Source of the DNA: an uncultured Chloroflexota bacterium | GTDB lineage: Bacteria > Chloroflexota > Anaerolineae > Anaerolineales > UBA4823 | Direction of reading: 5' to 3' | Length of the DNA stretch: 40,760 nt | Assembly (NCBI GenBank): GCA_903871905.1 | Contig: CAIQIV010000508.1 | Span: 1 to 40,760 of the forward strand | Part shown: positions 1-40,760 of the stretch, in pieces | Layout: every line of letters starts with the position of its first letter | Numbering within the stretch: position 1 is the first letter of the stretch | Notes under the pieces: generated by a model | Database searches by the model: none | What the model was told of the DNA's origin: nothing | The model's input: only the letters and a program-made list of their open reading frames with translations | Program-made: the position numbers and the translations under genes

Positions 1-1437
1 CGTCATCAGGTGCTCGTAACCGATGGCGCGAGACCAGGCATGGCGGATCCAGCCCACCGGCTCATGCCCGTGGCGGGCCAGCGCCTCGTAGGGCTTGAAC
101 CAGTTGGGACGCTCCCAACCAGTCTTCTCGCCGAAGGCGGCGCCCAGGTCGCGCAGGCGGTAATAGGTGGGGGAAAGGCGCTGCATGCGGCCGGAGATCC
201 GCTCCTCGCCGGGGTAGTGGATGTCATAGTACATGGTGTAAGTTTCGAGGGTGCGGTCGACGATGGTCTTCTGGCTGGCATAGTTGGAGCCAAAGCGGCG
301 CACATCCAGGCGCCATACATCGTACTCGGGCTGGCCGTCGACGATCCATTCGGCCATCACCTTGCCGATACCGCCGGCTCCGGCCAGGCCGTGGGCGCAG
401 AAGGCGCAGGCGACCCAGAAACCCTTGACCGAGGTCGGGCCCAGCAGGAACTCGCCATCAGGGGTAAAGCCTTCAGGCCCGTTATACAGCTGGCGGATTT
501 CCGCATCGGCGACTGCCGGCACGCGCTTGCAGGAGTTCTCCATCAGCGGGGTAAAGCGGTCCCAGTCAAAGGGCAGCAGCTGGTATTTGAAGTCCTTGGG
601 AATGCCATCCAGGGCGAAGGGGGCTGGATCGCGCTCGTAGCCGCCGGTGGTCAGGCCGCCCACTTCCTCGCGCCAGTAGACCAGCAGGTCGGGGTCGCGC
701 AGGGTGGGGAAGTTGGATTTGATGCCCTCGATAGGCTTGGTGACGATATACAGGTGGGCCATGGGCACCACCGGCAGCATCAGGCCGACCATCTTGCCGA
801 CCTCGCCGCCCCACTGCCCGGCCGCGTTGACCACCACCTCGGTCTCAATCGTGCCGCGGTTGGTGACCACTGCCGTGACGCGCCCATGCTTGACAGTGAT
901 GGATTCGACATCGGTGTCCTCGAAGATGCGCGCCCCGCGGCTCTTGGCGCCGTTGGCCAATGCACGCGTCAGCCCGGTGGGGTCAATAATGCCATCCGTG
1001 GGGGTATAGGCAGCGCCGAACACCCCCTCAATGTCCATCAGGGGGAACATGGCCTGCGCCTCTTTGGGCGAGACCAGCTCCATTGGCATCCCGAAGGAGC
1101 GCGCCATGCCAACCAGGCGCTTCAGGTCTTCCATGCGCTCGGGCGAGGAGGCCAGGCGCAGGCCGCCGACCTCGCGCCAGCCGGTGTCCTGCCCGGTCTC
1201 TTCTTTGAGCTTGCGGTACAGATCGGTGCTGTAGAACATCATGCGGGTCAGGTTGGCGTCAGAGCGCAACTGTCCAACCAGGCCAGCCGAGTGCCAGGTT
1301 GACCCGGCAGTCAGCTCGTGCCGCTCAACGATCACTACATCCTTCCAACCCATCTTGGTCAGGTGGTAGGCGATGCTGCAGCCTCCGACGCCGCCGCCGA
1401 TGATCACAACTTGCGCATGTGTGGGAAATTCAGCCAT
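1..1437 (-). CDS. FAD-dependent dimethylglycine/sarcosine dehydrogenase-like protein, partial (N-terminal 479 codons)
   Basis: The reading frame starts at 1437 and runs off the left edge with no stop. The N-terminus has a Rossmann FAD motif, VIIGGGVGGCSIAYHL (about residues 11-26), followed by GSTWHSAGL with His49. In mammalian dimethylglycine and sarcosine dehydrogenases the His of this motif carries the covalent flavin. The rest matches the DAO/glycine-oxidase fold, including a late GPTSVKGFWVACAFCAHGLAGAGG segment. It is colinear with the complete 808-residue paralogue at 10591-13017, so a GcvT-like folate domain probably continues outside the window. The expected reaction is oxidative N-demethylation of a secondary or tertiary methylamine with methylene transfer to tetrahydrofolate. 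A GGAG ribosome site lies about 8 nt upstream of ATG. An intrinsic terminator separates it from the CBS gene upstream. The substrate is not shown by the sequence. Confidence 0.88.
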   Translation of the reverse strand, partial: MAEFPTHAQVVIIGGGVGGCSIAYHLTKMGWKDVVIVERHELTAGSTWHSAGLVGQLRSDANLTRMMFYSTDLYRKLKEETGQDTGWREVGGLRLASSPERMEDLKRLVGMARSFGMPMELVSPKEAQAMFPLMDIEGVFGAAYTPTDGIIDPTGLTRALANGAKSRGARIFEDTDVESITVKHGRVTAVVTNRGTIETEVVVNAAGQWGGEVGKMVGLMLPVVPMAHLYIVTKPIEGIKSNFPTLRDPDLLVYWREEVGGLTTGGYERDPAPFALDGIPKDFKYQLLPFDWDRFTPLMENSCKRVPAVADAEIRQLYNGPEGFTPDGEFLLGPTSVKGFWVACAFCAHGLAGAGGIGKVMAEWIVDGQPEYDVWRLDVRRFGSNYASQKTIVDRTLETYTMYYDIHYPGEERISGRMQRLSPTYYRLRDLGAAFGEKTGWERPNWFKPYEALARHGHEPVGWIRHAWSRAIGYEHLMT

Positions 1438-1468
1438 TCTTTTACTCCTTTTGAAATATTGTTTGGTG

Positions 1469-1514
1469 AAAAAATTGGGGTGTCTCCTGCGATGTTTGCT
1501 AAAAGACACCCCAA
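1469..1514 (-). terminator. Intrinsic terminator after the CBS-domain gene
   Basis: Perfect 11-bp inverted repeat, 1475-1485 with 1504-1514 (TTGGGGTGTCT/AGACACCCCAA), 18-nt loop. On the minus strand it is followed by six T (A-run 1469-1474). It lies 11 bp after the stop of the CBS gene and 32 bp before the ATG of the flavoprotein gene. It either ends the CBS transcript or attenuates read-through into the dehydrogenase. Confidence 0.85.
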
Positions 1515-1524
1515 TGGGTTTACA

Positions 1525-2340
1525 TTATTTTTGCCAGAATGAGCCTGGACGGGCCATTTCGGCAACGATGTCGAAGGACGAAATCACGCCCAGCGGCATG
1601 CTCTCCGGCTCTTCGGGATCAATGACCACCAGGCGGTGATAGTGGTTTTCGATCATGGTGTCCACCGCCTGGCGCAGGCTGGCAGTGATGGGGATGGTGA
1701 GCGCCGGGTGCATCACGTCAGCCACCAGGACACCCTCCGGGTCCTTATCCACGCAGTAGGGCAGCAGATCCAGCCCACTCACCTGGCCCAGCGGCTTGCC
1801 ATAGGCATCCACCACCAGCACAGAGCGCCAGCCGATCTGGGTCATGGTGCGGGCGGCCAGGGCGATCGGCGTCCGGTCACGGCATACCAGGATGGCGTCC
1901 GACATGACATCGGCAACCGTTGCTGCGTGCACCGTCAAGGCCGCCGCCTCGGCCAGCTCAGCCACAAAGTCAGACACAGAGAGGATGCCCACCCGTTTGC
2001 CGCGATCCAGCACCAACAGGCGCGAGATATCCTCATCCAGCATGCGCCGCGCTGCTTCCGAGGCGGGGAAAGAGGCTTCGATCGTGTTGATCGGGCTGGA
2101 CATCAGGTCGCCGGCAGTCAGGTTGCGCATGGTTTCCATGCTTTCCTGGTCAGCCGACAGCCATTCCCCAGCCAACAGGTCGAAGTCGGTGATGATCCCC
2201 TGAGAGCGCCCATCCCGATCGGTCACCACCAGTGAATGGACATGGTTTTGGTTCAGCATCACAGCCACCTGTCCCAGCGTGGCATCAGGCCGGCAGGCAA
2301 TCACACCCGCATGCATTAAGTCTCGAACAGTTTTTTCCAT
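1525..2340 (-). CDS. Protein with four CBS domains
   Basis: 271 residues made almost wholly of CBS repeats, at roughly residues 5-60, 75-130, 142-197 and 207-265. Each opens with a VxDVM-like segment (VRDLMHAG, AGDLMSSP, VADVMSDA, VADVMHPA) and closes with a G(I/Q)(I/L/V)S-type segment plus (F/L)D. CBS pairs bind adenosyl ligands such as AMP, ATP or SAM and usually regulate a partner. No catalytic or membrane domain is attached, so this is a stand-alone sensor. The ATG at 2340 has an AGGAG site about 10 nt upstream. It lies downstream of the nucleotidyltransferase-like gene (58-bp gap, no terminator), so the two may be cotranscribed. Partner and ligand are unknown. Confidence 0.9.
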   Translation of the reverse strand: MEKTVRDLMHAGVIACRPDATLGQVAVMLNQNHVHSLVVTDRDGRSQGIITDFDLLAGEWLSADQESMETMRNLTAGDLMSSPINTIEASFPASEAARRMLDEDISRLLVLDRGKRVGILSVSDFVAELAEAAALTVHAATVADVMSDAILVCRDRTPIALAARTMTQIGWRSVLVVDAYGKPLGQVSGLDLLPYCVDKDPEGVLVADVMHPALTIPITASLRQAVDTMIENHYHRLVVIDPEEPESMPLGVISSFDIVAEMARPGSFWQK

Positions 2341-2398
2341 AAGACCTTACTCCTGAAAGCAGAACCTGCTGCGGCAGGCTTTCCTGCGAATTTATGAA

Positions 2399-3187
2399 TC
2401 AGTGGACCTCGTCCACGTCTTTGTACCACTTGACGCGATCGCCAACGCGCGCCCGCATACGCCAGGCTAAGGGCTTATTTTCCTGGTCTATGCGCGCCAG
2501 GGCTGCCTTGACTTGGTCGGTGACAAGCTCCTTCTGTTCAGCGGTCAGCTGAGGGTAGCCCTGGGCCAGGATTTGCACCTTATTAAGGTTCATGGTAGTG
2601 GTACGCCACAACCCCCAATCCTTAGCGCACAGCAGCGCCACGCGGGCAATGTTGATCGTTTCTTTGTCATGATCACCCAGCGGGTGCTCAAGGAGCAGCA
2701 TGATCGTGTCAATGATATCTTTCTCATTAATCTGCACGATCTGCATCTTTTCCAGTACCATCTCCGCCAGGGGGATGGTGGGGGCATCCACCTCCAACCG
2801 CCCGGACCAGCTGATCGGGTGGCAGAAATCCAGCTTTTCATAGAAAACGTCCACGTGCAGGCCAGAAGGGTGGTTGAAGATCGACCGGTCACCCTCGCTG
2901 ACGATAAACACATCCTTTTCCTCGGCATAGCCCAGGCCTGCCATCAGAACCTTGATCTCTTTTGTTTGTTTGGAATAACCCGCAAAATCAATGTCAGTAT
3001 AGGCGCGCCCCATGGCCTCCTGGATGAACCCATACTTGGGGCAGTGCATTTGGAACGCCAGCGAGCCAATGACTCGCAGCAGCACGCCGGCTGAATTACT
3101 GGCATCGATGATCCGTTTGAGCTCGTTCTCGAATTTCTCTCGCTCAGACTTATCTTGATGACCCATCCCGATCGGACCACTGGACAT
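2399..3187 (-). CDS. Nucleotidyltransferase-fold protein (AbiEii/MNT-like)
   Basis: 262 residues from the ATG at 3187. This start has AGGAG 7 nt upstream and is preferred over an in-frame ATG at 3226 that has no ribosome site. The N-terminal half shows a pol-beta-type nucleotidyltransferase pattern: VIGSLAFQ (Gly41-Ser42), then YTDIDF with Asp65 and Asp67 as metal-binding candidates, then LHVDVFY as a possible third acidic strand. This resembles AbiEii/AbiGii and minor nucleotidyltransferase proteins. No antitoxin-like partner gene is adjacent, so a toxin-antitoxin role is not supported. The C-terminal half is helical and unassigned. The minus-strand promoter at 3324-3352 probably drives it together with the CBS gene. 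The substrate is unknown. Confidence 0.75.
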   Translation of the reverse strand: MSSGPIGMGHQDKSEREKFENELKRIIDASNSAGVLLRVIGSLAFQMHCPKYGFIQEAMGRAYTDIDFAGYSKQTKEIKVLMAGLGYAEEKDVFIVSEGDRSIFNHPSGLHVDVFYEKLDFCHPISWSGRLEVDAPTIPLAEMVLEKMQIVQINEKDIIDTIMLLLEHPLGDHDKETINIARVALLCAKDWGLWRTTTMNLNKVQILAQGYPQLTAEQKELVTDQVKAALARIDQENKPLAWRMRARVGDRVKWYKDVDEVH

Positions 3188-3323
3188 ATAATCGCTCCTA
3201 TATTTTAATAGCAAGGGTTTGAGCACCGTAGCAGGCGGCGCGATTGGCTGTTGTTTGAGGGGGGAACAGTGGGGGTGATCACCGCAAGCAGCGACATCAT
3301 CGATCGATTATACCAGTATTGAG

Positions 3324-3352
3324 ATTATAAACGAAAAGCCAGATTCTTGCAA
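3324..3352 (-). promoter_or_regulatory. Sigma70-type promoter for the nucleotidyltransferase-like gene
   Basis: Minus-strand TTGCAA (3347-3352), 17-bp spacer, TATAAT (3324-3329). Predicted start near 3317, giving a leader of about 130 nt to the ATG at 3187. A second TATAAT (3307-3312) lies just downstream with a poorer -35. Confidence 0.65.
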
Positions 3353-3458
3353 ATTCTTCCATAATCAAATAATAACTTTCAATCAGGCGGTGTATCTCCA
3401 GTATAAAGAGGAATGTTTTGCGAGAAATTGCTTTTAAATTGCGTTTTTTGAATGGGTC

Positions 3459-3486
3459 TTGCCAATTTTTAAAATCCCGTTATAAT
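3459..3486 (+). promoter_or_regulatory. Sigma70-type promoter for the leader and first transporter
   Basis: TTGCCA (3459-3464), 16-bp spacer, perfect TATAAT (3481-3486). The predicted start near 3493 is about 420 nt upstream of the transporter ATG at 3913, so the mRNA has a long leader. Confidence 0.75.
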
Positions 3487-3489
3487 ACG

Positions 3490-3760
3490 ACGCATTCTGT
3501 TAATGCGACGTTAATCACCCGATGATGTATCGCACACCCACCATTCCATGCTCCTCTGGTCAGAGGGCAGCCCACCTTCGAAGCTCAGCAGCAGAGCGGC
3601 TTGATAACCCCTGCCAGGGCTTGATTTGCCTGCTTGCTGGCGGCGCCCGGATTTAGGAGAAACGGTCATGCACGGGAAGATGATGCCGCACGCAAACATC
3701 CCGCTGGAAACAGGACGAGGCCTTGGATCACAAAGCAGATCAGCCTCGTTTTTGTTTTTT
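3490..3760 (+). ncRNA. Structured leader RNA or small RNA ending in a terminator (candidate attenuator)
   Basis: Between the promoter at 3459-3486 and an intrinsic terminator there is no convincing coding frame, but several short hairpins are visible. They include CGCATT/AATGCG right at the start, CCTCT-GGTC-AGAGG near 3553-3566, GCTC/GAGC, CCCT-GCC-AGGG, and CGGGA/TCCCG near 3675-3703. I could not match it to a known riboswitch, T-box, 6S, SRP, tmRNA or RNase P signature by eye. Two readings fit: a cis-acting attenuator that lets transcription through to the transporter when a ligand is sensed, or an independent small RNA. Confidence 0.45.
3716..3760 (+). terminator. Intrinsic terminator inside the leader of the first transporter
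   Basis: Stem CGAGGC (3716-3721) with GCCTCG (3743-3748), extended by an internal GATC/GATC pairing, then TTTTTGTTTTTT (3749-3760). It lies 150 bp upstream of the transporter ATG and downstream of the only strong promoter seen, so it must be read through, or a second promoter used, for the transporter to be expressed. Confidence 0.8.
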
Positions 3761-3912
3761 ATTAAGTTACCCCATTTTTATCGGAAAAATCAACTTGACA
3801 GGAGGTGATGCCCCCAGGCAATGACTGCTGCCTCCACCCTGCGGTGGAACCCCGGTTTTTTGGCTGTATGCTGCAGCCGGCAAATAAAAACTAAAGCTCG
3901 GAGGAGATTGTT

Positions 3913-5595
3913 ATGTCCAACTATAAAGGAAAATCGCGCGAGGAAATTATCCAGCAGGACATGCGCGACCTGCACAAACTGGGCTACGCCCAGCAGTTGT
4001 TCCGCGAAATGGGTGGTTTTTCGAACTTCGCGGTGTCGTTCTCGGTAATCTCGATCCTGACCGGCGCCATGCTGCTCTACGGCTACGGCCTCAAGTTTGC
4101 CGGCCCGGTGATCAACACCATCGGTTGGCCGCTGGTCTCCATCTTCGTGCTGTGCATCGCCGCCTCCATGGCGGAGATCGCCTCGGCCTACCCCACGGCG
4201 GGCGGCCTGTACTACTGGGCGCACCGCCTGGGCGGCCGGGGCTGGGGCTGGGTGACGGCCTGGATGAACATGGTCGGTCAGATCACCATCACCGCCGGTA
4301 TTGACATCGGCGCGGCTATCTACTTCGTCGGCCTGCTGACGCGCGCCTTTGGCGTCCCGGCGGATGCGCCGGTGCCGGTGTTTGGCACGATCAACAGCTG
4401 GGGCTTCTATGTTTTTGCTATGATCATCATCATGATCCCGCAGATCCTGATCAATATCTTCGGTATCCGCCTGACCGCCATGCTGACTGACTTCAGTGTG
4501 TGGTGGCACATCGGCGGTGTGGTGGTCATGGCTGCCCTGCTGACCTTCTTCGGCAAGTATCACAACAGCTTCAGCTTTGTCATGCAGGCGGTAAACACGG
4601 TCAATCCATTAGATGCGGCGTCGGCCACCTTTGCTGATGGAACAACCGGCCCGGCCTTGGTTGTGGGTACTTTCGTGATGAAGTCCCCGCTCTTCTCCAT
4701 TTTCCCTGGGTTGGTCAATCTCTACAAAGCTGCGCCTTACGCCCTGTGCTTCACACTGGCCTTCCTGCAGGCGCAGTGGACCTACACCGGCTATGATGGC
4801 TCGGCCCACATGGCGGAAGAGACAGTCATGGCCCGCCTGAACAGTGCCTGGGGTATCTTCCTCTCGGTGGCGGTATCGGCCATCGTCGGTTACGTCGTGC
4901 TGATGTCGCTGACCTTCGCCATCCCGAACGGTGATATCGCCGCTACCGCCGGCGACGCTTACCCGGTGCTGTACATCGCCTACCAGGGCTTGAGCGCCTT
5001 TGGCGCCAACCTGATCGCCATCATCGTCTTCGGCGGCATGTGGCTGTGCGGCCTGGCTTCGGTAACGGTAATGAGCCGCATGTGGTTTGCCTTCGCCCGT
5101 GACGATGGCATGCCGGGCTCGGGCCTGATCAAACAGATCCACCCCACCCTGCGCACCCCGGTCAACTCGATCCTGATCACCTGTGTCATCGCTGTCCTGA
5201 CCTGCCTTTACTCCGCGGCGTATTTCGTGGTGACCTCGATCAGCACCATCACCCTGTACATCGCCTACAGCACCCCGACCTTCCTCAACCTGCGCAACAA
5301 GCTGACCAAGAAGGGCGAGTACACCACCCCGGAGAACGCACCCTGGAGCCTGAAGGGCTGGGGGCCGTTGATCAACCTGATCGCTGTGGTTTATACCATC
5401 TTCATCACCATCCTTTTCTGCCTGCCGCCCAACGAGCTGGTGTTGTGGACGATGGTTGGCCTGGCAATCCTGCTGGTGCTCTACTGGCAGTTGTATGAAA
5501 AGAAGATCTTCACCGGCCCCAAGAAAGCCTCCGAAGAGGAGCTCAAGCGCCTGGAGGCCGAGATAGCCGCCAAAGCCAAGGGCAAGGGCGACTAG
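3913..5595 (+). CDS. APC-superfamily transporter, amino acid/choline transporter (ACT) type
   Basis: 560 residues, hydrophobic, about 12 membrane segments. The start FREMGGFSNFAVSFSVISIL followed by AEIASAYPTAGGLYYWA is characteristic of the ACT subfamily of APC transporters, which includes choline, GABA and amino acid permeases. A long hydrophilic lysine-rich C-terminal tail follows the last membrane segment. The start is set by GGAGGAG about 6 nt upstream of ATG 3913. It is the first gene after the structured leader and precedes a choline-kinase-like gene, so import of an amine or quaternary ammonium compound is plausible. The exact substrate is not readable from sequence. Confidence 0.88.
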   Translation: MSNYKGKSREEIIQQDMRDLHKLGYAQQLFREMGGFSNFAVSFSVISILTGAMLLYGYGLKFAGPVINTIGWPLVSIFVLCIAASMAEIASAYPTAGGLYYWAHRLGGRGWGWVTAWMNMVGQITITAGIDIGAAIYFVGLLTRAFGVPADAPVPVFGTINSWGFYVFAMIIIMIPQILINIFGIRLTAMLTDFSVWWHIGGVVVMAALLTFFGKYHNSFSFVMQAVNTVNPLDAASATFADGTTGPALVVGTFVMKSPLFSIFPGLVNLYKAAPYALCFTLAFLQAQWTYTGYDGSAHMAEETVMARLNSAWGIFLSVAVSAIVGYVVLMSLTFAIPNGDIAATAGDAYPVLYIAYQGLSAFGANLIAIIVFGGMWLCGLASVTVMSRMWFAFARDDGMPGSGLIKQIHPTLRTPVNSILITCVIAVLTCLYSAAYFVVTSISTITLYIAYSTPTFLNLRNKLTKKGEYTTPENAPWSLKGWGPLINLIAVVYTIFITILFCLPPNELVLWTMVGLAILLVLYWQLYEKKIFTGPKKASEEELKRLEAEIAAKAKGKGD

Positions 5596-5620
5596 TTACA
5601 CCCTTCAAAATAATATTTGT

Positions 5621-5680
5621 AACCGGTTTATCCAGCCGGGCTGGATAAACCGGTTGCCATCCCCGCAGCAACTGCTGCGG
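5621..5680 (+). other. Two tandem intergenic hairpins
   Basis: A perfect 17-bp inverted repeat, AACCGGTTTATCCAGCC (5621-5637) with its complement (5639-5655), is followed by CCGCAGC-AACT-GCTGCGG (5663-5680). No T-run follows either stem, so simple intrinsic termination is unlikely. They sit between the transporter and the downstream kinase gene and could act as a processing or mRNA-stability element. Confidence 0.7.
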
Positions 5681-5714
5681 TAAAGAATCTCGTTCTTTCA
5701 GGAGTATCATATCC

Positions 5715-6623
5715 ATGGGACTGACACTTGAACAGGCGATTGCGCGGGTGCCCGTGCTCGCCAACGCTAAAGAAATTAAAACCAAGCCGCTCACCGGCGG
5801 CATCACCAACCTGAACTTCAAAATTGACGCCGATGGTGTATCTTACGTGCTGCGCATCACCGGCGCCGGTACCGATAAGCTGGGCATCCGCCGTGAGGTG
5901 GAACACCAGGCGAACCTGGAAGCCGGCAAGCTGGGCGTAGCCCCTGAGGTAGTCTACTTCATCGAGCCCGAAGGCTATCTTTTGACCCGTTTCGTGGATG
6001 GGATTAAGGTCCCTCCTGAAGAGATGGTCAAGGATTACAACATCCGTCGGGTGATGAACAAGATCCGCTGTTTCCACCGCAATGCGCCTCCCCTGGCGGG
6101 CGAGTTCAACGTCTTCCGCCGCGTGGAGTACCTGGTGGAAATATCGAAGAGCAACGGCAGCAAGTTCCCGGGCGATTTCGACTGGATCATGAACCGCATG
6201 CACCAGGCCGAAGAGGCCCTGCTCAAGAACCCCTATACCCCCACCCCCTGCCACTGCGACCTGCTCAATCTGAACTTCCTGGATGAGTACGGCGATATGA
6301 AGGTGCTGGACTGGGAGTATGCTGGCATGGGCGATATCTTCTTTGACCTGGGCAACTTCTCCCACCATCACAAGTTCACGGATGAGATGGAAATGACCGA
6401 ACTGCGCTGCTACTTCGGCGACTGCACCCCGGATGTCTTTGCCCATCTCAAGCTGATGAAACCCATGTCGGAGATCCACGAGGCAATGTGGGGTACCACC
6501 CAGACCGGTCTCTCCAAGCTGGATGAAGACTTCCAGGGTTATGCCGATTACTGGTTTGCCCGCGCTCGCATCGACATGCTTGACCCGCGTTGGGACCAGT
6601 GGCTGAAAGACGTAGCCGCCTGA
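5715..6623 (+). CDS. Choline/ethanolamine-kinase-like phosphotransferase (APH fold)
   Basis: 302 residues. The N-terminal nucleotide-binding lobe has LTGGITNLNFKI (about residues 26-37). The catalytic loop PCHCDLLNLNFL has His180, Asp182 and Asn187 in the HxDxxxxN arrangement, and LDWEYAG (Asp199) matches the metal-binding DxE/DFG-equivalent. This is the pattern of LicA/choline kinase-like members of the aminoglycoside phosphotransferase family, which phosphorylate the hydroxyl of a small amino alcohol with ATP. The start at 5715 has AGGAG about 10 nt upstream. It follows the ACT transporter by 119 bp containing two hairpins and is closed by a terminator at 6653-6694. The paralogue at 13096 has an altered catalytic motif. 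Substrate inferred only. Confidence 0.85.
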   Translation: MGLTLEQAIARVPVLANAKEIKTKPLTGGITNLNFKIDADGVSYVLRITGAGTDKLGIRREVEHQANLEAGKLGVAPEVVYFIEPEGYLLTRFVDGIKVPPEEMVKDYNIRRVMNKIRCFHRNAPPLAGEFNVFRRVEYLVEISKSNGSKFPGDFDWIMNRMHQAEEALLKNPYTPTPCHCDLLNLNFLDEYGDMKVLDWEYAGMGDIFFDLGNFSHHHKFTDEMEMTELRCYFGDCTPDVFAHLKLMKPMSEIHEAMWGTTQTGLSKLDEDFQGYADYWFARARIDMLDPRWDQWLKDVAA

Positions 6624-6652
6624 TCCGGCTGGTCCAGATCGCTTGAGTTGAG

Positions 6653-6694
6653 AGTGAGTTCTTGTGGGTATCCTGCTTGCAAGAACTCACTTTT
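6653..6694 (+). terminator. Intrinsic terminator after the first phosphotransferase
   Basis: Stem AGTGAGTTCTTG (6653-6664) with CAAGAACTCACT (6680-6691), 15-nt loop, followed by TTTT. It ends the transporter-kinase unit 30 bp after the stop codon and just before the DeoR promoter. Confidence 0.8.
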
Positions 6695-6709
6695 GCCTTA
6701 AGGTAAAAC

Positions 6710-6738
6710 TTGCAGAATCTTTCGGGTGCACTTATAAT
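6710..6738 (+). promoter_or_regulatory. Sigma70-type promoter for the DeoR-led unit
   Basis: TTGCAG (6710-6715), 17-bp spacer, perfect TATAAT (6733-6738). Predicted start near 6745, about 59 nt before the DeoR ATG. This is the only strong promoter I see upstream of the run of genes to 20798. Confidence 0.75.
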
Positions 6739-6766
6739 TGATTGAATAAGTGAGAAAAATCAATCA
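6739..6766. promoter_or_regulatory. Dyad over the start site of the DeoR promoter (possible operator)
   Basis: TGATTG (6739-6744) and CAATCA (6761-6766) are inverted copies separated by 16 bp and lie directly on the predicted transcription start. This is where a DeoR-type autorepressor could bind. The evidence is one short, imperfectly flanked dyad. Confidence 0.35.
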
Positions 6767-6803
6767 GATTCCCGAATTGGATTAGATATAAGTAGACCCC
6801 CTA

Positions 6804-7601
6804 ATGAATAAACCTCTAATCCCGGCCCAAAGACGAGAGCGAATTCAAGAATACCTGGAAATCCACAATATCGTGCGCATTGGGGATTTGAGCGCCATGC
6901 TGGGCGCCTCAGAGGCCACCATCCGCCGTGACCTGGAATGGATGGAAAGCGAAGGGCTGGTGGAGCGCACCCACGGCGGAGCTATCCTGACCGAGCGTAC
7001 GTTGTTAGAGCCAGAATATCTCCAGCGTGCCCAGCGTTACCCGGAAGAGAAGCGCAAGATCGGCGCCTGTGCTGCTTCTATGATCAACGATGGGGACATC
7101 ATTTTTATCAATGGTGGCACCACTTCTACCCAGGTCATGCGCCACATCCGTGGGCATGCCGGGATTACCGTAATCACCAATAACCTGACCGCTGCCCTGG
7201 AAGTGGGCGCGGCGGGCTTTAAACTGATCCTGCTGGGTGGGGATTTTCAGTCCACGTCGAACGCCACCGCCGGGCGTTTTGCTATAGAGAATCTGAACAA
7301 AGTTTATGCCAGCAAGGCCTTTATCAGCGTGGATGGGTTCAGCCTGAAATATGGCTTCACCGTGCCCACCAACGCTGAGGCCGAGATCATTGGCTGCATG
7401 GTGGAGCGAACTCATGGGGTAGTCAGCCTGATGGCCGATCACTCCAAGTGGGGGGTAGTGTCCAATTTCCAGGTAGCGGCCATTGACCAGGTGCACCGTT
7501 TCATCACAGACGATCAGATCAGTCAGCACGCCCTGGATGCCCTGGCGGCGCGCTCCATTGAGGTTGTTATCGCTGGCGAATCGAACGCCAGATCTGGCTA
7601 G
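6804..7601 (+). CDS. DeoR/GlpR-family transcriptional regulator
   Basis: 265 residues. The N-terminal DeoR winged helix has RRERIQEYLEIHNIVRIGDL and ASEATIRRDLEWMESEGLVERTHGGA (about residues 10-60), the classic family signature. The C-terminal DeoR sensor domain starts near residue 80 (EEKRKIGACA) and includes the phosphosugar-site-like INGGTTSTQ and ITNNL segments. DeoR regulators normally repress catabolic operons and are released by a phosphorylated intermediate. That fits a locus encoding small-molecule kinases. No good Shine-Dalgarno precedes ATG 6804. It is first in a plus-strand run and probably controls itself and the genes to about 20798. Confidence 0.92.
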   Translation: MNKPLIPAQRRERIQEYLEIHNIVRIGDLSAMLGASEATIRRDLEWMESEGLVERTHGGAILTERTLLEPEYLQRAQRYPEEKRKIGACAASMINDGDIIFINGGTTSTQVMRHIRGHAGITVITNNLTAALEVGAAGFKLILLGGDFQSTSNATAGRFAIENLNKVYASKAFISVDGFSLKYGFTVPTNAEAEIIGCMVERTHGVVSLMADHSKWGVVSNFQVAAIDQVHRFITDDQISQHALDALAARSIEVVIAGESNARSG

Positions 7602-7642
7602 CGCGCTGCTGGCGCAGCATCATTCCCCCAGGAGGTAGTTGC

Positions 7643-8644
7643 ATGGCGTTTTTATTCAAACGCAACAAAGAAAAGAAGACCGTCACCCGGCTGTTCTTTG
7701 CTACGGATATCCACGGCTCAGAGCGAACTTATCGCAAGTTCATCAATGCCGGGAATTTCTACAAGGTGAATTTGTTGATCATGGGAGGCGATATTTCAGG
7801 CAAGCTGCTGATCCCCGTGATCAAAGAGGGCAACGGCCATTATCGCGCCACGCTCCAGGGGCGGGTGGAGAAGCTCTCCACCGATGCCGAGCTGCAGTCG
7901 CTCAATGAGCGCATCGGTCTGTTGGGGTTTTACAGCCAGGTGATGGACGAAGACGAGTTTAAAGAACTGCAGGCCGACCCCAAGAAGGTGGATGATCTGT
8001 TCCACCAGTTGGCACGCAAACGCCTGGAGAATTGGGTGGACCTGGCTGAAGAACGCTTGAAGGGTACCGGGATTAAGTGTTTTGTCACGGGTGGGAATGA
8101 CGACGATCCGGAAGTGCTCAGCGCCATCCGGCGCAGCGGGACACAGTCCTTTTTTGCCTGCGAAGGCGAGGTGGCGCAGGTGGACGAGGACCATACCATG
8201 ATCAGCGTGGGTTTCAGCAACCCAACACCCTGGAACACGCCGCGGGAGATCCCGGAGGAAAAACTGGCCGAGATCATTGAGAACATGATTGCCAGGGTGG
8301 AGGATAAATCCCACTGCATTTTCAATCTACATGTGCCTCCGCTGGATTCAACCCTGGACACCTGTCCGAAGCTGGATTGGAGCAAGGATCCGCCGGAGCC
8401 AGTGGTGGTCGGTGGGCAGATCGTCATGGCTGGCGCCGGGAGCCCCTCGGTGCGCAAGGCAATTGAGATTCACCAGCCGATGCTGGGACTGCATGGACAT
8501 ATCCATGAATCGCAGGGGATGGTCAAGATCGGGAAGACCACCTGTATCAACCCCGGCAGTGAATATGGCGAAGGCATTTTGCGCGGCTGCCTGGTGAACA
8601 TTGTGGATGGTAAGGTCGAAAGTTTCCAGATGACGCGAGGCTAG
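7643..8644 (+). CDS. Calcineurin-like metallophosphoesterase, copy 1
   Basis: 333 residues with a full set of metal-ligand motifs: FATDIHGSE (Asp22, His24), MGGDISG (Asp50), GGNDDD (Asn152-Asp153), NLHVPP (His230) and HGHIHES (285-288). No signal peptide or membrane segment, so cytoplasmic. It shares with copy 2 (17803-18741) the unusual segment SNPTPWNT(P/H)RE (about residues 192-202 here), suggesting a distinct subfamily. ATG 7643 has GGAGG about 8 nt upstream. It lies 41 bp after the DeoR gene. In this locus a phosphomonoester or phosphodiester made by the neighbouring kinases is a reasonable substrate, but that is inference. Confidence 0.88.
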   Translation: MAFLFKRNKEKKTVTRLFFATDIHGSERTYRKFINAGNFYKVNLLIMGGDISGKLLIPVIKEGNGHYRATLQGRVEKLSTDAELQSLNERIGLLGFYSQVMDEDEFKELQADPKKVDDLFHQLARKRLENWVDLAEERLKGTGIKCFVTGGNDDDPEVLSAIRRSGTQSFFACEGEVAQVDEDHTMISVGFSNPTPWNTPREIPEEKLAEIIENMIARVEDKSHCIFNLHVPPLDSTLDTCPKLDWSKDPPEPVVVGGQIVMAGAGSPSVRKAIEIHQPMLGLHGHIHESQGMVKIGKTTCINPGSEYGEGILRGCLVNIVDGKVESFQMTRG

Positions 8645-8794
8645 CAAGGGTGCGTGCCTGCACAGCGTATTGGAGCCTTGTAGAAGAGAGAGGAGGTAGT
8701 TTTCTTGGGATAATGTGAGATGGCGTACAGATTCTGATGCAATCAAAACAATGCAGATAAATTAAGATACTCTTTTGCTGATGGAGGAACAAAG

Positions 8795-10453
8795 ATGACC
8801 GCCACTACCGCAAAGCCTGAGGTCTTTACCCGCAAGGCGTCTGGCCTGGTACGGGTAATGTCCCCGTACTCAGCTTTTATCTACAACATCCTCACCATGG
8901 GACTGATCTTCCCCTGGACATACCTGTGGGCTCCCGGCGCCCTTCCAGGTGGTAAACTGGTTGAAGGGATCCTGCTGGCCACCTTGATTGAAATCCCGAT
9001 CGCCTTTGCCTATGTGTGGCTTTCCACTGCACTCCCCCGCTCCGGCGGCGACTACGTCTTCCAAAGTCGCGTGTTCGGCGGGGGAGTTGCTTTTACCGTG
9101 GTGATGTCGGGATTTGTGATCTGGATCTTGCAGTGGGTTGCCCTGTCGGGCTGGCTGCTGGCCTACCTGGGTTTCGCTCCGCTGTTCCTGGGTTTGGGGG
9201 CGACGATGAATGCCCCAGCCCTGTCCGGGTTGGGTGTCTGGTTCACCCAGCCTACCGGGATCATCGTCACCAGCATTCTGAATGCGGCGTTGGCCCTGTT
9301 AATCCTGTGTTCTGGTTTCAAGAACTATGTCAAGCTCCAGAACGTGATGATCGTCGCCACCATGCTGGCTTTCCTGACCACCCTGGTGGTATTGTTCACC
9401 ACCAACCCGGCCACGGTACCCGCCAAGCTGGATGCCTTTGCTATGGCCATCGCTGGGACCTCCAATTTCTATCAGAGTGCCATTGATGCGGTGACCGCTG
9501 CGGGGATCAACCTCAACCCGCCCTTCAGCCTGTGGTTCACTATCCTGGTGGCGCCGATCGCCTGGACCTCGCTGCAGTGGGCTACCTACTCAGCGCAGCA
9601 GAATGGCGAGATCAAGGATGCCCGCTCTTTCAAGAGCCAGGTGTTTATCCTGGTTGGCTCGCTGATCGTCACCGGCATCTTGCTGGCGTTGCTGGCGGCT
9701 GGATTGGAGAAGGCCATTGGCACCCAGTTCCTGTACGTGGCTGGCGCCGGGTATTGGAGCCTGATCGCTGAGGCAAATATTGCCGGGTTTAACTTGTGGC
9801 CGCCTATCCTGGCAGTGGCGTTGACCGCCAGCCCGATCGTTGTGCTGCTGATCGCCTTTGGTTACATTCTCAACAGCCACCAGATTGTGCACAACTGCTA
9901 CATCGGGATGACCCGCGTGATGGTCGCCATGTCCCTCGACCGCCTGCTGCCCGCCTGGGTCAGCGCTGTCCATGAAAAATATCATACCCCGGTCAACGCG
10001 CACGTGCTCTACTTCCTGGCCAGTATCCCGGTGATCTTTGCCTATAACCTGGTGCCGGGTTGGGTTGGGCTGACCCTGGGTGTGACTTTTGGCTGCGGCT
10101 ATGTCTTCATTATTACCTGTCTGGCCGGGGCGCTGTTACCCTACCGCGCCAAGGACGTCTACGAGACTTCGCCTGGAGCCAAGTACAAGCTGGGAAATAT
10201 CCCCTGGCTGACCATCCTGGGGATCATCGGGTCTATCTGCGGTTTCTTCATGGTGGGCACCTTCCTGTTTGCCCCGGAGCTGGGCGTGCTGGGTAACTGG
10301 AATTTTGCCGACTTCCCGAAGAACCTGTGGGCGCAGATCATTGCCGCAGGGATCATTATCGTATCCGCCGTGTGGTACCTGATTGTCAAGCGGGCGCAGC
10401 GTTCGAAAGGCATCGACGTCGATTATGCCTTCAAGGAGATCCCGCCAGAATAA
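8795..10453 (+). CDS. APC-superfamily amino acid/amine permease
   Basis: 552 residues with about 12 hydrophobic segments. The opening FTRKASGLVRVMSPYSAFIYN and the ALPRSGGDYVFQSR segment (near residue 80) match APC permeases. The last residues, IDVDYAFKEIPPE, closely resemble the end of the third transporter (IDVNKVYKEIPVE at 20798), so the two are paralogues distinct from the ACT-type protein at 3913. GGAGG lies about 7 nt before ATG 8795. It is placed between a phosphoesterase and the demethylating dehydrogenase. Likely imports a methylated amine or amino acid; substrate not determinable. Confidence 0.87.
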   Translation: MTATTAKPEVFTRKASGLVRVMSPYSAFIYNILTMGLIFPWTYLWAPGALPGGKLVEGILLATLIEIPIAFAYVWLSTALPRSGGDYVFQSRVFGGGVAFTVVMSGFVIWILQWVALSGWLLAYLGFAPLFLGLGATMNAPALSGLGVWFTQPTGIIVTSILNAALALLILCSGFKNYVKLQNVMIVATMLAFLTTLVVLFTTNPATVPAKLDAFAMAIAGTSNFYQSAIDAVTAAGINLNPPFSLWFTILVAPIAWTSLQWATYSAQQNGEIKDARSFKSQVFILVGSLIVTGILLALLAAGLEKAIGTQFLYVAGAGYWSLIAEANIAGFNLWPPILAVALTASPIVVLLIAFGYILNSHQIVHNCYIGMTRVMVAMSLDRLLPAWVSAVHEKYHTPVNAHVLYFLASIPVIFAYNLVPGWVGLTLGVTFGCGYVFIITCLAGALLPYRAKDVYETSPGAKYKLGNIPWLTILGIIGSICGFFMVGTFLFAPELGVLGNWNFADFPKNLWAQIIAAGIIIVSAVWYLIVKRAQRSKGIDVDYAFKEIPPE

Positions 10454-10506
10454 AGCAGGCCAGGGCAAACATATACTGCCTGCCTGCCTGCTGTTGAGTG
10501 AAAAAA

Positions 10507-10544
10507 GTGATCAGTGGTCTGCCTGCCTGGCAGCCACTGATCAC
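10507..10544 (+). other. Intergenic hairpin between permease and dehydrogenase genes
   Basis: GTGATCAGTGG (10507-10517) pairs perfectly with CCACTGATCAC (10534-10544), with an inner CTGCC/GGCAG. Six A precede it, so on the minus strand it would look like a terminator. No T-run follows on the plus strand and no minus-strand gene is present. Role probably mRNA stability or partial termination. Confidence 0.6.
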
Positions 10545-10590
10545 CATGATCTCGATTACAAAATATAAAAGATAAATTTGGAGAGGTGAA

Positions 10591-13017
10591 ATGAAAGATC
10601 AAGCAAGAGTAGTCATCGTAGGTGGTGGTATTTTTGGCGTAAATATTGCCTACCACCTGGCCAAGCGAGGCTGGACGGACGTAATTTTGCTGGAGAAAAT
10701 GGAGATTGCGACGGGTGAGACAGGCCACGCCGCCGGCCTGGTAACACAGTTTGCCACATCGCAGACCTTGATGCAGTTCCGCAAATACAGTATTGAGCTG
10801 TACAGCGAGCTGGGGCTGTTCAACCATGTCGGCAGCCTGCGGGTTGCCTCCAGCCCGGAGCAGTTCAAAGAGCTGCAGCGCAGTGTCAGCCGGGCGAAAG
10901 GCATTGGGATGGATGTGGAAATCATCTCCCCCGCCGAAGCACTGAAGATCATGCCGCAGCTCAGCCCGGATGACCTGTACGGCGCGATTTACCTGCCGCG
11001 AGACGGTCACCTGGACCCCTACCTGACGACCACTGCCATGGCCAAGCGGGTCAAGGAGATGGGGGTCACCATCATGACCAACACACGACTGACCGGCATT
11101 GATCTTTCACCGCGCGGCGAGATCACCCAGGTCCATACTACCCAGGGATCGATCAAGACCGAGATCGTGATCAATGCGGCTGGCCTGTGGGGGCCAAAGG
11201 TGGCGGCGATGGCTGGTGTTCATATTCCCACCACCCCGGTGGACCACCAGCATGTGGCGCTGAAAGCTGTCCCCGGCAACGAGTTTCCACACAGCACGCC
11301 CTGCCTGCGTGACCCGGATAACCTGGTGTATATGCGCGAAGAAGCGGGCGGGCTGGTGATCGGTGGTTATGAGCCGGAGACTCTGGCGCGCTGGATCGAC
11401 GGCGTGCCGTGGGAGCATGGTGGGACGACCCTCCCCAACGACTTTGACCGCTTTGAGATCTTGATGGAGGGCGCCATTCGCCGCCTGCCATTCCTGGACC
11501 GGGCGGAGATGATCTCGCTCACCTGTCACCCCGGGGCCTACACCCCAGACTGCCAGCCGATCATCGGCCCGGTGGGCGGGGCACGCGGCCTGTGGATGGC
11601 CTGCGGCATGTCGCTCAACGGTTTTGGCGCGGCCGGTGGCGTGGGGCGCCTGCTGAGCGAATGGATCATCGATGGCGCACCAACGCTGGATATCTACTCC
11701 TTCCGTGCCACCCGCTTTGGCAATTACTACGCCAGCCCGTTCTATGCCGCCGAGCGCACCCGTGAATGTGTCAAGTACTACTACCGCCTGCGCTTCCCCA
11801 ATGACGAGTACGAGTGGGCGCGGCCGCATCGGGTGAGCCCGGTGCACTACCGCCTGCAGGAGCAGGGTGCGGCCTTTGGCGAGAAGTTTGGCTGGGAGCG
11901 CACGAACTATGTGCTCCCTGGCAAGCCCTCCCGCCGCATGGGCGAAGACCAGCGCAAGTGGGGCTGGGCCAAGCCGCCTTACTTCGAGCGGCTGCGCCAG
12001 GAACATGTTGGGACGCGCGAGAACGCCGGCCTGTTCGACCTGACCTCCTTTGGCAAAATTGACGTGAAAGGCCCGGGGGCCCTGGCATTGATGCAGCGGG
12101 TGACGGATAACGACGTGGATAAACCGGTAGGCTCTGCCGTCTATACCCAGTTCTTGAATGTGCGCGGCGGGGTAGAGGCTGACGTGACCGTAACCCGCCT
12201 GGACGAAGACTATTTCCGGGTGATCACCGGATCAGGCTTTATCGGCAATGACCTGGGCTGGCTGCAGATGTATGCCCGCCCCGAAGATGGCGATGTAGAG
12301 ATCCGGGATGTGACCATGGATTGGTCCTGCCTGGCGCTGTGGGGTCCCAAAGCCCGCCTGGTGCTGCAGAAGATCACCCAAAGCGACGTGTCCAACGCGG
12401 CCATCCCTTACCTGATGGCTGCCTGGATCGACATCCGCGGCGCAAAGGTGCTGGCACAGCGGGTCAGCTACATCGGCGAACTGGGCTGGGAGCTCTATGT
12501 GCCCTGGAATCGCGCCGAGCAGGTGTGGGATATGCTTTTGGAGGCGGGTAAGGAGTTTGACCTGGTGGTAGGCGGGTACAAAGTGCTCGACTGCCTGCGC
12601 CTGGAAAAGGGCTACCGCTATTTCACCGCTGACGTGACCCCATTGGAGACGCCTTACGAAGCCGGCCTTGGCTTCTGTGTCAAGTTGGAGAAAGGCGACT
12701 TCATTGGGCGAGAGGCCCTGGTCAAAGCCAAGGCGGCTGGCATCTCGCACAAGCTGTGCACATTGGTACTGGATGGTGATGATTTCCTGCCCATTTACGG
12801 CGGCGAGGCTGTGTACCTGGATGGAAAGGTCGTCTCGCGGGTGCGCAGCGGCGGTTATGGCTTTACCCTCAATAAGAATATCGTCTATGCCTATCTGACC
12901 CCGGACCTGGCAAAAATTGGCACCCGGCTGCAGGTAGAAGTGTTTGACCAGAAGGTGGAGGCCGAAGTTACACCGGTGGTTCTGCTGGACCCGAAAGGTG
13001 AGCGGCTCCGGGCGTAG
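10591..13017 (+). CDS. Dimethylglycine/sarcosine dehydrogenase-like FAD-GcvT fusion
   Basis: 808 residues, the usual length of mitochondrial-type DMGDH/SARDH. FAD-binding N-terminus VVIVGGGIFGVNIAYHL (residues 7-23); GETGHAAGL places His46 where these enzymes attach FAD covalently, although the preceding Trp of GSTWH is Gly here. A DAO domain extends to about residue 370, a linker follows, and from about residue 465 comes a GcvT-like aminomethyltransferase domain (HVGTRENAGLFDLTSFGKIDVKG, then YIGELGWELYVP). Expected role: oxidise N-methyl groups and pass the one-carbon unit to tetrahydrofolate. GAGAGG precedes ATG 10591. Paralogue of the partial gene at 1-1437; the pair might handle successive demethylations such as dimethylglycine to sarcosine to glycine. 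Confidence 0.9.
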   Translation: MKDQARVVIVGGGIFGVNIAYHLAKRGWTDVILLEKMEIATGETGHAAGLVTQFATSQTLMQFRKYSIELYSELGLFNHVGSLRVASSPEQFKELQRSVSRAKGIGMDVEIISPAEALKIMPQLSPDDLYGAIYLPRDGHLDPYLTTTAMAKRVKEMGVTIMTNTRLTGIDLSPRGEITQVHTTQGSIKTEIVINAAGLWGPKVAAMAGVHIPTTPVDHQHVALKAVPGNEFPHSTPCLRDPDNLVYMREEAGGLVIGGYEPETLARWIDGVPWEHGGTTLPNDFDRFEILMEGAIRRLPFLDRAEMISLTCHPGAYTPDCQPIIGPVGGARGLWMACGMSLNGFGAAGGVGRLLSEWIIDGAPTLDIYSFRATRFGNYYASPFYAAERTRECVKYYYRLRFPNDEYEWARPHRVSPVHYRLQEQGAAFGEKFGWERTNYVLPGKPSRRMGEDQRKWGWAKPPYFERLRQEHVGTRENAGLFDLTSFGKIDVKGPGALALMQRVTDNDVDKPVGSAVYTQFLNVRGGVEADVTVTRLDEDYFRVITGSGFIGNDLGWLQMYARPEDGDVEIRDVTMDWSCLALWGPKARLVLQKITQSDVSNAAIPYLMAAWIDIRGAKVLAQRVSYIGELGWELYVPWNRAEQVWDMLLEAGKEFDLVVGGYKVLDCLRLEKGYRYFTADVTPLETPYEAGLGFCVKLEKGDFIGREALVKAKAAGISHKLCTLVLDGDDFLPIYGGEAVYLDGKVVSRVRSGGYGFTLNKNIVYAYLTPDLAKIGTRLQVEVFDQKVEAEVTPVVLLDPKGERLRA

Positions 13018-13030
13018 ATTGGGACGCCAC

Positions 13031-13065
13031 ATGTGCTCTTGCGGCCTGAGGTCGCAAGAGCACAT
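13031..13065 (+). terminator. Strong hairpin after the dehydrogenase (weak terminator or processing site)
   Basis: 13-bp perfect stem ATGTGCTCTTGCG (13031-13043) with CGCAAGAGCACAT (13053-13065), 9-nt loop, followed only by CCATTTTAG. The poor T-run suggests incomplete termination between dehydrogenase and second phosphotransferase. Confidence 0.45.
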
Positions 13066-13095
13066 CCATTTTAGATATAGTTTACGGAGTGAAGC

Positions 13096-13998
13096 ATGTC
13101 GGTCACGATTGAGACGATTATTCAGAAGATTGGGGATTGGCAGGGCAGGCAGGTGGAGGCGAGGGCTCTCAGTGGTGGGTTAACCAATACCAACTACCAG
13201 GTCACGGTGGACGGCACACCTTATTTTGTGCGCGTTCCGGGTGAGAGCACGGACTTGCTGGCGATCAACCGGCAGAATGAATATTACAATTCTAAGGCTG
13301 CTGCCGAGGCGGGGGTGGGTCCTCAGGTGTTATATCATTTGCCAGAGTATGACGTGATGGTTTTGGAATTTATCACCGGTCAGACCATGTCCAACCAGGC
13401 ATTGAGCGCCCCAGGCATGCCGACGCGCATCGCCCAGTCTCTCAAGCTGCTGCATGCCGGGCCGCGTTTTCTGACCGACTTCAATATGTTCCGCGTGACC
13501 GAATTCTACCTGGGCATTGTCAATGAGTACAAGGTGCACATCCCAGAAGATTTTATTGAGCGCATGTCAAAGGTAAAACAGATCGAACAGGCCATGCTGG
13601 TTCACCCCCTTTCCTCTGTTCCCTGCAACAATGACCTGCTGGCGGAGAACTATATTGACGATGGGAAAATGCTGCGCCTGATCGACTTTGAGTACAGCGG
13701 AAATAACGACCCGACTTTTGAACTGGCAAATACCTGCCAGGAACTGCAGTATGATGATGCGCGCATCCAGGAGATGTGCCAGGCCTACTTTGGCAAAGTG
13801 ACGCCTGCTCTGCTGGCGCGGATTAAGCTGAATATGATCATGTCCGATGTAGGCTGGACGTTGTGGGCTGCCATCCAGGCTAAAATCTCGAAAATTGAGT
13901 ATGATTTTTGGGGATGGGCAGTGGAGCGCTGGTCGCGGGCGGTCGAAAAGATGGATTCGCCGGCATTTTCCGGTTGGATCAGTGACGCCTCAGCTTAG
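13096..13998 (+). CDS. Choline-kinase-like phosphotransferase, copy 2, altered catalytic loop
   Basis: 300 residues, APH/choline kinase fold: LSGGLTNTNYQV near residues 26-36, catalytic-loop equivalent PCNNDLLAENYI (Asp180, Asn185) and LIDFEYSGNNDP (Asp197). The loop keeps the catalytic Asp and metal-binding Asn, but the position of the usual His in HxD is Asn178. Copy 1 has the standard His. Related kinases phosphorylate choline or ethanolamine. It sits between the FAD-GcvT dehydrogenase and the Rieske oxygenase. GGAGTG precedes ATG 13096. The substitution may change activity or substrate. Whether it is common in this subfamily cannot be judged from one sequence. Confidence 0.83.
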   Translation: MSVTIETIIQKIGDWQGRQVEARALSGGLTNTNYQVTVDGTPYFVRVPGESTDLLAINRQNEYYNSKAAAEAGVGPQVLYHLPEYDVMVLEFITGQTMSNQALSAPGMPTRIAQSLKLLHAGPRFLTDFNMFRVTEFYLGIVNEYKVHIPEDFIERMSKVKQIEQAMLVHPLSSVPCNNDLLAENYIDDGKMLRLIDFEYSGNNDPTFELANTCQELQYDDARIQEMCQAYFGKVTPALLARIKLNMIMSDVGWTLWAAIQAKISKIEYDFWGWAVERWSRAVEKMDSPAFSGWISDASA

Positions 13999-14031
13999 GC
14001 CTGAAAGGGTTTTTGTGGTTGGAGGATAGAG

Positions 14032-15312
14032 ATGACACATTGGGATAAGCAAAGCCTGTCGCAGGTGGAGCGAGAGAGGCTCCTGGCTCTGATCGCCTCC
14101 CGGCAGCCGGAGCATGGGCTGCCCAGGGCTTTTTACCATGATGACCTGGTATACCAGGCTGACCTGGAGACAGTCTGGCGCCAGGGATGGCTGTTTGCCG
14201 GGCATTCGTGCCAGATCCCCAATCCCGGCGATTATTTCCTGTATGATTTGGACGGCGATTCAGTGATCATTGTGCGCGGCGATGAAGGGCGGGTGTATGC
14301 CCATCACAATGTTTGCCGCCACCGTGGCACATTGATCTGCCTTGAGCCCACCGGCAATGTCAAGCGCTTTGTCTGCCCCTATCACCAATGGTCCTACGGG
14401 CGGGACGGGAAGCTGCTGACGTGGCGCGCCATGCCACCGGATCTGGATAAATCCAGCCTGGGCCTGCATCCGGTCCACGTGCAGGAGGTGGAGGGACTCA
14501 TATTCATCTCCCTAGCTGAGCATCCGCTTGATTTTGACGATGCCTACCAGGTCATCGCCTCGGTGGTGAAACCCCAGGGGTTTACCCGGGCGAAAATTGC
14601 ACTGATCGCCGATTACGATGTACGGGCAAACTGGAAGCTGGTATGGGAGAACAATCGCGAGTGTTATCACTGCAACGTCAACCACCCCCAATATATCCGG
14701 GCAAATTTTGACCATTACAACAGTGATGATACAACCGAGTATATTGCCCGCCGGCTGGAAGCGGTAACCGCGCGCAGCGAGGCAAAATGGGCGGCGTCGG
14801 GGCTGGCAGTAACCCACAAGCACACGGGCATGACTGAATTCCCGGATGTTGAAAACAACATCTGGTATTCGGCTAACCGCACCCCCCTGGTGGAGGACTA
14901 CGTCAGCGAGTCAATGGACGGCCAGCAGGTAGCGCCTCTCATGGGAGATTATACCGATCCAGATGTGGGTACTGTTCGGGTGCGTATGCTGCCCAATTTC
15001 TGGAACCACTCCAGTTGCGACCACGGCGTCACCGTGCGCCTGACGCCTGCTGGAAAGTACCTGACCAGGCTGCGCATGATCTGGGTGGTGGATGAGAAAG
15101 CCCAGGAAGGGGTGGATTATACCCTGGATAAGCTGCTGCCCTTCTGGCAGCTCACGGGCGAGCAGGATTGGGCGCTGTGTGAGAATGCCCAGCACGGTGT
15201 CGATTCGCGGGCTTATGTTCCAGGGCCTCTGTCTCCTTATAAGGAATATAACCTGGACCGGTGGATCCGCTGGTATCTGCGCTGGCTGTCAGATGGTATT
15301 TCGGATCGATAA
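14032..15312 (+). CDS. Rieske oxygenase alpha subunit, glycine-betaine monooxygenase (GbcA)-like
   Basis: 426 residues. The N-terminal Rieske [2Fe-2S] site is complete: Cys95-x-His97 (CRHRGT) and Cys115-x2-His118 (CPYHQW). The catalytic domain has ENNRECYHCNVNHP with His213 and His218, and EQDW with Asp379, the expected 2-His-1-carboxylate iron site. The CPYHQWSY context and overall layout resemble GbcA and other quaternary-amine demethylating oxygenases, which use O2 to remove a methyl as formaldehyde. They need a ferredoxin reductase partner (GbcB-like), and none is encoded in the window. GGAGG lies about 9 nt before ATG 14032. Stachydrine or carnitine oxygenases are alternatives. Confidence 0.87.
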   Translation: MTHWDKQSLSQVERERLLALIASRQPEHGLPRAFYHDDLVYQADLETVWRQGWLFAGHSCQIPNPGDYFLYDLDGDSVIIVRGDEGRVYAHHNVCRHRGTLICLEPTGNVKRFVCPYHQWSYGRDGKLLTWRAMPPDLDKSSLGLHPVHVQEVEGLIFISLAEHPLDFDDAYQVIASVVKPQGFTRAKIALIADYDVRANWKLVWENNRECYHCNVNHPQYIRANFDHYNSDDTTEYIARRLEAVTARSEAKWAASGLAVTHKHTGMTEFPDVENNIWYSANRTPLVEDYVSESMDGQQVAPLMGDYTDPDVGTVRVRMLPNFWNHSSCDHGVTVRLTPAGKYLTRLRMIWVVDEKAQEGVDYTLDKLLPFWQLTGEQDWALCENAQHGVDSRAYVPGPLSPYKEYNLDRWIRWYLRWLSDGISDR

Positions 15313-15322
15313 GGGATTTGTG

Positions 15323-16267
15323 ATGGATCAATTTCGGGTTGCAGAAGTTGTCAGTTTTGGGATGTTGACGCCGGTTGAGATCCTGGTTGTGGACCGCCTG
15401 CCTGAGCATAATACCGGGGCGTTTATCCGCGGCGCCAGTGATTTTATTTTTGATGATGCGGCGATCGTCGCCTGTTTGCTGCGCCAGTGGGATGTGCAGA
15501 GCGGGCTGATCGGCACTGCGGTGGGCGATGACTACCGGGGGCGAAATATTGCCCACCGGTTAAAAGCCCTGGGTGTATTAGGAAAGGTGCGCAGAAACAA
15601 GAATTTTCGCACGCCTTTGGAAGTCGATATCTCGGATGCCACCGGGGCGCGCACCTACTTCTGGCAGCGTGACCCTGAGGTGCTGGATACCCTGGATACG
15701 GCTGACCTTTCGCTAATAAAAGGCGCACGCCTTTTGTATGTCGACTGGTATGACGGCGATCATATTTTGAGAGCAATGGATGAAGCGATCCGCCTGGAAA
15801 TCCCGGTGTTTTTGAACCTGGAACATGGGCATGAGAACCCGGATATCCTGCGCCGCTATGCAGGTCGGGCAACAATCTGCCAGGCGGTGACAGATGCCGC
15901 CCAGAAAGACGGCAGCGATCCGTTAAAGGTGGCGTATAAACTGCTGGATGTGGGGGTGAAGATTGTCCTGATCACCCTGGCTTCTGAAGGCGCGCTGATC
16001 GTCACCCCGGACATGGCGCTGCGCGTCGGCGTCATCCCAATCAAAGCGGTGGATGGCTGCGGCGCTGGGGCTACTTTTGCCACGGGCTTTATCTATGGAT
16101 ATTTGCACGGCTGGCCCCTGGAGGCTGTAGCGCGGTTCGCGACCGTGGCTGCTGGTCTCAAGGTCGCCCAGGTCGGGCTGAAAGTAGATCCGGTGGACCG
16201 GATCCAGGCAATGGCTGCAACGGTAGATGTGCAGCCAATCGAATTGAAGGCGGCAGTGGAATCATAA
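15323..16267 (+). CDS. PfkB/ribokinase-like protein lacking the catalytic aspartate
   Basis: 314 residues from ATG 15323, 10 bp after the oxygenase stop; a longer upstream frame overlaps the oxygenase and is rejected. The ribokinase fold is visible in IGTAVGDDYRG (about residues 63-72), IVLITLASEGALIV (214-227) and the C-terminal anion-hole motif. That motif reads AVDGCGAGATFATGF: the GAGD of active PfkB enzymes is GAGA here, with Ala250 replacing the catalytic base Asp. The N-terminal GG...N sugar-binding motif is also poor (IRGASDFIFDD). It may be a ligand-binding regulator, a degenerate kinase or an enzyme with different chemistry. It lies between the Rieske oxygenase and the MttB-like gene with tight spacing, so its role should belong to this pathway. 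Confidence 0.8.
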   Translation: MDQFRVAEVVSFGMLTPVEILVVDRLPEHNTGAFIRGASDFIFDDAAIVACLLRQWDVQSGLIGTAVGDDYRGRNIAHRLKALGVLGKVRRNKNFRTPLEVDISDATGARTYFWQRDPEVLDTLDTADLSLIKGARLLYVDWYDGDHILRAMDEAIRLEIPVFLNLEHGHENPDILRRYAGRATICQAVTDAAQKDGSDPLKVAYKLLDVGVKIVLITLASEGALIVTPDMALRVGVIPIKAVDGCGAGATFATGFIYGYLHGWPLEAVARFATVAAGLKVAQVGLKVDPVDRIQAMAATVDVQPIELKAAVES

Positions 16268-16310
16268 TCAGGTCACTGCTAACTAATCAAAACACGAACC
16301 AAGGAGCCTC

Positions 16311-17765
16311 ATGATTAATTTTGCCACACTGCTTACACCTGAACAGGTAGATCGAACTCACCAGGCCGCGCTGGAGATCCTGGAGAATGTGGGTTTACTC
16401 GTGCGCAATGCAAAGGCGCGCCGTTATTTTACCCGGCATGGGTGCGTGGTGGACGCTGAAACGCAGATAGTGAAGTTCCCGCGCTCTGTTGTAGAGCAGT
16501 ACCGGGCGGCGATCCCGCCTACCTTTACATTTCGCGGCCGGGATGAGCGTTTTGACCGCACCCTCCCGGAGCAGGGACCGGTGGTGGTCACAGCCAGCTC
16601 AGCCCCCAACCTGATTGACCCGGTGACCGGTGAGGAGCGGCGGTCGACATCTGCAGATATTGCCCGCATTGCTCACCTGATCAATGAGCTGCCGGGTTAC
16701 GATGTCTTTTCCGTTTCGGTGTTGGCTGATGACGCACCAGCGGGCCAGTTCACCCTGTCGCGCGCATTCCCCGCGCTTAAGAACTGCCTGAAACCGGTGC
16801 GCAGCACGGCAATTGATGCACAGGATGCAGAACAGGTGCTGCGCCTGGGCTATTTGATCGCCGGAGGCGAGCAGTCTTACCGGGAGCGGCCGTTTATTAC
16901 CCACCACTTCTGCCCGGTGGTTTCCCCCCTGACCATGGATTTTGACTCGACAGAGATGATCATCTATTTCTGCGAGCAAAAGCTGCCCGTCTATCCCAGC
17001 ATTGTGCCCAATGCCGGTCTGACATCGCCCATGACGCTGGTCGGCACGCTGGCGCAGGGCAACGCCGAATTCCTGGCAGCCGCGGTGCTGATGCAAATGG
17101 TCCAGCCGGGAACACCGCTGATCTATAGCACGCTGCCCACCGTCGCAGACATGCGCGACGGCGCTTACGCCTCGGGAGGGATCGAGTGCGGCATGCTGCA
17201 CATGGCGTTTGCCCAGATGGCTCGCTTCTACAACGTTCCCAGCGGTGGATATATCGGCCTGACCAATGCCAAGATCAATGACGCGCAGTCCGGTTACGAA
17301 ACTGGCCTGTCTTCCGCAGCTGCCTTTCTGGCCGGAGCGGATATGCTCAACATGGGCGGTCTGCTTGATTCGCTGAAGGCCTTTGATTTTGCCAAGGCGG
17401 TGATCGATGATGAGATTGCGATCATGCTCAAACGCGTTAAGCGCGGTTTTGAGGACTTTAGCGACGAGAACCTGGCCCTGGATGTCATCGCCCAGGTTGG
17501 ACCAGGTGGCTCCTTCATGACCAGCAAGCATACGACCCGGCGCATGCGCACCACCGGCCTGTTCCCCAAGATCGCTGATCGCGAGATGCGGGACAAGTGG
17601 ACTGCCAGGGGCAAGCTTGACGCTCATGCCCGGGCCATGCTGCGCGTGAAAGATATCCTGAGTGCCGCCAACCCGGCGGTCTTTCCGCCTGAGCTGGAGA
17701 AACGCATCCGGGATGAGTTCCCGGGACTGGTAGCCGGCGATTCGACGCTGCCTGAGGGCTGGTAG
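16311..17765 (+). CDS. MttB-family (COG5598) corrinoid-dependent methyltransferase, non-pyrrolysine type
   Basis: 484 residues, typical length of the trimethylamine methyltransferase superfamily. The family outline is visible: an LLTPEQVDRTHQAALEILENVGL start, PVVSPLTMDFDS near residue 205, and a C-terminal VGPGGSFMTSKHTTRRMR segment. The frame is open with no internal in-frame UAG, so it is not a pyrrolysine enzyme. Known homologues demethylate glycine betaine (MtgB), proline betaine (MtpB), carnitine (MtcB) or gamma-butyrobetaine (MtyB) by passing a methyl to a corrinoid protein. No corrinoid protein or reactivase gene is present in the window. An AAGGAG site precedes ATG 16311. Precise substrate unknown. 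Confidence 0.88.
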   Translation: MINFATLLTPEQVDRTHQAALEILENVGLLVRNAKARRYFTRHGCVVDAETQIVKFPRSVVEQYRAAIPPTFTFRGRDERFDRTLPEQGPVVVTASSAPNLIDPVTGEERRSTSADIARIAHLINELPGYDVFSVSVLADDAPAGQFTLSRAFPALKNCLKPVRSTAIDAQDAEQVLRLGYLIAGGEQSYRERPFITHHFCPVVSPLTMDFDSTEMIIYFCEQKLPVYPSIVPNAGLTSPMTLVGTLAQGNAEFLAAAVLMQMVQPGTPLIYSTLPTVADMRDGAYASGGIECGMLHMAFAQMARFYNVPSGGYIGLTNAKINDAQSGYETGLSSAAAFLAGADMLNMGGLLDSLKAFDFAKAVIDDEIAIMLKRVKRGFEDFSDENLALDVIAQVGPGGSFMTSKHTTRRMRTTGLFPKIADREMRDKWTARGKLDAHARAMLRVKDILSAANPAVFPPELEKRIRDEFPGLVAGDSTLPEGW

Positions 17766-17802
17766 TCTGTTAGAAATTTACCTGGAAAGAAAGGAATAAG
17801 CG

Positions 17803-18741
17803 ATGAAATTATTTTTTGCGACAGATGTGCACGGATCAGAGATTTGCTGGAAGAAATTTGTCAATGCTGGTAAGTTCTACGAAGCGGATACGTTAATCCT
17901 GGGCGGGGATATGACCGGTAAAGCCATCATCCCGATCATTGCCCAGGGTGGAGATAAGTGGAAAGTCACCTTATTGGAACAGGAGACGCTGCTCAACGGC
18001 AAGGAGGAGGTGGATAAAATGGTCGCCACCATCCAGAACCGGGGGTATTACCCCTACGTGACCGACCCGGATGAGGTGACGCAGATCTCCAGCACGCCGG
18101 GGCGCTCGGATGAACTGTTTTTGCAGGAAGCCATGAAAACAGCTCAACGCTGGATGGAATACGCCGACCAAAAGCTGGCGGGCACCGGGATGAAATGTTA
18201 TGTCTGCCCAGGAAATGACGACATGTTCGAGATTGACGACATTGTGCGCCAGTCCCGGATGGTCACCCTGGCAGAAGGCAAGGTTTTCAATCTGGATGAG
18301 CATCATGAGATGGCCAGTTCGGGCTGGTCGAACCCGACCCCGTGGAACACGCACCGCGAAGAGGAAGAAGGCGCCCTGGAGCGCCGTCTGGAGGCGGTGA
18401 TTTCACAGGTAAAAAATGTGTCGACTGCTGTGTTTAACCTGCATGCCCCGCCTTTTGGCAGCGGGTTGGACGAGGCGCCTGAGCTGACCAAGGACTTGCG
18501 GCCGGCATATGCCGGACGCTCGCTGGTCCCGGTAGGTAGCAAGTCTGTGTTAAAGATGATCGACAAATACCAACCGCTGTTGGGCCTGTTTGGTCATATC
18601 CATGAGGGCAAGGGAACGCGCAAGTATAAAAAGACCTTATGTATCAATCCTGGCTCAATGTATGAGCAGGGGATGCTCCATGGAGTATTGGTGGAGTTAA
18701 AACCAAATAAGATTGGCACTTATGTCCTGACCACCGGATGA
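17803..18741 (+). CDS. Calcineurin-like metallophosphoesterase, copy 2
   Basis: 312 residues. Metal-site motifs: FATDVHGSE (Asp8, His10), LGGDMTG (Asp36), PGNDD (Asn138-Asp139), NLHAPP (His214) and FGHIHEG (264-267). It aligns end to end with copy 1 (7643-8644), sharing KF(I/V)NAG(N/K)FY and SNPTPWNT(P/H)RE, but lacks copy 1's 14-residue N-terminal extension and is shorter before GHIH. The two copies bracket the dehydrogenase-kinase-oxygenase-methyltransferase block, each followed by an APC transporter, as if a phosphoesterase-transporter module had been duplicated. Cytoplasmic; substrate inferred only. AAAGGAA precedes ATG 17803. Confidence 0.88.
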   Translation: MKLFFATDVHGSEICWKKFVNAGKFYEADTLILGGDMTGKAIIPIIAQGGDKWKVTLLEQETLLNGKEEVDKMVATIQNRGYYPYVTDPDEVTQISSTPGRSDELFLQEAMKTAQRWMEYADQKLAGTGMKCYVCPGNDDMFEIDDIVRQSRMVTLAEGKVFNLDEHHEMASSGWSNPTPWNTHREEEEGALERRLEAVISQVKNVSTAVFNLHAPPFGSGLDEAPELTKDLRPAYAGRSLVPVGSKSVLKMIDKYQPLLGLFGHIHEGKGTRKYKKTLCINPGSMYEQGMLHGVLVELKPNKIGTYVLTTG

Positions 18742-18830
18742 TTGGCTGGAAGCGGTTTGCAGGGCAATCAGATGGCGATGATCTGGAAAAGGAGGTGGAT
18801 GGTCTAATAAATCAGTCGGGACGCTGAAGA

Positions 18831-18880
18831 AAGGCTGGACTTTATTTTCATTGCAAATGGTATGACCCAAGGCTGGACTT
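18831..18880 (+). repeat. Two 12-bp direct repeats upstream of the third transporter
   Basis: AAGGCTGGACTT occurs at 18831-18842 and again at 18869-18880. The second copy lies inside a small dyad, CCCAAG-GCTGGA-CTTGGG. The spacing of 38 bp is close to four helical turns minus a few bases. Possible regulator site; no clear promoter recognised beside it. Confidence 0.4.
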
Positions 18881-18914
18881 GGGCGAAATAAACCGCTGAA
18901 AAGGAGAGAACTGA

Positions 18915-20798
18915 ATGAGCCAACCAACATTGTTTGTGCGAAAAGCGAGCGGTCTGGTCAGGTCGTGGTCAGTATTTGATGCCTTCATTTATGCCACCTT
19001 TTCGATCAACCTGATCACCCTCGGCCTGTACATCTTCTCCCAGGCTTACTATATCCAGGGCAACCTGGGAACCGCGGTGATAGTAGGCGGGCTGTTCACG
19101 ATTTTTGAGGTGATTGTGTATGCCAGCCTGATCTCGGCGATGCCGCGGGCAGGCGGTGACTATGTCTGGCAAAGCCGCATCTTAAACCGAGGCATTGGTT
19201 TTGTCCTGGCAGTGACCGGCTGGTGGTTTATCCTTTGGCTGTGGGTGCCGCTGTATGGGCAGATGCTGACTTACCAGGTCTTCACCCCCCTCCTGGCGAT
19301 CCTGGGTTTGAAAGATGCAGCTCTGTGGTTCACCAACGACGCCAACGGTTTGCTGGCTGCATGTATCTTTTTGTGCCTGTTGGTTTTTATTTACATTGCA
19401 GTTGGCATGAAGTGGTATGCGCGTCTGCAAAAAGTGTGCTTCTGGGGTGGAATGCTGGGCCTGGTTTTGGTCTTTGCCTTGCTGCTGTTCAACAGTAACG
19501 AAACATTTGTCGCCAGCCTGAACGAGATGGCGCCAAAGATGTTCGGGGCAACGCCTGGTGATCTGCACGCTGCCACGGTTGCAGCAGGTCAAGCAGCCGG
19601 TGCGGTCAGCACTCCCATTGGGGATATTGCCCTGGGCGCCAGCATGGCGCTGATCCCCTTCCTGGTCTTCTTCAACCTGTGGCCGAACTGGGGCTCAACA
19701 CTGTACGGCGAGGTGCGCGGCGCCAATGACTACAAGCGCAACTTCTGGGGCATGGCGTCTGCCATTATCATCACCGCTCTGTTGGCGCTGGTCTTTTTCC
19801 TGCTGATTGCCAAGACCATTGGCTGGGATTTTTATAATAATGCAAACGGCGCTTTCTGGAACTACACCTGGGGATACGTCACAGAGCAGCCACCACTGCC
19901 GTTCTGGCCTTACCCGGCCTTGTTCGCCGTGTTTATGGTGAAGAGCCCGGCGATCCAATTCCTGATCATCCTGCTCATGTCGCTGTGGTGGTTTGGTTGG
20001 TCCGGAACCGTGTTTCTCAGCTCCACCCGGGTGATCTTTGCTGCCGCTTTCGACCGCATGCTGCCGGAGTGGGTGTCCAAGATTGAGCCGCGCACCCGCA
20101 CCCCCATCGCAGCCTTGCTGATGATGGTGGTCCCCTCTCTGATCATCTCATTTCTCTACGCGTACAACCTGCTCAATTTCCGCAGCCTGACCCTGGATTC
20201 GACCCTGGTGATCTCAGTCACCTTCCTGGGGTCCACGGTGGCGGCGGTGATCCTGCCCTGGCGAGCAAAAGATGTCTTTGATGGCTCGCCGATTGCCAAG
20301 TACCGCATGCCGTCCTGGCTGGGCTGGCTGATCACCATCGTCTATGCTCTGGGGGCTGCTTATCTGGTCATCACTTCGTTTGGCTATGCCTGGACGGTAA
20401 TGACCAACCTGGGCGTTATGGATGGAGTAACCTCCATGCACTACGTGATCGTCATTTTGATGGCGCTTCTGACCGTGGTGAATGCTGCCATGTTGGTGTG
20501 GATCCTGTATTATGTAGGGAAACGCATCATGGCGGGCCAGGCAATGCCATTAATTACCCTGGCCGGTCTGGTCTTCATGCTCTTCCTGGACTGGCTGCTG
20601 GTAGAGTGGCTGTGGGACCCGCATGTGCCGCCATTTGATTTCCCTTATTACGGCATCGGCTGGAAGAACGTCAACTCGATGGTCTTTATGATTGCCAACT
20701 ACGTGCTGGCAGCGCTGATTTACTTTGGCTTCAGCGCTTTTCGCAAGCAGCAGGGCATCGATGTTAACAAGGTCTACAAGGAGATCCCGGTGGAATAG
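18915..20798 (+). CDS. APC-superfamily permease, copy with C-terminal extension
   Basis: 627 residues, about 12-14 hydrophobic segments. It shares with the 8795 permease the opening LFVRKASGLVRSWSVFDAFIYA, SAMPRAGGDYVWQSR and the final IDVNKVYKEIPVE, so the two are paralogues of about 550-630 residues. The extra length is mainly in loops and an added hydrophobic pair before the C-terminus. AAGGAGAG lies about 8 nt upstream of ATG 18915. It is the last gene of the long plus-strand run and is followed by a hairpin. Probably imports an amine or amino acid used by the cluster. Confidence 0.87.
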   Translation: MSQPTLFVRKASGLVRSWSVFDAFIYATFSINLITLGLYIFSQAYYIQGNLGTAVIVGGLFTIFEVIVYASLISAMPRAGGDYVWQSRILNRGIGFVLAVTGWWFILWLWVPLYGQMLTYQVFTPLLAILGLKDAALWFTNDANGLLAACIFLCLLVFIYIAVGMKWYARLQKVCFWGGMLGLVLVFALLLFNSNETFVASLNEMAPKMFGATPGDLHAATVAAGQAAGAVSTPIGDIALGASMALIPFLVFFNLWPNWGSTLYGEVRGANDYKRNFWGMASAIIITALLALVFFLLIAKTIGWDFYNNANGAFWNYTWGYVTEQPPLPFWPYPALFAVFMVKSPAIQFLIILLMSLWWFGWSGTVFLSSTRVIFAAAFDRMLPEWVSKIEPRTRTPIAALLMMVVPSLIISFLYAYNLLNFRSLTLDSTLVISVTFLGSTVAAVILPWRAKDVFDGSPIAKYRMPSWLGWLITIVYALGAAYLVITSFGYAWTVMTNLGVMDGVTSMHYVIVILMALLTVVNAAMLVWILYYVGKRIMAGQAMPLITLAGLVFMLFLDWLLVEWLWDPHVPPFDFPYYGIGWKNVNSMVFMIANYVLAALIYFGFSAFRKQQGIDVNKVYKEIPVE

Positions 20799-20809
20799 CA
20801 CCGGATGCA

Positions 20810-20856
20810 GCAGGTCTTTGCATACGCGGCACAATTGCCACTGTGCAAAGACCTGC
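20810..20856 (+). terminator. Hairpin after the third transporter
   Basis: 13-bp perfect stem GCAGGTCTTTGCA (20810-20822) with TGCAAAGACCTGC (20844-20856), followed by AAGTTTCCATTA. The T-run is weak. It lies 12 bp after the transporter stop and before a new promoter, so termination is the likely role. Confidence 0.5.
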
Positions 20857-20870
20857 AAGTTTCCATTATA

Positions 20871-20899
20871 TTGACGGTTGGATAAACTGCTGATAGAAT
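20871..20899 (+). promoter_or_regulatory. Sigma70-type promoter for the ABC importer operon; 363-bp gene-free region
   Basis: TTGACG (20871-20876), 17-bp spacer, TAGAAT (20894-20899). Predicted start near 20906, giving a leader of about 255 nt to the ATG at 21162. The leader contains a small CACAAT/ATTGTG dyad and an unused full-length AGGAGGTG at 21062-21069. Nothing else recognisable was seen in 20857-21161. Confidence 0.65.
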
Positions 20900-21161
20900 G
20901 TTAACAGTTGTTAAGACAGAAGCTGGATCAGTCTCGTTTTTATGGGTATTGGTCAGATCTTCTATATCACTCCCGAAATCTGTTAACAAGACGATCACAC
21001 AATCGTCACGGCAATTGTGCTATCCTTATCAGCAGGTGTGGTGATAGCCACTCGTGTTGGAAAGGAGGTGAGATAGGATCCAGCGGATGAACAGGTTTCA
21101 GGAAATCAGATTCTTTTCTTACTAATTCAACTATAGGATAAGAGGAACTACGGAGGATCAC

Positions 21162-22325
21162 ATGTCACAGAAGGAACACAGCCCCATTTCACGCCGCCAA
21201 TTTCTTAAGCTGGGCGCAGTTGCTGGTGCATCAAGCTTGCTGGCAGCCTGCGGCGCCAAGCCCACCGAAGCCCCTGTTGCTGAGGACCTGCTTGCCAGCG
21301 GCAATAGCATTCCAATGGATAAGCTTCTTCCCCTGGCTCAGAAGGAAGGGACACTGACCACCATCGCCCTGCCTCACGACTGGGCAAACTATGGGGAGAT
21401 CATTGAGACCTACAAGAAGAAATACAACATGAAGATCAATGAGCTCAACCCGGATGCAGGATCATCGGATGAGCTGGAGGCGATCCGGGCAAACAAGGAG
21501 AGCAAGGGTCCCCAGGCGCCGGATGTGATCGACATCGGCGTGGGTCACACGGCGACGGCCATGAAAGACGGCCTGCTTGCCAAGTATAAAGTGGCCGACT
21601 GGGGTACTATCCCGATGAAGGACCCCGATGGCTTCTGGTGGGCGGAGTACTACGGCGTTCTGACCTTTGAGGCGGTGAAAGAACAGATCGCCAACCCGCC
21701 GGCAGACTGGGAAGACCTGCTCAAGGACGAATACAAGGGCAAGGTCGCCATGGCTGGTGATGTGCTCAAGTCGAACGAAGCGGTGATGACCGTATACGCC
21801 TCCGGGTTATCCCGCACCGGGGGCGACAAGGACAAGGCGGCTGACGCAGGCTTGCAGTTCTGGAAGGAAATGAACGCAAAAGGCAACTTCATCCCGGTCA
21901 TCGCCGACCAGGGGAAGATCGCTGCCGGCGAAACCCCGCTGACGGTTGAATGGGACTACCTGGCGCTGGCCAACCGCGATAAGCTCAACGGCAACCCGAC
22001 GATAGAGGTCATTGTTCCCAAGACGGGTGTCATTGCCGGGCCGTATGCTGGCGGTATCAGCGCCTATGCCCCGCACCCGTATGCCGCCCGCCTGTGGTGG
22101 GAGTTCGTCATGTCGGACGAAGGACAATTGCTGTACCTCAAGGGTTATGCCCACCCAATCCGCTATAATGACCTGGCGGCTCGAAATAAGATCCCGGCAG
22201 ACATGGCTGCCAAGCTGCCGCCTGCGGAAGCGTACAAGAGCGCTGTCTTCCTCACCGTGGATGAGCTGACCAAGGCCAAGACCACCATCACCGAAAACTG
22301 GCGCAAAGTCGTTTATGGCGAATAG
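21162..22325 (+). CDS. ABC transporter substrate-binding lipoprotein (polyamine/iron/phosphonate-type class)
   Basis: 387 residues. The N-terminus combines a twin-arginine motif (ISRRQFLKLGA, Arg11-Arg12) with a lipobox ending LLAAC (Cys30), so it is probably a Tat-exported, lipid-anchored binding protein. The mature part has the layout of family 1/6 periplasmic binding proteins used with PotBC- or FbpB-type permeases: APDVIDIGVGH, WEDLLKDEYKGKVAM and PYAGGISAYAPHPYAARLWWEFVMSDEGQ. ACGGAGG precedes ATG 21162. It heads an operon with two permeases and an ATPase. Substrate candidates are polyamines, amino-phosphonates or other cations. Proximity to the amine cluster suggests a nitrogenous substrate, but this is not shown. 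Confidence 0.88.
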   Translation: MSQKEHSPISRRQFLKLGAVAGASSLLAACGAKPTEAPVAEDLLASGNSIPMDKLLPLAQKEGTLTTIALPHDWANYGEIIETYKKKYNMKINELNPDAGSSDELEAIRANKESKGPQAPDVIDIGVGHTATAMKDGLLAKYKVADWGTIPMKDPDGFWWAEYYGVLTFEAVKEQIANPPADWEDLLKDEYKGKVAMAGDVLKSNEAVMTVYASGLSRTGGDKDKAADAGLQFWKEMNAKGNFIPVIADQGKIAAGETPLTVEWDYLALANRDKLNGNPTIEVIVPKTGVIAGPYAGGISAYAPHPYAARLWWEFVMSDEGQLLYLKGYAHPIRYNDLAARNKIPADMAAKLPPAEAYKSAVFLTVDELTKAKTTITENWRKVVYGE

Positions 22326-22334
22326 CGGCGGTAT

Positions 22335-23252
22335 GTGGTGAGCGGTCCACTGGCTGCCAACACATTAAAAACCGGGGACGCGCAGGGGGCGCGTCCCCCC
22401 AAAAGGAAGTTTAATTGGGCGTGGGTGGGCGTGCTCCCATTCTTCCTGTTTGCCTTTTTTTTCTTGATCTTGCCATCCGCCTCCATTTTTATCCGCAGTT
22501 TTGAGGGTCCGGGCGGGACATTCACCTTTCAAAACCTGATTGATATCGTCACCAAAAGAGATATCTTGAACGCTTACAAGGCCAGCCTGAGCATCAGCCT
22601 GATCACGGCAATTGGCGGGGCGTTCTTTGGCTTTTTCCTGGCTTATGCCATTGTCCTGGGCCGTCTGCCAGCGGTAATTCGTGCCTTTATGCTCACCTTT
22701 GCCGGCGTGGCCTCTAATTTTGCCGGTGTGCCGCTGGCTTTTGCCTTTGTGGCTACCATCGGCAACCTGGGCCTGGTGACCCGCATGATCGAGGGCCTGA
22801 CCGGAGCAGATATTCATGCCGCCGGGTTCAGCATCTATAACATCTGGGGCTTGAGCATCGTCTATATGTATTTTCAATTCCCCTTGATGCTGTTAATCAT
22901 GGCGCCCGCCCTGGATGGGCTGCGGCGTGAATGGCGCGAGGCGTCAGAAAATCTTGGCGGAACTTCTTACCATTACTGGCGGTACGTGGCGCTCCCCATC
23001 CTGACACCCACGCTGCTGGGTACAACGATCCTGCTGTTTGGCAATGCCTTTGGCGCTTACGCGACCGCCTATGCGTTCTCAGGCAGTTTCATCAACCTGG
23101 TCACAATCTTGATCGGCGCTCAAATCCAGGGCGATGTGCTCTATAATCCTGGATTAGGGAATGCCCTGGCATTGGGCATGATCATCATTATGGCTCTGTG
23201 TATGATTGGTTATATCATCATGCAGCGGCGAGCAGCGAGGTGGGCGCGATGA
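22335..23252 (+). CDS. ABC transporter permease subunit 1
   Basis: 305 residues from a GTG start 9 bp after the binding-protein stop; an adjacent GTG at 22338 is an alternative. A basic cytoplasmic N-terminus leads to six hydrophobic segments. The ATPase-contacting EAA loop is visible as REASENLGGTSYHYWRYVAL (about residues 200-220). Resembles PotB/FbpB-type permeases. The last codons overlap the next permease start (ATGA), indicating translational coupling. Confidence 0.87.
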   Translation: MVSGPLAANTLKTGDAQGARPPKRKFNWAWVGVLPFFLFAFFFLILPSASIFIRSFEGPGGTFTFQNLIDIVTKRDILNAYKASLSISLITAIGGAFFGFFLAYAIVLGRLPAVIRAFMLTFAGVASNFAGVPLAFAFVATIGNLGLVTRMIEGLTGADIHAAGFSIYNIWGLSIVYMYFQFPLMLLIMAPALDGLRREWREASENLGGTSYHYWRYVALPILTPTLLGTTILLFGNAFGAYATAYAFSGSFINLVTILIGAQIQGDVLYNPGLGNALALGMIIIMALCMIGYIIMQRRAARWAR

Positions 23253-24043
23253 AACGAAAAGGCGCTTCACTCTGGGCCTGGTTTATCTTTATCGTAGGGG
23301 CGTTATATTTCTTTGTTCCTCTGATTTCCACCTTTGAATTCAGCCTGCGAGCGGTGAAGGGTCAGTATACCTTTACGGCTTACCGGATAGCTTTTAGTAC
23401 ACCCGAATTTTATATAAACTTTGGTTATTCGTTTATGTGGGCGATTTTCACCATCATCGTCAGCCTGCTGCTGGTGGTGCCGACGGCTTATTGGGTGCAC
23501 CTCAAGCTGCCAATACTGCGACCGGTGGTCGAGTTTATCACCCTGATGCCCTTCGTCGTCCCCGCAGTTGTGCTCACCTTTGGCCTGATCCGCCTGTACG
23601 GCGCTCCACCCCTCTCCCTAACCTCCACCCCCATCCCACTGATTGCAGGTTACGTGGTGTTGTCCTTTCCTTATATGTATCGGGCGGTGGATACCGGGCT
23701 GCGCGCAGTGGATATCCGTACCTTGACCGAGGCGGCGCAGAGCCTGGGGGCAGGCTGGGGCACGATCCTCTTTCAGGTGATCTTCCCCAACCTGCGCGTA
23801 GCAATCTTGAGTGGTGTATTTTTGTCCTTTGCCATTGTGATGGGCGAATTCACATTTGCTTCGCTGCTGTCCTGGCCAGCTTATGGCCCTTACATTGAGC
23901 AAGTTGGCGCGATGGAGGCCTATACCCCGCAGGCCCTATCGGTCGTCAGTTTCCTGCTGACCTGGCTGTCAATTGGGCTGGTCCAATGGCTGGTCCGCGG
24001 TGTTCCCGGTCAGGCCAGTGCTGAAATCGCGGGCGTACGCTAA
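23249..24043 (+). CDS. ABC transporter permease subunit 2
   Basis: 264 residues from ATG 23249, overlapping the previous stop by 4 bp (ATGA); a longer upstream frame is rejected. Six hydrophobic segments. The EAA loop TLTEAAQSLGAGWGTILFQV lies near residues 158-178. PotC-like partner of the preceding permease. The ATPase gene follows 15 bp later. Confidence 0.87.
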   Translation: MKRKGASLWAWFIFIVGALYFFVPLISTFEFSLRAVKGQYTFTAYRIAFSTPEFYINFGYSFMWAIFTIIVSLLLVVPTAYWVHLKLPILRPVVEFITLMPFVVPAVVLTFGLIRLYGAPPLSLTSTPIPLIAGYVVLSFPYMYRAVDTGLRAVDIRTLTEAAQSLGAGWGTILFQVIFPNLRVAILSGVFLSFAIVMGEFTFASLLSWPAYGPYIEQVGAMEAYTPQALSVVSFLLTWLSIGLVQWLVRGVPGQASAEIAGVR

Positions 24044-24058
24044 TATAATGAGGTAAAA

Positions 24059-25135
24059 ATGGCCTTCCTTGAGCTCAACAATGTTACAAAATCATTTAGT
24101 GCGAACACCTTTGCGGTGGATAATTTCAATTTGAAGGTAGAGAAGGGCGAGCTGGTGTCCTTCCTGGGCCCCAGCGGGTGTGGAAAAACCACCACCCTGC
24201 GCATGGTGGCGGGTTTTGAAGTGCCCACCTCCGGAACGGTCTTCATGAACGGTGTGGATATCACTTATAAAGCCCCGAACCAGCGGGATGTAGGCATGGT
24301 GTTCCAGGCCTATGCCCTGTTCCCCAACATGACTGTGGGACAGAACATTGGCTTTGGATTGAAAATCGCCAAGCGCCCTGCGGATGAGATCAAGAGCCGG
24401 GTAGATGAGATGCTCAGCCTGATCCACATGCCCGGTTATGGCGATCGCTATCCTTACCAGCTTTCGGGTGGGCAGCAGCAGCGCGTGGCTTTGGCACGCG
24501 CCCTGGCACTGCGTCCGCAGGTGCTGCTGCTGGATGAGCCGCTTTCTGCCCTGGATGCCAAGATCCGCGTCTCGCTGCGCGCTGAAATCCGCTCGATCCA
24601 GCGCCAGCTGGGGATCACTGCCATCTATGTCACCCACGACCAGGAGGAGGCGCTTTCCATCTCGGACCGGGTGGTGGTGATGAACAATGCCCGCATCGAG
24701 CAGGTGGGTACCCCATTTGAGATTTACAATTTCCCACAAACTGAGTTTGTGGCTCAATTTGTGGGGACGCTCAATGCAGCAAAGGTGGAGATTAAAGATG
24801 CTGCAGCAGGCCGCCTGTTGCTGGACGGACAGGAGTTTGAGGCCTCCCAACCTCTGGATGGGTTCAAGAACGGCGACCAGGTGATGATTGCTCTCCGCCC
24901 CGAGCGTTTGAGCTTTGCAGATGGCGAGAAGAAGGCCAACATATTGACCGGCCTGATCGAAAACATCACCTTCCTGGGTTCAATTGTGCGCATCCAGGTT
25001 CGAGCTGGAAAAGCCCTGTTCTACATGGACACCTTTAATAACCCGCACCTGGAACTGCCCAAGATCGGCGACAAAGGCGACTTTACCTTCTCGCGGGACG
25101 CCGTACTGGTTCTCAGCCAGCCTGGCGCATCTTAG
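24059..25135 (+). CDS. ABC transporter ATPase, PotA-like
   Basis: 358 residues. Walker A GPSGCGKTT (37-45), Q-loop VFQAYALFPN (81-90), signature LSGGQQQR (135-142), Walker B LLLDEP (156-161) and switch His193 are all intact. The C-terminal 110 residues form a TOBE-like domain as in PotA, FbpC and CysA ATPases. Energises the two permeases upstream. The operon ends here and is followed by a hairpin at 25156-25189. Confidence 0.93.
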   Translation: MAFLELNNVTKSFSANTFAVDNFNLKVEKGELVSFLGPSGCGKTTTLRMVAGFEVPTSGTVFMNGVDITYKAPNQRDVGMVFQAYALFPNMTVGQNIGFGLKIAKRPADEIKSRVDEMLSLIHMPGYGDRYPYQLSGGQQQRVALARALALRPQVLLLDEPLSALDAKIRVSLRAEIRSIQRQLGITAIYVTHDQEEALSISDRVVVMNNARIEQVGTPFEIYNFPQTEFVAQFVGTLNAAKVEIKDAAAGRLLLDGQEFEASQPLDGFKNGDQVMIALRPERLSFADGEKKANILTGLIENITFLGSIVRIQVRAGKALFYMDTFNNPHLELPKIGDKGDFTFSRDAVLVLSQPGAS

Positions 25136-25155
25136 CATCATTTGATGCATAACCC

Positions 25156-25189
25156 ATACAGCCCACCACTGCGTTGGGGTGGGCTGTAT
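25156..25189 (+). terminator. Hairpin after the ABC operon
   Basis: ATACAGCCCAC (25156-25166) pairs with GTGGGCTGTAT (25179-25189). Only TCATCTC follows, so the T-run is poor. It lies 20 bp after the ATPase stop and 29 bp before the GTG of the phosphate transporter. Confidence 0.55.
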
Positions 25190-25218
25190 TCATCTCAAAG
25201 TATCTTGAGGTCAACGGC

Positions 25219-26208
25219 GTGACGTATGTGCTTCTGATTGTTTTCCTGACCCTGGCGCTGACGTTTGACTTTTTAAACGGCTTTCACGACAGTGCAAATG
25301 TAGTAGCCACGGCAATCGCCTCGCGAGCTATCTCGCCTGCCAAGGCGCTGACCATGAGCGCCCTGGCAAACCTGGTGGGCCCATTCCTTTTCGGCGTGGC
25401 GGTGGCCACGACCATTGGCGATGAGGTGGTCTCCTCCGAGGCCATGACCGTGGCGGTGGCAATGGCAGCCCTGGTATCTGCCATTGTCTGGAATATTTTG
25501 ACCTGGTATTATGGCATTCCATCCTCCTCCTCCCACGCACTGATCGGCGGCTTTATTGGGGCAGCCATCGCCGGCTATGGGCTGGATGCAGTGCGCGTGG
25601 AGGGGATGGAAAAGGTGCTGATCGGCCTGTTTATCTCACCCATCCTGGGCTACCTGGTCGGCTGGCTGATCATGCGCACTGTTCTGGTGATTGGCAGGCA
25701 TTTACCTCACTCGGCGAACCAGTTTTTCATGAAATCGCAGTGGGCGACCAGCCTGCTGCTTGGATTGAGCCACGGTTCGAATGATGCCCAAAAGACTATG
25801 GGCATTATTGCCATGGGGTTGGTGGCTTTTGGCATAATCGATACCTTTTATGTGCCCTCCTGGGTGATCTTCCTCAGCGCAGGGGCGATCTCGCTGGGCA
25901 CAGCCTTTGGCGGGTGGCGCCTGATCCGTACCATGGGGGCGGGTTTTTACCGCATCCGCAGCATCCATGCCTTTTCCTCGCAGACAGGCAGCGGCCTGGT
26001 GATCCTGGGGTCGGCCTTCCTGGGGCTGCCAGTCAGCACCACCCAGGTGATCAGCGCCACCATCGTCGGAGCGGGCGCGGCGGAGCGCCTGCAAAAGGTG
26101 CGCTGGGGCGTGGCCTGGAATATTGTGCTTGCCTGGGTAATTACCATCCCTTTTACCTGTTTGTTAGGCGCACTGGTCTACCTGCTTTTGCGCCTCGTAA
26201 TTCATTAG
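25219..26208 (+). CDS. PiT-family inorganic phosphate transporter, copy 1
   Basis: 329 residues from GTG 25219, supported by GAGGT 8 nt upstream; an upstream in-frame ATG at 25174 lies inside the preceding hairpin and is rejected. The duplicated PiT signature is clear: FLNGFHDSANVVATAIASRA near the N-terminus and GLSHGSNDAQKTMGIIAMGL in the second half, plus PVSTTQVISATIVGAGAAER. Cation-coupled low-affinity phosphate (or metal-phosphate) uptake. Thirteen bp later comes a DUF47 gene, the usual partner, and then a second PiT gene. Confidence 0.93.
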   Translation: MTYVLLIVFLTLALTFDFLNGFHDSANVVATAIASRAISPAKALTMSALANLVGPFLFGVAVATTIGDEVVSSEAMTVAVAMAALVSAIVWNILTWYYGIPSSSSHALIGGFIGAAIAGYGLDAVRVEGMEKVLIGLFISPILGYLVGWLIMRTVLVIGRHLPHSANQFFMKSQWATSLLLGLSHGSNDAQKTMGIIAMGLVAFGIIDTFYVPSWVIFLSAGAISLGTAFGGWRLIRTMGAGFYRIRSIHAFSSQTGSGLVILGSAFLGLPVSTTQVISATIVGAGAAERLQKVRWGVAWNIVLAWVITIPFTCLLGALVYLLLRLVIH

Positions 26209-26221
26209 GAGAAAACGAAGT

Positions 26222-26914
26222 ATGACCAATACCACAACTGTTCCCCCCGAACCGACGCCGGTTCCGGAGCCCAAAGAGTCCCGGTTCAGCCTGCGCCGCC
26301 TGTTCAAGCGGCGTCCCAACCGCTTTGTCGAGCTGCTGGTCCAGCAGGCGCAGTTGACCATGGAGGGGATGGAAGCGCTGAACGCCTATTTTGAAAAACC
26401 CAGCAAGAAACGGGCGGATGCGGTCAACCATGCAGAAGAAGCGGCGGATGAGATCCGGCGCATCCTGATCGATGAGCTCAACCGCACCTTTGTCACCCCC
26501 ATTGACCGGGAAGACATCCATGCCCTGTCGCGGGCCATTGATGATATGCTGGATTATGCCTATACCACCGTGGTGGAAATGACGGTGCTTGAAGTGGAGC
26601 CGACGGAGACGATGCGGGAGATCGGTGCGCTGATGGCCAAGGCAGCCAAGGAGCTGTACCTGGGCACTCAGCGCCTGGAGGACCATGTCGGCGTTGTCCA
26701 GAACCACGTGGTGCGCGTTAAGCAGATCGAAAACCAGGTAGAAAACCTGTACCGCCTGGCGCTGCGCGACCTGTTCCAGACCAGCAAGGATACCCAGCCC
26801 AACATTATTTACATCTTGAAAATGCGCGAGACGCTGCGCCACTTGAGCAATGCCGCCGATCGCGGCGACGAGGCTGCCAACATCCTTTCGGATATTGTAG
26901 TCAAGACTGGTTAG
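26222..26914 (+). CDS. DUF47 (PhoU-like) protein
   Basis: 230 residues. A proline-rich N-terminal tail (residues 8-20) is followed by an all-helical PhoU-like domain with repeated acidic/His segments such as NHAEEAADEIRRILIDELN and REDIHALSRAIDDMLDYAY, which in the family bind metal clusters. DUF47 proteins are typically encoded beside PiT transporters and are thought to modulate them. The ATG at 26222 follows AGGAG by about 10 nt. Sandwiched between two PiT genes. Confidence 0.9.
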   Translation: MTNTTTVPPEPTPVPEPKESRFSLRRLFKRRPNRFVELLVQQAQLTMEGMEALNAYFEKPSKKRADAVNHAEEAADEIRRILIDELNRTFVTPIDREDIHALSRAIDDMLDYAYTTVVEMTVLEVEPTETMREIGALMAKAAKELYLGTQRLEDHVGVVQNHVVRVKQIENQVENLYRLALRDLFQTSKDTQPNIIYILKMRETLRHLSNAADRGDEAANILSDIVVKTG

Positions 26915-27002
26915 CTCTTCTTTATCGAGAGAAACGCGTTTTTATTGGTTGTGATGACCTGGACCCCGGCCCAGTGTGCCGGAAATAACATGCAAACTTT
27001 CT

Positions 27003-27034
27003 ACCCTCCGGCGTCAGATGCGCCGGAGGGTTTT
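27003..27034 (+). terminator. Intrinsic terminator between DUF47 and the second PiT gene
   Basis: 11-bp perfect stem ACCCTCCGGCG (27003-27013) with CGCCGGAGGGT (27021-27031), 7-nt loop, then TTTT (27031-27034). It ends only 17 bp before the TTG start at 27052, so the second PiT gene is expressed by read-through or from an unseen promoter between 26915 and 27003. Confidence 0.8.
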
Positions 27035-27051
27035 CTACCCGGAGGTATAAA

Positions 27052-28038
27052 TTGACCCTGGCATTGATCATTTTTGTGATAACTGCCCTGGTTTTTGATT
27101 TCTTAAACGGCTTCCATGACAGTGCGAACGTGGTTTCTACGGCTATCGCTTCCCGCGCTGTCCCGCCCACCGCTGCCCTGGTGATCACAGCTTGTGCTGA
27201 GATGATCGGACCGTTTCTGTTTGGCGTGGCGGTAGCTTCCACCGTAGGCAGCGAGGTGGTGCAAAGCGAGGCGATGACCGTATCAGTAGCAATGGCGGCT
27301 TTGCTTTCAGCAATCACCTGGAATTTGCTCACCTGGTGGCTGGGCATCCCTTCCAGCTCTTCGCATGCCCTGATGGGCGGGTTCATGGGGGCGGCAATTA
27401 TGGGCTATGGCCTGGGAGCGATCCGGCTGGAAGGGCTGGTCAAGGTGCTGATCGGGTTGTTTGTTTCACCCTTGATCGGTTTCCTGATGGGCTGGCTGGT
27501 GATGAAGATCTTCCGCTATTTTGGCCAATGGATGTCTCCGAGGGCGAATGTGTGGTTCTTGCGCCCACAATGGGTCACCATGATCACCCTGGGGCTGAGC
27601 CACGGCTCAAATGATGCGCAAAAGACCATGGGGATCCTGACCATGGGATTGGTGGCATTTGGCGTTTTGGATAAATTCGTGGTGCCCACCTGGGTCATGT
27701 TAGCCTGCGCCGCGGCGATTGGCCTGGGTACCTTGAGCGGCGGATGGCGGCTGATCCGGACGATGGGTGGGAAATTCTACCGCATCCGGCCAATGCATGC
27801 CCTGTCATCACAGATCTCGGGAACCCTGGTGATCCTGACCTCTGGCCTGCTGGGCGCCCCGGTTAGCACAACCCAGGTGATCAGCTCTACCATTGTCGGT
27901 GCAGGTTCTGCCGAGCGGGTTCAGAAGGTGCGCTGGGGTGTGGCAGGACATATCCTGCTCACCTGGGGCCTGACCATCCCCGTTACGGGCGTGTGGGGCG
28001 GGCTGGTGTATTGGGTGGTCAACTGGCTGGTCGGTTAG
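27052..28038 (+). CDS. PiT-family inorganic phosphate transporter, copy 2
   Basis: 328 residues from TTG 27052, with GGAGG 6 nt upstream. Same signatures as copy 1: FLNGFHDSANVVSTAIASRA, GLSHGSNDAQKTMGILTMGL and PVSTTQVISSTIVGAGSAER, so a clear tandem paralogue. The two differ mainly in loop residues. It ends 4 bp before the stop of the convergent EamA gene. Confidence 0.93.
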   Translation: MTLALIIFVITALVFDFLNGFHDSANVVSTAIASRAVPPTAALVITACAEMIGPFLFGVAVASTVGSEVVQSEAMTVSVAMAALLSAITWNLLTWWLGIPSSSSHALMGGFMGAAIMGYGLGAIRLEGLVKVLIGLFVSPLIGFLMGWLVMKIFRYFGQWMSPRANVWFLRPQWVTMITLGLSHGSNDAQKTMGILTMGLVAFGVLDKFVVPTWVMLACAAAIGLGTLSGGWRLIRTMGGKFYRIRPMHALSSQISGTLVILTSGLLGAPVSTTQVISSTIVGAGSAERVQKVRWGVAGHILLTWGLTIPVTGVWGGLVYWVVNWLVG

Positions 28039-28042
28039 CAGC

Positions 28043-28918
28043 TCAACGTCCCCAACCTGCGATCAGGACCAGGCCGGCGGTAATCATCGAAGCGCCTGTC
28101 AGGCGGATGACAATGCCTTCTTCCTTGTAGAGGTAAAATGCCATGACCGAGCCAATGACGATGCTGAACTGGCGGAAGGCGATGATATAGCTGGCATAAG
28201 GGCTGAGCTGATATGCCCAGAGCACCAGCCAGTAAGCGGCAAAACTCAGCCCAGCTGCAACGGCAGCCAGTTTCCAACCTGTATAATGGTTAGCGTCCTG
28301 GCGTTTTGTCCGGCTGAGGAAAAAGACATAGGGTAAGTATGAAACAGCAAAATAAAAATAGCCATAGCGCGCCGCGGTTGCCGCGCTCTGCTGGACTGTT
28401 TCGGCAGCAATCTTGTCTAACATGGTGTAACCCACCGTCCCACAGGCTGCCAGCAGCATCCAGATCGTGCCGCGCTGGATGTAATTCTTGTAGGAAATGC
28501 CGCTGAAGGATTTCTGCGGAACGAGGGTGCAGCCAAAGGCGACCAGCAGGATGCCGACCCAGCCAATGGGCGTCAACAGGCGGCCGCGGGCCGCGTCGAT
28601 CATCGCCACAAAAACCACGGGCAGGGCGCGGGCAACCGGGTATACCACGGTGAAATCAGACGATTCAAAGGCCTGCGCCAGCGAGAACATGTATAATGCA
28701 GCACATAACCCGGAGCCCATGACGCACATCCAGGCCGTTGGGGTGAGCGAATGGGCAAATATTTCGCTGCCAACCGCGGGTATCAATCCCACCAACGCCA
28801 TGGTGAGCAGCATTTTGTTGTAAAATTCGCCTTCAGAATGGCTGTAGCGCGCCAGCAGGTTCCATCCCGCGTGCATGAAGGTTGAAATCAGGATGATCAG
28901 GATGACAAAAAAACTCAT
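28043..28918 (-). CDS. EamA/DMT-superfamily transporter
   Basis: 291 residues with about ten hydrophobic segments in two five-helix halves. The first half ends with FTVVYPVARALPVVFVAM and the second with SPYASYIIAFRQFSIVIGSVMAFYLYKEE, the typical DMT/EamA hallmarks. Probably an exporter or importer of a small metabolite in the cytoplasmic membrane; substrate unknown. No strong ribosome site precedes ATG 28918. Convergent with the second PiT gene and divergent from the YfcE-like gene. Confidence 0.85.
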   Translation of the reverse strand: MSFFVILIILISTFMHAGWNLLARYSHSEGEFYNKMLLTMALVGLIPAVGSEIFAHSLTPTAWMCVMGSGLCAALYMFSLAQAFESSDFTVVYPVARALPVVFVAMIDAARGRLLTPIGWVGILLVAFGCTLVPQKSFSGISYKNYIQRGTIWMLLAACGTVGYTMLDKIAAETVQQSAATAARYGYFYFAVSYLPYVFFLSRTKRQDANHYTGWKLAAVAAGLSFAAYWLVLWAYQLSPYASYIIAFRQFSIVIGSVMAFYLYKEEGIVIRLTGASMITAGLVLIAGWGR

Positions 28919-28971
28919 AAGGCTTGAATATCTTTCGCTGGTAGCTGTCTGTTTTATTTTGGAGAGGTCGA

Positions 28972-29028
28972 ATGCTCCCTATCGTTCCCGGAGCATAGCC
29001 CATGGGCTTAATGTTAATGATTATTAAC
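28972..29028. promoter_or_regulatory. Two palindromes in a divergent intergenic region
   Basis: ATGCTCC (28972-28978) is mirrored by GGAGCAT (28990-28996), and GTTAAT-GATT-ATTAAC (29013-29028) is a perfect 16-bp dyad. They lie between the divergent EamA and phosphoesterase genes and could be operators. No consensus promoter is convincing here. Confidence 0.35.
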
Positions 29029-29077
29029 AGATTCTACCCCAAAAGAGAGTTTCCCGACAGAGAAACCGGGAGACGGC

Positions 29078-29632
29078 TTGAATAAGATAACCCTGGGTGT
29101 CCTGGCAGACACGCACATCCCGGACCGGGCGCGCCGCATGGACCGGCGCATCCTGCCTATCTTTGAACAGGCCCGGGTGCAGGCGATCCTGCATGCCGGC
29201 GATGTGATCATTCCGGACATCCTGGCCGCGCTGCAGGAAGTTGCGCCGGTACACGCCGTGCGCGGCAACCGGGATTACTGGATGCTGCGCCATCTGCCAG
29301 ACCATCTGCGCCTGAATTTTAATGGGACGGACCTGGTGTTGACCCACGGTCATGGTCCACTGCTCAAGTACTTTCAAGACCGCATTTACTACATTTTGAA
29401 CGGTTATGAGCTCGATCGTTGGGAGCCTTATTTACGCCGCCTCTTCCCCCAGGCGCGGGTGATCGTCTTTGGTCATCTCCACCGACCAATCAATCATTGG
29501 GTTGGCGGGCAGATGATCTTTAATCCCGGTTCCCCTCATTTCCCAGAAGGTGAGGCTGCGGTTGGAACGATCGGGCTGCTGCACCTGGACAGTACAGGAG
29601 AAGTATGGGGTGAAATTATCCCGTTGGATTGA
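29078..29632 (+). CDS. YfcE-like metallophosphoesterase
   Basis: 184 residues from TTG 29078, with a GGGAG site about 7 nt upstream. Compact YfcE/MJ0936-type phosphodiesterase: LADTHIPD, LHAGDVI, VRGNRDYW, LTHGHG and FGHLHRP provide all metal ligands. Acts on phosphodiester model substrates in characterised homologues; the physiological substrate is unclear. It is not closely similar to the two larger phosphoesterases of the amine cluster. Confidence 0.88.
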   Translation: MNKITLGVLADTHIPDRARRMDRRILPIFEQARVQAILHAGDVIIPDILAALQEVAPVHAVRGNRDYWMLRHLPDHLRLNFNGTDLVLTHGHGPLLKYFQDRIYYILNGYELDRWEPYLRRLFPQARVIVFGHLHRPINHWVGGQMIFNPGSPHFPEGEAAVGTIGLLHLDSTGEVWGEIIPLD

Positions 29633-29662
29633 AAAAAGTTTCCCTACAGCGCCACTTAAGGG

Positions 29663-29703
29663 TATACTAATCATCGTATTTCTCTCATAGGAGGCCTGAT
29701 CGG
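29663..29703 (+). promoter_or_regulatory. Possible -10 element and GTG start context of the 29703 operon
   Basis: TATACT at 29663-29668 with only a weak -35 (TTCCCT, 29640-29645, 17-bp spacing). AGGAGG at about 29690-29695 lies 8 nt before the GTG at 29703 and fixes that start. Confidence 0.4.
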
Positions 29704-30608
29704 TGAAGCGTGCGATAAGCATCAGTATTGGTTCGTCTCAACGCGACAAACAGGTGGAGATCGATCTGTTGGGTGAGAAAGTGTTAATTGAGCGCCGGGG
29801 AACAGATGGGGATATGGAGAAGGCGGCTCGGTTGTACCAGGAATTGGATGGAAAGGTTGATGCCTTTGGCGTTGGGGGCACGGATCTTGGTGTGCTGGTG
29901 GATGATCGCTGGTATCCACTGCATTCGGTCCAATCGTTGATCAGATATGTTCAGAAAACCCCGGTAGTGGATGGTGAAGGCTTCAAGAATACCATCGAGA
30001 AACGCGTGGCGGGTTTCATCGACCGCCAAATTGGCGACTATGTCCGGCTGAAGGGCCGCAAGGTGTTTATCACCGTGGGGGTAGACCGTTGGAGCATGGG
30101 AAAATCCTTCGTGGATTCGGGGTATGAGTACGTTTTTGGCGACCTGATGTTTGCCTTGAACCTGCCTTTTGCCATCCGACGGGTGAGCATGATTAAGCTC
30201 CTGGCGGCGGTCCTGATGCCGGTGGTAGGCCGGCTGCCATTCGAGTGGGTCTATCCTACCGGTCACGAACAGGAAAAGCGCAGCCCAAAATGGGAGAAAT
30301 ATTACCAGTGGGCCACGGTGATTGCCGGCGACTGCCACTATGTTAAACGCCATATGCCCGACCAGATGCAAGGCAAGGTTATAGCGACCAACACCACCAC
30401 GCCGGCAGATGTGGACTTCTTTCGCCAGATCGGGGTCAAATACCTGGTCACTTCGACACCGGTGCTGGACGGTCGCTCATTCGGGACAAATATGATGGAA
30501 GCAGCTTTAATCGCCGCATCGGGAAAGGGCAGGCGGCTGAGCCATGCAGAAATCAGCCAGATGTTGGATGAGTTGGGTTTGCAGCCGCAGCTGCAGGAGT
30601 TGAGCTGA
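29703..30608 (+). CDS. Conserved protein of unknown function
   Basis: 301 residues from GTG 29703. It starts KRAISISIGSSQRDKQVEIDLLGE and has GVGGTDLGVLVDDRWYPL (about residues 56-73) and VFITVGVDRWSMGKSF (about 121-136). No signal peptide; one hydrophobic stretch near residues 160-175. From memory, similar proteins carry the database label quinate 5-dehydrogenase, but I see no clear NAD-binding Rossmann motif and do not adopt it. The stop overlaps the next ATG by one base (TGATG), and the following gene overlaps the PAP2 gene by 4 bp, so the three are translationally coupled and probably serve one pathway. Confidence 0.7.
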   Translation: MKRAISISIGSSQRDKQVEIDLLGEKVLIERRGTDGDMEKAARLYQELDGKVDAFGVGGTDLGVLVDDRWYPLHSVQSLIRYVQKTPVVDGEGFKNTIEKRVAGFIDRQIGDYVRLKGRKVFITVGVDRWSMGKSFVDSGYEYVFGDLMFALNLPFAIRRVSMIKLLAAVLMPVVGRLPFEWVYPTGHEQEKRSPKWEKYYQWATVIAGDCHYVKRHMPDQMQGKVIATNTTTPADVDFFRQIGVKYLVTSTPVLDGRSFGTNMMEAALIAASGKGRRLSHAEISQMLDELGLQPQLQELS

Positions 30609-31384
30609 TGGACGCCCTGGTGTTGGCGGGCGGCGCCCCTGGTCCAGGCGGCCTACTCTATGAGTATACCCAGGGGAAGAGCAAGGCAATGCTGGACATG
30701 TGCGGCAGGCCGATGGTGCAGTGGGTGTTAGATGCCCTGGAGGGCTCTGCCATCGTCGACCGTGTTGTGGTAATCGGCCTTTCCCCTTCAGAAGGGCTGC
30801 AGTCGTCCAAGATCCGGGCGTATTTGCCTGGGGAGGGCAGCATGATCCAGAATGTGCGCCTGGGGATCAAACAGGTCCTCGAACTCAACCCACAGGCGCG
30901 TCATATGTTGGTGGTGTCCAGTGATATTCCTGCCATCACCCCTGTGATGGTTGACTGGATGGTGACCACGTGCATGCAAACGGACGATGACCTGTATTAC
31001 AATGTCATTCAACGCCAGGTCATGGAGAAACGTTACCCCAACTCGCGGCGCACGTATTTACGGGTCAAAGATGTGGAGGTATGCGGGGGAGATATGTCAG
31101 TGATCAGCACGCAGATCAGCACAGAGAAAGACAGCGTATTTGAGCGCCTGTCTGCCACGCGCAAGAATGTGCTGCAGCAGGCGGCAATTATCGGCTGGGG
31201 CACTTTATTCAAGGTGCTGCTGCGCCGCATCACCCTGCAGGAGGCAGTTCAGGCGGTATGCAAACGGGTGGGGCTCAAAGGTAGGGCGATTCTGTGCCCG
31301 TATGCTGAAGTGGGCATGGATGTGGATAAGCCTTTTCAACTGGAGATGATGCGCCAGGACCTTATCAAAAGAGTGCTTGAATGA
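30608..31384 (+). CDS. MobA-like nucleotidyltransferase
   Basis: 258 residues. LVLAGGAPGPGG at the N-terminus, GKSKAMLDMCGRPMVQWVLDAL (the KxLxxxxGxPm motif) and VVSSDIPAIT (metal-binding Asp) place it in the NTP-transferase/MobA-like family, which couples an NTP to a sugar phosphate or alcohol phosphate. The long insert between GGAP and the KAML motif is unlike MobA itself. Coupled to the unknown gene upstream (TGATG) and to PAP2 downstream (ATGA). A head-group or sugar-nucleotide activation role is likely. Confidence 0.8.
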   Translation: MDALVLAGGAPGPGGLLYEYTQGKSKAMLDMCGRPMVQWVLDALEGSAIVDRVVVIGLSPSEGLQSSKIRAYLPGEGSMIQNVRLGIKQVLELNPQARHMLVVSSDIPAITPVMVDWMVTTCMQTDDDLYYNVIQRQVMEKRYPNSRRTYLRVKDVEVCGGDMSVISTQISTEKDSVFERLSATRKNVLQQAAIIGWGTLFKVLLRRITLQEAVQAVCKRVGLKGRAILCPYAEVGMDVDKPFQLEMMRQDLIKRVLE

Positions 31385-31890
31385 CCCTGGTGGAATGGAT
31401 GGAAATCGATGGGCGCCTGTCACAGCGCATGCGCCTGGCTGAGGACTCTCCGTTGGTGCGCGTCGCGGCGGTATTCCTGGCGCATTCCGGGGATTCATGG
31501 TTCTGGCTGCTTGGGCTGGGGGTAGTGTGGCTGGTGGGCCCCGCCAGCCTGCGCGGCCTGGTCCAGGGCATGGCAGTTGGGATCCTGATCACTGCTGTAC
31601 TGGTCATGGCAATCAAGTTTACCATCCGCCGCCAGCGGCCGGCAGGGGAGTGGGGCCAGGTGTATCGCAAAACCGACCCGCACTCCTTCCCTTCTGGGCA
31701 TGCAGCGCGGGCTGTCATGCTGGCGGTGCTGGTCCTGGGGCAAGGCTATATACCGGCTGGTCTGGCGCTGATGATCTGGGCGCCGCTGGTTGGTCTGGCG
31801 CGCATTGCCCTGGGTGTCCACTACCTATCGGACGTCCTGGCAGGCTGGACCTTTGGCGCTTTGATGGGTATGCTGCTGCTGGTCTATTGA
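31381..31890 (+). CDS. PAP2-family membrane phosphatase
   Basis: 169 residues with about four hydrophobic segments. The three phosphatase motifs are intact: Lys79-x6-Arg86-Pro87, PSGH (104-107) and Arg141-x5-His147-x3-Asp151. Such enzymes dephosphorylate lipid phosphates or phosphorylated head-group intermediates at the membrane. Start overlaps the previous stop (ATGA). Its last codons overlap the convergent isomerase gene by 7 bp. Confidence 0.88.
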   Translation: MTLVEWMEIDGRLSQRMRLAEDSPLVRVAAVFLAHSGDSWFWLLGLGVVWLVGPASLRGLVQGMAVGILITAVLVMAIKFTIRRQRPAGEWGQVYRKTDPHSFPSGHAARAVMLAVLVLGQGYIPAGLALMIWAPLVGLARIALGVHYLSDVLAGWTFGALMGMLLLVY

Positions 31891-32960
31891 GATGAGGCGG
31901 CTTTCATCGCTTTTTTAAACTCTTCAATGCCCATGACCGGGGTGGGATCAACACCGTAAGCCATGGCCAGGTAAAAAGCCGTATAATCGCCAAACTGCAG
32001 GTTGCTCCACACATGGGCCAGGGAAGCGTGGCCCTGGCCTTCCACCGAGTCCGTATTGATTCCCTCCACCATCATCATTTTCTGCATCAGGTCGGCGCGC
32101 AGGCGGTTACGCGGATGATCGGAGGGCGATTTCAGGAAAATCACCAAAGCCTGGGAGAGCAGTTTTTCTGAGTTAAGCATGCCTTCCAGGGTGTTGTGAT
32201 TGGCCTCCGGCAGTGTGTCGAACTCAGCCCAGGCCTTGGCCAATTCATTGATCTGCCCTTTCCAGCGACGGGCGACCGGAACCTGCGGACCGGAGGCAAA
32301 CACGATCACCAGGCGATCTATCATCTGGCCTGCCAGGCGCTTGGCAGGGTTGCGCGAGGTGGGGACTTCAATGCTTAGCAGTTGGCCCTGCTGGCGCATC
32401 ACCTCCACTGCCTCACACACATCATTCTCGATGGAGGCCTGTTCCTCCAGCAGACCGAGACGCGCCAGGGCCGCCAGCAGCAACCCGAAGGAAAAGGCCA
32501 CTGCGGTGCGCGGAGGGCCGTTGTGATCGAAAGACCATAGGGCTGCCTCGGTGTCGCGAGCTGCCTGGGCAAGCGCCCCTCCGCTGGTTATGGCAATGCG
32601 CCGGCAGCGATTCATTGTCGCCTGTTGGAAAGCAGCCAATGTCTCTTCAGTATTTCCCGAAAAGGAAGAAGCGATCACCAGGGTATGAGGACCGCTTGCC
32701 CAGGCCGGCAGTTCATAGTCCCTCAACAGGACGAGCGGCAGGCGGCTCCTGGGGGCAATATACGCGGCAAGCAGGTCGGCCCCAATCGCTGAGCCCCCCA
32801 ACCCGGTCACGACAATTTGGGAAAGGCCCTCCCATGCAGGAAGATCCAATACCTGGCCCAACTGCCAGGCAGTTTCCAACTGGTCCGGGAGATGATCGAT
32901 CAGGGTGATGATGTCCTGCGGGTCAATCTGTTTGAAGCTTATGTAATCATCCAGGTTCAT
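31884..32960 (-). CDS. Bifunctional phosphoglucose/phosphomannose isomerase
   Basis: 358 residues, two SIS domains. GLGGSAIGADLLAAY (about residues 54-68) and SSFSGNTEETLAAF (about 98-111) are the sugar-phosphate binding signatures. The C-terminal PGI-like part includes NHNTLEG and HASLAHVWSNLQ. Matches the archaeal/bacterial PGI-PMI family rather than classical Pgi. Interconverts glucose-6-P, mannose-6-P and fructose-6-P in the cytoplasm. AAGGA precedes ATG 32960. The promoter at 33032-33059 drives it, divergent from the D-lyxose-isomerase-like gene. Confidence 0.9.
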   Translation of the reverse strand: MNLDDYISFKQIDPQDIITLIDHLPDQLETAWQLGQVLDLPAWEGLSQIVVTGLGGSAIGADLLAAYIAPRSRLPLVLLRDYELPAWASGPHTLVIASSFSGNTEETLAAFQQATMNRCRRIAITSGGALAQAARDTEAALWSFDHNGPPRTAVAFSFGLLLAALARLGLLEEQASIENDVCEAVEVMRQQGQLLSIEVPTSRNPAKRLAGQMIDRLVIVFASGPQVPVARRWKGQINELAKAWAEFDTLPEANHNTLEGMLNSEKLLSQALVIFLKSPSDHPRNRLRADLMQKMMMVEGINTDSVEGQGHASLAHVWSNLQFGDYTAFYLAMAYGVDPTPVMGIEEFKKAMKAASSQ

Positions 32961-33031
32961 GGGTGTTCCTTAAACTGATTATTTGGTAACCGGATCCTTC
33001 ACAAAGGCTCAGAACCATATACCTGGATTGG

Positions 33032-33059
33032 ATTATACTTTAAGTGTTGGTCGAGTCAA
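33032..33059 (-). promoter_or_regulatory. Sigma70-type promoter for the isomerase gene
   Basis: Minus-strand TTGACT (33054-33059), 16-bp spacer, TATAAT (33032-33037). Predicted start near 33025, leader about 65 nt. Confidence 0.7.
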
Positions 33060-33104
33060 TAATCATTGACAGGTACTTCTTCTAAAATTTTCGCAATGGA
33101 TCAC

Positions 33105-33113
33105 TGATATAAT
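33105..33113 (+). promoter_or_regulatory. Extended -10 promoter for the lyxose-isomerase-like gene
   Basis: TGATATAAT is an extended -10 (TGN-TATAAT, 33108-33113). A TTGACA at 33066-33071 is 36 bp away, too far to be its -35. Predicted start near 33120, so the leader is only about 15 nt. Confidence 0.6.
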
Positions 33114-33134
33114 CCGGCTAGAGAGAGGTGAACT

Positions 33135-33824
33135 GTGAAACGATCTGAGATCAATGCAATTCTGAAAGATGCTGAACAATTCGTTCAGGCGTGTGGATTC
33201 AACCTGCCTCCCTTCGCTTACTGGAAACCGGAGGAATGGAAGCAGGTTGGCCCGGAAGCAGCCGAGATTGCTCGCCATAAGTTAGGCTGGGATGTCACCG
33301 ACTTTAATATGGGCAATTATGAAAGTGACGGTTTGACGCTCTTTACCCTGCGCAACGGCACCCCTGCCAACTGGAAAACAGGCAAAGGAAAGCTGTATGC
33401 TGAAAAGATCCTCCTCGTGGGTGTTGATCAGATAACCCCCATGCATTTTCATTGGAATAAGATGGAGGACATCATCAACCGCAGCGGGGGAAAGCTGATG
33501 ATTGAGCTGTACAACTCAACCCCAGATGAGGGATTGGACCATGAAAACCCGGTGACCGTGGTGTGTGATGGTATGGAACGCCGGCTGCCGCCTGGTGGGC
33601 AGGTCATTCTTTCGCCGGGAGAGAGCATCACCCTACCCCAGTATTGCTATCACCGCTTCTGGGGGGCAGAGAGCCGGGTATTGGTTGGAGAAGTGTCAAT
33701 GGTGAACGATGATGACTCCGATAACCGGTTCTTCAAGCCTCTCCCCAGGTTCCCCAGCATTATAGAAGATGAGCCGCCGTATTATCTGCTGGTCAACGAT
33801 TATCCGCAGTATTACCGCTATTAA
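33135..33824 (+). CDS. D-lyxose/D-mannose isomerase-like cupin protein
   Basis: 229 residues from GTG 33135 with GAGAGG upstream. The cupin core has TPMHFHWNKMEDIINRSGG with His-x-His and Glu metal ligands, and QYCYHRFWG with the last His, matching the D-lyxose ketol-isomerase family (metal-dependent aldose-ketose isomerases acting on D-lyxose and D-mannose). Divergent from the PGI-PMI gene, so both may relate to mannose/fructose metabolism. Confidence 0.85.
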   Translation: MKRSEINAILKDAEQFVQACGFNLPPFAYWKPEEWKQVGPEAAEIARHKLGWDVTDFNMGNYESDGLTLFTLRNGTPANWKTGKGKLYAEKILLVGVDQITPMHFHWNKMEDIINRSGGKLMIELYNSTPDEGLDHENPVTVVCDGMERRLPPGGQVILSPGESITLPQYCYHRFWGAESRVLVGEVSMVNDDDSDNRFFKPLPRFPSIIEDEPPYYLLVNDYPQYYRY

Positions 33825-33841
33825 TCGAATCCCCTGCCAGC

Positions 33842-33873
33842 CCTGGTCCCCTGCGGTTATGGTTGGGACCAGG
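33842..33873. terminator. Hairpin between convergent genes
   Basis: CCTGGTCCC (33842-33850) pairs with GGGACCAGG (33865-33873). It overlaps the stop of the minus-strand lipoprotein gene and lies 18 bp after the isomerase stop. No T-run on either side, so a weak bidirectional terminator at best. Confidence 0.4.
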
Positions 33874-35077
33874 TAAGAACTTCCAGGTTCAGCCCGGCAT
33901 CCTGGGCATTCATCCCCTTGATCACTGCTTTACCCAGCAGGCCTTTGCCTGTGCGGTAGCAGATGATCGCGCCGGGACCCAGCTCCTCCGCGATCAGGGC
34001 GCGGGCTGACATGGACGCTGCGCTGCACGCGGCATAGTCTGGGATGCCGACACCTAAAACGCTGATTACCGTCGTTCCCTGGGGGATAATCAGGTGCTTG
34101 CCTGCCGAGTTCTTTTCATAAGAGAAGTCAGCCTTGGCACTTTGGACGATCTGGTTTGTATCCAGGTCAAGTTTCTGGGCAGGCAGCAGGATAGCGGAGC
34201 CATTCACCTGGACCGCGGGTGCTCCCCCAGGCGTAACGGCTGGCGCCGGGGTAAAACCTACCGGAGTGGGTACAACAAACCCTGGCGGGGTGGGAATATC
34301 CAGAGTTGGAATAGCCAGGGTTGGTGTGGAGCTGGGGGCAGCAGTCGGGCCACCAGGAGTGACAGTTGGAACAATGGGTGTAACGGTTGGACCACCGGGT
34401 GTCACGGTCGCCGTGGGGACGACGTCGCCAGCTACCACGATCCGTACCCAGAAGGGTGAGCTGCCATTTGGTCCGATGCCAAACAGATTGTTGGCTGCAT
34501 TCATCAGCTTCCAGTTGCCCTGGAAAGTGCCTGCATCCTGCGGGGCAGTCATATCCACTGATATGTCCATGCTCTGTCCTGGCTCAACGTCGCGCGGCAG
34601 GGAAATGGAGTTGGAAGCCCCCATGGCTTCTCCTGAAAAGAGTACCAGCCGATACTCCCGCGTCCAGGTGCAGGTACCTGAATTCACCAGTCGCCAGACC
34701 TTGGTAAAGGACTCGCCCGGACTCATCACCGTATTATCCTGCACGGTCACATCGATTGGGTTCCCCGGAGATGCCTGGTCGCAGGCGGAGGAAGGAGCCG
34801 CAGCAGATGTGTTGGTGGGTACCGCCATCGAGGTGGTCGGAGCCAGGGTCATTTGCAGGGTGGGCAAGGGAAGAGGAGAAGTGGTCGGGAGGTTGGGTGT
34901 GGGGGAGGGTGCCAAAGGCGTTTTTGCCAGCTCTTGTGTCAGGCGGGCCTCCACAGTCTGGAAAGCCTGGGTCACGTTCATGGTCGGCTGAACTTCTTCA
35001 GATTGCGGCAGGTTGCAGCCAGCCAGCAGGGTGATAAAGAACGAGAGACAAAGGGTGAAGAGCGAGATTTTTTTCAT
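33857..35077 (-). CDS. Lipoprotein with NBR1-type Ig-like domain
   Basis: 406 residues. Signal peptide with lipobox LLAGC (Cys21), then a Pro/Thr/Ser-rich spacer to about residue 98. Residues 105-216 form an NBR1-like ('four-tryptophan') Ig domain with Trp128, Trp138, Trp189 and Trp210 and the GTCTW and FQGNWKL signatures. A second Pro/Thr/Gly linker with repeated VTPGGPT units (about 222-293) leads to a C-terminal domain of unknown type. Cell-surface anchored; probably adhesive or a scaffold. Start ATG overlaps the stop of the glycosyltransferase gene by 4 bp. Confidence 0.87.
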   Translation of the reverse strand: MKKISLFTLCLSFFITLLAGCNLPQSEEVQPTMNVTQAFQTVEARLTQELAKTPLAPSPTPNLPTTSPLPLPTLQMTLAPTTSMAVPTNTSAAAPSSACDQASPGNPIDVTVQDNTVMSPGESFTKVWRLVNSGTCTWTREYRLVLFSGEAMGASNSISLPRDVEPGQSMDISVDMTAPQDAGTFQGNWKLMNAANNLFGIGPNGSSPFWVRIVVAGDVVPTATVTPGGPTVTPIVPTVTPGGPTAAPSSTPTLAIPTLDIPTPPGFVVPTPVGFTPAPAVTPGGAPAVQVNGSAILLPAQKLDLDTNQIVQSAKADFSYEKNSAGKHLIIPQGTTVISVLGVGIPDYAACSAASMSARALIAEELGPGAIICYRTGKGLLGKAVIKGMNAQDAGLNLEVLTWSQP

Positions 35078-36249
35078 ACCGTTGAGGGGTTCATTTCTTC
35101 AATAGGTTGGGATAGGCCGACCCTGGCAGCCAGGAGATGGGCTATGTCGCGAGAGGCGTGGGGGCGCGCCAGGCGTAGGCAGGTTGCGGCTACTCGAGCG
35201 CGCTCATCAGGAAACTCGATCCAGCGGTTGATCGCCAGAACAATCTGGTTGGAGCGCGGCGCCCACAGCCCGGCACCCTCGGATACGACAAAAGAGACAT
35301 TGCCATCCTCCTGCCCAGGCAGGCGGCTGTATAAGATGATGGGCAAGCCGGCAATCAGCGCTTCGGTGATGGTTCCCGGGCCAGCTTTGGAAACCAGGAT
35401 GTCCGCTGCGCGCATGAAATCAGGCATTTCCCGCACAAAACCGTAAATAAAGGTAGGAATTGACCAGGAATATGCCTGCAAGCGTTCTTTCAGCCTTTGA
35501 TTACGGCCAGCGACAACCACCAGCGCAGCATCTTTACATTCCGCATTAATGGCATGGGCAGTGTGCTCAATGGGTCCCATACCCTCTCCACCGCCGACCA
35601 GCAGCACCAGGGTCTTATCGACAGGCCAACCCCATTTCTGGCGCAGTTCTACCTTGTCACCAGGCGGGTAACAGAAACGATTTGCCACCGGGAGACCAAT
35701 CTCAACCACCTGCTCGGGCTGCAGCCCCGCACGCAAAGCGCGTTGGTAAGCCTCCTGTGATGCAACAATACACAGGTCGGTGTCCCGGTGATACCAAGAG
35801 GCATGAGCAGTGGCCATATCGGTGACGACGGTAACCAGAGGGGGATGCTTCTTGGTGCCCATGGCGCGCAGAACGGGCGCGGATAAAAGGGGATGGACAG
35901 AAACCAGCAAATCACAGGGGTTCTGAAAGACAAATTGGCGAAATGATTTTCTCACGATAGGCCAGGCGCCAGAGTAAAGAAGGCGCACCCGGTGACGCCC
36001 ATTACTCAGATGGAAACCCAGCTCCCAGGCACGCGGGAGACGGACAAAACTGGGGTAGAGTTCAGGCATCCGGTTCAAGGGCAGCGGGGTATAATTCTTG
36101 ATGACATCAATCATCTCTGTCTGGATTTGAACACCGTACTCAAGATGGATCGATTCAATGATCGCTTCAGCAGCGCTACGGTGCCCTCCCCCTGTATCGG
36201 AAAATAAGAAGATGATTTTTGGTCGCTTAGATGTGTGTTGGCTCATCAT
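35074..36249 (-). CDS. MGDG-synthase-like glycosyltransferase (GT28/MurG type)
   Basis: About 391 residues from the ATG at 36249 (ATG 36246 is equally possible; a longer frame from 36318 would overlap DUF951 far more and adds no family similarity). IIFLFSDTGGGHRSAAEAI near the N-terminus is the MGDG-synthase N-domain hallmark. The C-terminal nucleotide-sugar site is VSKAGPGTITEALIAGLPII, followed by GQEDGNVSFV. Likely transfers a sugar to a diacylglycerol-type lipid at the inner membrane face. Start region overlaps the DUF951 gene by about 20 bp, and its stop overlaps the lipoprotein start, so the three are coupled. Confidence 0.85.
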   Translation of the reverse strand: MMSQHTSKRPKIIFLFSDTGGGHRSAAEAIIESIHLEYGVQIQTEMIDVIKNYTPLPLNRMPELYPSFVRLPRAWELGFHLSNGRHRVRLLYSGAWPIVRKSFRQFVFQNPCDLLVSVHPLLSAPVLRAMGTKKHPPLVTVVTDMATAHASWYHRDTDLCIVASQEAYQRALRAGLQPEQVVEIGLPVANRFCYPPGDKVELRQKWGWPVDKTLVLLVGGGEGMGPIEHTAHAINAECKDAALVVVAGRNQRLKERLQAYSWSIPTFIYGFVREMPDFMRAADILVSKAGPGTITEALIAGLPIILYSRLPGQEDGNVSFVVSEGAGLWAPRSNQIVLAINRWIEFPDERARVAATCLRLARPHASRDIAHLLAARVGLSQPIEEMNPSTV

Positions 36250-36436
36250 CAACTCTGGGAAGGACCTTCTTGAGGCGCAGGGCAAGCGTACGCCGCGGCA
36301 GTAATACCCGCCTGCCACAACCGTAGCATTCTAACCCAATATCCGCCCCAAGCCGGATGATCTTCCATTCGTAACTTCCGCACGGGTGCGGCTTGCGCAG
36401 CCGCACCCGGTCGTCGATTTGTAGATCGGGCAGCAT
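36227..36436 (-). CDS. DUF951 family small protein
   Basis: 69 residues. The family core is clear: DRVRLRKPHPCGSYEWKIIR and LGADIGLECYGCGRRVLLPR, with conserved Cys19 and the CxxC pair in CYGC, suggesting zinc binding or a nucleic-acid-binding fold. Function of the family is not established. The minus-strand extended -10 (36443-36451) places the transcription start on or next to the ATG, so the mRNA seems leaderless. First gene of the operon with the glycosyltransferase and Ig-like lipoprotein. Confidence 0.88.
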   Translation of the reverse strand: MLPDLQIDDRVRLRKPHPCGSYEWKIIRLGADIGLECYGCGRRVLLPRRTLALRLKKVLPRVDDEPTHI

Positions 36437-36442
36437 GGGCAG

Positions 36443-36451
36443 ATTATATCA
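36443..36451 (-). promoter_or_regulatory. Extended -10 promoter for the DUF951 operon (leaderless)
   Basis: Minus-strand TGATATAAT, with the TATAAT at 36443-36448. The ATG begins 7 nt downstream at 36436, the normal distance to a transcription start, so no 5' untranslated region is expected. Confidence 0.6.
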
Positions 36452-36472
36452 CGGGGCGGTGTCTCTACAGGA

Positions 36473-36481
36473 TGGTATAAT
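36473..36481 (+). promoter_or_regulatory. Extended -10 promoter for the M50 protease gene
   Basis: TGGTATAAT (TATAAT 36476-36481), divergent from the DUF951 promoter about 25 bp away. Start near 36488 gives a very short leader containing GGGAG before ATG 36502. Confidence 0.6.
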
Positions 36482-36501
36482 CACCAGTGGGAGACTGATG
36501 A

Positions 36502-37149
36502 ATGTTAAGTGGCTTTGATCTATCCTGGATTATCACTTATGTGATTTTGCTGTTGTTTGCTTTTCCCGTTCACGAATTCGCCCATGCTGCGGTAGCAACT
36601 TATTTTGGAGACGAGACGCCGCGCATGGCCGGGCGCCTGACACTGAATCCCCTGGCGCACCTGGATCTGATGGGGTCATTGATGCTGCTGATCGCCCGTT
36701 TTGGTTGGGCAAAGCCAGTGCCAGTGAATCCTTATACTCTGCGGCGCCGTTCACCGTCAGCGCTGATGTGGGTATCCCTGGCTGGACCCATGTCCAACTT
36801 CTTATTGGCTGTGATCGCTTCCATCTTGCTGCGGCTGCTGACTGCCCTGGCAGGCGGCGGGTTGACTGCCAGTCTTTTGTATATTGAGAATATCCTGTTT
36901 ATCTTTATCCAGATCAACCTGGTGCTGATGCTCTTTAACCTGATCCCGATTGCCCCGTTGGATGGCGAGAAGATCCTCAGCTATTTCTTACCTCCAGCCT
37001 GGGCAGATGCACTCGACAGGATCCAGCCCTATGGACCCATCATCCTGCTCTCGGTGTTATTCCTCATTCCTTCCCTTTTACATATTGACTTGATTGGGAT
37101 GCTCATCAGACCGCCGCTGCAGGCCCTGTTCTCGCTCCTGGTGGGATAA
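36502..37149 (+). CDS. Site-2-protease-like M50 metalloprotease
   Basis: 215 residues, about five to six membrane segments. Zinc ligands HEFAH (24-28) in the first membrane segment and NLIPIAPLDG (146-155, Asp154) in a later one are the M50 signature. Member of the short, PDZ-less S2P family common in bacteria, cleaving membrane protein substrates that are unknown here. An HD protein gene follows 5 bp later. Confidence 0.9.
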   Translation: MLSGFDLSWIITYVILLLFAFPVHEFAHAAVATYFGDETPRMAGRLTLNPLAHLDLMGSLMLLIARFGWAKPVPVNPYTLRRRSPSALMWVSLAGPMSNFLLAVIASILLRLLTALAGGGLTASLLYIENILFIFIQINLVLMLFNLIPIAPLDGEKILSYFLPPAWADALDRIQPYGPIILLSVLFLIPSLLHIDLIGMLIRPPLQALFSLLVG

Positions 37150-37154
37150 CCACC

Positions 37155-37670
37155 GTGCGGATCGCTTATCGCACCCGCCAGTTCTGGCAAGCCATGAGCG
37201 CCGCTCCAAGTCCAACCGACCTGGATCTGGCTCATCAGATCTTATCTCCCACACTGTTTGACTTGTTCTTGGAAATGAACCGCGGGGAGCAGGCACACAG
37301 CATGAATATCCTGCACCAACTGCTGTTAATGGGAGAGACGCAGCCGGACCTTCTGGCTGCGGCGCTGTTGCACGACGTGGGCAAAAGCCGTTATCCTCTT
37401 CGCTTGTGGGAGAGGGTGGAGATTGTGCTAGGTCGTGCTATTTTTCCGGTTAAATCCCGGATCTGGGGGCAGGGCACCCCGCTTGGCTGGCGCAAACCCT
37501 TTGTTGTAGCCGCGCGGCACCCGGATTGGGGGGCTAATATGGCCGCCGCGGCCGGTGCTTCTCCCCTGACCGTAGCCCTGATCCGCCGCCACCAAACCCG
37601 GGACACTGCCTGTTCCGGGTTCGAGGACCGCCTGCTTGCTTGCCTGCAGGAGGTAGATGATCGAAATTGA
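37155..37670 (+). CDS. HD-domain phosphohydrolase-like protein
   Basis: 171 residues from GTG 37155, 5 bp after the protease stop. HD-domain residues are AALLHDVGKSRY (His73-Asp74), preceded by HSMNILHQLL (His48, His54) and followed by ARHPDWG and RRHQTRD as further candidate ligands. Probably a metal-dependent phosphohydrolase; substrate unknown. Likely cotranscribed with the protease and the prephenate dehydrogenase-like gene. Confidence 0.82.
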   Translation: MRIAYRTRQFWQAMSAAPSPTDLDLAHQILSPTLFDLFLEMNRGEQAHSMNILHQLLLMGETQPDLLAAALLHDVGKSRYPLRLWERVEIVLGRAIFPVKSRIWGQGTPLGWRKPFVVAARHPDWGANMAAAAGASPLTVALIRRHQTRDTACSGFEDRLLACLQEVDDRN

Positions 37671-37679
37671 GGGAATGAG

Positions 37680-38663
37680 ATGACAGTTCAAATCACTATT
37701 ATTGGAACCGGACAGATTGGCACCTCAATAGGGCTGGCACTGGCGGGGAAGAACGCCCAGGTGCGCCGTACCGGACATGATCGCGAGCTGAGTATATCCC
37801 GCCGGGCGGAAAAATTAGGCGCCTTCGACCGGGTGGAGATCAACCTGATCCAGTCAGTCAAGGATGCGGACCTGGTGATCCTGGCTATCCCGATAGACCA
37901 GGTCTATTCGACCTTGCAGCTCATTGCTCCGGAGATTCGCGAAGGAGCAGTAGTCATGGATACCGCGCCGGTCAAGGAAATAGTGCTGGCCTGGGCGGGT
38001 GAGCTGCTTCCAGCCGGGAGGCATTATGTCGGCCTGATCCCGGTAATTGGCCCTGCCTTCCTGGAAAAACCCGAGCGTGGGGTGGAGGCGGCCAATGCCG
38101 AATTGTTTAAAGGCGGGCTGTTGGGGATTGTTGCGCCGCCGCGGTCAAACACCGAGGCGATCAAGCTGGCAGCCGACCTGGCAGCCCTGCTGGGCGCCAG
38201 CCCTCTTTTTGCGGATGGGCTGGAATTGGATGGGCTGATGGCAGCCACCTACCTGCTTCCGCAGATCGCAGCGACAGCTTTATTGAACACCACTGTAGAT
38301 CAACCGGGTTGGTTTGAAGCTCGCAAACTCGCGGGGAGTGCATTTACAGAAGGCACGGGACCGGTTCTGGAGCAATCGGTAGAAGCTCAACGTTCTGCCT
38401 TGCTGATGAACCGGGAAAATGTGCTGCGCCTGGTTGACCGCTATATTGAGATGCTGCAGAAGGTGCGTGAAGAGATCGATGCGGAGGACCAGGCGGCCCT
38501 TGACCGGCGCCTGGCAAGCGCACACCGGGGCCGAGAGTTGTGGTGGAGGCAGCGCCAGGTGGCCAATTGGGCTGAGGTCGACGCTGTAGCAGCGCCAGAC
38601 ATGCCGGCCTCGGGGGATTTTTTTGGACGTCTGTTTGGTATCCGGCGCAAGCCGCAGAAGTGA
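37680..38663 (+). CDS. Prephenate dehydrogenase-like NAD(P)-dependent dehydrogenase
   Basis: 327 residues. N-terminal NAD site ITIIGTGQIGTSIGLAL (5-21). The VVMDTAPVKE and GLIPVIGPAFLEKPERGVEAA segments correspond to the TyrA region that normally reads D(V/T)(G/A)SVK and HP(M/I)AG. Here the usual substrate-binding His-Pro of HPMAG appears as IPVIG, so true prephenate activity is uncertain. Related annotation could be a TyrA-like dehydrogenase of unknown substrate. GAGGG precedes ATG 37680. Confidence 0.7.
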   Translation: MTVQITIIGTGQIGTSIGLALAGKNAQVRRTGHDRELSISRRAEKLGAFDRVEINLIQSVKDADLVILAIPIDQVYSTLQLIAPEIREGAVVMDTAPVKEIVLAWAGELLPAGRHYVGLIPVIGPAFLEKPERGVEAANAELFKGGLLGIVAPPRSNTEAIKLAADLAALLGASPLFADGLELDGLMAATYLLPQIAATALLNTTVDQPGWFEARKLAGSAFTEGTGPVLEQSVEAQRSALLMNRENVLRLVDRYIEMLQKVREEIDAEDQAALDRRLASAHRGRELWWRQRQVANWAEVDAVAAPDMPASGDFFGRLFGIRRKPQK

Positions 38664-38706
38664 AAACCCTAACCTTTGAATACATTGTATGATTACGAGG
38701 AGACCC

Positions 38707-39891
38707 ATGTCGGAAAAACTGAAGTGGATTGAAAACGAGCTGCAGAGTCTCAAGGATGCTGGCCTGTACAACCGCATCCGCACGCTTGGTTCGCCGCAGG
38801 GAGCCTGGTTGGTGGTGGATGGCCGGCGTGTATTAAATTTCTGTTCCAACAATTACCTGGGATTGGCCAATCATCCACGCCTGGTGAAAGCTGCCCAGGC
38901 AGCGGTGGACCAATACGGGGTCGGCCCGGCGGCAGTGCGTACTATTGCTGGGACCATGGACCTGCATGTTGCCCTGGAGCAGCGCATGGCAGCCTTCAAG
39001 GGGGTGCCCTCTGCCATTACCCTGCAGTCCGGCTTCACGGCCAACCTGGCGACCCTGCCAGCCCTGGTAGGAAAAGATGACGCCATCTTTTCAGATGAAT
39101 TGAACCACGCCAGCATCATTGACAGCAGCCGTCTATCCGGCGCCCAAATTATCCGTTACGCACATGCTGATCCTGATGATCTGGAAAGGAAGCTGAGCGA
39201 ACAGCGCGCGGCTTTCCCGCGCGCCGTGGTGGTCACAGATGGCGTATTCAGCATGGATGGGGATATTGCACCCCTGGATAAAATTTTTGAGATTGCCCAA
39301 AAGTATGAGGCGATCCTGATGGTGGATGATGCGCATGGGGAAGGCGTATTGGGACGCGGGGGCCGGGGCATTGTGGACCATTTTGGCCTGCACGGAAAGG
39401 TGGATGTTGAGGTGGGCACCATGTCCAAGGCCTTTGGTGTGGTCGGAGGCGTGGTAGCCGGTAATCCCCTGGTGGTGGAATGGCTGCGGCAGCGCGGCCG
39501 ACCGTTCCTGTTTTCCTCGGCCATGACGGTTCCGGATGTAGCGGCATGCCTGGCGGCGCTGGATATTCTGGAGGAATCAACCGAGCTGGTGGACCGCCTG
39601 TGGAAAAATGCGAACTACTTCAAGACGGCAATGAAAGGCCTGGGATTTGATACCGGCAGCAGCGTCACTCCTATCACCCCAATTATGTTAGGGGAAGCCC
39701 CCCTGGCACAGCAGTTCAGCCGCGAGTTGTTTGAGCAGGATGTGTTTGCCATGGCGATCGGTTTTCCAACCGTACCGCGGGGAAAAGCGCGCATCCGAGT
39801 AATGATCTCCGCCGCTCATGACCAGGCAGACCTGGATAAAGGCCTGGAGGCATTTGCCAGGGTTGGGAAAAAGCTGGGCGTGATCGCCTGA
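38707..39891 (+). CDS. Alpha-oxoamine synthase: glycine C-acetyltransferase/8-amino-7-oxononanoate synthase-like
   Basis: 394 residues from ATG 38707, with GAGGAG 6 nt upstream; an in-frame ATG at 38689 lacks a ribosome site. [53 protein letters not shown] and the PLP lysine in GTMSKAFG (Lys241) define the KBL/BioF PLP family. The overall pattern is nearest to 2-amino-3-ketobutyrate CoA ligase-type members, which join glycine and an acyl-CoA. BioF activity cannot be excluded. No biotin or threonine dehydrogenase gene is adjacent. Confidence 0.88.
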
Positions 39892-39906
39892 TTGAAGAAA
39901 TAAAAG

Positions 39907-39962
39907 CCCTACGGGTCCTGGCAGGAGTAATTGGGTATGATGAACCTTCCGGACTCGTAGGG
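39907..39962 (+). terminator. Long imperfect hairpin after the oxoamine synthase
   Basis: CCCTACGGGTCC (39907-39918) pairs with GGACTCGTAGGG (39951-39962) with one G-U pair and a 32-nt loop. Weak following T-run (TGTACTATTTA). Lies between convergent genes. Confidence 0.4.
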
Positions 39963-39988
39963 TGTACTATTTAGAGAAGAGATGTGTG

Positions 39989-40219
39989 CTAAAGCCCTTC
40001 GCTGAAGGGTTCAACGGTTGGGTTTGTCCCGGCCCAAATACAACTGGGACGCCCATCCAGGTTGCAGTTTAATCCCTGTGAGCAGCGATGTGCCCCTACC
40101 CGAGGACCGCTATCCGGCAGATGTTCCGGAGGAAAGATTAACTCCGCTTCCAATGCGACTTCACTGCCAATGTGCTGACAGTAACAGATCTTGATCGCTT
40201 GCCAATTTTTTTCCGTCAT
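39989..40219 (-). CDS. Small Cys-rich protein of unknown function
   Basis: 76 residues from the ATG at 40219, fixed by AGGAGG 5-6 nt upstream; a longer frame from 40303 is rejected. It carries KICYCQH (Cys12, Cys14, His16), and a second cluster HRCSQGLNCNLDGRPSCIW (His44, Cys46, Cys52, Cys60). Seven potential metal ligands suggest a zinc or iron-sulfur site. No family recognised. A TATAAT on the minus strand at 40247-40252 with a weak -35 could drive it. Confidence 0.65.
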   Translation of the reverse strand: MTEKNWQAIKICYCQHIGSEVALEAELIFPPEHLPDSGPRVGAHRCSQGLNCNLDGRPSCIWAGTNPTVEPFSEGL

Positions 40220-40357
40220 ACCAACCTCCTTCAACTTCATCCCCGAATTATACGACAAAAAAGGATTGGATGGAGTGCAAGGTGTCACACTGGAATAGGA
40301 CAAATATCATCTCGATAGACGAATAGGTCTCGAAAGCGAACAATCCTCGACTTGTGG

Positions 40358-40385
40358 TTGACAACTTGCCTGCCATAAGTATAAT
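40358..40385 (+). promoter_or_regulatory. Strong sigma70-type promoter for the right-edge binding-protein gene
   Basis: Perfect TTGACA (40358-40363), 16-bp spacer, perfect TATAAT (40380-40385). Start near 40392, leader about 118 nt. Otherwise nothing was recognised in 40253-40509. Confidence 0.85.
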
Positions 40386-40509
40386 GGTTAAATACTCGAT
40401 TCGCCGTACGCTTTGTAAAAATGGAGGTGGAAGACAGACGATATTGAATAACTTAAATCGAAGATACCAGAACAGTCAAATTTCAATTCCATTGGAGGAG
40501 AAAGAAAGT

Positions 40510-40760
40510 ATGAAACGCAACATTCTGTATACCATGGTGGCGATTATTGTTTTGCTCAGCATGGTTCTGTCATCCTGTGCTCAGCCCCCTGCTCCCGCAC
40601 CCGTTGCCACCGAAGCACAGCCTGCAGCCCCTGCAGCTACCGAAGCCCCCGCGGCTCCTGCAGCCACCGAAGCCCCGGCAGCCCCTGCGGCTGGCGGCAC
40701 AATCAAGGTTGGCGCACTGTACCCGCTGACCGGTCCGGATGCCGGCTGGGCTGGCGACCC
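40510..40760 (+). CDS. ABC transporter substrate-binding lipoprotein, branched-chain amino acid type, partial
   Basis: The first 83 codons are in the window. Signal peptide with lipobox VLSSC (Cys23), then a Pro/Ala-rich spacer in which an AATEAPAAP-like unit repeats, then GGTIKVGALYPLTGPDAGWAGD, the typical start of LivJ/type-I periplasmic binding proteins. GGAGGAG lies about 10 nt before ATG 40510. The gene continues beyond the window, so partner permeases cannot be seen. Confidence 0.85.
   Translation, partial: MKRNILYTMVAIIVLLSMVLSSCAQPPAPAPVATEAQPAAPAATEAPAAPAATEAPAAPAAGGTIKVGALYPLTGPDAGWAGD

Follow-up and report, generated by a model that had tools for sequence, protein, structure and literature searches.

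What do two uncharacterised phosphoesterases do in a gene cluster for methylated-amine catabolism? The question is raised by the window analysed here, a 40,760-nucleotide stretch of DNA from an uncultured Chloroflexota bacterium. An earlier note had listed two FAD(-GcvT) proteins, a Rieske oxygenase, an MttB-family methyltransferase, two choline-kinase-like proteins, two metallophosphoesterases (MPEs), a PfkB protein, three APC transporters and one DeoR regulator. Domain profile matches identified all of these genes, intact and where the note had placed them, except for the FAD protein at 1–1509, which is cut by the contig end and lies on the minus strand. Intact relatives found in this neighbourhood measure 810–818 aa, so it is probably a second FAD-GcvT. 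The plus-strand run, described as 14 kb long, measures 16.9 kb (3913–20798). The gene arrangement is far beyond chance, and the block is seen again in many Anaerolineales contigs. Two genes had gone unmentioned, one for a protein of four CBS domains and one for a nucleotidyltransferase (NTase); the latter proved to be the key gene. In all, the window contains one NTase and two transporter/MPE pairs (table 1).

Table 1. Features of the window, with positions, strand and the evidence for each assignment.
Feature	Positions	Strand	Evidence or remark
FAD-dependent oxidoreductase, N-terminal part of FAD-GcvT (cargo)	1..1509	-	PF01266 and PF16350
Protein of four CBS domains (cargo)	1525..2340	-	PF00571 x4; conserved beside NTase in Anaerolineales (locus maps)
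NTase, pol-beta-type nucleotidyltransferase (core part 1)	2399..3226	-	Alignments; AlphaFold model
APC transporter 1, choline/amino-acid type, without terminal motifs (cargo)	3913..5595	+	PF13520; C-terminus without tail
Choline-kinase-like protein 1, KIN1 (cargo)	5715..6623	+	PF01633 55.7 bits (cut-off 29); motif HCDLLNLN
DeoR-family regulator	6804..7601	+	PF08220, PF00455
MPE1, calcineurin-like metallophosphoesterase (core part 2a)	7643..8644	+	Motif III GNDD, not GNHD
APC2, tailed APC transporter (core part 3a)	8795..10453	+	PF13520; AlphaFold model
APC2 N-terminal motif FTRKASGLVR, hydroxyl residue S16	8825..8854	+	Low pLDDT
APC2 C-terminal tail GIDVDYAFKEIPPE	10409..10450	+	pLDDT mean 46 in last residues
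FAD-GcvT demethylase (cargo)	10591..13017	+	PF01266, PF16350, PF01571, PF08669
Choline-kinase-like protein 2, KIN2 (cargo)	13096..13998	+	PF01633 90.7 bits (cut-off 29); PDB 3dxq E 1e-41
Rieske oxygenase, GbcA/Stc2 kind (cargo; rare among relatives)	14032..15312	+	
PfkB-family kinase (cargo, paired with MttB)	15320..16267	+	PF00294
MttB-superfamily methyltransferase without pyrrolysine codon (cargo)	16311..17765	+	PF06253
MPE2, metallophosphoesterase (core part 2b)	17803..18741	+	Metal-ligand alignment
APC3, tailed APC transporter (core part 3b)	18915..20798	+	PF13520; adjoins MPE2 in relatives
APC3 N-terminal motif FVRKASGLVR	18933..18962	+	
APC3 C-terminal tail GIDVNKVYKEIPVE	20754..20795	+	

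The kinases, FAD-GcvT, Rieske oxygenase, PfkB and MttB proteins constitute variable catabolic cargo for some methylated amine. In Anaerolineales relatives the kinase, FAD-GcvT, PfkB and MttB genes recur as a block. A kinase gene directly adjoins FAD-GcvT with the same orientation in 22 cases, PfkB adjoins MttB in 12, and 26 loci combine MPE, NTase, APC, kinase and FAD-GcvT. The proposal of a catabolic cluster with kinases beside demethylation enzymes thus holds. The Brenner motif (HxDxxxxN) is intact in KIN1, while in KIN2 its His is replaced by Asn (CNNDLLAENY); this His is lost in Anaerolineales. The MttB protein belongs to the MttB superfamily (PF06253, 293.8 bits against a cut-off of 25), and matches glycine betaine methyltransferase 9yce (E 7.5e-65). 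It scored below the equivalog cut-off for pyrrolysine trimethylamine methyltransferases (TIGR02369, 380.7 against 525 bits), and its 484-aa frame has no internal stop. The Rieske oxygenase scored below the GbcA equivalog cut-off (NF058607, 378 against 670 bits), matches to the GntI equivalog NF041256 reached 243.8 and 205.4 of the 357 bits needed, and APC transporter 1 stayed under the cut-off for TIGR00907 at 250 bits. No corrinoid protein was found within the window; there are 15 PF02607 places elsewhere in the same genome.

MPE1 and MPE2 are 43% identical and keep all seven metal-ligand positions (D22, H24, D50, N152, H230, H286 and H288, invariant in the alignment). They carry the five motifs of calcineurin-like metallophosphoesterases (D-x-H, GD, GN[HDC][DE], H and GHxH), of which II and III are separated by a large insertion. 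Profile similarity to the LpxH/YfcE/Rv0805 metallophosphoesterases is weak (E 3e-5 to 5e-3), and MPE1 scores below the cut-offs for PF00149 and PF14582. A defence-system reading was set aside, since PADLOC yielded only a weak match of MPE to PDC-S10 and none for NTase or APC. The NTase falls in the pol-beta nucleotidyltransferase superfamily by both its G[GS]...DxD...D triad (D78, D80 and D126, invariant in 43 aligned sequences) and its core fold, modelled by AlphaFold with a pLDDT of 91.6. The closest solved folds (VIA) were ANT(2'')-Ia (Z 13.8), LnuA (12.9) and MenT1 (12.6); cGAS-type and CCA-type folds did not stand out among the matches, though the NTase may still have such a fold. K251, W255, R258 and W267 lie in a C-terminal helical part that is conserved in the family. 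Against PF14907 (NTP_transf_5) the window NTase scored 12.7 bits, below the gathering cut-off of 31.2, and weak matches were seen in 20 of 21 relatives (best E 1.2e-6). Individual MPE and NTase sequences, when compared with the PDB by sequence, returned either nothing or spurious hits.

The third component is a transporter of the APC superfamily, as judged from its LeuT/APC fold and from PF13520 matches (63 and 53.6 bits for the tailed transporters, cut-off 27). The APC2 model has a pLDDT of 91.1 and resembles BasC, LAT and AdiC most closely. Near the N-terminus, tailed transporters have the motif F-x-R-x-x-[S/T]-G-L in common, in which Ser or Thr is found in 109 of 109 transporters at a position that the search pattern left free. 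Their conserved C-terminus, G-[I/V]-D-....-[F/Y]-x-E-I-P-P-E, typically reads GID....[FY]KEIPPE and has no invariant hydroxyl. The tail Tyr was rejected as a modification site, Phe being commoner there (22 Phe and 13 Tyr of 39). Both termini are predicted to be disordered: their pLDDT is low although the rest of the model is confident, a pattern that short linear motifs would be expected to give.

We then define the module as the joint presence, within a single genome, of NTase, MPE and a transporter that carries both terminal motifs; genome G000, with one NTase, two MPEs and two tailed APC transporters, has it. Across 301 Chloroflexota genomes, MPE is present in 58, NTase in 62 and the tailed transporter in 54. 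MPE never occurs without NTase (Fisher 8e-58, a value that overstates independence as the genomes are related), and the tailed transporter never occurs without both. MPE without a tail is accounted for by contig ends in G103, G167 and G199 and by truncation of the transporter in G166 (locus L068). Among the genomes with NTase only, the protein of G208 and G276 is 390 aa long and extended at its N-terminus, while G053, 83% complete, has its NTase near a contig end; G279 gave a partial NTase match only. Set against the relatedness of the genomes, presence is patchy within families: G269, for example, lacks all three genes although other members of its genus are positive. Copy numbers in Chloroflexota are near 1:1:1. 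In the archaeal phylum of G303 (121 genomes), MPE, NTase and tail each occur in 23 genomes, and the sets are identical; full-length MPE here means 281 bits or more, the next best other genome scoring 88. Matches to the N-terminal motif profile (E up to 1e-3) are confined to MPE-positive genomes, and 20 of 20 MPE-positive genomes from other groups have tailed transporters. In Halobellus limi, an out-of-sample case, the NTase (E 5.6e-83) is the 'hypothetical protein' next to a metallophosphoesterase, and the neighbouring APC permease has both terminal motifs. NTase, MPE and tailed transporter thus make up a core module of three parts that bacteria and archaea both conserve, and it is almost certainly a real functional unit. 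Literature searches for this combination found no publication on the module.

The genes are also linked. Of 62 Chloroflexota cases of MPE, 50 have an APC gene directly next to it in the same orientation; among 78 further loci, 61 have an NTase no more than 3 kb away, and in Anaerolineales the DeoR gene is immediately 5′ of MPE1. Hitchhiking through gene clustering is argued against by archaeal genome G370, where the NTase is unlinked. A single NTase accompanies six to nine tailed transporters in G303, G348, G370 and G439; the NTase acts in trans and one can serve nine transporters. Natural NTase/MPE/APC fusions were not found among the loci analysed, where long ORFs represented one family only. 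In 53 loci, MPE, NTase and APC transporter occur without kinase, FAD-GcvT or MttB, for which reason MPE was rejected as a betaine-pathway enzyme. The neighbouring catabolic genes vary by locus (sugar kinases, amidohydrolases, isochorismatase, glutamine-synthetase-like proteins, formamidase, CoA-transferase and others), which points to substrate independence of the module.

In the best reading, to which we give about an even chance, NTase and MPE would reversibly modify or otherwise control the transporter as writer and eraser; that the transporter is the module's target at all is fairly probable. Both enzymes would act on the transporter and not on the transported substrate. In the most likely form, the C-terminal tail would be a docking peptide, the NTase would add a nucleotide to the invariant Ser/Thr in the N-terminal, cytosolic end of the transporter, and the MPE would cut the nucleotide phosphodiester again, so that uptake is reversibly switched. 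We infer that the transporter is modified, at which residue and with which nucleotide, that MPE is the eraser and how uptake is affected. The N-terminal Ser/Thr as the site of nucleotidylylation is put forward tentatively. So, as a speculative whole, is a two-domain-wide uptake switch in which a dedicated NTase reversibly nucleotidylylates this residue in tailed APC transporters, a dedicated MPE removes the nucleotide and the C-terminal peptide recruits both enzymes. Against writer and eraser roles, the nearest NTase folds (ANT(2''), LnuA, MenT) modify antibiotics or tRNA rather than proteins, the N-terminal Ser/Thr could cap a helix or be phosphorylated, and the tail lacks an invariant hydroxyl. 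The copy ratio of about 1:1:1 in Chloroflexota would also fit a substrate-specific enzyme set.

That ratio, operon linkage and the likeness of the NTase fold to small-molecule adenylyltransferases such as ANT(2'') and LnuA would suit a role in substrate handling, whereby the NTase traps the imported compound by nucleotidylation, MPE releases it and the transporter ends recruit the enzymes for channelling. We consider this unlikely, as one archaeal NTase serves up to nine different tailed transporters and the adjoining catabolic genes point to unrelated substrates. Spelled out, the route that the earlier note suggested would have the kinases act on a quaternary amine or amino alcohol after its import, FAD-GcvT, MttB and Rieske proteins demethylate the phosphorylated compound and the two MPEs dephosphorylate it. 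Its opening steps have had a precedent since 2025 in Eubacterium limosum, where choline is phosphorylated by MthK and phosphocholine then loses a methyl group to MthB, a member of the MttB family (PMC12155760), and agree with the conserved kinase–FAD-GcvT and PfkB–MttB pairs. The dephosphorylation step, however, is unsupported: the MPE tracks NTase and tailed APC across two domains, not the demethylation genes, and is kept in the 53 loci without kinase, FAD-GcvT or MttB. With the KIN2 Brenner His lost in Anaerolineales, and no corrinoid protein in the window despite the PF02607 places elsewhere, we regard the complete route as improbable. A soluble nucleotide signal, made by NTase, degraded by MPE and bound by the tailed transporters or a partner, appears similarly improbable. 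It would draw on a weak resemblance in sequence between MPE and Rv0805, a phosphodiesterase of cyclic nucleotides, the action of NTase in trans and the CBS protein adjoining NTase in Anaerolineales, yet the NTase is structurally nearer ANT/LnuA/MenT than cGAS-type cyclases (Z 13.8 against 7.0) and the transporter tails are too short for a ligand domain. Finally, R-K-x-[S/T] resembles a basic kinase site at which only Ser or Thr occurs, so that an unrelated kinase might phosphorylate it, with MPE as phosphatase and another role for NTase. This would leave the strict presence of NTase unexplained, and, some clades apart, the module is not accompanied by a kinase, making it the kind of explanation to which we attach very little weight.

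Returning to the writer and eraser reading, the joint occurrence of these three genes across bacteria and archaea suggests a mechanism, not described before, that turns nutrient uptake on and off. APC transporters import amino acids and amines in all domains of life, and we know of no case in which an APC carrier is switched directly and covalently by nucleotides. With the module, two protein families that had no name acquire a partner and a likely target, and the frequent placement of an uncharacterised phosphoesterase beside a permease finds an explanation. The module corrects the reading of clusters in which MPE would pass for a catabolic enzyme. It also yields a one-residue prediction, the N-terminal Ser/Thr. 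If the reading is true, one NTase would govern many transporters of different substrates as a nutrient uptake switch in two domains.

Among known systems, the MthK/MthB/MthC/MthA pathway resembles the cargo in combining a choline-kinase-like protein with an MttB-family methyltransferase; it was described with reference to Firmicutes and delta-proteobacteria, not Chloroflexota (PMC12155760). The window differs in lacking a corrinoid or MthA gene, hence the full set of kinase, MttB-family, corrinoid and MthA-type proteins, and in having FAD-GcvT, Rieske and PfkB proteins (compare PMC12155760). For the core, MPE has metal-binding motifs in common with LpxH, YfcE and Rv0805, although similarity is weak and the insertion between its second and third motifs sets it apart. 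In LpxH and YfcE the catalytic His of GNHD is replaced, as in MPE. GlnE and GlnD are pol-beta-fold NTases that reversibly adenylylate or uridylylate a protein side chain in PII-linked control of nitrogen uptake. The likeness of GlnE/GlnD and MntA-HepT to the module would be one of function only, as proposed here: their targets are Tyr residues of soluble proteins, their eraser is not a metallophosphoesterase and no transporter terminal motifs are involved. ANT(2'')-Ia, LnuA and MenT share the core fold (Z 12.6–13.8) and D-x-D...D triad of the NTase at 11–19% identity, whereas the conserved C-terminal helical part is the NTase family's own. Likewise, the tailed transporters have fold and PF13520 in common with BasC, LAT1, AdiC and a bacterial CAT homologue; what sets them apart is an extra conserved peptide at either end, which occurs only where NTase and MPE do.

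The window takes up the entire contig C508 of a 6.1 Mb metagenome-assembled genome (865 contigs, 92.6% complete, 8.1% contaminated), and its relatives lie in Chloroflexota, chiefly Anaerolineales. Since related contigs of named Anaerolineales records have the same gene order, the argument would be unaffected by a binning error. Every gene named in the earlier note was found, intact in the window. The first FAD protein, cut by the contig end, is probably a second FAD-GcvT, given that complete relatives at the same place have approximately 810 aa. Two proteins were absent from that list: a 4xCBS protein and a pol-beta-type nucleotidyltransferase (NTase), for which all Pfam matches fall below cut-off.

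Coordinates of the features discussed (L numbers are gene neighbourhoods fetched from other genomes)
Feature	Record	Position	Strand
FAD protein	window	1-1509	
4xCBS protein	window	1525-2340	
NTase	window	2399-3226	-
APC transporter APC1	window	3913-5595	+
Choline-kinase-like KIN1	window	5715-6623	
Metallophosphoesterase MPE1	window	7643-8644	+
APC transporter APC2	window	8795-10453	+
Choline-kinase-like KIN2	window	13096-13998	
Metallophosphoesterase MPE2	window	17803-18741	+
APC transporter APC3	window	18915-20798	+
ABC importer	window	21162-25135	
PHO4, PhoU_div, PHO4	window	25174-28038	
Extended NTase	L190	9474-10646	-
Extended NTase	L191	9810-10982	-
Shortened transporter gene	L068	11159-11936	
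Nucleotidyltransferase-domain/HEPN pair	L189	11356-12091	

The Anaerolineales order, KIN1 - FAD-GcvT - CBS - NTase divergent from DeoR - MPE1 - APC2 - KIN2 - FAD-GcvT - PfkB - MttB, was found in many genomes (including L040-L042, L100, L104, L105, L111 and L130), with a kinase directly next to FAD-GcvT in 22 cases and PfkB next to MttB in 12. The conserved methylated-amine cluster with kinases is therefore real. Its Rieske gene is uncommon (window, L075 and L110); the window protein has Stc2/GbcA-type nearest structures and scores below the GbcA cut-off. For the window MttB, which lacks a pyrrolysine codon, the nearest protein is glycine betaine methyltransferase. The earlier note had suggested that the substrate may be phosphorylated, demethylated and then dephosphorylated. 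This was partly borne out: kinases are indeed conserved beside demethylation enzymes, and phosphorylation precedes demethylation in Eubacterium limosum, where MthK and MthB work via phosphocholine (PMC12155760). Because that precedent is published, this part of the cluster would add a member or a variant to an idea already known. The dephosphorylation step found no support: in 53 of 137 MPE loci the phosphoesterase lies with NTase and APC genes, without kinase, FAD-GcvT or MttB.

In Anaerolineales the catalytic Brenner His of KIN2 is replaced by Asn (CNNDLLAENY), whereas other groups retain His (CHNDLL); KIN2 activity may have been changed or lost in this lineage. The organism is, judging by its gene content, rich in corrinoid methyl transfer (18 MttB-family and 15 B12-binding_2 matches in the genome, no corrinoid protein in the window). 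The ABC importer downstream of APC3 (SBP_bac_6, two permeases, ATPase) may be part of the catabolic cargo, as it also lies near MPE2-APC3 in L066, L075, L082, L083, L091 and L179. Beyond it, a PhoU_div protein sits between two PHO4 phosphate transporters; PHO4 also comes after MttB, together with a 206-aa gene, in L040-L042, L105 and L130. Among loci L040-L099, some with MPE have recurrent genes resembling GntR regulators, Fe-alcohol and aldehyde dehydrogenases, agmatinase and a beta-eliminating lyase; these genes are a pointer to substrates.

The phosphoesterases themselves, on genomic context, appear to belong to something other than a betaine pathway. Searching 301 Chloroflexota genomes with MPE1 gave 59 positives, one by a fragment only (G240), and an NTase profile matched 62 of the same 301. 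With the fragment excluded, all 58 MPE genomes have NTase; four genomes have NTase alone. In neighbourhoods of up to 10 kb per side, 50 of 62 Chloroflexota cases have an APC transporter next to MPE and on its strand, and NTase relatives are close by. A public-genome scan added MPE loci from Actinomycetota, several archaeal groups and one spirochaete; of 78 such loci, 61 have NTase and 61 have APC at most 3 kb away. Among 121 archaeal genomes (the phylum of genome G303), MPE, NTase and a transporter bearing the terminal motifs described below ('tailed') occur in the identical 23 genomes, counting MPE matches that are near-full-length and of at least 281 bits (the next genome has a partial match of 88 bits). 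Genome sets were compiled by hand from match tables, and the profiles include sequences from some positive genomes and from no negative genome. This three-part module is a stronger finding than the proposed pathway.

The NTases of L190 and L191, whose genomes lack MPE and tail, are extended at the N-terminus by a part that resembles, by eye, a roadblock-type domain; they form a side branch that perhaps has another role. In L068, from a complete genome, NTase and MPE have a shortened transporter gene next to them that continues into an unrelated STAS-like reading frame, making this a decaying module.

MPE-adjacent APC transporters, often just 25% identical elsewhere, finish in nearly identical residues, the consensus of this extreme C-terminus being G-[IV]-D-[LI]-x-x-x-[FY]-[RK]-E-[IL]-P-P-E. 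When their last 60 residues were made into a profile, matches ran through to the C-terminal end solely where the genome has MPE and NTase; three further genomes gave matches that lack the tail. The MPE-adjacent transporters also have an N-terminal motif in common, F-x-R-x-x-[ST]-G-L-V-R, whose 29-residue profile (E up to 1e-3) matched only MPE genomes, including four lacking the transporter C-terminus through contig ends or truncation. Of 109 distinct transporters carrying both motifs, 60 have Thr and 49 have Ser at the hydroxyl position, and none has any other residue there. APC1 of the window has neither motif. The AlphaFold model of APC2 shows the APC fold with confidence (mean pLDDT 91), and its two ends score below 50; such conserved yet apparently disordered ends would be expected of binding or modification peptides.

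As an independent check we took two named organisms, unused earlier, from plasmid records. Halobellus limi has genes for a metallophosphoesterase, a 'hypothetical protein' and an APC permease side by side. The second of these proteins is the NTase (E 5.6e-83), and the third, the permease, starts LFVREATGLVR and ends GVDLDNLHSEIPKD. The MPE-adjacent permease of Thermomicrobium roseum starts LFVRQSSGLVR and ends GIDLSLVYREVPAE. Approximately 2.4 kb from that MPE lies a nucleotidyltransferase-domain and HEPN pair (L189), which gives no match to the module NTase profile.

The transporter is the likely target of NTase and MPE, since some archaeal genomes have one NTase and six to nine tailed transporters, genome G370 has its NTase distant from both MPE and transporter, and module neighbours vary (sugar kinases, amidohydrolases, isochorismatase, glutamine-synthetase-like protein, formamidase, CoA-transferase, aldehyde:ferredoxin oxidoreductase) while the transporter ends stay constant. 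Substrate trapping, with NTase and MPE acting on the imported compound, seems unlikely, and a soluble second messenger made by NTase and degraded by MPE somewhat more so. The invariant Ser/Thr could instead be phosphorylated, which we consider the least probable of the three.

With the transporter as target, the simplest scheme using every constant part would have NTase as a writer, placing a nucleotide on the N-terminal Ser/Thr, MPE as the eraser that takes it off, and the C-terminal tail recruiting both. Both enzymes retain all catalytic residues, and the NTase model has a pLDDT of 91.6. A search of the open literature, which leaves out most subscription papers, turned up no known system composed in this way, and an earlier description may exist elsewhere. 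Among known proteins, the NTase model resembles ANT(2''), LnuA and MenT, which attach a nucleotide to an acceptor, and MPE weakly resembles phosphodiesterases.
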